DNA from: Hydractinia symbiolongicarpus
Lineage: Eukaryota > Cnidaria > Hydrozoa > Anthoathecata > Hydractiniidae
DNA length: 64,000 nucleotides
Assembly: GCF_029227915.1 (NCBI RefSeq)
Contig: NC_079883.1
Coordinates: forward strand, 25,790,001 to 25,854,000
Direction of reading: 5' to 3'
In this document: piece by piece, positions 1 through 64,000 of the stretch
How the letters are laid out: each line of letters opens with the position of its first letter
Position numbering within the stretch: the stretch's first letter is position 1
The notes under the pieces: generated by a model
Databases searched by the model: none
What the model saw: only the letters and a program-made list of their open reading frames with translations
Told to the model about the DNA's origin: nothing
Made by a program: the position numbers and the translations under genes

Positions 1-1300
1 TTATGCGTTGCTTTCAACCGATTACTAGTTTAGATCTACATGATCTTCTCATTGGCAATTTCTACTTAGGCGATCCTACCTCACTTTAAGTTGGATTTTT
101 TTTAATTTTTTTTTTTTGCAATATGTTTCCAGTCTTTAGGATCAGTTTTATAAACATTTCACATAGCTGTATTTTGAATGCTACCCAAAATTGTTCGATC
201 AGGCTATATCTTTTGTGCAATTTGGAAATCTGAAATTGCTTTTATTGTCGGTGCCCTTAATTTAGAATGGTTGGGCATATGAATACGGTTATGCTTCCGA
301 TTTTATGTATTCCCTTTATATTAGGCATTTAAATAAGTGTCATTATAGAGTGATTAAGTACAGTACAGTCTGAATGTAATCTACCGCGTACACGCTAATA
401 TCACACCTTTGCGTGGAGGACGGCAGTCGTTTGTCTTTTGTTATAATTAAATCCCTTGAGCGTTTTGCGAGTTTATATTTGCGTGTTAAAAAACAATGCG
501 CTCGTGAAGAAATATCGGAGCAAATAATAAAAATCTTTCGCGAAGTTTTATAATGCATTGCGCGGGAATGTATTGTTGATTTAATTACTTAAAAAAATTC
601 CAGCGCGTTTAATCTAAGAAACATTCGAGAAGCATTGTTCACAACTATTAAATGCCGCTTGCCTCTTTTCGATTTTAAACTTTAAAATACGATCTAAAAA
701 AGCATTTCTATCGCCGCTATTCGTTAAAACTTGTGTTTTAATTTTACTGCAAAGCTGTTGCATAGATTATGTATTAACATTAGGATAAGGATGAAAAAGT
801 TACTGTGGGACATGGGTTTTAAACCTTAAAAATTTCCAGGGAGAAATTTGAAAACTAATGAATGACAAAATCCCAAAAGTTTATCTTCAAATTTTTAATT
901 TTGTTAATGTAAAAGTAATCCACATGAAAAAAGTTTCTGATGTTTTTTATGAAGAAATCTTCCATATTAGCCATTATACATTTGCCCTAGAGTGATTAAT
1001 AAATAAGGTCAGGCTTCTATTTTCAGAACTGCTATTTACATTAAACATCAAGGCATCCAAAACAGCTCCATTTAGGAAAGGGCTAAGGCTGGCCCATTGT
1101 TCGTTTTATCAAATGGGGATTTTATTACCCGAATTGTAAAAGGCTAATTTATAGGCACTTGCATGTAGTTTCTTTTTGTTAATTTCTTTTTGTCTATTTG
1201 TTAAGCCTGTTATGGCATGTTGAATTATCTCTTCGTAGTTCTCGTCAAAAATATTGCCTCATAGATAATGAATTTTCATTTGGGGAATTGGGGGTGCTGG
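1..1300. other. gene-free AT-rich DNA
   Basis: No exon, RNA gene or repeat with clear boundaries is visible. Short open frames here lack family resemblance and are interrupted on all sides. Confidence 0.5.
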
Positions 1301-1504
1301 GCTGTAGAGATGTGCGTGTACCCCTGGAAGAGTATGGTGAATTAAGTACAGGTGCGAGGAGATGAACGACGGTGCACCACGCGAGCAGGACAGATGACTG
1401 GGGAAATAACAGCAGAGGGATGCGGCGCTGACAGTCAGAGGTGGTGCACCAAGAGGTTAATAAAAGAGTAGGTTCTTGTGAGGTATGATAGAGGAAATGG
1501 AATC

Positions 1505-1637
1505 ACAGGAGAGGAGCTCCGGATGTGATTGAGAGATTAGTTAAGCTAGAAAACACTACTAGGAGAAGAGCTCCGGATGTAGTGGAGAAGAGCGAACACT
1601 ACTAGGAGAAGAGCTCCGGATGTAGTGGAGAAGAGCG
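1505..1637. repeat. tandem 43-bp repeat in a GC-richer island
   Basis: Two near-perfect 43-bp copies lie at 1552-1594 and 1595-1637, sharing the core GAGCTCCGGATGTAGTGGAG. A diverged third copy of the core starts near 1505. The surrounding 1300-1720 segment is richer in G and C than its neighbours, which suggests an inserted repeat such as a solo LTR, but no matching second LTR or target duplication was found. Confidence 0.6.
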
Positions 1638-1919
1638 AATTTATTGGGAACACGCACGTGAGCTTGAGACAATATCTTCTCTTCAGCCTAGCATCCTCAC
1701 CCGATTCCGCCAAATTATCCTCAGTTTATTCTTGCCACAAACAATTGATAGTGCTATTACTGCTATAACTCTAAATTAAAGTACAATTCTTATTCATTGA
1801 TTTTGTATTATTGACAGCAATTGTAGTTATTATTTGTCAATTTAAAGTTGTGTATTATCAGATTTTGAAAGTTAGATAATAACATGATGGATCGCAAAAT
1901 AGTCTCCTTTAAAAAATCC

Positions 1920-2247
1920 AGTTTGGGGTAAATTTGGGATGTCGGGCTTCCTTCGTCAGCCAAATGGGATGAAGATGCGTTTGTTTTCCTAACAAATGAG
2001 GTGCGTTTCCACGAGATACGCCATAGCAGGTAGAGGCAATTTCCAAGCGAGTTGCTGAGGTGTAGGCGATTTCCAAGTGAGTCGCGGAGATGTAGGCAAT
2101 TTCCAAGCGAGTTGCTGAGTTAGCGTTTCCACGAGATACGCAGACGTTTCCACGAGATACGTCTTACTAAGGGTAAGGATGGAAACACACGCATCTGGTT
2201 TGGGCCCCCCTGATACCAAACCTGACATCCCCCCCTTTCCCCAAACT
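1920..2247. mobile_element. MITE-like element with imperfect terminal inverted repeats
   Basis: The left end (1920-1946) and the reverse complement of the right end (2221-2247) both begin AGTTTGGGG and share GGGATGTC, with about 21 of 27 positions equal. Similarity continues inward through GATGCGT near 1975 and 2185. The interior has a small minisatellite: TTTCCACGAGATACG occurs three times and a unit with ATTTCCAAG occurs three times. No transposase is present. A single end of the same family lies at 43392-43470. The superfamily is not assigned because no clear target duplication is visible. Confidence 0.65.
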
Positions 2248-2259
2248 CAAGTGTAGTTA

Positions 2260-3040
2260 TGACATGAAACAAGAGAAATATACTTCTAACATTATCTGTC
2301 ATTGTTGTTGTTTGCTTTCGTGTTGTTGCTTCAGAACCATAGCAATTAATGAATTTTGTTTAATCTGACCTACATACTAACTATGAGTATAGCCTAAATC
2401 AACTATGACATCATAACCATTGAAACTTTAAATTGCTTCTAGTCAACATTAGAGTAAAAATAAATAATAAAAACATGTCTGTCATGTCACATCATACCTC
2501 ATTTTAAGTGAAAAAAGTAAAAAAAATAAAAAAATTGACCTTTGTTTCCCATTACCGCGAACGTTTGTTATTTATAATAATAATGTTTTGAGTAAAAAAT
2601 TTTGGAATGAATTTCTCTACAAATTGTCATTTTGCTCGATATTCAGCAAATTATGAAGTGTAACCTTTCTAGAGTATGGCATTGAAAAATAGGTGCAACT
2701 TACACTCGTTTTTCCGTAGTATATTTCGTGCACATTAACCAATCACAGAAAAACTTAACCACATAAGAATATAAAAACCATTTCCGTTAAGGTGGATTTC
2801 CACTTAAAATCAAACAAATCGGAAAAAAGCAATAAAAATACTGAAATTTGATTAAATATCTGCTAATTATTTTGTTTTTAAAATTTTTTGTTCCTGAAAG
2901 TTGACTGGCTTTAAACCCTTCTGCTTTCTTAGCATTGAAATAAGCCACTCCGCCGCTATTCCTTTGCAGGCTTAATTTTGTTTTAAAAAGATTTAATCTT
3001 TGACGTCAGTTAACTAGAGAATTGATATTAAAACTGGCTG
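2260..3040. other. gene-free AT-rich DNA
   Basis: Nothing supportable seen on either strand. Confidence 0.45.
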
Positions 3041-3075
3041 AACTGACTTGAACAACGCTCAATCAATAGTCATGA

Positions 3076-3150
3076 CCAGGGGCGGATCCAGCCTTTTTTT
3101 TAGACTTAGTCAAAATATTGCTGCTGCGCAGCAATATTTGGACAAAGTCT
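3076..3150. repeat. hAT-like terminus followed by a strong hairpin
   Basis: The sequence CAGGGGCGGATCCAG at about 3077-3091 resembles the ends of many hAT MITEs in animals (family knowledge). Just inside is an inverted repeat with arms 3102-3124 and 3128-3150, a 3-base loop (TGC) and two mismatches in 23 pairs. The matching right-hand terminus was not found, so this is probably a fragment. The 86-codon open frame across it looks non-coding. Confidence 0.45.
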
Positions 3151-3309
3151 TGAATTTAGCAGCTGGGGGTCCTGGGGGCGCTGTAAGCCCCCCCTCCCAG
3201 GTGGGGTCAGAATCTTTCACTAATTTAAACTTTGCGGGTACAAAAATCGCCGAAAATTGTCTACCGATTTATCTAGTTATTAATAAAATTGACGAAAAGA
3301 AACGGTAAG

Positions 3310-3755
3310 CTATAAGAAAATCTCCAAGAACATTTTTTGTAACAATCAACTCTCCGTCCTACACGTCTTATTTAAGATAGATAAAGGCACTAAAATTAAC
3401 AGGGATTAACTACAATAAAGTGAGACAATTGTGAATATATTTCAATATTTATAAACTCTTGCTGTTTCTGCCAATATCAGGCTTCATCAGCATGACTAGG
3501 TGATCACACCAGCCATGGACAGCAAAATAAAACACAATCATAACAAAAACAATAAGAATATGGAAAGATCAGGATAATGAAGATGAAATGTACATACACG
3601 TGATATGATACAAACACACCTCAACCCATGTATTTATTCAGATATATTTGTTTACTCATAGGGCTAAACTCAAGTTTCGTTTGAACTTTAAGAAGAATTA
3701 AGAAGGGCAATTTTCTGCTTTTTTGCATGCTGAAATAGGAAAATGCGACTTTCTC
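3310..3755. other. gene-free DNA
   Basis: No coding or repeat structure supported. Confidence 0.4.
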
Positions 3756-3759
3756 TTAA

Positions 3760-4257
3760 GAAGGTTGCAACCTGGAACAAGGCTTGAAGTCTACACCAAT
3801 ACCTTCATAACAAAATAAAATTTTTAACTGATCTCCATCAGGTAAAATAGATGGGCGTGGCAATATACACTGTGTAAAGAGAGTTCGAAACCGTAACAAG
3901 CCGAACTGTGGGTAAAACGTATTAATTTTTCTCTTTATTACTGTTGACAAGGCAAGTATTGATAGAAAAGGAAGCCACGTCTGGGGGTACAGATGTTGAT
4001 TGCTTCGGTTTTACCTGCCTCCTCAGGAGAAAGACTCATATCACAAACAATATGGGAAAGGGAAAATCTGAATAAACTTTTTTCAGATATAAAAATATTT
4101 GCCTTTTGGTTTTTAAAAGCAATTGAAAACAAGGATGCTTGGAATAAAAAGAAGGATGCAAGAAAAGTTCTATGGATGTCAAGGTTCTCAAAATATCAAC
4201 AAGAGAATTATCACCTACCAATACCAACGATGCTGAGCTGATAATACATTTTACCAT
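3760..4257 (-). pseudogene. decayed ORF of a cnidarian repetitive protein family (vertnin/OTU-like)
   Basis: Three consecutive minus-strand frames read like one protein broken by at least two frameshifts. The first piece (about 4257-4130) contains LVGDNSLVDILRTLTSIELF. The middle piece (about 4130-3950) contains a segment ending SPEEAGKTEAINICTPRR. The last piece (about 3950-3772) contains INTFYPQFG, LLRFRTLF and ILFCYEG. This order resembles uncharacterised vertnin/OTU-like proteins that are multicopy in Hydra-type genomes; the match is from memory. The downstream segment expected to carry the final conserved His motif is missing. No start codon or introns can be argued, so this is most likely a dead copy carried by a mobile element. 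Confidence 0.4.
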
Positions 4258-4912
4258 GACCTTTCACTCAACAAACTTTGTTTTCTAATAGCCATTCGAA
4301 GAGTTGTTTATTTTCTTCACCAACCTTACTTATCCAGATGTCAAGTTCTTGCATCTAATACCAACACAAATATTAATTGAGAAAGAACTCCTCCACAATG
4401 CTGAAAATTCTGTTCAAAGCTCATATTACAAAAACAATTAGCCAGCTGGCTAGCTATAGCTAATTAGCTAAATCTTTTTGTATTTGTTCTGGATAGTCTG
4501 TTGTAAAAAGCTCTCCCACAACTACCTTTTCGTAGCGAATATACTGAAAACCCTTAAATACATGCAAGGTGAGTTGGAGAGTAAAAAACATAGTTCTCAC
4601 CTTAGGTAATAATTCCTTTATCTTCACACCTCGCCTCAGATGGAATGTAGCTATATATACCTGAATTCCGATGAAGACTTTTACCAACCAAGGGATAAAT
4701 ATCCCCAGACAACAAAAATGTCCGAGAATAAACACTTTCTAAAAGTTCTTTTTGCGAAGCAATTTAGCTTTGCGAGCGAAGCGAAATTGTGGAGCACGTT
4801 TGCTACACGCGAGGTATACCAAGAGAATTATTGAGATTCTCAAAATTTCGATAGAAAAAAAATCATATAAAATCAGCGTAAAGAAATAGGACTGATATTT
4901 TTGCACATAAAG

Positions 4913-5137
4913 CTAGGGTATTTTTTTTTCTAATAAAACAAATAAGTTTAAGTTTAGTAACACTTGATATTCGTTATTTTCTCCCAATGGTACTGGTTGG
5001 CGATATCTCCAATCTGTAGGGTTTGTTCCAAATTTAGATAGCAAATCATGAAGCAATTCATGGGAGGTGACATTCAAAACGACGGGCTGAACAACCACAA
5101 TAATGTGTGCAAGAAACAAGAAATATAAAATTTCCAT
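4913..5137 (-). CDS. possible first exon with signal-peptide-like N-terminus, unrecognised
   Basis: A 74-codon frame starts with a hydrophobic stretch (MEILYFLFLAHIIVVVQPVV) that could be a signal peptide or membrane anchor, followed by a polar segment containing KFGTNPTDWRYRQPVPLGE. A possible splice donor (CAA|GTGTTA) lies near 4967. No downstream exon could be linked and the family is not recognised, so it may be a chance frame or a fragment. Confidence 0.2.
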   Translation of the reverse strand: MEILYFLFLAHIIVVVQPVVLNVTSHELLHDLLSKFGTNPTDWRYRQPVPLGENNEYQVLLNLNLFVLLEKKIP

Positions 5138-5139
5138 GT

Positions 5140-6228
5140 TTTCAGAACCTAAAAAAGAGAGTTTAAAATGAAGGCAAACAGAAGTTGGAAAAGCTATATA
5201 CAGGTGATGTGATTTATAAGGGCTAAAAAAAGGGATTGTAACAGCTTTACAAAAGTTTTATAAAAAACTTGTGACCCTTAGATTTGTAACAAAATAAAAA
5301 AACAAGAACGGATTCAGGCTGGAATCATTGTTTATAAAATTAATGGTTACATCACGCAAAAATCAAGTTAAATTCTTTGAAAGTTCTCTAGAAATCTTTC
5401 ATTTTTTTGAAAAATCTTTTATTTTTTTGAAAAATCTTTCTTTTTTGAGATATTTGTCTTAAAAGTTGGGCTGATTATGCGAAATTATGACATGAACTAG
5501 TTCTAAAACATGTATTTTTCTATTGAGCATAATTATGGTAACTTAATATTGAAATTTTTGTAAAATGTTTAAAATGTCAAAGTGAACAGCCAGAAAACAT
5601 TTCTAACTACATACAGCCTGTCAAAAATGTTAAATATAACACCCTTGCAGAGCTAGTTCATGACATGCATAATTAGTAAATCTTCTTAGTCCAAATTCTA
5701 AAGAACCAATCAAGAAAATTTCTAGACATCTTTTAAGCTATTTCATATGAAATTAACTTCATTTTCCAAAAGATAACCTTTAAGAAAAACCAAGGACATA
5801 AGTTCTCTTGCTCTTCACTGTCAAGTTAATGATTGCTTGTGACTGTTCTTTTTCTCTCGTTCAATTTTTCGTGAACATAATTATAGAGTTCCATTATCAA
5901 CATTTTTCACATATATATAAACACATTAATTTTGGAGAAACTTGATAGGAAAAAAATCATGAATAAACACGAAACAGGTAAATTCTGAAGACATGTTCTT
6001 AATATTAAGAACAAAATAAGAACCAATTTGGCTAAAAAGGCTTTGAAAATAAGAACAGCTTAGTTTACATTTCACCGGTTCTTATATATAAAAAATAGGA
6101 ACGAGACCCGGGCATAATTTTCTTACTATCAGAAAATCTGAATTGCTAGGGTGGGAAAAATTACACTGCTAATAACAGTGACAGCTTATTTCAACTTTCC
6201 ATGATTGCAGTGCTTGCCTGTAGTTGGC
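5140..6228. other. gene-free AT-rich DNA
   Basis: Contains only low-complexity stretches such as repeated GAAAAATCTTT near 5400-5450. No gene supported. Confidence 0.4.
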
Positions 6229-6422
6229 AGCTAGCTAATGCAAACATGGTCAAATAAAATGACCTAAAAAATGAACATACTGTTTAATTATTTAGGTCAT
6301 AAAAGAATTTTTATTTAGGTCAAAAAAGAATTTCCTCCTAATAATTTTGTAGAACACAAAATATTAGTGGCTAGCTAGCTAACGCAAACATGGTCAAATA
6401 AAATGACCTAAAAAATGAACAT
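6229..6422. repeat. 50-bp direct repeat pair
   Basis: Copies at 6229-6278 and 6373-6422 are almost identical (one base differs) and share AAACATGGTCAAATAAAATG. Between them TTATTTAGGTCA occurs twice. This looks like a local duplication. Confidence 0.75.
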
Positions 6423-6450
6423 CCAGAACCATCAAGGGGAAGCAAAAATT

Positions 6451-6493
6451 CAAGTATTCGCCCTAAAAAACCTGCATTGACCCAAACAATGCT
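6451..6493 (+). repeat. left part of a dispersed repeat, cut by the LINE
   Basis: The segment starting CAAGTATTCG and containing AAAAAACCTGCAT and AACAATGC matches 53584-53625. In the 53.6-kb copy the repeat continues to about 53750; here it stops where the LINE tail begins. The missing right part resembles 11741-11858. Confidence 0.6.
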
Positions 6494-6522
6494 CGAAAAT
6501 CATCATCATCATCATTCTCGGC

Positions 6523-7152
6523 TTAACATCTGTTTTCCATGCTAGCATGGGTTGTATGGGGTATATTAATGACCCTCTTCAAATCTGATCTAGACTGTGT
6601 TAGATCTAAACTCAACTTGCTCTCTATTAAGTCTGTCCTTATAACCTCCTGCCAAGTCTTTCTCGGTCTGCCTCTGGGCTTTGCCCCAGGAACTATGAAG
6701 TCTCTACACTTTCTTACCCAATTATCCTCCTCCATTCTTTCCAAGTGCCCCACCCAATTCAATCTTCTTATCTGGATAACATCTTTAATTCTACGGAGAC
6801 TTAGCCTGCTTCTTAGCTCATTTGAACTCTTTCTGTCTCTCAGACTGGCATTACACATCCATCTAACCATTCTCATATCATTCCTTTCTAAACGGTCAAG
6901 ATCTTCCTGCTTCACTGCCCATGTCTCACTACTGTACAACATAACACTTCTCACACAGGCCTCATACAACCTACCTTTTACCTCAATTGACAGGACTCTG
7001 CTAGTCAATAAAGGAAGTAACTCTCTAAACTTTTTCCAAGCAGAACCTATCCTGCAAGTAACACTTCTTCCAACACCCCCTTCACTGCCCAACATATCAC
7101 CTAAGTAACAGAAGTTCTTAACTATCTCTAACGAGCCACTGTTGTACCTCAT
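6523..7152 (-). pseudogene. LINE C-terminal region
   Basis: A 209-codon open frame includes KNFCYLGDMLGSEGG, LYSSETWAVKQEDLDRLE, RRLNWVGHLERMEEDNWVRK and KPRGRPRKTWQEVIRTDL, the signature C-terminus of these elements. It ends just before the (GAT)n tail. Confidence 0.9.
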
Positions 7153-7275
7153 TAAAGCTGGAAATACTTCATTCTCTATAATCTCACCTTTGCAACGCTT
7201 GCATACAAACTGTATGCCAGCTCTTAACCTTCCACTAATACTACTGCACTTCTTTTGTACCCAATGCTTGCAAGT

Positions 7276-8455
7276 CTAACAAAAAATTGAGTTACTACCA
7301 ACCCTTTTCCTGCAAACTCCACAAGACCACTTTCCAACTACAAGGTCACACTTGGCTGCAATGCTACTTATCATGTCTTTAGACTTTGCTGTGTTTACCT
7401 TTGGCCCTTTCTCTTCTAGTCCTTTCTTCCACTTCTCAAACTTTTCAACTAATTCTTCCATCGACTCTGCTATGAGAACCAAATCATCTGCATACAATAA
7501 CTCCCATGGACAACCTGTTCTGAACTCCATCGACAGCGCTTCTAAGACTAGAATAAACAACAAAGGACTAAGTACAGAACCCTGATGTACACCAACATTT
7601 ACACTAAATTCATCACTAAGTGAATCGTTAATCCTGACACGACTTCTAGCATTGCTGTACATAGACTGAACCATCGTAACTAGCCACTCATTCACACCTA
7701 ATTTTCTCATAGCCCACCAAATAACTTTACGTGGCACTCTATCAAAAGCTTTCTCTAAATCTACAAAGGCAAAATAGGGATTCTTTCTCTTTTCTAAATA
7801 CTTTTCCTGAAGCTGTCTGAGTAAAAATATTGCATCTGTAGTGCCACGCCCTGGAACAAAACCAAATTGCATCTATCTATATCAATTCTTTCTCTAAGTA
7901 ACTTATCAATCACTCTTTCAATAACTTTCATTACTTGATAAGCCAACTTCAAACCTCTATAGTTCCTCTTTCTAATGCATCACCCTTGCCCTTGAAACAA
8001 TTTACTATTACACTCGACTGCCACTCACTCGGAATAGCACCAGTCTTTATAATCTGATTAGCAAGACTTGTAATAAGCTCAACTCCAATATATTCAGCTG
8101 CTTTTACCATCTCTGCAGCCTTGCCAATCTTTAACTTCCTAATAGCCTCCACTACCCATTTTGTCTTGATCTGCATAGCTGGCCCTTTTACAACATCATC
8201 ATCAGACAAATTATCATCATCCCAATCAAACTCACTGTTAAGCAACCTCTGATAATAATTCTTCCAAGCTACCCTTTTCTCCTCCTCTGTGCTAGCTAAA
8301 ACACCTTCATCATTACGTATACACTTCTCACCTACAACATCTTGATTAGTCTTCTTCATTTGCTTTGCTATCTTAAATACCTCATTGCGCTGGTCTTCCC
8401 TTCTTAACACATCTGCAAATCTGTTTCTCTCTGTTTCTAATTTTGCCTTATACAC
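7276..8455 (-). pseudogene. LINE reverse transcriptase domain, frameshifted
   Basis: The linker and fingers (8455-7949) lead into GKAAEMVKAAEY and IPSEWQSSVIVNCFKGKGD. After a break near 7949-7872 the palm continues with QFGFVPGRGTTDAIFLLRQL, motif A FVDLEKAFDRVPR, motif B HQGSVLSPLLF and the catalytic motif C YADDLVL. The sequence then ends in a Cys-rich CGVCRKRVG segment. The frame change between the halves makes it non-functional as it stands. Confidence 0.9.
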
Positions 8456-8815
8456 TGCTGTACGAGCACAACACTTAGCTTATAAGTAAATATTTTTACT
8501 ATCACCTGACTTCCACTCTTTTCAAAGATTCCTTTTTTTCTTTATACACTGGTCAACCTCATTATTCCACCACCAGGTCTGTCTATGTCTAGCTGGTCCT
8601 TTTGTCTACCCAAAGGTATCGTCAGAAGCATCTAGAAGACAATTCTTCAAAGTAGTCCAAGTACTTTTAACATTGTCACTATCACATTGACCATTGTGGG
8701 CTAACTGCTGAACTTTGCACTTAATTGTTTTGCTACAATGTCTTGCTTCAGCTTCCAGACTTTAAGACGGGGCCTGTACTTTACCTTCGCTTCTTTAACA
8801 CTCTTCAAGATAATA

Positions 8816-9691
8816 TCACAAACCAAGCGGCCTATGCTGGGAAACACACTCTTCCCCCGATACAACTTTCACGTCCTTCACCACTTTCTTGTCTGACTTT
8901 CTAACCAGGAAGTAATCTATCTGTGTCTTACAACCACCTGACTCATATGTTATCAGCCTACTCTGTCTCTTACTGAATGATGTGTTGCAAACCACCATGT
9001 CCGTTGCCATTCCAAACTGAAGCAATCTCTCCCCTTCCTTATTTCTGCTTCCAAATCCATAGCCTCCATGTACACCTCTATAACCTTCAGATGACTTCCC
9101 AACATGACCATTAAAGTCACCACCCACCATGACAAGTTCAGTGTCTCCAAACTTTGATGTGACTGCTATTAACTCATCATAAAACTTATCTTTATCTTCC
9201 TCACTGAGTCCACACTGTGGAGCATAAACTGACAGAAAAGTGACAATCCTATTAGCTATCAAAAACTTTATCACTATAATACGACTATTAACACGCATAA
9301 CATCTATTACTTTTTCTACCCACTTCTCTGCAACGAATATGCCAACTCCTCCATATCCATCACTATTACCAATCCAAAAAAGCTTATACCTTGCCCTCCT
9401 ACCTTCCACAAATCTCATTGAAGCTCCTCTCCACCTAACTTCCTGAACACAACACATATCAACAGATCTACGTTCTAACATTTCAACTACTTCACCTGCT
9501 CTACCTCTCAGAGTACCAACATTTACACTAGCAATCCTCAACCTAGTGTTATCTACCTTGTGATGTGATAGCTGGGTAACGGTCTGACGATGCTCACATC
9601 TGACATCTGTCCTACCGTGCGCGACACCTTGACTCCTTAGAGTTCCAGCCCCGTTTAAGCAGTTTGTCTGATTAACTATTCTTACGGCCAT
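8816..9691 (-). pseudogene. LINE endonuclease domain (exonuclease-endonuclease-phosphatase fold)
   Basis: An open frame of 291 codons carries the endonuclease motifs of non-LTR elements in order: RIASVNVGTLRG, the catalytic Gln-Glu in CCVQEVRWRG, SVYAPQCG, the metal and catalytic motif GGDFNGHVG, IDYFLV, and the terminal His in SQHRPLG. This domain nicks target DNA to prime reverse transcription. The frame is broken after the last motif, before the reverse transcriptase. Confidence 0.9.
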
Positions 9692-9700
9692 TAAAACAAA

Positions 9701-11640
9701 CTAAATTATTAAAATTAAAATTATTAAAAATTATTAAAACAAATTAAAAAAAAAAAAACAAAAAAAAAACAGGCACTAAAAGCTACCGGACTCAAAAAAT
9801 TGTAGTAGGCCGAACTTTTCCTTTTAAAAGAAATTATTTTTCGACAAGTTGCTAGCCAAAGCCCATTTTCAAAAGAGAGATTTTGTTAACTAAGGGGCAC
9901 TGGAAAAAAATATTTGAAAAAAATGTTATTTTGATAAGACAATACATAAATGTCAAATTAACCTTAATCGGGTCTGTAAACATCTTCAATTTTAAATAAA
10001 TTTGCAAGGTTGCGCAAAGTCGAGAGGACTAGATAAATGAGCATACGTCACATTGTGCAGAAAGTCTGTGAGCTTAGCAGCACATCTTCCAAAAGTTTGT
10101 TTACTTACTGTTTGCATTGTTCGTTGATAAGACGTCTTGTTATAATGACGAAGATTATACCTTAGAAAACTTAGAATTGGATAATTCTCTTTATGAAAAA
10201 GACTACTTTACAAAGCTACAGTTATGCGACTTCAAACCTCTTGTGTCTCATAAGTCATGATAAGTTGTTAAGTTAAAACAGGGTATTAATATTGTATAAA
10301 TAAAAATCATTATGATTATAAATGCGTTGCAGAAGCTACTGATTTATAAAGTGGTTGTTTTGACAAAGCTGTTTTAGAAACTGCATTATCAGCATTACAT
10401 GCAGCCTTAACAGTAACAAAGATTGAAGAAAATGGGCACATTGCCCCCCCCCCCCCCGAAAATATTCGGCAGGTTCTTCCATTAAAAAAACTTCTTTTTT
10501 GAAAAACCATGAATAGAAACTTGAGCGCTATGAGAGATACATGTGTAACTTGACGGTGTTTGTATTGGAAATTGGTAATGTTCTTTTATTTATTATAAAA
10601 TTGTATAAAACGTTATTTGGTTGTGTTCTGTGGATATAATTACAAAAAATGAAATTAGAAAAAATGAGAAACTTTGATCGCGTTCACTAGCTAAAATGGC
10701 ATTTTTACAAAGTTAAAATATATTTTAATACGGAAGTTTATTCCCTGGAGATCTCTTTTAAAAGAACTATCTGTGAAGTGCAACAAACAAAAATAAAAAC
10801 TTTGATTGCTTGATAGGTCACCTGCATGACGTATTTTGTCTAAGTTCTTTTTTCTTTTTCACAGAAGGGATTCTGAACAAACTGACTGCTTAACACTTTT
10901 CTGATCGATTGGTACATTGAAACGCAGAGCAACTAACCATTTTTTAAAGATTTAAACGTAAATTACATACGAGAAGCGACTTAAATGTACGCTATAACAC
11001 ATGAACATGAAGGTTCTCTGTGCTCGCTTAAACTTTCAGCACGATGTGATGTCATTATTTATAATCGAGTCCAGTCCTAAATGAAATCGCACCTGTCTGT
11101 CTTTTAAGAGAAAAATTGAATATGCAAAGGCTAGTACAACAATTTTAAATAAGGAAAACAAGTGAAGTAAGTTTTTTTTATTTCTTATGCTTTTCTGAGT
11201 AGGTAGAAAACAAAAAATAAAAAAGGGATTTTTACTGGAGTTCCCCAAAATCCGCATTGATCACATCTGAGAAATGTGAAGGAGAAAAAAGTTGGGAGCA
11301 GGAAAGCAAAGTGGCGGGATATTGTAAAAGAGGCAAGAAGCTTATATGTTAAAAAAGAAAATGTAAAAAAAGTACAAGATCAAACTTGCAAAATATGCAG
11401 TCAAGTATTCTTCGAAAAAAACAAATCGAAACTACATGTCTGCAGTACACCCTTCACCCACAAAAATAGCCACAAATTTGCTTGAACAATTTGCTATAAG
11501 CGATTTGTGGCAAAATACAGAAGATGATAGTTATTAGAAACAACAACAAAATACAGATGAACAAAAGAAAACACTCAAAGATTCACCACAAAAACACTCA
11601 AAGATTTACCACAAATAATTCAAAAACACTATAAAATTGA
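9701..11640. other. gene-free DNA
   Basis: Poly-A and A-rich tract at 9720-9770, and a homopolymer C run at about 10444-10457. A 69-codon plus-strand frame at 11276-11485 is lysine-rich and has CKICSQVFF followed by HVC, a possible short zinc-finger-like motif, but it cannot be tied to a gene. Nothing else supported. Confidence 0.4.
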
Positions 11641-11740
11641 AATAAACTTACTATGCGGTGGCGAAGTTCTTAAAAGAACTGTTTTTGATAAGATTTCTTG
11701 ATAAATACCTTAAACTTGATTACTTAACTCCTGTCTCTTC

Positions 11741-11858
11741 AAGCGCCTTCTTCGAACTGTTGTCCGCATGGTATTTCACAAGGAATTGCATTTCGGGTAT
11801 GCTTCGGGCGAGTGCGGGAAAGTGCGGGCGGTTTCGGATGACAACCGCCAATTTAATC
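11741..11858 (+). repeat. right part of the dispersed repeat also seen at 53584-53750
   Basis: Shared landmarks with 53636-53750 are CATGGTAT, ACAAGGAATTGCATTTCGGG, GTGCGGG and GACAACCGCCAATTTAAT. In this position the repeat forms the first part of the open frame that continues into the RT element, so the frame at 11658-12095 is chimeric. Confidence 0.7.
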
Positions 11859-11864
11859 CTGACA

Positions 11865-13790
11865 TCAAGAATGTACGGTGAATGTGGGAAAGATCTTAGG
11901 ATCGCGATAGCGAATGCAACCAAGAGTCTTTGTACGGAAAGTCTCGGTGACGAATCCCTTGAAGCTTTTATTGCGTACAGACTGGTCCCATTAGACAAGC
12001 AACCCGGTGGTCGATCAATCGGAGTCAGTGAAGTACTGCGGAGAATATGTGGTAAAACGGTGATGGTGGTGATCAAGAAAGACATCATTACTTAGAGTGC
12101 AGATGTGTTCTGGCCAAAAAGCAGGAGGAGAGGCTGCAGTCCACGCTGTGAGGAGAGTGTTCGAAAGTGAAGAAGCAGAGGCGGTTCTACTGGTAGATGC
12201 ATCAAATGCGTTCAACAACATCAATCGACAAGCCCTCCTACACAACGCCAAAGTGGTATGCCCAGTCTTCGCAAACTATGTTTTGAATTATTACCGCACA
12301 CCAGCCAAGTTATTTGTTATTGGGGGCATAGAGCTAAGTTCAAAAGGGGAAACAACACAAGGTGATCCGATCGGCATGGCAGTCTACGCTACGGGAATAA
12401 CACCTCTCCTGGACGAACTGATGTCGATCATGGTGGAACAGGACCAGATGGCCGCCCATGCTGACGACATAACTGCACCAGGGAAATGCAGATCATTACG
12501 AACCTGGTGGGATAACCTTGCGACTGAAGGAACCCATTTTGATTACTTGCCTCAACAATTTGGCCGAAGCCATGGAAAGCTTCCGGGGAACCAACATCCA
12601 AGCAACAACAGAAGGTAAACGACATCTGGGCGCGGTGACTGGAAGTGAAGGTTACAAAGAAAAACACTGTAAAACTCTAGTGGAAATATGGTCAGAGGAA
12701 TTGTCTCTTCAAACCCGAATCGCCGTGACTTAACCACAAGCGGCATACGCATGCAACGTCAGCGGATACCAACACAAATTTACTTACCTCATCCGAACTA
12801 TACCTGGCTTTAAGAGATACCCGCAGCCTATCGAGGACGTGATACGGCATCAGTTCATCCCAGCGATCACTAGAGGGAAGGCCATCAACGACAATGAGCA
12901 CGAGCTGTTGACATTGCCTCCAAGACTTAGTGGTCTTGGACTCAAAAACGTATGTCAGACAACCCAATCGAGCACGACAACTCCAAATCCCTAACAAGAA
13001 AACTACAAAACGAAATCCTCAGGATGTCTGAAGAAGAGGAAGAAGTGACAAAAAGTTCCGCCATGATTAAAATTCCAAGACGCCTTACATATCAGGTATA
13101 GCTGGTCGCTTCCAAGACTCCCAACGGAATTTGTATGCGGAAGCCGTTTCGACATAGCACACGCGTTATCGTGCAAGAAGGGAAGCTTCGTTACGTTACG
13201 ACATAACGAAATTCGTGATTTAACGTCAATCATGTTAAACGAAGTCTTCCTTGACGTTAGAAGGGAACCGAGGCTTGTCGAAATGGATGGTGAACACCTG
13301 ACGCACCGGACAATGAACAGAAGCCAAGAAGCGCGACTCGACATCAGCGCTACGGGTTTCTGGACTCTTGTACATAGAGCATTTTTTGATATCAGGGTCT
13401 TTGACCTAAATGCTCAGAGGTACAGGGTCTGGAGCTCGAAAATTGCTCCAAAAGGAATGAAGGGGAGAAGAAAAGGCACTACAATAAACGTGTGAACAAC
13501 ATCGAGAATGGTACCTTCACGCCTTTGGTGTTTTCGACGAGTGGTAGCATGGGTCGTAAGTGTAAAACATTTTACACACGTTTGTGCGAGATGATGGCTG
13601 AGAAAAAAGGTGAAAAACCCCAAAGAGTAACAGACTTCATACGAACGAAGCTATCGTATAGCCTTTTCCGATCGACATTGCTGTGTTTAAGAGGCTCACG
13701 CTCACTAAAGATCGAATACAGCCTGAGTGACATTCATCTGGCCATCTCTCTTTCGAAAGTTGGAGGCAATGAGTATTTACTTTATTCATT
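11865..13790 (+). pseudogene. RT-bearing retroelement remnant of a cnidarian-type family with a conserved C-terminal module
   Basis: The reading starts with YRLVPLDKQPGGRSIGVSEVLRRICGK, cut here as RLVPLDKQPGG then IGVSEVLRRICGK. RT motif A appears as LLVDASNAFNNINRQ, motif B as TTQGDPIGMA, and motif C as HADD instead of the usual YADD. A later part (13232-13790) has FFDIRVFDLNAQRYR, GTFTPLVFSTSGSMGRKC and LLCLRGSRS. That C-terminal module is common in uncharacterised cnidarian RT proteins (recall, not a search); its role is unknown and it may be a nuclease. Stops and frame changes near 12095, 12500, 12730-13230 and 13495 show a dead copy. The class (non-LTR or YR-type) is left open. Confidence 0.7.
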
Positions 13791-13975
13791 TTTTTATTAA
13801 TTCATTTAATGGTTTTAGTATTGAAGTAAGACAGCATATGTATAATTATGTGAAAAAAACCCAGCGGAACACCGAAAAAAAAAAAGAAAAAAAAAAGAAA
13901 AAGTTACCGGCACCGAATCGAAGATTGCGAAAATGCGAAAAATACGTTAATCAAAATGCGGAAAAATGTAATCAC

Positions 13976-14017
13976 TGTTTTAAATGTGGCAAAGCTGGAC
14001 ATTTTCGCGTTGAGTGC
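13976..14017 (+). pseudogene. gag zinc knuckle of the Ty3/gypsy element
   Basis: The CCHC motif CFKCGKAGHFRVEC follows a basic, Lys-rich segment encoded by an A-rich tract at 13870-13905. Such knuckles bind the element RNA. The frame runs to a stop near 14128. Confidence 0.85.
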
Positions 14018-15206
14018 ACATATCAAGAAAAACCAGTAAGTGTTGTTTCGGACGGGAGTAAACCAACTCTTACTAACCATGTATATATGAAACCTGTTAA
14101 TGATTCCCGTTTGTGTACTGCTATATAACTGCTGATAATTTCCAAACCAACCGATCGCCAGTATCCGTGAATTTATTGGAGAAGGAGCCTCAAAGCTGCC
14201 AATAATTCAAATGTTGGGATCCACGGAGTCGCTGTGATGAAAATTGCACTGAAAAATGGACCACCATGTACCGATCCATTCCTGGTAACCGATTCAAGCA
14301 TCGACCAACCGATAATCGGCTTTAATGTCATCAACACCTAATCAATAGTTCTAATGAACAGCCAGTAGCAGAAACGCTTAACCTTTCTTCAAAAGTCACG
14401 AGTTCTTTTCTATCAGTTATGAAGGATATAAGTGACAATCCAAGTACAGTTTCTGTAGTTCAGTTGAATAAGCCTCTTTTTAAAACACCATATAGGAGTG
14501 CAGAGTGAAAATTAAAATTTCAAATTGTAAGACTGTGCCAGTGATATTTGAACCTCTCATTGTTGATCAGAATTTGAAGGTCGGAGAAGTAGTGGCAAAG
14601 TTGGCACTAGGAAAGTCAGTGACAATCACAGTTCCTTTTCAAAGTTTTACTGGTAGTGAGATTAGATTGAAATCCAGAACACCAGTACTTGAAATCCAGT
14701 ACTTTGAATCAAATATCAACAGTTTTTTCGTTAGAGTTACAGGGACAATGGACCCATTTAAGTCCCCAACTTTCAACACACACATCGCCTACATCTATGT
14801 CCAATTCCTCGGTTTAAGTCGACAACATGTCTAGGTCGGATAATTGGTTACCGCCAGCGAATCTTGAGCATTTAACACCATCTCAGCAAAAGGAAGTTCA
14901 CGATATCTCATCGCCGAAAAAAAAGCCTTTTCTAGGGATAAAAATGACACCGGTAGAATTTAAAATCTGAAGCGGAAATTAGAGCTCTCAGACAACACCC
15001 AGGTATGGCAAAGATATTGCTCGATCCCAAAACCACCATGATGAAGTAAAAACTTACCAAAAGGACTTGCTGACCAACCAGTGGATAAACACGTTGTACT
15101 CATCGTATCCTAGTCCTATGGTATGCGTGCGATGGCAATCTTTGTCTTTGTATCGACTATCCTCGGTTGAACAGCAAAATCATACCTGACAAAATGCCTC
15201 TACCCC

Positions 15207-15566
15207 GTGTATTCAAGATATCCTCGATGGTCTTGGAGTGAAATCCTGGTTTGCTTTATCCACAAGGACTCTAGGCATTACACTGCTTTCTCGACACCTT
15301 GGGCACTGTATGAGTGGTTACGGATTTCTTTTGGTCCTAATAACGCACCACCCGCATTTCAGCGTTACAGGAATGAGTGCTTAGTAGGATTTCGAGATAT
15401 TATCTGTATACCTTACTTGGACGATATCCTATGTTACAGCAACAACTTTGAGGAGCATAAATCTAATCTACGAAAAGTCTTGCAACAACTAAAAGAGCAT
15501 GGGATTAAGCTTAATCCAAAAAATGTTGCCTTTTTAAAAGAGAGGTCAAATATCTTGGGAAAGTAA
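15207..15566 (+). pseudogene. Ty3/gypsy reverse transcriptase fragment
   Basis: Contains FGPNNAPPAFQR (motif B region), the catalytic motif PYLDDIL, and HGIKLNPKN downstream. The motif A region just upstream lies in another frame, so the fragment alone would be inactive. Confidence 0.85.
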
Positions 15567-16006
15567 TTTATGACACTAGTTACCGCAATGACTATGTCAA
15601 CACGGAGGCATTGGACAAATTGTTGGAACAACCAAAAACGGTCAAAGATTAACGTCTAGAGTTAGGTGTTATTGGATACTGTAGGTCATCGATAAAAGAT
15701 TTCTAAAGAATAACAAAACCATTATATGATTTGTTATCGAAAGGTTTACAGTGCAGTACAACTAGCAAGTAAACGTTCCAATAAACGAACTGCTGGTCAC
15801 AAATCGTCGTCGGAATCCATCGTGTGGGAACCTAAACATGAAAAGATTATTCTGTATTTATTAGTGAAACAACTCAAATCACCAAAAGTTATGAGCTATC
15901 CAGAAGAAAATCTCAAGAAAAAGTAGACTACTGGCAAGATACTGCCAACAGATGTTTATAAACTCTGAAGGAATATTAATTAAAAAAAACACAACTGCAA
16001 ACCAGA

Positions 16007-16844
16007 TTGTTCATCCCACATGTTATCATAGGATGGTGTTCAAGGAGATATCTGGGATATGATCGCGTGATTGAATTAGCACGGAGGAGATTTTACTGGC
16101 CTGGCATGGCTAGTGATGTCAAAATGTTTATTTTCAAGAAATGCAAGTGCATAAAGGATAAAAAGCCAAACATTGAACAAAGAGCACCATTAGAGCCCAT
16201 ATCAACATCAGGAGTCAATGGAAAGGCCTACTGTAGAGTACCTGCATCTTGACAAAGCAAAAAGAGGATATGAGTAAATGTTGGTAATCACTGACCACTT
16301 TACCCGCTTTACCCAAGCCTATCCTACCAAGAATAAGTCAGGCAGAGCGGCAGCTGAAAAGATGTTCAATGAATTCATTTTATCGTACGGATTTCCCAAA
16401 CGCATACACCATGACCAAGGGAAGGAGTTTGACAACAAACTCTGGAAAAGACTGCAGGAATTAAGTGACATGGAATCCTCAAGGACAACTCCATATCACC
16501 CAATGGGCAATGGCCAATGTGAAAGGATGAATCACACAATCATAAATATGCTTAAGACTGTGGAAAAATACAAGAAAGAAAAGTGAAAAGACCACATTAA
16601 ACACCTTGTCTTTTCCTACAATAGCACAGTGCACAAAAAAACTGGACTTACACCGTTTTACCTAACGTTTGGACGCCATAACAGATTGAAATTGAGGACC
16701 ACCATACTTCTACAGAAAAATAGAAAAGATTTATTTAACAAGCCTGTCTTGCTTCATCCAAGTCTGCTAAATCAGGACAAAAGAATTATTACAAAAAGAT
16801 TTATGATGCTATACTTGCAGTTGGAGACAGGGTTCTACTTGTAA
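16007..16844 (+). pseudogene. Ty3/gypsy integrase, interrupted
   Basis: The zinc-binding segment shows GYDRVIELARRRFYWPGM and the Cys residues of FKKCKCIKDKK. After a stop near 16252 the catalytic core begins at MLVITDHFTRF (first Asp), with HHDQGKEFDN (second Asp) and PYHPMGNGQCERMN (Glu). A stop at 16586 precedes the segment containing KKTGLTPFYLTFGR, characteristic of gypsy integrases. Confidence 0.9.
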
Positions 16845-17299
16845 CCTTAAAGAACGAGGTTAGACCGGAAAAGTAAAATCCTATTGAGAAAAAGATGTTT
16901 ACGCAATAATCGCACAGAAACTCAATTTACCTGTGTACAAAATAAGATCTGGATCTGGCAAGACCAATGTGGTACACCGAAACCTTTTACTTCAATGCAA
17001 TCAGCTACCAGAGGTAAACACGCCTTCTCCTCTTCATCGTGTAGAGGGTAGTCAGGATCTAATGGACACAAGCTCTCCTGAGGTGGGACAGAGAAATCAT
17101 CAACACGACTCCTCAACTAAAAGAAATGATACCGCCAAGCTCTCCTGAGTCGGGAGAGGAGGAGATTCATCAGTGACCCTAACGAACAAGAAAACGAAGA
17201 CATGCGACAAAGAAGGAAATCCAACATACGAAGAACTGTAAATATTGAGTTAAGAAACATTGAGGTTAAAAAAAGAAAAAAAGAAAGTTATGTACATAA

Positions 17300-17690
17300 T
17301 GTGTTAACTACTTCCGTCTTTTTACTATCTTCTGGCGTTTTGTATATGGCAGGATAATGCTTTTTAAGTTAGAGATTAATCTAATAACCAGGCAAACAAT
17401 TTTTCTTCACTTATATATAACCAGAAATAGAAGTAATGTCAAATGGACGAATGATTCAAAATTGAAATGGAACTAAATGATCAATTGTCATCGACACTCA
17501 ACAGAATGATAGGGTAAAAGTCTAAGGGTAAAAAAAATCATAACAAAAATACACAAAATTTAGGAAAAACGGAACTTAAATAAAAATACAAACTGCGTAA
17601 TCACGTAGTAAATTGATTGTCAAATTTGTACCTCTCTCTAGAGGTGCCTTGTTACAGTAGTGATGTAGCTAGCCAAACTTATTTCTAAAG
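17300..17690. other. gene-free DNA between the gypsy remnant and the minisatellite
   Basis: No LTR, gene or repeat could be defined. Confidence 0.35.
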
Positions 17691-18400
17691 ATTAAGGCAT
17701 GGATGCCTGAATTATTTTATCCCCCCTCTTGTTTATGGTGCACAAGTATCTGGCAACGACAGAGAGGGTAGAGAATAATTCAGGTATAGATGCCAGAATT
17801 AAAATGTCCTCCCTGCCAATATGGTCGCATAAATAGCTGGCAACGCAATAGAGGGTACAGAACAATTCAGGTATGGATGATTGAATTACATTGTACCCCT
17901 TTCCTTTCTGTGCCTATAAATATCTGGCAACGCCATAAGGGGTACAGAATAATTCAGGTATGTGTGTTTTAATTTTAATGTACCCCCTCCCGTTCTTGCC
18001 GCATAGATATCCGGCCACGACAGAAATGGTACATATAATTCAGGTATGGATGCCTAAATTGGAATGTACCCCCCCCCCATTCTGGGCGCATAAATGTTTG
18101 GCAACGCCATAAAGGGTAAAGAAAAACTGGAGTATGGATGTCTGAATTATAATGTACCCCTCCCAATCTGGTTGCATAAATATCTGGCAACACCAAAGGG
18201 GGTACAGAATAAATCAGGTATGGATGTTTGAATTTTAATGTATCCCCTCCCGTTCTTGTCGCATGAATATCTGGCAACACCAGAGAGGGTACAGAATAAT
18301 GCATGTATGAATGCCTAAATTGTAATGTACCCCCTTCCATTCTGGGCGCATAAATGTTTGGCAACGCCATAAAGGCTACAGAATAATTCCGGCATCCATA
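17690..18400. repeat. 86-88-bp minisatellite, about eight units
   Basis: Unit starts (CAGGTATGGATG-type) fall at 17781, 17868, 17955, 18041, 18127, 18215 and 18302, with a last diverged unit ending near 18400. Each unit contains AATGTACCCC, a C-rich tract, GCATAAAT, TGGCAACGCCA and GGGTACAGAATAATT. Units differ by 10-20 percent, so this is an old array. A minus-strand open frame over it (17975-18370) is repeat translation and not a gene. Confidence 0.9.
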
Positions 18401-19055
18401 CCCAAGTTACTTTTTGTATCCCAAAAAAGACAGGTCAACTGCAAGTTACTGGGTGCAGATACAGGAATATTTGGATATAGGGATATACAAATGCAAAGCT
18501 GCTGTCAGTAAAACACATTAAAGTTCTATTTTTCTGCCTGAGAGAATGTGTTTATTTTCCTTTAATATTGCCGTAAAATGTATGTCTAATATGTTAGGTT
18601 TTCTGTCGTTACGGCGCGACGTCAATAACACTACTTTAACTTCAATATATATCCTATAATAAATTTGTTAATCCACTACAGCGCACCTACAGCTTTGAGG
18701 TAAAATTACTTGGAAACAAGGTGCTGACGTCAATGATTTTTCACCGTGTGGGTAACTAGGGACCACCTAGGACAAATTTGGGTAAGTTTCCGCAACCTGA
18801 TTCCCCAAATCCGTTTTGGAGTGGAGAGGTTGATGACGTCATCAAAATTTTTTCAACCCCATAGGGTTTCAAGATCTATACGCTGAAGGCGACGGGTATG
18901 CAAATTTATGCTATTTTGAGATGTTACGAGTTAACAAAATTTTAAGAACATTTTTTAAGTATATGAACAGGACAGTGCTGACGTCATCAAAAGTTAAATG
19001 CAACTTTTTATTATTTTTCTCTGTCTAAGTGGATTTTGGACCGACCATATCGACT
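18400..19055. other. gene-free DNA with two CRE-type palindromes
   Basis: The 8-bp palindrome TGACGTCA occurs at 18834-18841 and 18979-18986, each followed by TCAAAA, with shorter GACGTCA copies at 18618 and 18721. The shared flanks suggest copies of a dispersed repeat rather than a promoter. Confidence 0.4.
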
Positions 19056-22000
19056 AGTTACGGTATATTACTAAGTATTACAGTGTACTACCAAATACCT
19101 AAACAGTACTGCAAAGTATTACAGTATATTACTAAGTACTACAGTGTATTAATAAATACTACAAGGTATTACAGTATACTACCGAATACTACAAGGTATT
19201 ACAGTGAATTACTGAATGCTACAAAGTATTACAGTGTATTACCGAATACTACAAAATATTACAGTATATTACTAAGTATTACAGTGCATTACTAAATACT
19301 ACAAGGTATTACAGTGTATTATTGAATACTACAAGGTATTACAGTATATTACCCAATACTACAAGGTATTACAGAATATTACCGAATACTACAAAGTATT
19401 ACAGTGTATTACTAAATACTACAAGGTATTACAGTATACTACCGAAAATTACAAGGTATTACAGTGTACTACAAGGTATTACAGTGTATTACCGAATACT
19501 ACAAGGTATTACAGTGTATTACTGAATACTACAAGGTATTACAGTATACTACCGAATATTACAAGGTATTACAGTGTACTACAAGGTATTACAGTATACT
19601 ACCGAATATTACAAGGTATTACAGTGTACTACAAGGTATTACAGTGTATTACTGAATACTACAAAATATTACAGTATATTACTAAGTACTACAGTGTATT
19701 ACTGAATACTACAAGGTATTACAGTGTATTACCGAATACTACAAGGTATTACAGTGTATTACTGAATACTACAAGGTATTACAGTATACTACCGAATATT
19801 ACAAGGTATTACAGTGTACTACAAGGTATTACAGTGTATTACTGAATACTACAAAATATTACAGTGTATTACTGAATACTACAAGGCATTACAGTGTATT
19901 ACTGAATACTACAAGGTATTACAGTGTATTACTGAATACTACAAGGTATTACAGTGTATTACTGAATACTACAAGGCATTACAGTGTATTACTGAATACT
20001 ACAAGGTATTACAGTGTATTACTGAATACTACAAGGTATTACAGTGTATTACTGAATACTACAAGGCATTACAGTGTATTACTGAATACTACAAGGTATT
20101 ACAGTGTATTACTGAATACTACAAGGTATTACAGTGTATTACTGAATACTACAAGGTATTACAGTATACTACCGAATATTACAAGGTATTACAGTGTACT
20201 ACAAGGTATTACAGTATACTACCGAATATTACAAGGTATTACAGTGTACTACAAGGTATTACAGTGTATTACTGAATACTACAAAATATTACAGTATATT
20301 ACCGAATACTACAAGGTATTACAGTGTATTACTGAATACTACAAGGTATTACAGTGTATTACCGAATACTACAAGGTATTGCAGTGTATTACTGAATACT
20401 ACAAGGTATTACAGTGTATTACTGAATACTACAAGGTATTACAGTGTATTACTGAATACTACAAAGTATTACAGTGTATTACTGAATACTACAAGGTATT
20501 ACAGTGTATTACTAAATACTACAAGGTATTACAGTATACTACCGAATATTACAAGGTATTACAGTGTACTACAAGGTATTACAGTGTATTACCGAATACT
20601 ACAAGGTATTACAGTGTATTACTGAATACTACAAGGTATTACAGTGTATTACCGAATACTACAAAGTATTACAGTGTATTACTAAATACTACAAGGTATT
20701 ACAGTATACTACCAAATACTACAAGGTATTACAGTGTACTACAAGGTATTACAGTGTATTACCGAATACTACAAGGTATTACAGTGTATTACTGAATACT
20801 ACAAGGTATTACAGTATACTACCGAATATTACAAGGTATTACAGTGTACTACAAGGTATTACAGTATACTACCGAATATTACAAGGTATTACAGTGTACT
20901 ACAAGGTATTACAGTGTATTACTGAATACTACAAAATATTACAGTATATTACTAAGTACTACAGTGTATTACTGAATACTACAAGGTATTACAGTGTATT
21001 ACTGAATACTACAAGGTATTACAGTATACTACCGAATATTACAAGGTATTACAGTGTACTACAAGGTATTACAGTATACTACCGAATATTACAAGGTATT
21101 ACAGTGTACTACAAGGTATTACAGTGTATTACTGAATACTACAAAATATTACAGTGTATTACTGAATACTACAAGGCATTACAGTGTATTACTGAATACT
21201 ACAAGGTATTACAGTGTATTACTGAATACTACAAGGTATTACAGTGTATTACTGAATACTACAAGGCATTACAGTATATTACCGAATACTACAAGGTATT
21301 ACAGTGTATTACTGAATACTACAAAGTATTACAGTGTATTACTGAATACTACAAGGTATTACAGTGTATTACTAAATACTACAAGGTATTACAGTATACT
21401 ACCGAATATTACAAGGTATTACAGTGTACTACAAGGTATTACAGTGTATTACCGAATACTACAAGGTATTACAGTGTATTACAGTGTACTACAAGGTATT
21501 ACAGTGTATTACCGAATACTACAAGGTATTACAGTGTATTACTGAATACTACAAGGTATTACAGTATACTACCGAATATTACAAGGTATTACAGTGTACT
21601 ACAAGGTATTACAGTATACTACCGAATATTACAAGGTATTACAGTGTACTACAAGGTATTACAGTGTATTACTGAATACTACAAAATATTACAGTATATT
21701 ACTAAGTACTACAGTGTATTACTGAATACTACAAGGTATTACAGTGTATTACCGAATATTACAAGGCATTACAGTATATTACCGAATACTACAATGTATT
21801 ACAGTGTATTACTGAATACTACAAAGTATTACAGTGTATTACTGAATACTACAAGGTATTACAGTATACTACCGAATATTACAAGGTATTACAGTGTACT
21901 ACAAGGTATTACAGTGTATTACCGAATACTACAAGGTATTACAGTGTATTACTGAATACTACAAGGTATTACAGTGTATTACCGAATACTACAAAGTATT

Positions 22001-25000
22001 ACAGTGTATTACTAAATACTACAAGGTATTACAGTATACTACCGAATATTACAAGGTATTACAGTGTACTACAAGGTATTACAGTGTATTACCGAATACT
22101 ACAAGGTATTACAGTGTATTACTGAATACTACAAGGTATTACAGTATACTACCGAATATTACAAGGTATTACAGTGTACTACAAGGTATTACAGTATACT
22201 ACCAAATATTACAAGGTATTACAGTGTACTACAAGGTATTACAGTGTATTACTGAATACTACAAAATATTACAGTGTATTACTGAATACTACAAGGCATT
22301 ACAGTGTATTACTGAATACTACAAGGTATTACAGTGTATTACTGAATACTACAAGGTATTACAGTGTATTACTGAATACTACAAGGCATTACAGTATATT
22401 ACCGAATACTACAAGGTATTACAGTGTATTACTGAATACTACAAAGTATTACAGTGTATTACTGAATACTACAAGGTATTACAGTGTATTACTAAATAAT
22501 ACAAGGTATTACAGTATACTACCGAATATTACAAGGTATTACAGTGTACTACAAGGTATTACAGTGTATTACCGAATACTACAAGGTATTACAGTGTATT
22601 ACAGTGTACTACAAGGTATTACAGTGTATTACCGAATACTACAAGGTATTACAGTGTATTACTGAATACTACAAGGTATTACAGTATACTACCGAATATT
22701 ACAAGGTATTACAGTGTACTACAAGGTATTACAGTATACTACCGAATATTACAAGGTATTACAGTGTACTACAAGGTATTACAGTGTATTACTGAATACT
22801 ACAAAATATTACAGTATATTACTAAGTACTACAGTGTATTACTGAATACTACAAGGTATTACAGTGTATTACCGAATATTACAAGGCATTACAGTATATT
22901 ACCGAATACTACAAGGTATTACAGTGTATTACTGAATACTACAAAGAATTACAGTGTATTACTGAATACTACAAGGTATTACAGTATACTACCGAATATT
23001 ACAAGGTATTACAGTGTACTACAAGGTATTACAGTGTATTACCGAATACTACAAGGTATTACAGTGTATTACTGAATACTACAAGGTATTACAGTGTATT
23101 ACCGAATACTACAAAGTATTACAGTGTATTACTAAATACTACAAGGTATTACAGTATACTACCGAATATTACAAGGTATTACAGTGTACTACAAGGTATT
23201 ACAGTGTATTACCGAATACTACAAGGTATTACAGTGTATTACTGAATACTACAAGGTATTACAGTATACTACCGAATATTACAAGGTATTACAGTGTACT
23301 ACAAGGTATTACAGTATACTACCAAATATTACAAGGTATTACAGTGTACTACAAGGTATTACAGTGTATTACTGAATACTACAAAATATTACAGTATATT
23401 ACTAAGTACTACAGTGTATTACTGAATACTACAAGGTATTACAGTGTATTACTGAATACTACAAGGTATTACAGTATACTACCGAATATTACAAGGTATT
23501 ACAGTGTACTACAAGGTATTACAGTATACTACCGAATATTACAAGGTATTACAGTGTACTACAAGGTATTACAGTGTATTACTGAATACTACAAAATATT
23601 ACAGTGTATTACTGAATACTACAAGGCATTACAGTGTATTACTAAATACTACAAGGTATTACAGTGTATTACTGAATACTACAAGGTATTACAGTGTATT
23701 ACTGAATACTACAAGGCATTACAGTATATTACCGAATACTACAAGGTATTACAGTGTATTACTGAATACTACAAAGTATTACAGTGTATTACTGAATACT
23801 ACAAGGTATTACAGTGTATTACTAAATACTACAAGGTATTACAGTATACTACCGAATATTACAAGGTATTACAGTGTACTACAAGGTATTACAGTGTATT
23901 ACCGAATACTACAAGGTATTACAGTGTATTACAGTGTACTACAAGGTATTACAGTGTATTACCGAATACTACAAGGTATTACAGTGTATTACTGAATACT
24001 ACAAGGTATTACAGTATACTACCGAATATTACAAGGTATTACAGTGTACTACAAGGTATTACAGTATACTACCGAATATTACAAGGTATTACAGTGTACT
24101 ACAAGGTATTACAGTGTATTACTGAATACTACAAAATATTACAGTATATTACTAAGTACTACAGTGTATTACTGAATACTACAAGGTATTACAGTGTATT
24201 ACCGAATATTACAAGGCATTACAGTATATTACCGAATACTACAAGGTATTACAGTGTATTACTGAATACTACAAAGTATTACAGTGTATTACTGAATACT
24301 ACAAGGTATTACAGTATACTACCGAATATTACAAGGTATTACAGTGTACTACAAGGTATTACAGTGTATTACCGAATACTACAAGGTATTACAGTGTATT
24401 ACTGAATACTACAAGGTATTACAGTGTATTACCGAATACTACAAAGTATTACAGTGTATTACTAAATACTACAAGGTATTACAGTATACTACCGAATATT
24501 ACAAGGTATTACAGTGTACTACAAGGTATTACAGTGTATTACCGAATACTACAAGGTATTACAGTGTATTACTGAATACTACAAGGTATTACAGTATACT
24601 ACCGAATATTACAAGGTATTACAGTGTACTACAAGGTATTACAGTATACTACCAAATATTACAAGGTATTACAGTGTACTACAAGGTATTACAGTGTATT
24701 ACTGAATACTACAAAATATTACAGTATATTACTAAGTACTACAGTGTATTACTGAATACTACAAGGTATTACAGTGTATTACTGAATACTACAAGGTATT
24801 ACAGTATACTACCGAATATTACAAGGTATTACAGTGTACTACAAGGTATTACAGTATACTACCGAATATTACAAGGTATTACAGTGTACTACAAGGTATT
24901 ACAGTGTATTACTGAATACTACAAAATATTACAGTGTATTACTGAATACTACAAGGCATTACAGTGTATTACTAAATACTACAAGGTATTACAGTGTATT

Positions 25001-26848
25001 ACTGAATACTACAAGGTATTACAGTGTATTACTGAATACTACAAGGCATTACAGTATATTACCGAATACTACAAGGTATTACAGTGTATTACTGAATACT
25101 ACAAAGTATTACAGTGTATTACTGAATACTACAAGGTATTACAGTGTATTACTAAATACTACAAGGTATTACAGTATACTACCGAATATTACAAGGTATT
25201 ACAGTGTACTACAAGGTATTACAGTGTATTACCGAATACTACAAGGTATTACAGTGTATTACAGTGTACTACAAGGTATTACAGTGTATTACCGAATACT
25301 ACAAGGTATTACAGTGTATTACTGAATACTACAAGGTATTACAGTATACTACCGAATATTACAAGGTATTACAGTGTACTACAAGGTATTACAGTATACT
25401 ACCGAATATTACAAGGTATTACAGTGTACTACAAGGTATTACAGTGTATTACTGAATACTACAAAATATTACAGTATATTACTAAGTACTACAGTGTATT
25501 ACTGAATACTACAAGGTATTACAGTGTATTACCGAATATTACAAGGCATTACAGTATATTACCGAATACTACAAGGTATTACAGTGTATTACTGAATACT
25601 ACAAAGTATTACAGTGTATTACTGAATACTACAAGGTATTACAGTATACTACCGAATATTACAAGGTATTACAGTGTACTACAAGGTATTACAGTGTATT
25701 ACCGAATACTACAAGGTATTACAGTGTATTACTGAATACTACAAGGTATTACAGTGTATTACCGAATACTACAAAGTATTACAGTGTATTACTAAATACT
25801 ACAAGGTATTACAGTATACTACCGAATATTACAAGGTATTACAGTGTACTACAAGGTATTACAGTGTATTACCGAATACTACAAGGTATTACAGTGTATT
25901 ACTGAATACTACAAGGTATTATAGTATACTACCGAATATTACAAGGTATTACAGTGTACTACAAGGTATTACAGTGTATTACTGAATACTACAAAATATT
26001 ACAGTATATTACTAAGTACTACAGTGTATTACTGAATACTACAAGGTATTACAGTGTATTACCGAATATTACAAGGCATTACAGTATATTACCGAATACT
26101 ACAAGGTATTACAGTGTATTACTGAATACTACAAAGTATTACAGTGTATTACTGAATACTACAAGGTATTACAGTATACTACCGAATATTACAAGGTATT
26201 ACAGTGTACTACAAGGTATTACAGTGTATTACCGAATACTACAAGGTATTACAGTGTATTACAGTGTACTACAAGGTATTACAGTGTATTACCGAATACT
26301 ACAAGGTATTACAGTGTATTACTGAATACTACAAGGTATTACAGTATACTACCGAATATTACAAGGTATTACAGTGTACTACAAGGTATTACAGTATACT
26401 ACCGAATATTACAAGGTATTACAGTGTACTACAAGGTATTACAGTGTATTACTGAATACTACAAAATATTACAGTATATTACTAAGTACTACAGTGTATT
26501 ACTGAATACTACAAGGTATTACAGTGTATTACCGAATATTACAAGGCATTACAGTATATTACCGAATACTACAAGGTATTACAGTGTATTACTGAATACT
26601 ACAAGGTATTACAGTGTATTACTGAATACTACAAGGTATTACAGTGTATTACTGAATACTACAAGGTATTACAGTGTATTACTGAATACTACAAGGTATT
26701 ACAGTGTATTAATAAATACTACAAAATATTACAGTATATTACTAAGTACTACAGTGTATTACTGAATACTACAAGGCATTACAGTGTATTACCGAATACT
26801 ACAAGGTATTACAGTATATTACCGAATACTACAAAGTAATACAGTGTA
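19055..26848. repeat. 7.7-kb satellite of 10-bp units with 1.33-kb higher-order repeats
   Basis: From 19111 to 26840 the sequence is a run of decamers, all in the same register, of consensus ACHRDRTAYT. Main variants are ACAAGGTATT, ACAGTGTATT, ACTGAATACT, ACCGAATACT, ACAGTATACT and ACAGTGTACT. The most common order is a 30-bp trimer. The junction of units gives TAYTAC every 10 bp. A larger pattern repeats at 20564, 21894, 23014, 24344 and 25674, that is 1330, 1120, 1330 and 1330 bp apart, with near-identical copies. The first 50 bp (19055-19110) are diverged and off register by one base. Long open frames here, up to 463 codons, start at GTG and are artefacts of the repeat. Confidence 0.98.
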
Positions 26849-26884
26849 AAATACGGGATATTACTATGTACTACACTGTATTAC
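26836..26884. repeat. inverted repeat closing the satellite
   Basis: Left arm GTAATACAGTGTA (26836-26848) and right arm TACACTGTATTAC (26872-26884) are perfect reverse complements with a 23-base loop. The right arm is a satellite unit in reversed orientation, so the array ends in an inverted piece of itself. Confidence 0.9.
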
Positions 26885-26889
26885 TGTAT

Positions 26890-27877
26890 ATTACAAAGAT
26901 ATTATGCTAGGCAGTAGTATGTATAGTAGGCAGTATTATGTGTTAACAACATTACGGCGTTGATAAATTGCTTAACGTCGTGTGTCGGATGTCGTTGGAA
27001 GAATACGACAATGTCGGATACGACATATTCACAGACTAAATGGATCCTTCCATGAAGTGCTTCCCCGAATTTTTCAAAACAAACATGATGTAATGTTGTG
27101 TTCACACTGTCGGAACAATTTTACGGCCAGATATCATACAAAATTTTATTATGCGTGCGCAATTGAACTCTCTGCATTGGTGATCTCTGTACACGATCGC
27201 ACTGTGCTGCTTGCTTGTTTCGTCTGCCATCAAAAGTTCTGCATCGTCTTTTTGTAGGTTGCTAGTAAAGCTCTTAGTAATCCTCAGTATTGCTGAGTGT
27301 TGCCTAAATAGTCATAATAAACATAATAATGTTCCTAGCCTAATTTGCTGATGCAAAGACACATAATTTCTAGTTTCACAAAGCAAAATAAATTTTGCAC
27401 GAACAAAGATGACCAAAGCAACTAGCTAAACTCAAAATAATATTGTGTTACTAGAAGTTGTTATTGAGATGATTGCAAAAGAAGATAATGATACTCCTAA
27501 ATAAGAAAGGTCTCCTAATAATTCTATGGCCATGGAAAATCTCCTGTAGTGTAATTTTACTATAATCCTAACAGGGACACAAAAATGCACTGGATACTGA
27601 TATAGAAAATATGCACAATATGCAAATTCCTGTTGATTTTTCCACATGTTAACAATATACCATTATAATCGATAAAACCCATTGGAAAATCCACTCGGGC
27701 AACAAAGAAATAAAGATCCATCATGTGAATTTTAATAATGTCAGCAATGTACTGTTTACTCTTTATCTGTATTATGTAGAGTTTAACACTCTGTTAAATA
27801 ATGTATAGGATTGCGCAGTTTTGATCAATTGTTAAAAAGATATCAGTGTTTAAAAATTTTAAGCAAAGCCCCACCAA
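26890..27877. other. gene-free DNA
   Basis: The first 60 bases carry loose GTAGTA-type remnants of the satellite (GGCAGTAGTATG, ATAGTAGGCAGT). Beyond that nothing is supported. A 91-codon frame at 26982-27257 has no recognisable features. Confidence 0.4.
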
Positions 27878-28257
27878 GGCGGACATCACAAATATCTGGT
27901 GTTTTAGAGTCATTTGAGCACCAAAAATAGAGTCGGTCGGTCGGCGAATGATAACTCAAAAATTCGAAAAATTGTATCCAACCATCCAGTCATTAACGCG
28001 CGCCATTAAATCGTCGATATTTTATGATAACTTTGGCACCTGGTTTAAATAGAGTTTCCGCGCACCGTTTTCAACTTGTTCTCAGAACCATTTTTGTATT
28101 TTAAAGCAAAACACAACAATAATGGTAGGTAATGGCTGTGGGGAGACAACAAGCGTGTAATATTTATTTTAGTTTTCCGACTCAGTATATCAAAAATTTC
28201 GATAGAAAATTATTGTCTGTCGGGTGACTCTAACACCAAATATTTGTGACGCCCGCC
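27878..28257. mobile_element. 380-bp MITE with about 35-bp inverted ends
   Basis: The left end (27878-27912) and the reverse complement of the right end (28225-28257) both begin GGCGG and share ATCACAAATAT/GTCACAAATAT, TGGTGTT and AGAGTCA. CAA flanks both ends (27875-27877 and 28258-28260), a possible 3-bp target duplication. No coding capacity. Confidence 0.75.
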
Positions 28258-28260
28258 CAA

Positions 28261-29066
28261 TGTATATACAAATTTTTTTTTTTTAAAAAAAATTGTTTAC
28301 CTGTTGCCTTTATTTTGTCGAACCTGTAATGCTAATCAACAAAAAGGATAGGTTGATGTGTTTTTCTCAAATACTTTAGGGTATGTGAAGATATTTGTTT
28401 TTTGATGACTTCATTGAACCTTCTGTTCCAAAACAGGTGGGTTTTAGGCCTTAAACTTTAAAGTGCAATTGATGTCAGTCTAAATGCATTGATGTTGTGC
28501 TGAAATGTCTAGAAAGTAAAGAAATAAGACATACTTTTTTAGGCTACATCAAAGGAAAATGAATACATTCACCTTGCCTGTTATAAACGCACAGACACAG
28601 TATATTATAATAATACAGTAATTTTGTCTGTGACAGGTTATTGATGACATCATCAAAATATATATCTCCTAAACTATTCACCTGCCTAGCTTAATGTTTT
28701 TCCGTTAGGCCATACTGTACAACTATATTTATTTATTTGTAGACTCACATTGTGTCCTTTATTTATGAAGTAGGCTGTGTACATCCTTAATATGTATTAC
28801 TTTCTAGCAAAATCTCAGCTTATTGTTCTCATAAACTAGGTTTTTATATGTTCTAAACAAGTTGAAAGGGAATATGAATACAAAAGCCATATATTTTTAA
28901 TACCCTTCTTTCACTACTTTTACTTGCCTGAATCAGCTCTCCCATTATTGCTCAATTTATATTTCTATATACTTGGTTGGATGATTAGTATTGTCTGCAT
29001 GATTTCTTAAAAGCTTTGGTATATTTCTCATGATTTATCTGTTGCTTTGAAGGAAAAGCAAATAGA
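28261..29066. other. upstream region of MESD
   Basis: AT-rich DNA before the MESD start codon. No TATA box or other promoter element can be singled out. Confidence 0.35.
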
Positions 29067-30621
29067 ATGTTTCGACTTCTTGGTTTACTATGGATTTTTT
29101 CAAACATTACGCTTGTTTGTTGCAAGGAAAGAAAGATAAAAGCAGAAAAGATTGGAAAGAAAATTTCAGATTATAATGACGTTGATGTGGAAAAACTGCT
29201 TGATCAGTGGAATGTAAGGTTTATTCCTTTTACTTGCATGTTAATTTTCCAATTTTTATTGGACATATTTTAACAAAGATCATAATTAATAAGCTCAGCC
29301 TAATTTTTTAGGTTTAAATTTTCTGCAAAAAAAACACATTCAGGCTGACATTTGACATAAAAATTAAAATATAATAAATATTAACATGTCGAGCCTGAAG
29401 GAGGTTTATAAGCTGAAAAAATGAAAAATCAGTTTTATAATTTTAAAAGGAAAATGATGAAGATGATGATGGCGAAGATGATGATGACCCGAGGTTAAAA
29501 GAACCACCAAAGGTCAATATGGAAGAAATCTTTAAAGCTGGCGGCAATCAAGAAGACTTGTTGAAAGCGTCGAAAAAAGGAAAGCCAATGATGATATTTG
29601 CAAACGTTGCTGGAAACCCGACAAAACAAGAAACTGAAACAATATCTGGAATTTGGCAGACGAGCCTCAGGAATGCGCAAATACAAGTGCAAAGGTATTT
29701 ACCTAACAAGTACCTTAAGTGGATAAATTTTGGTGAGGATGAAATTTGGCAAAATTCGCTAATTTAAATACCCGCCAAAATTTTGGTAACTGACTATTCG
29801 GCAAATTAAATACTTGCCAAATTTAACATATTTACTGTTCGCCAAATTACCCCCTCCAAAAAAAACGAACTTGTGTTTAATAAACATTTTTTTGTATTCA
29901 CCAAATTATTTCTTGCCAAATTTTATAAAATTCATCATTAGCCAAATTAAATCCCTGCCAAATATTCCATTTTGGTCATTCCCCAATTTAATACCCGCCA
30001 AAATTTACCCACTCAGGTATCTGGAAAATTTCTCTTTCAAGCCGAAAATACTTCCTTAAGCCGGATTTACACTTCAAACTACAATGTGTCATGAAGTAAT
30101 GATTTTTTTGGTTTCAATAATTTGTTCATAATTTGAATTAAATCATACTTTTTTACGACTCATCGACCAAATATCAAGCTTGTCCATTCAGATCAACAGA
30201 TTTCAGTGCATTGTGCGTATCATTTTTTTAAGTGGAAATCAGGCTTTATTCGTACAAATTTTCGCGCGTATTGATTTTTGCGTTATAGCAATTTGAATGT
30301 TTTTCAGACTTCCTAATTTTTGCCTAAGTTAAAATTTGTTTGGGTAAATAAACTGTGGTAGTAGGATGTTCTTAAAATTTAAGGTCTTAATTCTCGGTTC
30401 CTTATCAACAGGTTTCTTATGAAAAATACGTGTGATAAGAATCTTTTTTTTTTTCTAGATATGTGGTGTCTGACAAACGAATTTTATTTCAACTGGATGA
30501 TGGTAGCAAAGCTATTGAAATCAAAGACTATTTAGTTTCGTTAGATACTTGCGAGAGTGTATCGTTTGATAATTTGAACTTCGACGGGAAAGGGAAAGGT
30601 AAAACGAAGGTCGAACTGTAG
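29067..30621 (+). CDS. MESD: MESD (LDLR chaperone), ER folding factor for LRP-type receptors
   Basis: Mesoderm-development protein/Boca folds the beta-propeller-EGF modules of LDL-receptor-related proteins in the ER, so it supports Wnt co-receptor LRP5/6 and endocytic receptors. Three exons: 29067-29213, 29450-29694 and 30459-30621, with GT-AG junctions in matching phase, giving 184 residues. Residues 1-19 form a signal peptide (MFRLLGLLWIFSNITLVCC). Next come ISDYNDVDVEKLLDQW, an acidic linker, SKKGKPMMIFANVAG, ETISGIWQTSL, and the core end DGSKAIEIKDYLV. The protein ends in KVEL, a KDEL-type retrieval signal; vertebrate MESD ends REDL. It is shorter than human MESD because the Lys-rich tail is reduced to GKGKGKTK. 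Intron 2 holds a MITE. The start is the only ATG giving a signal peptide. Confidence 0.96.
29718..30013. mobile_element. MITE in MESD intron 2
   Basis: The left end AGTGGATAAATTTTGG (29718) is mirrored by CCAAAATTTACCCACT (29998-30013) with one mismatch. The interior is made of short CGCCAAATT/GCCAAATTTAA motifs in both orientations. No ORF of its own. Target duplication not clear. Confidence 0.75.
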
Positions 30622-32238
30622 GTAGTAAAATCATAATTTTTTTTGTGGATTGTACATAATTTTTTAACGGTTTGAACATTTTATTGTGTGCTTTCGATCT
30701 CGATGTGTAAACGCGACTTTATGTACTTTTCAACAAAATTAAAACTCACAAGACAAAGCAGTGTTGTTTTCGCCAAAAAATGGCTTTTTTTAAAAAGTTG
30801 TCTTGGTGAGTTTATATTCAGGTTATGTACACTGGCTTGTGACAAATAAGGTTGTCATGAAATGCTGTTATAAAATAGGTTTCTTTTCAGTTTTTTGATT
30901 AGTCTTCAAAGAATTATGTTCTCGTGTACGTCCACTGCTTTTATTTGATTTCGTGTTGTTGTTGTTGTTGTTTTTATAAGGTAAATGGAAAATGAAAGGT
31001 TGCTAATATTCGTTGTCATTTTTATTACGCGTTAATTCTTTACTTTTCTCTACGAGTTTTGGGTGCTGAGTTTCATTGTCATTATTTATACGTTTATATT
31101 TATCCGTATTTTTTATATCTCTTGTACGTAATCACATTTCCGTACACTGTAGAACATATCACTAAGCAAAATAATGAAATTTTGTTTTTTAAATATTTTG
31201 GTAGATTTGTGGTCCACAGAATACACTGAAAGTAGTACGATTTCTAAAATTATGTCATTTTATTTTACGTTAGTCATTAGTGAAAACCAAGGTAAGACAT
31301 TTTATTGTATAATGTTTCAACAAGCAATGCAAATTTAAACATCCTTCCCCTATAATGACTAAACAGTTTGGCTGGGCGAAATCTAAATTCAGCATTTTTA
31401 TTTGTTCCCTATATGTTTTCCAGGCGTTAATACACAAAATATCAAAAATTGTTGTTGAGACCTTGAAAGTAAGAAAAAGGAAGTGCATCCCCCTTTCCTG
31501 TCACCCTAAGAACAGTAAAGAGTAGCGAATCGCGAAAGTTTTACGTTAATTTTCTTTTTAACATTTATATCAAATTTGTACAATACTTTGAAAATTATAA
31601 ATTGGTTAGTAAATATAAGCTGCTAAAATCTTACAATTTAACTTTAATCCCTCCACACGTTGTTAGCAACACACTAAATACAAGTAAAAACATTCTTTTT
31701 TTCTTTACATTTCATAAAAAATAAAAAATCACTTCTGAAATAAACTAAAAAATTTTTTCGGTCAGCATTATTTTTATGTAAAAAAAGATTACTGCAGAGA
31801 TGTTGAAATTCGATGACTTCTCTGACTGCGAGAACATCCCAAATACTCCCCCTACATTGTTTGCACGTTCAAAACCAATTGATAATCTACAAAACGCTTT
31901 CCCGCAGAGCTCTAAGATATAAACCAATAAACCTACAAGGAGACACCCATTAAATAATAGTTGACAGGGGCAATACACACCTTTCTATTAAAAATCAATA
32001 TAAAAATTTTGTTGGTCATACATAAATACGAACTAAGATAAAATATATAATATATAAAAAGTACAAAATAAAATACATGTAAAAAATATTTTAATTTTAG
32101 GATTAGAAAAAAACTGATTACTGTATAAGTTCTTTTGTGTCTGTCGTAAGCTGCCATATGTTTGTAGCCTCACTAAATTTTCAAACGCTAAAACAAACGA
32201 GAAAGATGTAAATCTAGCAATGACGCTATAGATTCTTC
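30622..32238. other. intergenic region between convergent MESD and GCH1
   Basis: Holds the 3' untranslated regions of both genes. A TTG microsatellite lies near 30956-30971. On the GCH1 strand an ATTAAA hexamer near 32092-32097 is a possible poly(A) signal, about 145 bases after the stop. No further gene seen. Confidence 0.5.
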
Positions 32239-35200
32239 TTAATGCATCGTACTGCGAACCAAGGCTAAAAATTCTTCGCGTGTTTTGGGATCGTCTCTGA
32301 ATGTGCCAAACATACAACTGGTGACAGTCAAAGCGCCAGGTTTTTGCACACCACGCATTACCATGCACATATGACTGAAAAGAGAGGACGTAGCGACGAA
32401 TCAGTCTTACAGGACATGTCCATCAAGTAAAATCAGTATAATACAAAACATACGCTCGAAAACCTTTCGTGTAACATGTAACATAACATTCGCGACAATA
32501 TAATTTTTGATTTAAAAAACGACTTAGTTTAAAACAAAGAGTTGATATCACTGCTTACCAGGCCTCCACAACTACGCCCACGCCACTAGGTTCTATTGCT
32601 TCGTTCACTGCTAAAGCTATTTGCTTCGTAAGTCGTTCTTGTACTACGAAAGAAGTACTACAAATTATTTAAGTCATTGATTTAAATTCACATTTAAGAA
32701 ACCCGCTTCCCAGCATCATCTTACCAATTTTAGAATTTTCCAAATCGACCCAAATTTAGACCTAAACCAACCCTGCTAAAAGCAAGATGCATTTCGCCGC
32801 GTACGGAACTTGCCACATCGATCTTTAAAGACAATAGTTGGCACCAAACACACAAACGATATTTTATAAATATATAAAATATATAATCAAATTTACCTTG
32901 AAGTCTCCTACTAAACATTTCTACGATCCTAAAAAAATCGAAAGAACAAATATAACTCGCAATCGCAATCGTTACGAACGCAAAAAGAGAGAAAAAACAA
33001 ACAAAGTATGATAAATTGGTTTTACCTTCCAAGCTTACTAAGTCCAACAACTTTTTTATTTGGAAGGTAACCTACGTGGGCCTAAAAATTATAAAAACAA
33101 AGTCTTATTAAGTTAAAATTAAGCCAAAAAAACGATTGTCTTCCACGTGCGAATATTGCGTTAAAAAAGCCTGAAAGTAATTTTTCTTTATATTCGATTG
33201 GCGTATAGGGGCCTGGAAATTAACTTAACCACGTCTCAGTCTCAAATAAAAACTGAAAAATCAATCACGTTGTTTTCAGCACTAACCGGTATCCTTCTGT
33301 ATTTAAAAAGACAGCAATCCTATTATAGAAAATCTTTAGTGGAAAAGAGCTAAAATTTTAACGGACTGATGATAATTTCGTAAGTGCATTTAGAACCATG
33401 CGTTGTTTACAAATGACACCTCTCAAAACACTCTTCTCCGCAGAAGTAATACCACAGAGTATGGATGTTCAACGTGAACAACAATTGGTGTTGTGAGGTA
33501 CGAAGACAACATACCTTCCCCCAAAATGGAACCAAATGATGCTCACATAAAGAATATAAATCGATATCTTTCACTATAACCAGTTCGTCGTGGTTTTCAT
33601 TGAAAATCGCGCCATTTATCACCTCTACAACGTAGAAAAGAGTTTTGAAATTCAACAATATACAGTTTAAAGGTAAAGGAGAGTTTTTACAACCACAGTA
33701 CGTAATCTGCAGGGCATGTCTCCTATTTCGATGTAATGGACCCAACTGCTGGAACGTCTTATTTTCAAGGAATGATTCGCCTTTATCCGGCATTGAATAC
33801 AGAAGTAAAATGATTCTTAAAAAACAAATGAATTTGAAATTCAAAGAATATATCAAACAAAAAACAAGAATATTGGAATGAAGATTAAAAAAATGAGGAA
33901 ATTAGGCTATATAAAGTTTTTCGGGTCAAAAAAGTTTCTGGAATCAAAGTTTCGGATAATTAAAATTTAAAAAATTAATTTTTCTGAAAATAAAATAAAG
34001 GTACCTGATAACTTTTGTGTGTACCCCTTGGTAAAAAACATCATCGCTTTAGCGAATCGCTCAGGTGTGTCTAACAGGCCCTCGCGGTTTGGATCTTCCC
34101 CAACATTTTCTAATATCGTTCTAACGCTGGAAGATATCTTGTTGATGCGATCGTCAAACTCGTTCGAGTCATCTTCGCGTTGTTTTTTATCCATCTCTGT
34201 AAAAAGTAAAAAAAAATATATTAGTATTTAACAGTCATAAAAAATTAATAAAAAATAAATAAATAAATAAATAAATAAACAAATAAATAAATAAATACGT
34301 GACATAATAAGTCACATGAGCAACGAACAAATAATAAAACTTGTATTTTAAGACGACATATTCTATATATTATATGGTGAAACCGCATTGGAAATTTTCA
34401 CAAAAAACATATCCTCCATATACCTATGTATCAATAACGGTTTTTTCTTCAGTAAAAACCAAATCGTAAAATATTCTCATATCGAAATCAAAAAAAATGT
34501 TAGGCTCATTGTATCTACAATTGTAACAACAAAATTCCGTTGATTGATTTGCGCACTTGGGAATATTAAAATTTTTTACCACCTACACATTTTCCTCCCA
34601 TTCTCCGCCCTACTAATATTTACAATGGAATTATTTTTAATGTCAGATAAAATAAATTAGAATTTTTTATTCGAGTGCAACTTTAACGCAGCTCCCTTTG
34701 AGGAATTTCTGTGAGTTTATATAAAAACGCTTTAAGCAATTTACCTGTTCTTCATTTAATCTACATTTAACCTTATTCTACCGTGCTTGTTCTAGCTTGT
34801 ATGTAAATTTCCAGTATACCATTCTTTTCAGATACACGCATATGACATAGGATGTAAGAAAACAATAGCTATTTTAAAACGTCTCACAGGATGGCCATTC
34901 AAATTTAATTACAATTCCAGTATATTTCATTACCTTTTCAAGTTTTTTTTTTGCAGGTATCATAATGATTGGAATTGGAATTGGAATATAATATATTCTA
35001 CACGACCATCTCGAAGTAAAACATCGCCATGAGAAGAAGTTTCATTATTTACATGTTACAGGCTGCTAATTTATGTTATTACTGTATTTGATATTGCAAA
35101 CCCGAAAAACTGTAGCTTTTGCAAAATAATCTGGCACTGTTACATTATAAAATGCAAAGCGAGACTACTAAAAGATAACAAGATATTATTTTGAGAATGC

Positions 35201-35703
35201 TTAGGCAAATGCTCATAATGTTTTTGGGAAAGAATGACATGAATTTTCATTATTTACATTATTACCCCTTCCAAGACCTAAAGTGTGTTTCCCAATTTCT
35301 AAAAGCCACTTTCTACAGATTAGCCGTTCAATTTTATAAAGTAAATTCCAGCAGAAATTTTTGAAAAACTGTGAACAGCTTCAAAAACAAGATAATTAAG
35401 AAAAAACTGAAGTAATACTAACAGATTCTGAATAATCATCTTTCTAGAAGTTGTTTCCAGGAGTAGTGGCAGTATTGCTAGGTACAGGTAAACAATCCTG
35501 TGGTTGCAGTTAACCACCAATAAATAGCCTACGATAAGTTTTATTTGCAGTAGAACCCAATATTCCATCACAGCAATGATGACTATAAATTGTGAAATAC
35601 CTTTGCTTTCGATGGACTCTTGAGATGTTAATCTCTTTCTTTTGCCAAGTTCCAGTGAGTCCTTTGTTTTGTACGATTCGTGATCACCTGTGCTGGATGC
35701 CAT
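32239..35703 (-). CDS. GCH1: GTP cyclohydrolase I
   Basis: Converts GTP to 7,8-dihydroneopterin triphosphate, the first step of tetrahydrobiopterin synthesis; the family works as a decamer in the cytosol. Seven exons on the minus strand: 35601-35703, 34005-34196, 33515-33624, 33026-33081, 32897-32928, about 32559-32637 and 32239-32374, giving about 235 residues. The N-terminus is a short non-conserved tail; the catalytic part begins near [13 protein letters not shown]. Zinc ligands are visible: Cys and His in LCEHHLVPF and Cys in HMCMVMRGV. Other hallmarks are [37 protein letters not shown] and DPKTREEFL. All junctions are GT-AG and in phase except the exon 5/6 join, where an extra A shifts the expected acceptor; the usual Val-Gln after RRLQ is lost if an AAAG acceptor is used. 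Intron 1 (34197-35600) carries an AAAT microsatellite. Confidence 0.96.
32637..32646 (-). promoter_or_regulatory. ambiguous splice acceptor of GCH1 exon 6
   Basis: On the minus strand the sequence reads TTTCGTAGTACAAAGAACGA. Splicing after TAG (exon start 32644) gives the conserved Val-Gln but puts the rest out of frame by one base. Splicing after AAAG (exon start 32637) keeps the frame to the stop codon but drops Val-Gln. A one-base insertion error in the A run would also explain it. Confidence 0.7.
34252..34297. repeat. (AAAT)n microsatellite in GCH1 intron 1
   Basis: About eleven AAAT units with one interruption (AAAC). Confidence 0.95.
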
Positions 35704-36300
35704 CTTATAATTTTTTGTAACTAAGACACAAGAATATCAAAACGTAGAGATTAAAGCTAATTAAAAAACAAAATATTATCTATCATATCAAGCTATATCA
35801 TGTGTTTGAAACAATTTACAAGAGACTTTCATACTAAAGTTAGTTATGTTGTATAGATGAGTATAACAATTCAGAAATATTCTTTTTAAATTCCTAACTG
35901 ACTAAAGAAACAATGCAACCTCTCCTTTATATACCTAATATTTCTAACTTTGCTCAAACTGATTATTCAACTTTACATGATAATGCTCAACCACGTCTAA
36001 CAAATCTGATACTCCCTTTTTATATAATAAACATTTTAGCATAACACATATTTCTTTCACTAACCTTCAGAAACAATCATAGAAGACATAAAATTCTGAT
36101 AAAAGCAAACAGGAAAATATAGTTGCTAACCACACAAGGGAAACCAACCAATCAAAAAAAAACGAAAGTTGAACAAAGTAAACAAGTGGAAACAATAAAT
36201 CCACATAGTTTGTTTAAAGTATTACAAATGTACGTACAAGGAAGTTGTGTACTACAAAGCAGGGTGTTGGCATGGAATAAGATGGAAAAACAGCCATCTC
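35704..36300. other. upstream region of GCH1
   Basis: AT-rich DNA with no recognised promoter motif. Contains the non-repetitive flank of the adjacent minisatellite. Confidence 0.35.
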
Positions 36301-36704
36301 CAAATTTCTCTGATTTTTCAGAAGTTTTAGCAAATTTCTCTGATTTTTTAGAAGTTTCAGCAAATTTCTCTGATTTTTTAGAAGTTTTAGCAAATTTCTC
36401 TGATTTTTTAGAAGTTTCAGCAAATTTATCTGATTTTTTAGAAGTTTCAGCAAATTTCTCTGATTTTTTAGAAGTTTTAGCAAATTTCTCTGATTTTTTA
36501 GAAGTTTCAGCAAATTTCTCTGATTTTTTAGAAGTTTCAGCAAATTTCTCTGATTTTTCAGAAGTTTCAGCAAATTTCTCTGATTTTTCAGAAGTTTCAG
36601 CAAATTTCTCTGATTTTTCAGAAGTTTCAGTAAATTTCTCTGATTTTTCAGAAGTTTCAGCAAATTTCTCTGATTTTTCAGAAGTTTCAGCAAATTTCTC
36701 TGAT
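36301..36704. repeat. 30-bp minisatellite, 13.5 units
   Basis: Each 30-bp unit is CAAATTTCTCTGATTTTTYA followed by GAAGTTTYAG. Units in the left half mostly have TTA and those in the right half TCA at the variable site, which suggests block expansion. As 30 is divisible by 3, both strands remain open (a plus frame of 202 codons and a minus frame of 159 codons), each a 10-residue repeat. Neither has other signs of being a gene. Confidence 0.97.
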
Positions 36705-38018
36705 CTTTATGTGAATATCCTGATTTCCTGATGTAACAAACACTATGTTTAACGTTGTTTTTGATTTCTGAATATTTTTATTTATTTTGATTTTAATTTT
36801 ATCACGGAGCTTAGTGTGACGAATGCTCAAATATTTTAAAGTAAGGTGGATTTTGACATAATTTTGCCTCCATTTTTTTCCACTTCAAAACTAAACACAG
36901 TGTAAAAAAACACAAACTAAGAATAAAACATTTGTTTATTTACAAAAAGATATGGAAAACTAATCTAAACCGGTTGCATAATAAAAAAATTAATTATATA
37001 TATAATTTATAATTATGTATTAATTTATAGTTTCAACAAATTTAAAAAGTTGAACAAAACAAGGCCTAAACTTACAATCTGTAGAGGTACTTACACGTCA
37101 CACTATTGTTATTTTGTAGATGTATATATTTCTTCTTTGTGTTTATAGACACAACAACATTCTTATAATAAAAACGCCGAAGAATAATAAACAGCTTTTA
37201 TGTTGTTTTGTATCTTAAACTCGGGGACCTAGAAATAGTTGGGTACTACCAACCAATGCTAGCAGATCCACCATTGTTTGCAAAGCCATCAGTCACACTG
37301 TCATTGTCACCTTCTGCTACTCTGACACCTACCACAGTGCCTGCTCAGACAACATGTTAGCAGACGCATCTGCAAAAGGCCATTAAGCCATAGAAAATTC
37401 ATCTTTTTGTTAGAATGCCACACACACAGATGTGTTAAATGCTTAAATGATAAAAAAATTGCGAATACATAAGGCTTGCCATAGTTTTAAAATATATCTA
37501 GAGACGGTTGCATTCAATTACAGTAAATCTTCTATCAATCATTTTCACGGGGCTTTTTAGGAAGATTTTATCATGCATGCAGCAAAAAGAACACGTCATG
37601 TGTTTTAGGTGTGCTTTCAGGTATGCTACATTGGTCAACTGCTTATAAGATTTAGGATTTTGCATGTACTAATAATGGCACACATTAATCAAATTGTGGT
37701 TGTGTGTGTGCTATTGTATGCCTCTCTAGTTAATATTCACTTGCTATAAATGTCAGAAAAAACTTCATAACACTGACACAAAATATTCTCTAAAAATTTG
37801 AGGTCCTTTGCTGCATGGTCATGATATATTATTTTTGTTCTCAGGTGAAATAACACAAAAGGCGGGTAAGTTGGACTGAAAAGAAATCATGTCTTACCAA
37901 AACCAGTGTACATATGAACATAATGAGAAAATCAAATTTCCTTGACATAAGGAAAACATCAATATTTCCCATTTAAGACAGATGACTGGTATAAACATAA
38001 ATTAAAAAGGACGCCAGG
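36705..38018. other. gene-free DNA
   Basis: AT-rich, with simple TATATA tracts near 36990-37015. No gene supported. Confidence 0.4.
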
Positions 38019-38369
38019 TAACACCAGTCTGAGAGATAGAAAGAGTTCAGATGAGCTATAACCAGGCTAAGTATCCGTAGAACTAAAGATGTTATCCAGA
38101 TAAGAAGATTGAATTGACTGGGGCACTTGGAAAGAATGGAGGGGTATAATTGGGTAAGAAAGTGTAGAGACTTGATAGTTCCTGGGGCAAAGCCCAGAGG
38201 TACACCGAGAAATACTTGGCAGGAGGTTATAAGGACGGACTTGATACAGAGGAAGTTGAGTTTAGATCTAACACAGTCTAGATCAGATTGGAAGAGGGTC
38301 ATTAATATACCCCGTCCAACCCATGCTAGCATGGAAAACAGACGTTAACCCGAGAATGATGATGATGAA
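38019..38369 (+). mobile_element. 5'-truncated 3' end of the 6.5-kb LINE family
   Basis: The translated segment ERMEGYNWVRKCRDLIVPG and the nearby GAKPRG, TWQEVIRTDL and THASMENRR match the C-terminus at 6523-7152. The nucleotide match ends in ACCCGAGAATGATGATGATGA, the same tail type. Strong 5' truncation is usual for LINE copies. Confidence 0.92.
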
Positions 38370-39239
38370 TGGACCAGTGTAAGTATGTTTCAGGAGCAAT
38401 TCCAATTCGTCTCATAATACAGAATTGACATATTACAATATTGCCACGTATATCAATCACAGCACTAGACAATATTTTAGACGATTCGTTTTTGGGTGGG
38501 TTGGTTATCAAGTTTGACAATTCCTCTGTGGTGAATTGACTTTTAAAGAATCATCAAGAAAATATGAAAATCCAAAATTCAGTAAATTTGAGTAGGGGAA
38601 TGATCTTGATCAGAGTATGTACTGTACCTCAATCTGCAAAATATTTCAATTGAGGGACATAATTTTTCCTCATTGGGGGACATGTGTGCCATTCGGGAGA
38701 CAATCAGTTTTCATCAGTCCCATGTAAGCATTTTTTATTAGGTCAAACTCTACAGAATTAATGGGGCTAAATGAATATTTAGCTCATTTTAATTGTGGTG
38801 ACTTCAGTAAACCTTGTAGCTGGCCTGTAGAATGATAGGTACCACTCTGGCTCTGGCCTAATAATGTACCTCAAATAAGGTCAAATAATAAAGCACTTTT
38901 GATCCTGTAAACAGTTAGCCATGTTAGATTGTATCTGCTTAGAGTATTGTCTCAGTTGCCCCATGTCAACATGCCTTGCTTTGCAATGCTTAATGAAACA
39001 AGTCAATAAATACGGATACATGAGTCAGTCTAATTTTAGCCATAAAGAACTGAGGTTGTTGGAGACTAAAGATTTTAAGCTATTGATCAAAGGGATATTG
39101 ACAGCAACGACATGCCACCTAAAAATAGTTAAGTAGGAATGTCTCCGGTAGGTCTAAGATTAAGCACTTTGCCCCTTGGTCCCTAGCATGGAGCAATTAA
39201 CTACGTTGCCTCCTTTATTTTTATCCGTATCTTGCCACA
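38370..39239. other. gene-free DNA
   Basis: No gene or defined repeat supported. Confidence 0.35.
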
Positions 39240-40188
39240 CAGCTGGTCACCTATCAAACTCTAGTTACCCAGTTTGCTAACCAATATGTCTTTTCCGCTG
39301 TGTGTTCCTTTGACAAACTGCATAGACTGCAGTTAGCTAATGACTGCTTGCACCGATAGGACCAACTTGACGTTTTGCTCGTTACCCAACACTTAAGAGG
39401 GGCTCCCTTATTACATAAGTCGTAATCGTCTCCCACCCTGCATCACTACATACTACATATGCATGTTTCAATTGTGGCCAGCGAGGACATTTTGCCACCA
39501 ATTGCACTAGGTTTCCCAGTATGAGACTCTGGGCCACAACTAGGTGGTTGTGGCCCAGAGTCTCAGAGTGCTTTCCAGTATCTTTCAGACAGCTGCTTCC
39601 AGTACGTCAGATTTCCCAGGGTTTGCTGGCAGTTCAATAAAGACATGGCCTGCTCCAATAGACGCCTCTTTCCACACGTGTTCCCATTGTTCAAAAAACC
39701 ACCCAGCACACCGTTGCTCATTTAGGCCCTCTCAGCAAAGTGCCCAATAATTTTTTTCCTATTTATTTCTTTGTATCCACTCCTGTATAATGTTGCAGTG
39801 TTAGGCAAATCAACAGTTTCACACCCCAATCAGGTTCTATCAGGCTTCACCTATAGGTTTAAACTTGGGTACCAAAATGGACAGCTTTTAACGTCAACGA
39901 CTAACAACAATTTTATGGAACATTTAGGCAAAGTTAATAAGGCTATTTTAAAGAATTAAATAGAGGACACACAGTTGGCCCCTTCAATTACCCTCCTCTT
40001 CCTTTTTCATTGCTCCCTATTGGGTGCAGCTCCTAAAAAACATGGTACCATCCGGGTAATTTTGGACCTCTCATTACCACAAATTTTTTCAGCTCACAAT
40101 GGTATTTTAGGCAGGTGGTCTAACAACTGTTATCGCAGATATAATCCATCTTTAAATTTAAGTGGTGTTCAAAATGGCCAACCTCAAT
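39240..40188 (+). mobile_element. DIRS-like retrotransposon fragment (gag region and RT start)
   Basis: Two zinc-knuckle-like motifs occur: CFNCGQRGHFATNC at 39464-39505 and CSHCSKNHPAHRC at 39679-39717. Further on, FTYRFKLGYQNG (near 39850) and GAAPKKHGTIRVILDLSLP (40023-40079) resemble the region before and at the start of DIRS-type reverse transcriptases. The parts are in different frames with stops, and the fragment ends where the copia LTR begins at 40189. No tyrosine recombinase is seen. Ty3/gypsy is the alternative, but the PKK-G-R-ILDLS segment fits DIRS better. Confidence 0.5.
39522..39565. repeat. perfect 19-bp hairpin
   Basis: TGAGACTCTGGGCCACAAC (39522-39540) and its exact reverse complement (39547-39565) are separated by TAGGTG. 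TTTCC(C)AGTAT flanks both sides as a direct repeat, so this could be a small fold-back insertion or a template-switch event. Confidence 0.92.
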
Positions 40189-40399
40189 TGTTAAGTAACA
40201 ATAATTTCTTACTTTGATTGTCTCACTTGATCACTCAGCGCTATCACAAACACAACCAGCAAGAACACAACACAACTTGATCTATAACACAACAACACAA
40301 CTGGATATCAATACAACTGCACAACCACTTGAGGTCCCACCAAGAACATTCACTATTGTTTACAGTGTATATTATGGAGACAACAAATTAATATCAACA
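40189..40399 (-). repeat. copia LTR (3' LTR in element orientation)
   Basis: Matches 42871-43078 along its length with scattered substitutions, so the copy is not recent. A purine run GAAGAAGGAGA on the minus strand just outside (about 40401-40411) is the likely polypurine tract. Confidence 0.93.
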
Positions 40400-40792
40400 A
40401 TCTCCTTCTTCAATTAGTGAATGTTGGTGGGAATCTGTGTCTTCTCATTTTTATTAGTCTTTTTCATTTTCCGTAAATCAACTCAATCACATGTACACTA
40501 TTTACAAACTTCTTCACTTTCTCAGCTTACAGCCGAGCCTCTGCGATTGCTTGCAAAAGTCGACTTGACGAAGCTCCATTCTTTGTCATTGGATCTGCCA
40601 TTTGGTCTTTTGTTGTTATCCAACTAAGTTTTGAAATTTCTTTCTTTTCTATCATTTCTTTCAAGATGGCAATGTAGGTCTAATTCTTCTGTCCAAAATA
40701 CCTTTACCAGAATATGCAGCATCTACCAAAGACTTGCAATCTGTATAACATTTCATTGCAATCTGGAGTCCTTCGCTATCAAAGACAACATC

Positions 40793-41575
40793 TCAAATAA
40801 TACTCGATAACCAATATGACGATTTTGTCTGAGTAGCTACCCAATTTAATTGACCAATTAATTGCCTCATCTTTGTCTTTTCCTCATCACTTAAACCGTC
40901 TGATTTGGACAATAATCTCTTTTTAGGTAGGTATTGGATAGTATTTACATATGATATCTGATCTAACATTATCTCGTTATCTTTACAACTGAGGTTTATT
41001 CCAAGGCATTTAAATGCAACTGATTTTTCTACACCAACTTGAAAGATTTTTCTTATCTCTTCAACAACCTCTCTCTCAAAATATTCGCTCCCTCTCCAAC
41101 AAAAATCATCAACATGTGTAGAAATAATACCTGCTAGTTTACAATTGTGGTGCCAATAAAACAAACCAGGGTCATATTTACATACTTTAACATTCAATTT
41201 GGTAAGTTCTTCATAAACCTTAAGATACCAAGTCCTTGAAGCATCGTTTAATCCATAAACACATGTCGTTAATTTCCATACTGTTCCATCTTTGTAGGCT
41301 TCCTTGGGTGGACGTATATATAATTCTCTGTCAATAGGGTTTCCTTGAAGAAATGCTGCTTTAATGTCGATGGAATGGCATGTCCAATTCATGACAGACA
41401 TAATAGCAAACATAATCCTAAGTGACTCTTTACAGCAGGTCGGAGAATCTACTTGTACATCTGCTTTATCTTCAAATCCTCTTGCTACTAACCTTGCTTT
41501 AAATTTGACCAAACCAGACTGGTCACATTTCTTGGTAATCACCCATCTTGTTGATATCAATGATTGCTTAGACAC
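40793..41575 (-). pseudogene. copia reverse transcriptase, 3' truncated
   Basis: Hallmarks in order: STRWVITKK, FKARLVARGFEDK, IDIKAAFLQGN (motif A), CVYGLNDASRTWY (motif B) and THVDDFCW (catalytic DD). It is followed by LIGQLNWVATQT and a stop; fragments of RNase H and the element end are readable in other frames down to about 40500. An N-terminal part lies upstream to about 41660 in a shifted frame. Confidence 0.92.
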
Positions 41576-41664
41576 TGGAACCTCTTTATAAACATTTTTT
41601 TTGATCCAATTTTCCAGGTCATTCGTTTTTGCTTGCTTAATTAATTCAGTTTCTGTGCTGTCAA

Positions 41665-42869
41665 CTAACAGTATCTCTTCACTATTTGATGGACTTCTTC
41701 ATTTATTCCTTCTATTTTTGATATTCCCTTTTTCATATCAATACATTCTGTAGAGCCATCTTTATGGCGAACATTCCAAAAATCTTTATATTTTCCTCCC
41801 TGAGCCTTCCCAACTTTTCCAGCTCTTGAAATTACTTCAACTTCTTTTAATTGCAAATCTTCATTTGTTGCAATGCGTATTTTCATCTTTGGTTTTAACT
41901 TAACAACATCATTTTCAACATCATCATTTTTATTGTTAGCATTGACATTCCGCTGTTCACTTACATCTTTATTGTGTTCCACATTTTCTAATTTGCTTAC
42001 TTCATCAATAGGATTTATACTATCAAAGTCATCATCATTTCTCCCCATTTCTTCTTCTTCAATAGTATCTTCAGTATCTTCAAAGTATACATTGTACTCT
42101 TCTAGTGTAACAGCATCTACATCAACCTCATCATTTTCACTGTATACATCATCATCTTCTAGTACAAGATGTTTCATAAACTGTTCTGTGTTTGTTTCAG
42201 GTTTTGATGTGTCATCAGAAGCTATTCTCTCTTGAGCTTTCACATGCTTTAAATTACATGGATGCACACGATTGTATCGACTTCCATGTTCTACCAAAAC
42301 TTGCTGACTTTTAAAACTTATAACTGTACCTGGGCCATGCCAATGTTTGTTGTCTTTTATCCGTCTTTTATCGTCATTCATGTATTTCACATTTCCAGAA
42401 AGTCTAGTTTGATGTCTCAAAACTCGCTGTATCTTTTCTGATGACTTGTTTTCGATATATGCTTGTCTTGCTGCATGCATAGCATTTAAATTTTTCGCTA
42501 CTACTTGACTAGCAGTCTTAATTTTCATTGCAGGTGGCTTATTTGTCAATATGCATGGTATATTGGGGTTCTTGCCAAAAAGTAATTGGTTTGGACTGTA
42601 GCCATTGTAATTCGCAAATAAGTTCTTTGCACTAATTGACCAACTTAAAGCCACTTCTAACTCACGGTTTTGATCATTCATAATTTTTCGAACAGTTTCT
42701 CCAATGATAGCCTTTCAACTATTCCGTTACTCCATGGACTCTCTGCAGCAGTGGTTACAACCCTAATGTTAAATTTTTCACAGAAATCAATGAATTCACT
42801 GTTATCGAAATCCCCTCCATTGTCAACCATGAACTCTCCTGCACAGAACTTTCCACCCTCTGCTACCAT
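41665..42869 (-). pseudogene. copia integrase remnant and acidic linker
   Basis: The frame at 42869-42678 starts within the primer site and carries VDNGGDFDNSEFIDF (second catalytic Asp) and ESPWSNGIVER (catalytic Glu); the zinc-binding segment and first Asp are deleted. After a one-base shift near 42680 the frame 42681-41665 continues with NGYSPNQLLFGKNP, the integrase C-terminal side, then a strongly acidic linker (EDDDVYSENDEVDVD and similar) before the reverse transcriptase. Confidence 0.9.
42857..42868 (-). promoter_or_regulatory. copia primer-binding site for initiator tRNA-Met
   Basis: The minus-strand sequence TGGTAGCAGAGG is exactly complementary to the 3' end of animal initiator tRNA-Met (CCUCUGCUACCA). 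It lies two bases inside the LTR, as expected for the site that primes minus-strand DNA synthesis. Confidence 0.9.
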
Positions 42870-42870
42870 T

Positions 42871-43078
42871 TGTTAAGTAACAATAATGACTTACTTTGAT
42901 TGTCTCACTTGATTACTCAGCGGTATCACAAACACAACCAGCAGGAACACAACACAACTTGATCCGTAACACAACACAACTGGATATCAACACAACTGCA
43001 CAGCCACTTGAGGCCACACTAAGAACATTCACTATTGTTTACATTCTATATTTTGGAGACAACATATTAATATCAACA
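42871..43078 (-). repeat. copia LTR (5' LTR in element orientation)
   Basis: Direct copy of 40189-40399. The primer-binding site follows two bases inside it. Confidence 0.93.
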
Positions 43079-43391
43079 TCCATGACGTGCCCAAGCTCTG
43101 GGACATTTAGTTCAATAAATCTAAAGAGTGATCTGTGTTATTTACTGTAGTTATAATTGATAGACTAGGTCCTGTGGTTACGTACACAATGTGGGTCGGA
43201 ATATGGATTTTATATATGTCAAATATTTTGACCTTGTGTTTATTTTGGTTATGGTCTGTTATTTGCTTTCCATAGCTATCATAAATTAGTTTGTATGTGT
43301 CTCTACGCTTCTTTGTATGTATGTATATTTTTGCTGACACACATAAGCCAGTACTCTTAATGACTGACTTTTTCCTACAAATTACCCCACT

Positions 43392-43470
43392 AGTTTGGGG
43401 GAAATTTGGGGATGTCAGGCTTCTTACGTCAGCCATAAAAATTTGGACAGATGCATGTGTGAGGCTTGTG
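43392..43470 (+). repeat. single end of the 1920-2247 MITE family
   Basis: Shares AGTTTGGGGGAAATTTGGG, GGATGTCAGGCTTC, CGTCAGCCA and GATGCATGTGTG with the left end at 1920-1985. No partner end was found nearby. Confidence 0.65.
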
Positions 43471-44784
43471 TATCTTATTATTACTTGATATTATTATCAC
43501 TTATATCATCATTAAGGCGAGACTTTTATGAATTCCATGCTTGTGTGTGTCATGATTATTTGATAACACATGTTTATTGAGTGCAGAAAGGCACCATATG
43601 TAATTATATGATTACAGTGAAGTGAAGGTGTACCTTCATGATTGAAGAGGAAGAGAAATAAATATTCTTCTTGCATGACAATAAATTAAATAAGTAAGTA
43701 ATCAATAAAGTAAATAATTAATGAAGTTAATAAGTAGTAGTAATAAATATATGAATGTATTAGTAGTGTAATGTACCTCATGAATGAAGGAAATAAGAAT
43801 GTAGATCATGCATAAAGAGATTTGGGTCATGCCTTGAAAACCATTCACAATAATGATCCATGAGGACATTAATATTGTGAAGGGCAACCATAATGTGCAT
43901 ACTCTGGGGTAATTACCCTCTTTGCCTTATGCAAGCATTTTGGTGTGATTACCTTGTTATGATTATTGGCAGCATGTGTTATCTGTCCTGCCTACTTCGA
44001 TCATTGTATAACCAGGCATCCCGATCCATTCCCCCAATTTACAAATTGCGTTCCATGCGAATGATGTTGTATGCAAATTTGTGTGTGTTTTTAATGAGTC
44101 ACCAAGACAATTACCAAACCACCCTTCAAAACAAAAATTTCACTGTAAAAAGGAACTTATTGTGTTTAGATTTCTTGATGCAACTGGTCAAGAAAAAACA
44201 TTTGTGGCTAATACTAAGGCTAAGTAGAGTCTACATGTCTATGGGTTAATTTCTTTGATCATCTTTTTGTGATACAATATTTAATTCTATATTCTGTGTT
44301 TTGAGGGATGTTGCATACTGCCCTTAGGAATCACCAACAAAATGTATTTGTCCCCCTTCACAGCCTTTTGTTAAAAAGAGGCAAGGGAGTTTTATTGGAC
44401 AAGAAAAAGGAATTTTGGGGGCAGATAGAGGATGTGTAAACCTACGTAACTATACTTTCAGGTCAGCGCCCATACTTAAGTTGCCATAAGGAGCATCAGT
44501 TTGACATTTTTGTGTGGAGTTTTAAGTTTGATGTCTCTTCTATTGCAATTTGACTTTTAAGAATTGGTTAAAGCTATTCTTATGCTTTCTTCTTTTGGTT
44601 ACAAATTTCATCTCTATTGTGAAATTTTGTTGTTGTTTAAAGACCACTTTAGCAGCACAAAACATATTTACAAGTCAGTAAATACATTTGCTTAATCAGC
44701 TATACAGGGTTATTTTTTTAAAAATCAATATTACAATGATTCATTATTTTTATCATTGTACCTCTGATTTTGTATGTCTTAGTT

Positions 44785-44812
44785 AGCTAGACATACTTCC
44801 GTATGTCTAGCT
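44785..44812. repeat. 12-bp perfect hairpin
   Basis: AGCTAGACATAC and GTATGTCTAGCT flank a TTCC loop. Confidence 0.9.
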
Positions 44813-46110
44813 CACAAAAGACCGGCAATAAAGAGGTACAGTACTGTGAAAAGGTTTGTTAACATCACATGTTAAGCACGAACCGTATGAATTCTTTTGT
44901 GTCTGTACTTTCAGAACCGTAAAACTATATGTTTTGCAGTTGTAACACATTGACGTTTTTGGTGCATGTGGGCTTGTGAGAAAGCAACCACGATACACCT
45001 TTTCACAGTTGAGTAAAAATACCCTTATTTTATCCAACTCAAGCTATCTGTACAACTAGTTGCACCGTGCTAATCATCTTAAAGCCAATTTAGAAGAGAT
45101 AACTTCAATATTAAAACTGAAAATGACCTTTTCTTTTTACCAAAAATACCCACTGCTGTGGGCTGGCAAATGTGCTTCTTGTTGTTTTCTTCAGTTTTCT
45201 TATAGCTGAGCGGCATTGTCTTTTGAAACCACTACTTTGTGTATTACCACAAATAACTGTGAAAACGTGTCATTATTCTGTGTCAAAGTTGTGTGACCTT
45301 TATTTTGGATCTTCCACAAAGTTGCTTTAAATAATATTCGATTGATTATTGATTGACTGAAAGATGGAGAGAGAATATAATTGCTAGCCTTGCTACAACC
45401 AAAAAGGGACACAATTTTTTTGGTTCTACCTAGCTAGCTAGCTAGCTAGATAAAATTTTCAAAGTCAGTAATTTTTTATATAATCCAAGTAAACACAGTC
45501 AGTGTAAAAGTTATTATAAATTGCTAAGTAACCATATAAACTGCTTTATCAAACTACATGGTTATCTGGATTAGCTGGGTGAATATGTAAGAGATTTCTC
45601 CGTAGTTAGTTTAAACAGAAAGAAGCTTATACTAATCACTCTCTCTATCTAGCTACAGTACTTGGTAGTACAGTACACAGAGATCTACTATATTATTTCG
45701 CCACTAGCTAGAGCTATTACTTACTGTATTAATGTAACTCAAATTATTCTCTCTTGTTTTCTATTTATCTGGAAGTTTTCCTCCATTTCACTGCTAGGTT
45801 TTAAACTTTGTTTACATCTTGATGCTAGACTAAGTACACTGATATTCAGTTACAATACAGCAAAAAAACAATAAAGCTATGTGGTTCTTAACCTTCCTGT
45901 ACATATCTAAGGACTGTACGGCTGCATGCGGGGTTTGGTAAGTCGTCCACGTATTACTTCCTGAATATGAAGGAGATATAGTATTCAACATGCGTTAGAC
46001 CTATGTACGTTCCCAAGCCTTGTGGAGATAATGAATTCCTATTCTCCATGATGCACGTTGTAGTGAGGCTCATGAGTGTCTGTTGTCGAATGTAGCAAGC
46101 CCTTTCTTTC

Positions 46111-46690
46111 CCTGTAGTACAATGTAGTAAAGCGTAATTTTTTGTAGCGATGTGTAGCAGTACGTTATTTTCAGTAGCAGGCCGTAGTAGAGCGTATTTC
46201 TTTGTAGTAGAGTGTAGTAGCTTATAGTAGAGCGTAGTAGCCTGTAGTAGAGCGTAGTAGAATGTATTTCTCTGTAGTAAAAGCGTATTTCTCTGTAGTA
46301 GAGCGTATTTCTCTGTAGTAAAGCGTATTTCTCTGTAGTAGAGTGGTAGTAGAGTGTAGTAGCCTGTAGTAGAGTGTAGTAGAGCGAACTTCTCTGTAGT
46401 AGAGCGTATTTCTCTGTAGTAGAGTGTAGTAGCTTGTAGTAGAGTGTAGTAGAGCGTATTTCACTGTAGTAGAACGTATTTCTCTGTAGTAGAGTGTAGT
46501 AGCGTGTAGTAGCCTGTAGTAGAGCTTATTTCTCTGTAGTAAAGCGTATTTCTCTGTAGTAGAGTGTAGTAGCTTGTAGTAGAGTGAAGTAGCCTGTAGT
46601 AGAGCGTATTACTCTATAATAGAGCGTAGTACGCTGAAGTAGAGCGTAGTAGCCTGTAGTAGAGTGTGGTACGGCGTACTTTTCTAGTGC
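46111..46690 (+). repeat. left-arm decamer array, about 58 units
   Basis: GTAGTA or GTATTT recurs every 10 bp, for example GTAGTAGAGC, GTATTTCTCT, GTAGTAGAGT and GTAGTAGCCT. The register slips by one base only near 46281 and 46345. Confidence 0.93.
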
Positions 46691-46949
46691 TGCGCAACAT
46701 AGGCATCCACATTTAGAATGTGACTAAAAAGCCAATTACAATTCATCACTATACAAACTCTATTTACAAGAAAAATAATTATTCACAGAGCACTATAGTT
46801 AAGAAACGCAGGGGCTTACAGCAGTTAAGCTTCATACAAATAGTTTCAAAAAATATTCTAACTTTTCAGTTAAAGTGAACTGGGGAAAACGGCGTTCAAA
46901 TGACTACCATCCCCATAATGGTCTCGCACTATATACAAACGAAAATTAT

Positions 46950-47745
46950 CGGGACATTTTCCCACAAAGAGATTCTTATCAGTACATCAATTGTAGTTGG
47001 TAGATAAACAAGGCATGATGGCCGATTCGCCAGTGGTCATCATAATATCATAGACAAAGAAACAAATTTAGCAGACACGCCTAAATATTCATTTTCACTT
47101 TCACATATTGTGTTTTACTGCGCTTACCCAACGAGACATGATCCGTTTGTTTGAGCCTTACAGAATACATTACAAGCAATGTATGTCCTAAATACCATGA
47201 GTGTTCACTATTACGCTTTTATTTATACATCAATAGTCAATTCCTCACAAGTTACTTTGGGGATATTAATTTTGCTCTTGATTGTCGAATGTCTAGTTGT
47301 GGTTTTTAGGGAAGAACAGTTGAAATTTCATTACTTTTAAGCTGGATCTCGAACAATCGGTTTGTAATGTCATCCATACTTCATACTTTTCAGGTGCACA
47401 ATTCGCTACTATAATTGCCCTACAGTGCATTTGCAAAAAACTACAACAGACTTCATGAAAAAAGTAAATGAAGCTCAATGTCGTGTTTATGTCCATACGC
47501 AATGCATGATAGCCGTACATTGTGTGAAACGAAACTAAATTTGGATATGTTTACATCCAACAAAGAGCTTTTGATCAGTAAATCAAGTGTAGTTGGTAGA
47601 TAAACAAGGCATAAAGGGCGATTTGCCAGTGTTCATCATAATATCACATACAAAGAAGCAAATTTAGGAGACCGCGTCAATATTCCTTTTCAATTTCACA
47701 GCTTGTGTTCTTCTCCGCTCATTCAACAAGTTCGAAATACCCTGT
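46950..47745. repeat. internal direct repeat pair of the transposon
   Basis: Copies at about 46950-47165 and 47546-47745, 596 bp apart, share GTAGTTGGTAGATAAACAAG, CATCATAATATCA and CAAAGAA. They are about 80 percent alike by eye. Confidence 0.8.
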
Positions 47746-47862
47746 CAGGCTGGTCTTGCAATGCTCAATGAACAAATACAACTGGTAAACGAGACGGAAG
47801 ACAACCCATTTATCCCAGATGCCGAGGAAATGATTGATGCGGCTCCCTTAGAGACGATCGTA

Positions 47863-48040
47863 GACTACTACAGAGAAATACGCTCTATTATGCTCTACTA
47901 CAGGCTACTACACTCTACTACATGCTACTACAGGGTACTACGCTCTACTACAAAGAAATGCGTTCTACTGCGGCCTGTTACAAAAAATAACGTATTGCTA
48001 CACATCGCTACAAAAATTACGCTTTACTACGTTGTACTAT
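47863..48040 (-). repeat. right-arm decamer array, about 18 units
   Basis: On the plus strand CTACTACA recurs every 10 bp (CTACTACAGG, CTACTACACT, CTACTACATG), the reverse complement of the left array. It is about a third of the left array's length. Confidence 0.92.
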
Positions 48041-48459
48041 AAGGAAAGAAAGGTCTTGCTACACTCGACAACAGACATTGATGAGCCTCACTACAGTGTG
48101 CTACATGAAAATACGCTCCATGGTACACTGTTGTTCAGAGTCTAGGCTATTGTGTGCTAAAGTGGGGCTTATGGAGAATAGGAATTCATTATCTCCACAA
48201 GGCTTGGGAACGTACATAGGTCTAACGCATGTTGAATACGTTGTCTCCTTCATATTCAGGAAGTAATACGTGGACGACTTACCGGTTTTGGTATTTTTGT
48301 GGTTTGTTTGTTGTTGTTCCAAGGGCTCTTTTCACTTCACCATCCTAGTATCAAAAATTGTAACAGAGCCCTGGGGAGGAGATTGAACAAAGTGAAATTT
48401 TTGGACTATTTTTAAACTTCCTCCTAGATAATAAGGTTAAGAGTATTAGTTAAATTTTG

Positions 48460-48960
48460 GTCGTAAAACATAAAGCCAATTGGATAAAGTCAAGACAGAC
48501 AACTCAAACTTCTGTGGCCAAAAAAGACCGTCTGAAAAGACCGTCCTGTCATATTATAAAAAGCGTAGGTTGGTTTTCAGCAGCAACGCTTTATAACAGC
48601 CTTCCAATGGATAATCGACAACAAGTAATTTTCATTTTCCGTTAAAATATTTTTAAACTATTCTTGACATGTTGACAGTTTTGTTGCCTCTGTCCTTCAC
48701 ACTCTTTATTCCAAACGTGCCTTCGATTTTTGTCCTTTTCAATTTTTCTAACTTTACTGATATTTTTTGTATGTAATTTTCATTTCACCTATGAATGTTT
48801 TTAGTGTTTTGTAGTTTTATATTTCATTTTATAGAGACATCGAGGGATATACCCTGTTTATTATTTCCAGGAGGGGCCATAGCTTATATGGAGAGTCCTA
48901 AAGTATTTGATGCTCCATTTTAAGCTAAGCAGACCCAATAAGGGTGGGCGCTCTACAACA
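48460..48960 (+). mobile_element. 3' end of a CR1/L2-like LINE
   Basis: The translation FSAATLYNSLPMDNRQ near 48570-48620 matches the typical C-terminus of CR1/L2/Jockey-type ORF2 proteins (family knowledge). The following 300 bp would be the 3' untranslated region. No RT is present, so the copy is strongly 5' truncated. Confidence 0.45.
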
Positions 48961-50260
48961 CAACTCCCTTAAACTTCCAAAGTCAACAGAGTGCACCATC
49001 TCTCCAATATCCCTCACACCTCTCTCTCCAATATCCCTCACATGTCTCCCGGTAACCCAGGGCTATGGTAACATTCACTTTTCCGTATTAAATCGCCCCC
49101 TGAACCAACGGCGGTAGCCCTTTATGTAACCATATTATCATTCTCTACCCCCACACCCCCACCCCCTCCAAGAAAAAAAAAGACATCAACAAAAAAAACG
49201 TTTTTGCTTTCACAAACCCAGTGCTTTTTTAATATAGTCCTAAAGGTGACAACCACTTGCCAACAACAATTTAGTTTACAGTCAACAACAGTTAATCATA
49301 CCTATTTGCAAGGTGTACTGGTTATTGAGTCTCAGATATGAGAAAGCCATTTTATTTAAATTAAGTCATAAATTGTTTTTATATCGTAACAAAAAAAGAA
49401 GGATGAATAACAGCTTTTAACTCGTATGCAGTGTCAGCGGATCTAAAACTATTGACCAATAATATGACTTTCTTCTATTAGACAAAAAGCAGAACCTGAG
49501 GTTTATCAGCATTGGGACATTTTCAAACAACCTCGTTCCCAGGATCTAGTGGCCCCTGAGTTGTTATATTACGAAAATGCCCTGGGAATTTTTAAAAGCA
49601 TCAACACTGAAACTTTACACTAAGAAGCAGCAAGAAATAAAGATTCGCATTCTGAGAATGAAAACACAAGTTCGGGGTAGTAGTAGACACAAATGATTGG
49701 AAAAAAGTTCTGTTAAGTAATTTTTTGGATAGCATCTCGTTAAAGTCTGCGACATAATGTTGGCAAACTTGGCCATTACATTTTGAAGTGCACCATAAAG
49801 TTAAGTGGTAGCTACATGTTGTGGTCAGCTATGCTTACGACAAAACATAACTTCAACGAAAACGACACATAAACAGTATTTCTCATTTTTGGTGAATAGT
49901 TTGAATAGTGTGAATTAAAATTCTGTTACAACGATTCTCTTATCATTAGATGGCGACATTTGTTGAAATAAACATAACCCATACGATAGGTAATAAGAAT
50001 TACCTTCACAGAGAGAGAGCAACACAACTAATCTAATTGAGATATCACTGCTGAAAAAAGAAGTGATGGTGAGTTGTAAAACCTAAAGCATCTACAACAG
50101 TACTGGAAATAAGACAACATCTTCTGCTACTGGTTGAAAACAAAAACTAAATACCTTGTTCAACCTCTTACACAGTGCTTTCTCCTTGGTAGGTTAAATC
50201 ATTAAATATGAAAATTACAGGTTTATGGGATTGTGAACAAAGAAAGAAATGAAAAAAAAA
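48961..50260. other. gene-free DNA
   Basis: Contains a C/A-rich tract at 49150-49170 and AACCTCGTTCCCAGG at about 49540, a motif repeated inverted at 50323-50338. No gene supported. Confidence 0.4.
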
Positions 50261-50280
50261 TAAGCCATAATCTTTTTCTC

Positions 50281-50338
50281 TTTCTGACAATCCTCGGACA
50301 GCAAGAGATTGTCAGAAAAAGCACTGGGGACGAGGTTG
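50281..50338. repeat. MITE end with hairpin
   Basis: TTTCTGACAATC (50281-50292) and GATTGTCAGAAA (50307-50318) are perfect reverse complements. They are followed by CTGGGGACGAGGTTGG, the inverse of AACCTCGTTCCCAGG at about 49540, a common end type of cnidarian MITEs (recall). Confidence 0.5.
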
Positions 50339-50554
50339 GAGTCAGGCGGTTTCAAGTAAGACTTAGAACCAAAGATACTGTGAGATATGTATGTATATAT
50401 TTCGTCAGAATATTTTTTTTGTACATGTTTGTTCGCGTTTACAATCAAATAATGACTGGAGAAAGTAGAAGACATATTTTGTCTTATCATCAAGCCCCAT
50501 CTAGTTGAGATAGGTTAAAAGGAGGAGGTTAAAACTAACGTAAAAAAAATATTT

Positions 50555-52143
50555 ATATTACCTCTCCGCTTTGTATAATATTCCAATATTTTTCGAAATC
50601 TTATTCTCTACTGTTTGTATATGGCTTTTCCACGACAGGTTTTCGTCAATAAGAGCACCTAAAAAGTTTAAAGAGCGCTTCCTTTTTATGCTAATTTCAT
50701 TTATACATAGATCTGGAAGTTTCAATGGCAAGTCGTCTGAATTAGACTTTTTGCAGAATAGCGTATATTTTGTTTTATTTACATTTAGGGACAGTTTGTT
50801 TGCTTTAAACCATTCATTAATACTATTCAGTTCTTTGTTTACCGTAGTAAAGAGTGTTTTGATATCTTTGTGAGGGTAGAATAAGTTAGTATCATCTGCA
50901 AAAAGAATAAAGTTTATGAGTGTCGATGCATAAGGTAAATCATTAACATATATTAAAAAAAGGAGCGGTCCAAGTATGGAGCCCTGTTGAACTCCACATT
51001 TTACATTTTTGAGTTCAGTCGCATGATTACCGTGAGGAATACATTGTTTTCTGTCTGTTAGATAGTCTTTAAACCAAAGTAAGTTTGAGTCCTGTACTCC
51101 TTAATACTGCAACTTTGATAGTAAAATTTTGTGATTCACGGTATCAAATGCTTTTGAAAGATCAATGAACACCCCAAGTGTAAACATACTTTTATCAAAA
51201 CTTTCTGAAATCTTATTTACCAGTTCGCTTACCGCGTGATCTGTAGAATGTCCTTTTTGAAACCCAAATTGCTTTATGTACAACATATCATTATCAACAA
51301 AATATTTAAAATTCTATTGAACAAAATGCGTTCTAAAATTTTAGAAAAACAAGGTAGTACTGAGATAGGTCTTTAGTTAGTAAGATTGGTGCGATCTCCT
51401 GATTTAAATATTGGTGTTATTCGAGCAATTTTTAATTTTTCGGGTACAATTCCCTGTGTTAAAAATAGATTAAATGCATAAAAAAGGGGAAGCTTAATCA
51501 GATCAAACACATTTTTTATGACGTTGACACTCATTTCATCAATACCAGCACTTTTGTTGCCTTGCAAGCAAGCAGTATTCAATTCGGCCATTGTTAAATT
51601 ATATTCTTCCATCCTACTGTCATACCTTTTCAAATATGAAACAAAATGCTCACTACTCGATGGGTTTTTTTCCGAGAGGCTTAAACCAATGTTTACAAAA
51701 AAATCGTTCAACACATTTGCTATCGATGCTGTGTCATTTATCATTTTCCCATCAAGCGTCAAACATTTAGGTAGATCATTGCTGACATTTTTAGATTTAC
51801 CAATAATTTCCTTAATAATATTCCAAGTTGTTTTAGTGTCATTTCTATACTTTTCAAGTAAAATGGAATAATGATTCATTTTAGAAACTTTTTTTAGTTT
51901 TTCAAATAAATTTTTGTATCCCTTGTGCCTCTTTTTTTTTGAGTATGTTTTCTTTTTTAAAAACTTTTCATATAATCTTTGCTTCTTCTTTGAGGATATA
52001 ATGAGTCCTTTTGTCTTACACGGGCTCAACAGGTTCTTGTTTTTGACAGTTACACGTCTTTTCGGAAATGCTTTTTCGTACTGCGTGTAAATATATTTTA
52101 AAAATAACTCATACGCGCTATTAGCATCTTCGCTTTGCATGAC
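50555..52143 (-). mobile_element. CR1/Jockey-type LINE fragment (reverse transcriptase)
   Basis: The minus strand reads from a Lys-rich linker (52140-51373) with NLPKCLTLDG-like and NDFFVNIG segments and GIDEMSVNVIK, through KIARITPIFKSGD, QFGFQKGHSTDHAV, motif A FIDLSKAFDTVNH, motif B GVQQGSILGPLLF and motif C FADDTNLF, to NFLGALIDENLSWKSHI near 50600. A break near 51370-51290 and a stop near 51105 disrupt it. The endonuclease is missing upstream and the sequence stops early at about 50555, so both ends are truncated. Confidence 0.9.
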
Positions 52144-52262
52144 TAACTCCCGGTATAAGATACTGTAAAAATGTACGCATTAAGACACACACTTATTCGT
52201 TTAAAAAAGCTCTGCATCTATGTCATCCTTTTTTGTCTTTTGTGTTTCTTCTGCCTCTAAGT

Positions 52263-52305
52263 AGCCAGATTACAGGGACCTGTAATCTGGCCCTGTAATC
52301 TGGCT
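52263..52305. repeat. inverted repeat with duplicated right arm upstream of DPP3
   Basis: AGCCAGATTACAGG (52263-52276) can pair with either CCTGTAATCTGG (52279-52290) or CCTGTAATCTGGCT (52292-52305). It lies about 200 bp before the DPP3 start codon, so it may fall in the promoter or 5' leader. Confidence 0.85.
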
Positions 52306-52501
52306 CAACGCAGAAGACGCGTGCGTTCCGTTTCTCGATTTTAACTTTTTACTCACATTTTTTCGACGGTGGAGGAGAGCATGCGATATCTCGGAATTGA
52401 GAAACAAAGAAATGGAAACTTCCTCAAAGCTGTCTTTCACGAAAAGGTAGGAGGTCACTTACCAGCAAGTTCCAGTCACCCAGTGTAACCTGGCTGCAAA
52501 T

Positions 52502-55500
52502 ATGGACCAGTTCACTATTCCTAATTCTGTTCCGGTATGCCAGCTTGAATGTGGAGTTGCCTTTGAGGGTCTTCAACAAAAAGAAAAATTATATGCTCAT
52601 TATTTGTCAAATGCATGCTACCAGGGAGGATTAATTGTTCTTTTACAAACTTCCCCAGAATCGCCAGGTATTTTTATGTTGTTGCAAAGATTATTTTCAG
52701 AGGAAAGACTTGAAGCCTTGAAATCTAAGACTGTGGTTCCTGATGGCAATATAACAGACAATGATTTCCAGGTAGCTAGCTGAAGTTATTGTTAAAATAC
52801 ACTAAATTTAAAATATTTGACCAGCCACAAAAAAAATCGCAATAGTTGTTGCATCTACTTCATTGCTGGTGTCTTATTTGCATTTGTGTTTTTTACTGTA
52901 CACTAACTAGATTGTTAACTATTCAGTCTGGGGATACGCTTATATAAATTTGCTTGATATCACCAAGTGTCGCAAAAATAAGGGGTGAATAAGAGAGTGG
53001 TAGGACAATGGTATAGTATATATAACAAAAATACACCTTGCTGCTTTTTTCCAGTGCATGCTCTGTTTGTTATTTCATTGTAAGTTTACAGCATGTAGAC
53101 ATAAAATTGCGGGGATAACCATATAATTTCCTTGTAAAAATAAGCACTGCCCACTTTTGTCATAACGCAGTACTTTGGGTCCTTCTGCAAAAAGCTGTGA
53201 ACAGCTTCAATAACCCCATGACTACGAAAAACAGACCTAAAACACAAAAATACATTCTAAAAAATTATTTTTCATGAATTTTTGTTTCATTTTTTAACAT
53301 CCCATGAGTTGTTTCTAGGAGTATATCACAGGATTTCCAATGGGTTTCTAGGAGTGGGTGTCACCCCATTGTCATAACCATTTACACCGCCTTTATTTTT
53401 TATCAAAGCACAGTTTTTCAGTGTCAGTTCCAACGTTCCATAACTATTCTTTTCCACAAAATATTAATCTGCTGGAAACAGCAGCCATACTATATAGGTA
53501 AGGAATAACGAGGGTACCGATAAGCTGCATATGCCATATAAAGTGTGGACGTTTTCAGTGAGTTCATTGTTTTAAAAAATATCCAAGTATTCGTCCCAAA
53601 AAACCTGCATAGGCCCCAACAATGCCTGAAAAAAAAGCGTTTTCTCCCAACTGTCGTCCACATGGTATGTTACAAGGAATTGCATTTCGGGAATGCTCCA
53701 GGGGAGTTCTGAAAAGTGCGGGAGGTTTTGAAGGACAACCGCCAATTTAATATGAAAAGTCACCTAAACTGGCCCTTATATATGCAGGCATTTTAGGCTT
53801 ATCGCACCCTCTTAAACAATATTGTGGTCAAAGTTTACACTAATAAATAGTTTACCTTAAATTTTATTTGAATTTCTGCTAGAAAGAAGCTTTTCTGGGT
53901 CAAAGCTCTTCTAAATACTCCTGGAAAATTCCTAGAATTTACTTTTAATAATTAGGTGCGAAACCTGTGGAAAGTGGTTGAAATTTGGAGATATTTATAG
54001 GTCTTGGAATGTTAACAATGTTAAAAATTTAGCTAACGTTAAAAAAAGAAAGAAAGTTTTATTTTTCGCCCAAATGTATACAAAATCTTCAATTCTTTAA
54101 ATAAGTACTAATTTATTTAGTGCACTCAATAGCACATGGTTATATGTAGATCTTTATGCAAGAAGGTTGTTTAAAATATATGTGGTACGCTAATTCGAAT
54201 CATTGTGGTACTTGAAAACTGAAAAATATATTTGAAAAGGTACTAGAATATACTGGAATTTTATTTCAATTTTTACTAGCCTGTATCTCTAATATATTAG
54301 GTGAAATCTAGTGAAGATCACTTATAATTAAGGGCTAAAGGCTCGTAAAATAAGCTAAAGCCTTATAGAATAATTTTCTGCAAAAGTTAAAGAACTCAGA
54401 AAATATACACCATATTGCACTTGGCACAGTGCAAACTAGTACTTATTTTTCAGTATGTATAAAAAATGTCAAATTAGCAAACAAGAAAATGCTTGAAATT
54501 TAATTATCACTACAAGTATAAAGAGATTCCACGATCCTTCTAAAGTTAAATGTTACTTTAACTATCTATCAAGTTACATTGACCAGTTACATATTCGTAA
54601 GTCCTTGTCTGCTACTATGTCTGTAATTTGTTTTAAGGCCAGTTGAGAAATGAAGAAGTCTCTATTCGTATTTGTGTTGGTTAGAAAAATATTGATAAAT
54701 TTGTTAAAATTTATGTAATTGTTGTTATTGTCTATTACTACTTGTAACAACAATTGGATCAATTTTATCTGTCACTCCTATATAAAACATAATTAATATG
54801 CTAATAATGTTCCATATGATTTTGTTTAGGCATTGTTAACTTATGCTGCTGGGTTTTACTCAAACATGGGTAACTATAAATCGTTTGGTGACACAAAAAT
54901 AGTTCCAGCAATAGCACAGGTTAGTTTTTGTGTTGTCATACAGTATGTATCAGGTTGTAGTTTGCAAAAGACTATTTAAAAAAGGTTAACAGGAATGCTT
55001 TTTGTTCATAAGACATGTATGTATTTATTATCTATATATGGCAGGAAAAATTTAAAGCAGTAGTATGGCAAAGTGAAGCATACAAAAAAAACACAAAATT
55101 AATTGAACAGCTATGGGTTGGATGCAGTGGTGCTATGTATAATCTGGATCAAAGAAGAAAAGAACTTGGGCTTGGAAAAAAGGTGATGCTTTTTATTAAG
55201 TTTGTTATCCTGAAAGACATGCAACAGAAAGGATCAAAATGATTGCTGTGAGCAAGCTCTTTATGTTTTTGCTTTTATTGTTACTAGGGACTTTCTACAT
55301 ATTATTCTAGTAATATTACAGAAGAAGATGTAAATTTTGTCCAAGAGTTCATGCAAGAAAAGGTCAGTCTTTCTACTAGCATTACTCTTAGCACTAAATT
55401 TGCCTATTTTAACACAAATCATTAAAGAAACAATCAATTTAAAGCATATTAGACATCATTAGTTTTCTAAAATCTTGGTTAATTGTTATTAATCAATTTT

Positions 55501-58500
55501 TTTTCACTGTGTCTCTTATTTTAACTTTATGTTAGACTAATCATAAAAAAAAAATTAAACAGGATTTTAACTTTGATGTTTAGAAGCTGAGCCCATACAA
55601 CACCCGTCTGTTCAAGGTTGCACAAAAAGATAAAACTGTTAGTTATCAGTTGCGACTAGCATCAGCCGCTGGAGCTGGTATATTTCTGTTCTTGTGCATA
55701 GATAAATCATATTTTTATTTTATTAAAACTGAACAACCAGTTCCATTGTTTACGTAAAGTATATACTCCTTTAAAGCAAACTCTTAATTTTGTTGTTCAT
55801 ATTGTTGTTGCTTTTGTGTGCACAAATGCAACTTTTTTTAATTTTTATTCATCCAAGATTTCCATATTTTGTCACTGCACTACACCCATTCATCATAGTT
55901 GTCCAGGTATTTAGCAAAAATGTCCTCTTGCCATGTCCTGTTTACCTTTAAACCTAAAGATATGTTATTTTTTCCATATCAAAAGTCTGTTCTGGAGTGA
56001 AGCAAATTGCAAACATTGGACTTTGTTAAGATAAGATCTTATTGTGCTTTTAAGTGTATAGGTACCTTTAATCAGGTTGCTGATTTCTTGCAAAAGATAA
56101 AAGATGCTGACTTAAGCATTTGTAGCAGAACATTCCTGCTTTTTTAACTATTAAGGGATGCAGTGTAGCTTAGAATTTCTATACTGTAAACTTAGAGAAT
56201 AAATAGTATATATCTATATAGCAGTTTAATTTTGAAATCTCGTAAACTCCAGGCGATATAGCCAGGTAGCGACTTTGTTCTCTGACTATCAACTGTTCAA
56301 CTGTTGGTAAAAAGTCATGATTTTACTGATCAATGGTTATCTAGGTATGAAGTTAAGTATCTTGCTAACTATACAAAACTGCTAACATTTTTTTTCTAAT
56401 TCTTCAAAAAGGGTCATTGCCACCACTAAAAATGGCAGTAAGTGCTAAATGTGGCACTTGTAATTTCTTTCACTGGATAGCGATTTTGTGGTTTACTTCA
56501 CACATTTTTAAGTGCCAGTAATTGTTACATTTATTCATTCGACTAAGCAACAATCAAGGCAAGTAAAGCGCTTTTCACACAGACCTGTTTGGCTTAATTG
56601 CAATTGCCGACACAATTGCAGGTCAAACAAAGAAATTACCATGAGTAAAAATGATGCCATGTGGTTGTTTGCATGCCATAACTTATTCCAAAATATTCTT
56701 TGCATTTTTTTCATGTTTAAGACAAGTGGGGGACATTTAAACTTGTAAACCGAGTACTGAGTGTGTGATTTAGCAACTCCCTCAGTATTAATTGCCTTGT
56801 TTCTGATTAATTACGTAGGTCAAACTGACATTAAAATGTTCTTAATAATCCCATTATAAGATTTTTTGTAAGCAAGGGATTATTTGCTAACTTTGTGCAA
56901 GTTGCCAAAGGCATATAAAAATCAAATTTACAAGAAACAGCTGCTGAACAAAAATGCTAAGAAAAAATGAATACAAAACTGTGAGAACAAAACATTATTA
57001 ATAATGTTTTAACAACAATTTTATGCGACAAGAACAACTACCCTGAGCACCCTTTATGAATTTGTCAGATCAACATTTAAGAAATGATACATCAAACTTG
57101 ATAACTACAAAGGGACATGACCAACCAAATTACTTGAGTCTGATAAAGTAGATATTATTATTATTATTTTGTTAGTTTTATAAACGGGGTGACCTCGGAC
57201 AACACTTCTAGTTTTAATTCTATATAGAAGCTTAATTTACCATAAGGTTAATCTACCTGTGCCATCTCTGCATTGAGATATTGTTTAATTTTTTTAAAAA
57301 ATTAAAAACATTTGAATTTGCATCTTACATTCAAATATTTAAATTGAAACGTGCAATCAAAGCAAAATAACATTTCATTCTCTCTCTTAAAGTAAAACAA
57401 CATGGTCGATTCTCAAGAAATGTCCCACAAGGGAGAGAAACGTAACTCCTTTTCTATGGAATTTAAAAAGCGAGTAATAAAGTTTGCAGAATCAAATTCC
57501 CACAAAAATGTGGCAATAAAATTTAGTATTGATGTAAAAAGAATTTCTTAATGGTGTCAAAACAAAGACAGGATTTTAACAATGAAAGCTGAATGTTAAC
57601 AACTTGATAAGGCAGCCAAAAAATCAACCAATGAACATTTAGAAATGAGCTGCTGAAATAGATTTTAGAAGGACGTATCGCAAAATGCTTCGCGTTTCTT
57701 GGAAGCTCCTTATGTTCAAAGCCAAGTCACGATTTGATGAGATGTGTGGTAAAGTTAACTCTTTAAAAGATTCAGTCGTGGTTGGTTTGAGAAATTGATG
57801 AAAAGAAATTCTCTTGTACAGTTAAGCACAATTCCCAAAATTTAGGAAGATCTTTGTTCCTCATTTGTTCCTTATTTTGTTATCCATCTTCACAAATTGG
57901 CTATGAAAATTGATTTCAACTCTTCTAATATTATTACAATGGTTATTTGCTAATAGTTAAATAAACAAGCAGGTTACAATAGAGTGGAATAAGGAAGTGA
58001 TCGGATCATTCTCATTTCGAAAAAGGCGTCTTGTGTGGGTACCTTTAAAGCTCACATGAGATTTGAAGGATCACACATGATGAGGTTAAAGTGTCATTAC
58101 CAGGTGGATGTACAAGATACATTCGGGTTCCAGACGTTTACTGGATTTTTTAAATATATTATAAGTGGCTCGAAATGGCATTCACCAAAATACTGAGGCA
58201 GGAAACATTAAACCAACCACCAGGCACATAGTTGTTGAATATCAAAAGATATCCAAGGATCTTTTGTTGATAATTTCAATGGCAGCAGCTTGAACATCAA
58301 GGCGTATGGAAGAGGAGATGGCACAATTTACTGTTTCAAATGAAATAAACCCTGTGCAGCAGGTAAAGATCTTTTAAAAGATTAAACAAACTTGATCAAT
58401 GATCCAGATAATGAGATGGAAGTCAACCTCTTTATTGACCCAATAGAATCTACAGTGAAGAGGAAAACGTCTCATATTCTTCTTGAGGAAGACTGGGATG

Positions 58501-61500
58501 AGGACTCTTTTGGTGATGTTTTGTAAAGTTGTAATTTCAGAAAAAAAAGCACAACAAAATTTTTTATATCAAGGCTCCCCTTTTTAAATAAACGCCAAAC
58601 ACCCTGGGCATTTATTAGATGATTTATGTCATATCTTTTACCTAACTCAATTTTTTTTAATGTGTAATAAAAGAATGTATTATTTTTCTGATTTGCTGTT
58701 TTTTGTCTATGTGTTTTAAAAGCCCAAAAGTATTTCTGAATCAAATTTAACCAATTAGTGAGGGCTAACACTTAGTTTGAGATAAGGAAATACATTACTG
58801 TATTATAAATGTGCTAAAGATTGGAAAGATACCTGTACTTGAATTATTTATCTATCATAGGAGCATGTAACTAAGTATGCAGAGTTACAGTAACTCTGCA
58901 TACTGTAGTTTATGCACCAAGAGGTTTAGTATTAATACAACAATAATTGATTACCTTATGCTGTACTATCAAAATCGCCCAAGGTCTACGTGCTAGTGCA
59001 ATGACTAAGGGTAATATTTTCAGTGCAGCATGGGGTAATCAGTTATTATTGTATTTTTAAGCATCTAAGTTAGATAAAAATAAAAAAAAAAGTTTTGTTT
59101 AGTGTATTTACACTTTAATAATATACTTCAGTACTTTCTTTAACACTCAAGATAAAAATTCAAAACAGCATGCTATGCAGGATTCAAAAGTCCCTGTTGA
59201 CTAAAGCCGTATAAACAAAACATTGCAATGTTTGACACTTACAGAAGAATGTGTAATGTTGAATAGCAACTAAAGTTTAAGTTATAACGAAAATTGACAC
59301 AGGCTTCATATTAAATATGTAATTAAAAAAGAGAAGGATTAAGTCTGAAAATAAGGAATAACTTATTTGTGTTACTATATTTAGTATGTTTAATAAAACT
59401 GGATATCTTCTCATCGTTTTTCATAGGCAATGTAGCTAGATAGTTAACTATGTACAGTAAGATCGATAAAAAACAGTAAAATGTTTTTTATCGATAAATG
59501 TATTGTAGTAGTTAGATATAAAATCATTTCCAGTGCTTCTTGAAATTTTTTTTCCCAAGCTTGTTTACATTTTAATCTACATTTTTTTTGACGGTGGGCA
59601 ATACCTCTCCATATCGGCCCATCATCAAGAACGCTAAGCCAATCAGAATGTCTGAAAACCTGTATTGCTCCCTTGCAAAATCCAGGCAGTTAATAAATAC
59701 TTTTGTGGTAGTAGTATAAATTAGTGAATTTAAGGTTGCATTTGTTAAAATTTCATTATCATCACCATCATCTATGCAGATATACTTTCTACAGAGGATT
59801 AAAATGTAGAACTTAAAATATCTACCTATCTACATCTATGTTGCATCTTGTAGTAAATTCTGGATGACGAGAAGAAAACCAAAATGAAATAAATAATAGA
59901 TGTCAGTTGGAAGTGAATCTTAAAATTTTGGATTTTTTTCAACTCTAACAGACTTTTTTTTTATTTGTCATAGTTTTTTTGTTTTTTAATTATTTATTTA
60001 TTATTTAGTCCAGTGGGGGAAATAGTATTGCCCTAGATATATCCGTGAAAAAATCGGTGGATATATCTAAATATTTTCCACCAAATGTCATTTTCATGGT
60101 TTCATGGTTGCTTTAAAATTTGCCAAATCTTTTTTACCTTTTTCTCTTTCATTTTTGTGTAATTTTCCCACTAAATTGACTTTGAAAGACTTGCAATACT
60201 GTCTTACTTCCTTTTTTCTATGGGCTATGTATCCCTCATATATGTAGGCTACCCGTGCGCGTGTGTGTGACTTTTATAGAGGATATTATTTTGTCTCAGT
60301 GGCTAAATGGCAAAGTTACCATTTTAACATTTTGTACCAAGCAAATAGGGCAAATAGTGCATTAAAATAAGATTAATGAAGTCATTGCATTGCACTTTTA
60401 AGTTAAAGGCTATATAACTTGAAAAAGGATGAAAATAACTAAAGTCGTCTTTTGAGCTGTTAACTAGGGACTAAAATGGAAGCAAAATAGAAGCACTTTC
60501 CCAAAGCTAGGTCAACCCACCTGGTCATTTTTGTCGTCACCAAAATTCAAATGATGGATCTTTTCTGTTGTTCTACCCAAGTGGATTTTTTCAAACCATG
60601 TTCCTATTCCACATGGTGATAACTGCCCTTCAGCATATTTGATTTTGTGATTAAATTTGTTTTAGTTTATTAATTTTCAGACTTCCCAGCTTCATTTTTT
60701 ATTATATTTTTTTTATAGAGAAAGCTGGTGAAGATGACGACGTACACCAGCACTTAGGATGTTCCACATTTAAAGATTTTAAAGTGGAAGTAACCAGAGG
60801 AGATTATTCTGAGTTGCTACAGCGCACAGTGACTTATTTAAACAAGGCAAAGGTATTATCTTCTGAGTTGCACGATAGTATCAAGTAACAATTAATTTTA
60901 AGTGTTAGTTTTCACATAAAGTTAAGGCTAAATTTAGAGCCTGTTTACTGATGACTGATAACAACAGATAACAACTGAATATTTTGCAAAATTATAGCGA
61001 ACTGTGCTAGTTCTGTTACTTCAAGGCTTGTATATATTTCTTACAGGAATACGCTGCTAATGAAAATGAGGTCCAGATGATTGAATATTATATTAAGGCA
61101 TTCACTTTTGGAAGTATTAATGCCCATAAGGATGGCTCCAGATATTGGATAAAAAATAAAGGTCCGGTAATTGAAACGTAAGTTAAATAAAGGTCCAGCC
61201 ATTAAAACGTAAGTTAAATAGACCTGAAACTCCTACTAGTCAACAACATTTTGAATACAAGAATGACTCGTCTCGTAGAATGATCTTATAGAACATAGCA
61301 AATAATTTCTTTATTTACAATGCCATTTTAAGAATCTCTAAAATGCACTGAATTTAAGAAGTATTTATGCTCTTATTCTTTTCTAAGCTCTACCCCGTAT
61401 AAATAAAACCTGCTTAATTTCATGTTCTATTTACAAAAATTCAAATTTAAGCTTAGTCGAAATAAGATAGCTCTTGGCAAAACACGCCAAAATATAGTGT

Positions 61501-64000
61501 CTTTATCTAAAAAAGTTGAGATAAAGTGTCTTTATCTAAGAAAAGTTTAAATATAATAATTTAGGGCTTAAAAATCGTAAAGTATGTAAAATTTGCCAGG
61601 GGTAAGGATTTTTATTTACTTCAACTTTTGGTGTGTTCTTACTTGACATTCTATTGCAAAAAAAAATTTTTTTTTTAAATAATAGCAAAATATGTCGTTC
61701 AATTGTACGCAAGGTGGTTATTATGAGTAAAAAGGCTAATCATTTAGGTCAACCACATCGGTCAAAAAGTGTGATATCTCACATTCGCTCCTCTTTGTCT
61801 ATCCCATAGATCTTACTATTTGAATATATTTGTCAACATAACAGAAATTTCATATTGTATAAAGTTATTTTAGTTGATGTAGTAGTACTACATAGAAATT
61901 CTCTGTCAATGGAATTTGTAACATGCGAGTAACATTTTTTCTTGCTACGAGGAATACTTCATTGTAAGTTTTTTTTATACAATTATTTGTAGTTATATTG
62001 GTTTCATTGAATCCTATCGTGATCCATATGGCGTCCGTGGTGAATTTGAAGGTATTCAAAAAGATTGCATGTTTTAGTTTTCCCTACTGTTTTCATTGAT
62101 ACATATGCTGTAGTGATTTAAAAATTCAAATTAAAAGTTTCTTTATCCATTACAGTGTTTTTTGCTCATTTTTTACTTTTACTGAAGATAGACGTCAGAC
62201 TTATGTAAATGTTGTAAGCCCTTTTCACAAACTATTCCCTCCTTGTCCCTGAGCATCTTACAGGGCACAAGAAAGGTCTGTATACCGCATCCGTAATTTT
62301 GAAGTTCTGGTTAAGTACCTGAAATACAATATACAGTGTTTGAAAAATAATTAAGCACTGCTTTAGTGTAATCAGCCTTCTTACTTTTAGGTTTTGTTGC
62401 CATGGTTAATAAAGCTATGAGTGCAAAGTTTGGCATCTTAGTTGAGAATGCAGAAGAATTGCTGAAGTTACTTCCTTGGCCGTCCGAGTATGAAAAGGAT
62501 ACATTTTTACGTCCCGACTTCACCTCATTGGATGTACTAACTTTCGCTGGAAGTGGTATACCTGCAGGAATTAACATCCCAAACTGTATGTTTCTTTCCT
62601 TTGTTCGTATTTCTAAACCCTTGCATTAAAATTTAAGAAATGCTGTATTTTGGATTTGTTACATTTCCTATTCGTAGACGACGATATTAGACAGAATGAA
62701 GGATTTAAAAACGTCTCTCTTGGGAATGTGCTTCAATCGCACTCAACAGATCAAATTGTGACATTTCTTAACAAAGAAAATCAGGTAAGCTAACAGAAAT
62801 TCACCACAAACAATCAGACTTTTTCCACCCCTGTATCAGGGTGTGTTTATAAGCCGAGCTTTGCCAGTTGACTAAACTGGTTTGGTTAGCCGGGATCTCA
62901 GCTACTGTAATAAACCTTTATTGAAAATAAAACCAGCTTATATGAAACGGCAGCCAGCTTGCCCTGCAGAGTCTTGGTTTGATATGCCAAGATCCTGGAT
63001 GGCCAAACCAGCCCCACTTAGGTAAGGAGTTTTTTTTGTTTAGGTAATCAATTTCTTTTGTTATGAATTTTTTTTAGTTTTCTATTGTTTTATGTTACAA
63101 CCTGCCTAACCTAGATAGTTTCTTTGCATATAAACATAAAAACCAGCCTGGAAAGTGAGTCGACTCAGACCAGACCACCTACATACAAACAGCCCCTCAA
63201 TGATAACTACATAGCTGATAAATCCCTCAAAGCGTTATTGCATTTCTAGAGTACGGGGTCTGCTTTTAATTTAAAATCTTATGAATATAAATGGAAGTAC
63301 TTAGCAGGGTTAAAACGTTCAGAATACTTGACTGTTGTTTTATCTCTTATAATAATAGTTGTGGATACTACGACAAGTTATGTTAAATGAGTTTGTTTTG
63401 AACTCTTCTCTTGCCCCTTCTGGAAACAGAAGTTTAAAAAGCAGTTTAAAATAGCCTTGATTGTAAAATTGTTGTAAAAAGATATTCAAACGAAGGTGGC
63501 TTTGCAGAATCTCTACTATTGAAGAACATTTCGACTGATAAGGTTCAAAAAAACTTATAAGGATTTTAGGGTTGGTGTTTTACAGATAACTTTATCAAAA
63601 CATTAGCTGGTAGACTGGAATAACATTTATGTGAGGGTATAAGGTGTTAAGATGTCTTTATTTTGTTTGTTTTTTGTCAGGAATTGTATTCAAAATATAA
63701 AGCACCTTCTTTTGAAGTTCAAGTTGGTCTGCATGAGTTGTTGGGACACGGGAGCGGAAAGTTATTTCAAAAGGTAACAGTTAAATACCCCAACTATCTT
63801 TCTGGAAATTGTTTACAAGATTCTTAACACATATGTTTTCATTTTTGCTCCTATCCTAAATGGTGTTCATATATTTGTTTTAAGATTTAAAAATGCAGTT
63901 TTAATTTCTACATTTCAGCATAATTTGGAAGATAATATTTTATGCAACAATTTGATTTTGCCGTTTTCGTTGTATTTTTTTTTATCATTTTTTAGAACCA
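52502..64000 (+). CDS. DPP3: dipeptidyl peptidase III, partial at window end
   Basis: Cytosolic zinc exopeptidase of family M49 that removes N-terminal dipeptides from short peptides. Exons: 52502-52771, 54830-54919, 55045-55182, 55288-55362, 55584-55677, 60719-60852, 61047-61177, 61993-62051, 62391-62585, 62678-62784, 63681-63773 and 63996 to beyond the window. All joins are GT-AG and phase-consistent, giving 462 codons before exon 12. Landmarks: [54 protein letters not shown] across a junction, [50 protein letters not shown] and the M49 zinc motif HELLGH at residues 449-454, almost the same place as in human DPP3 (450-455). The second zinc motif (EECRA-type) lies outside the window. Intron 5 is 5.0 kb and carries a Tigger-like fossil. 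The ATG at 52502 opens the conserved N-terminus. Confidence 0.97.
53584..53750 (+). repeat. complete-looking copy of a dispersed repeat in DPP3 intron 1
   Basis: Matches 6451-6493 in its left part and 11741-11858 in its right part. It carries AAAAAACCTGCAT, ACAAGGAATTGCATTTCGGG and ACAACCGCCAATTTAAT. Confidence 0.75.
57401..58526 (+). pseudogene. pogo/Tigger-like transposase fossil
   Basis: It begins at an ATG with [20 protein letters not shown] and [15 protein letters not shown], a helix-turn-helix of the Brinker/CENP-B type found in pogo/Tigger transposases, then a stop. [14 protein letters not shown] about 360 bp on matches the second DNA-binding helix region. The end reads [16 protein letters not shown] and a stop, like the acidic tail of these proteins. 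Multiple stops and frameshifts lie between, and the DDE triad cannot be traced. It is in the same orientation as DPP3. No terminal inverted repeats were found. Confidence 0.75.
58874..58904. repeat. 31-bp near-perfect palindrome
   Basis: AGTATGCAGAGTTAC, a central A, then the exact reverse complement. Confidence 0.93.
59462..59495. repeat. 14-bp hairpin
   Basis: ATCGATAAAAAACA and TGTTTTTTATCGAT flank a 6-base loop (GTAAAA). Confidence 0.9.
61154..61215 (+). repeat. 31-bp tandem duplication across the DPP3 exon 7 donor
   Basis: Copies 61154-61184 and 61185-61215 both contain AAATAAAGGTCC and AAACGTAAGTT, so the splice donor (61178) is duplicated at 61209. Use of the second donor would add 31 bases and an in-frame stop. 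Confidence 0.9.
62837..63197. mobile_element. possible MITE in DPP3 intron 10
   Basis: GGGTGTGTTTATA near 62838 is loosely mirrored by TACAAACAGCCCC near 63185-63197, and the interior has several internal short inverted motifs (AAACTGGTTTGG, CCAAACCAGCC). The ends are imperfect. Confidence 0.3.

Follow-up and report, generated by a model that had tools for sequence, protein, structure and literature searches.

In Drosophila virilis, the 220-bp repeats in the arms of the transposon Tetris form kilobase-long arrays that constitute the TIR-220 satellite (PMC4079207). More generally, it is described as an accepted route that short arrays within DNA transposons expand to become satellites, and the ends of the parent element can decay over time (PMC12628747). 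Arm repeats have also been connected with protein binding. For Galileo of Drosophila, a member of the P superfamily, the THAP domain of the transposase is reported to bind sites in the long arms, and the same paper lists transposase binding of the arm repeats of Foldback and Phantom as untested (PMC3688188). A preliminary description of the present locus had proposed that a decamer satellite and the arms of a nearby transposon are arrays of sites for one DNA-binding protein, perhaps a transposase, and that the satellite may be an amplified arm. Both steps of this idea, from arm to satellite and from arm repeat to transposase binding, have precedent in these systems.

The window, by which we mean the whole 64,000-nucleotide stretch analyzed here, looks eukaryotic. 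A Pfam comparison of 10 open frames reveals reverse transcriptases belonging to several retroelements, whose appearance would suit a cnidarian, as well as a fragment of a gene for GTP cyclohydrolase I; ARAGORN detects no tRNA in the window, and no Rfam family matches it at gathering score. The motif TAYTAC occurs 797 times and GTARTA 69 times. Chains were defined as at least four such motifs at multiples of 10 bp, with up to three successive units allowed to be missing. By this measure the satellite yields a plus-strand chain of 743 members (19117–26832), the left arm of the transposon two minus-strand chains (46184–46279 with 7 members and 46346–46661 with 22), and the right arm a plus-strand chain of 7 members (47866–47951). 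Beyond the satellite and the two arms, the window contains no further chains of this definition. TRF delimits the same arrays (19075 or 19116 to 26904; 46182–46672; 47865–47952). A pattern of three successive motifs has 700 matches in the window but does not occur in any of 100 shuffles; chance therefore does not account for the arrays. Both decamer arrays and their common core are real. The plus-strand satellite described at 19.1–26.8 kb is thus borne out, with 743 of its 772 decamers carrying TAYTAC in a single phase, as is the opposite orientation of the transposon arms, whose outer segments (45937–46049 and 48171–48283) match at 97%. The common core and the 10-bp spacing also hold, but the arms use TACTAC without TATTAC, contain 1-bp phase shifts, and have other higher-order periods.

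The satellite measures about 7.7 kb. Its main block (19117–26836, plus strand) comprises 772 TAYTACNNNN units in one 10-bp phase, organized into 1330-bp higher-order copies. The plus-strand edges are degenerate: the left one (19066–19116) lies in another phase, as do the four TAYTAC motifs of the right one (26837–26904), which form a short chain tail at 26859–26894. Orientation is uniform save for a weak group of opposite-direction, GTAGTA-like units immediately to the right (26905–26940, minus strand), whose score is equalled by 2.4% of 6892 control windows. The first six columns are nearly invariant, with T in 750 units, A in 771, T or C in 500 and 271, T in 772, A in 771, and C in 768, while variation in columns 7 to 10 is confined to fixed letter sets. 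TACTAC begins 270 units and TATTAC 473. Fifteen decamer types account for 758 of the 772 units; satellite-type decamers include TATTACAGTG, TATTACTGAA, and TACTACAAGG. Autocorrelation peaks at 30, 1330, 60, 2450, 2660, and 110 bp, and the 1330-bp copies are 99%–100% identical across long stretches. With copies aligned at lags of 1330, 1120, and 2450 and junctions trimmed, 10 of 1160 site groups are variable, four in the six core columns and six in the four spacer columns, where an even distribution would give six and four; this count leans slightly toward protection of the core. Judging from the likeness of its copies, the satellite is a young higher-order array. Open frames of up to 479 aa stem from the repeat unit and none spans the whole block, and a coding role was rejected.

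The transposon (45937–48283) has inverted arms that each start with GGTAAGTCGTCC, read inward from its two ends. Its outer inverted repeats (left, 45937–46049, plus strand; right, 48171–48283, minus strand) differ by three mismatches over 113 bp, which corresponds to the 97% agreement given above, and further pieces of the arms are 85%–89% alike. The decamer arrays of the two arms are unequal in length. The left array (46184–46672, minus strand) extends over about 490 bp, has periods of 20 and 70, and consists of TACTACANNC and AAATACGCTC types in minus-strand reading, with two 1-bp phase shifts. The right array (47866–47951, plus strand) covers about 90 bp, and the arm-to-arm alignment includes a clean 10-bp gap. 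Among the 57 arm decamers treated as being in register, a set that excludes more degenerate ones nearer the element ends, 38 start with TACTAC, none with TATTAC, and 12 with AA (the second type, AAATACGCTC); 19 of the 57 are without the core. Between the arms lies a direct duplication on the plus strand (46960–47135 and 47556–47730), the 176-bp first copy being 83.5% alike to the second. A six-frame search of the middle (46690–47860) against Pfam finds no family with an E value of 1 or less, and one sub-threshold row (E 0.19) comes from the piece 47668–47900.

Long terminal inverted repeats, unequal tandem repeats in the arms, and a middle without a recognizable transposase are the features of the foldback-like group, and by structure and size 45937–48283 is best described as a non-autonomous foldback-like element. 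In the single transposon copy examined, the flanks GCGGGGTTT and GGTTTTGGT agree only as the 5-bp GGTTT (45932–45936 and 48284–48288, both plus strand). When a single length is considered, the probability of one 5-bp flank match by chance is estimated at roughly 1 in 1000, and GGTTT is likely, though not certainly, a target-site duplication. Since this one copy does not have the 8–10 bp duplication reported for Tetris and Tm1, which their authors assign to the Mutator superfamily, we leave the superfamily open. Phage records contain no relatives of the transposon, nor do viral contigs match its 25-bp end exactly. DNA hairpins were considered for one stretch each of the arm end, the arm array, and the satellite, and none is better than those of shuffled sequences.

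The satellite has an inverted repeat of its own. Two diverged halves of about 83 bp flank it (18544–18626, plus strand; 28488–28570, minus strand), with a strict alignment score of 50 that none of 200 shuffles reaches (maximum 46); the direct orientation scores 33. An inverted alignment of the satellite flanks scores 838, which is reached in none of 400 shuffles, and a separate set of 200 block shuffles has a maximum of 840 and a mean of 766. Given that none of the 400 and none of the 200 shuffles reach the respective scores, the satellite is indeed flanked by a diverged inverted repeat. The 10-mers common to the flanks (five inverted, 5.2 expected) do not show it by themselves. A weaker second match in the same order lies further in (18813–18847 with 28400–28434, 80.6%, E 0.39), and TGCCTG is found just outside both halves (18535–18540 and 28575–28580); a 6-bp match with the same slack occurs in 5.5% of 1500 random position pairs. 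The window holds other inverted pairs of similar strength, for example 27686–27733 with 60542–60589, and no third copy of the core of the flanking repeat at up to three mismatches. The ends of the flanking repeat are unlike GGTAAGTCGTCC. The 24-bp end of the transposon matches only itself in the window at up to three mismatches, and loose matches to its first 12 bp number 17 where 23 are expected, none of them between 16683 and 32626. Six frames of 26905–28524 give no Pfam match above cut-off; sub-threshold rows have E values of 0.098 and 0.16. The satellite may therefore be part of an old, roughly 10-kb element that has ends of its own, or it may have an old dispersed repeat on either side, in inverted copies.

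How much weight the shared core can bear depends on the standard of comparison. The 10-column profiles of satellite and arms have a similarity of 0.610 at the best of 20 registers (null means 0.434), a value attained by a fraction of 0.0001 of the column permutations and 0.0019 of the random-letter profiles, with 10,000 runs of each. A random decamer contains TAYTAC, in any rotation and on either strand, in 2.0% of 100,000 cases. Among 20,000 random decamer pairs, 5.8% have a common 6-mer when matched exactly and 26.9% when one transition is allowed, and these larger figures matter because the core was picked after looking. Agreement between the two arrays averages 0.81 over the core columns and 0.31 over the spacer columns; the latter is equalled by 22% of 10,000 random spacers and is thus at chance level. 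The longest word common to satellite and arms is 12 bp, and only two whole decamers, TACTACAGTG and TACTACAAAG, occur in both. The higher-order periods are unlike as well (30, 1330, 60, and 110 in the satellite, 20 and 70 in the left arm). As to whether the core match is any better than expected, a point raised with the proposal itself, the answer is divided: the profile beats two nulls, but the spacers are at chance level, and random decamers have a 6-mer in common as often as stated above. With the core chosen post hoc, we regard the match as suggestive, not decisive, and the likeness of satellite and transposon may well be coincidence, as little beyond this short core connects them.

A base rate for such arrays was taken from viral contigs, 2.9 million according to the description of the tool, which provide a rough yardstick since they are viral and not host DNA. 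Five successive TAYTAC motifs at 10-bp spacing are found in 14 stretches, all of them short arrays of approximately 40–110 bp. Three rearranged cores of the same letters are found in 18, 16, and 10 stretches, with three of the 18 in one contig. By this rough yardstick, decamer arrays of TAYTAC are neither favored nor rare. Being no commoner than their rearranged counterparts, they give no indication of a general bias that would explain the core match away.

We consider it somewhat probable, at a little better than an even chance, that the foldback-like transposon and the satellite are two separate objects and that their common TAYTAC core is mostly coincidence. The short longest common word, the chance-level spacers, the unlike periods, the absence of transposon ends near the satellite, and a flanking repeat with other ends all argue for separateness. 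On this account each transposon arm would combine a unique 113-bp end with an inner, TACTAC-based decamer array, and, following the example of Galileo, the arrays would most likely provide additional binding sites that aid an unseen transposase in finding and pairing the ends. The satellite would have grown first by unequal exchange in steps of entire decamers and later through the recent duplication of blocks as long as 1330 bp, perhaps within an older element whose inverted repeats have other ends. The coincidence in the core would be one between two short-period, AT-rich arrays. A rather unlikely alternative is that the satellite is the expanded array of a related foldback-type transposon, as TIR-220 is of Tetris, the ends having diverged or been exchanged and the decamers having drifted. 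Core and spacing agree beyond random letters, the satellite is surrounded by a diverged inverted repeat with a weaker second match and TGCCTG outside both halves, a few inverted GTAGTA-like units stand at its right edge, and Tetris itself supplies the precedent in D. virilis (PMC4079207). An origin of this kind has to contend with flanking ends unlike those of the transposon, only two common whole decamers, no TATTAC in either arm, a satellite that runs in one direction except at its right edge, and no Pfam match above cut-off in 26905–28524. For the suggestion of an amplified arm, the flanking inverted repeat speaks in favor of a transposon origin of some kind, and the ends and arm unit of the transposon at 45.9 kb speak against an origin from an element of its kind.

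A functional link is conceivable even in the absence of common descent, if a single protein, of the host or a transposase, recognizes TAYTAC along one helical face in the satellite and the arms alike; we hold this to be quite improbable. The satellite phase is unbroken across 772 units, and in both arrays TA.TAC is retained as a core and the four bases that follow it are variable. Recent whole-unit exchange also produces an unbroken phase, however, and such a phase is what growth by whole units and little elapsed time lead one to expect. Furthermore, the left arm contains 1-bp shifts, a third of the arm decamers (19 of 57) are without the core, and recent changes do not spare it. Of 13 rare satellite decamer types, each present once or twice, 10 have their change in the core and three in the spacer; this count misses any spacer change that yields a common type. 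Arm-to-arm differences number 6 among 62 sites of the core and 5 among 40 of the spacer, one of these 11 being at the alignment edge. On these small numbers, there is no sign that core bases are protected from change in either array. Variation among the common satellite decamers is confined to the spacer and Y, which could reflect an older constraint. One protein for both arrays, as first proposed, can draw on the Galileo precedent for transposase-binding arm repeats, but core protection is not seen in these few changes. The fuller version, in which a single DNA-binding protein reads TA(Y)TAC on one helical face for recognition of the transposon ends, and the satellite grew in a related element and would now serve as a sink or decoy for that transposase, also appears improbable to us. 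An origin of the 10-bp spacing in DNA bending or nucleosome wrapping, with the arrays unrelated, is very improbable. A third array (36301–36708) does have a 10-bp sub-period within a 30-bp unit (autocorrelation 0.48 at 10 and 20), but the A/T-step periodicity of the satellite (0.181) and the arms (0.128–0.143) is no stronger than in random decamer repeats (median 0.19), and nucleosome phasing was set aside.

On present evidence, what the window contributes is a foldback-like element and a decamer satellite, and the arrays illustrate how easily short-period repeats come to share a 6-bp core. If the link were true, they would represent another instance in which a satellite was seeded by a foldback transposon, and the shortness of the unit would make binding easy to test. 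Compared with transposon-derived satellites in general (PMC12628747), the flanking inverted repeat here is diverged and known from a single place. From the account of Tetris (PMC4079207), the ~220-bp arm repeat is itself the satellite unit and target-site duplications are 8–10 bp, whereas at this locus the unit measures 10 bp, agreement is limited to a short core, and the best fit for the duplication is 5 bp; the satellite unit is not the arm repeat of the transposon at 45.9 kb. Tetris nevertheless resembles this transposon in being foldback-like, in having no coding copy found according to that account, and in arms made of a flanking domain and tandem repeats. In Galileo, three binding sites are reported, as against dozens of decamers and no known transposase here; the long, foldback-like arms with tandem repeats are common to both (PMC3688188). 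Finally, the Tm1 family of Mutator/Foldback elements in root-knot nematodes is described with mostly 9-bp duplications, asymmetric 7-bp end motifs, and units of other length and sequence, but like the element at this locus it has composite arms with variable counts of short tandem repeats, 13–15 bp in Tm1 (PMC3169594).

The decamer arrays inside the two arms of the foldback-like transposon (45937-48283) are diverging about four times faster than its outer ends, since 11 of 102 aligned sites differ between 46179-46294 and 47865-47976, as against 3 differences between the left and right arms over the outer 113 bp (3/113).

The window's third decamer-like array lies at 36301-36708 (30-bp unit, 13.6 copies, 96%). 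It has a 10-bp sub-period, with an autocorrelation of 0.48 at both 10 and 20, and contains no TAYTAC chain, that is, no run of at least four TAYTAC cores at multiples of 10 bp. An 87-bp tandem repeat (17691-18389; eight copies, 75% matches) is located approximately 700 bp upstream of the satellite. Palindromic stretches at 58934-59055, 58869-58910, 39522-39565 and 3102-3150 each match their own reverse complement at 69-93%.

Direct repeats at 40185-40399 and 42867-43078 (90.7% identical) bracket a Copia-type reverse transcriptase frame and resemble the LTR pair of a shortened element. Segments 6503-6854 and 38018-38368 form an inverted pair with 92.6% identity across 352 bp. The former falls at one end of a non-LTR retroelement that spans roughly 6523-9700, and the latter is therefore probably a truncated copy. 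Of the 10 frames scanned, only the open frame at 33410-33901 has a match that resembles a host gene, namely to part of GTP cyclohydrolase I (PF01227, E 1.2e-11).

Outside the window, viral contig L009 carries a short array (5557-5616) built on TATTACAGTG, the most frequent decamer of the satellite; this likeness is probably due to chance.
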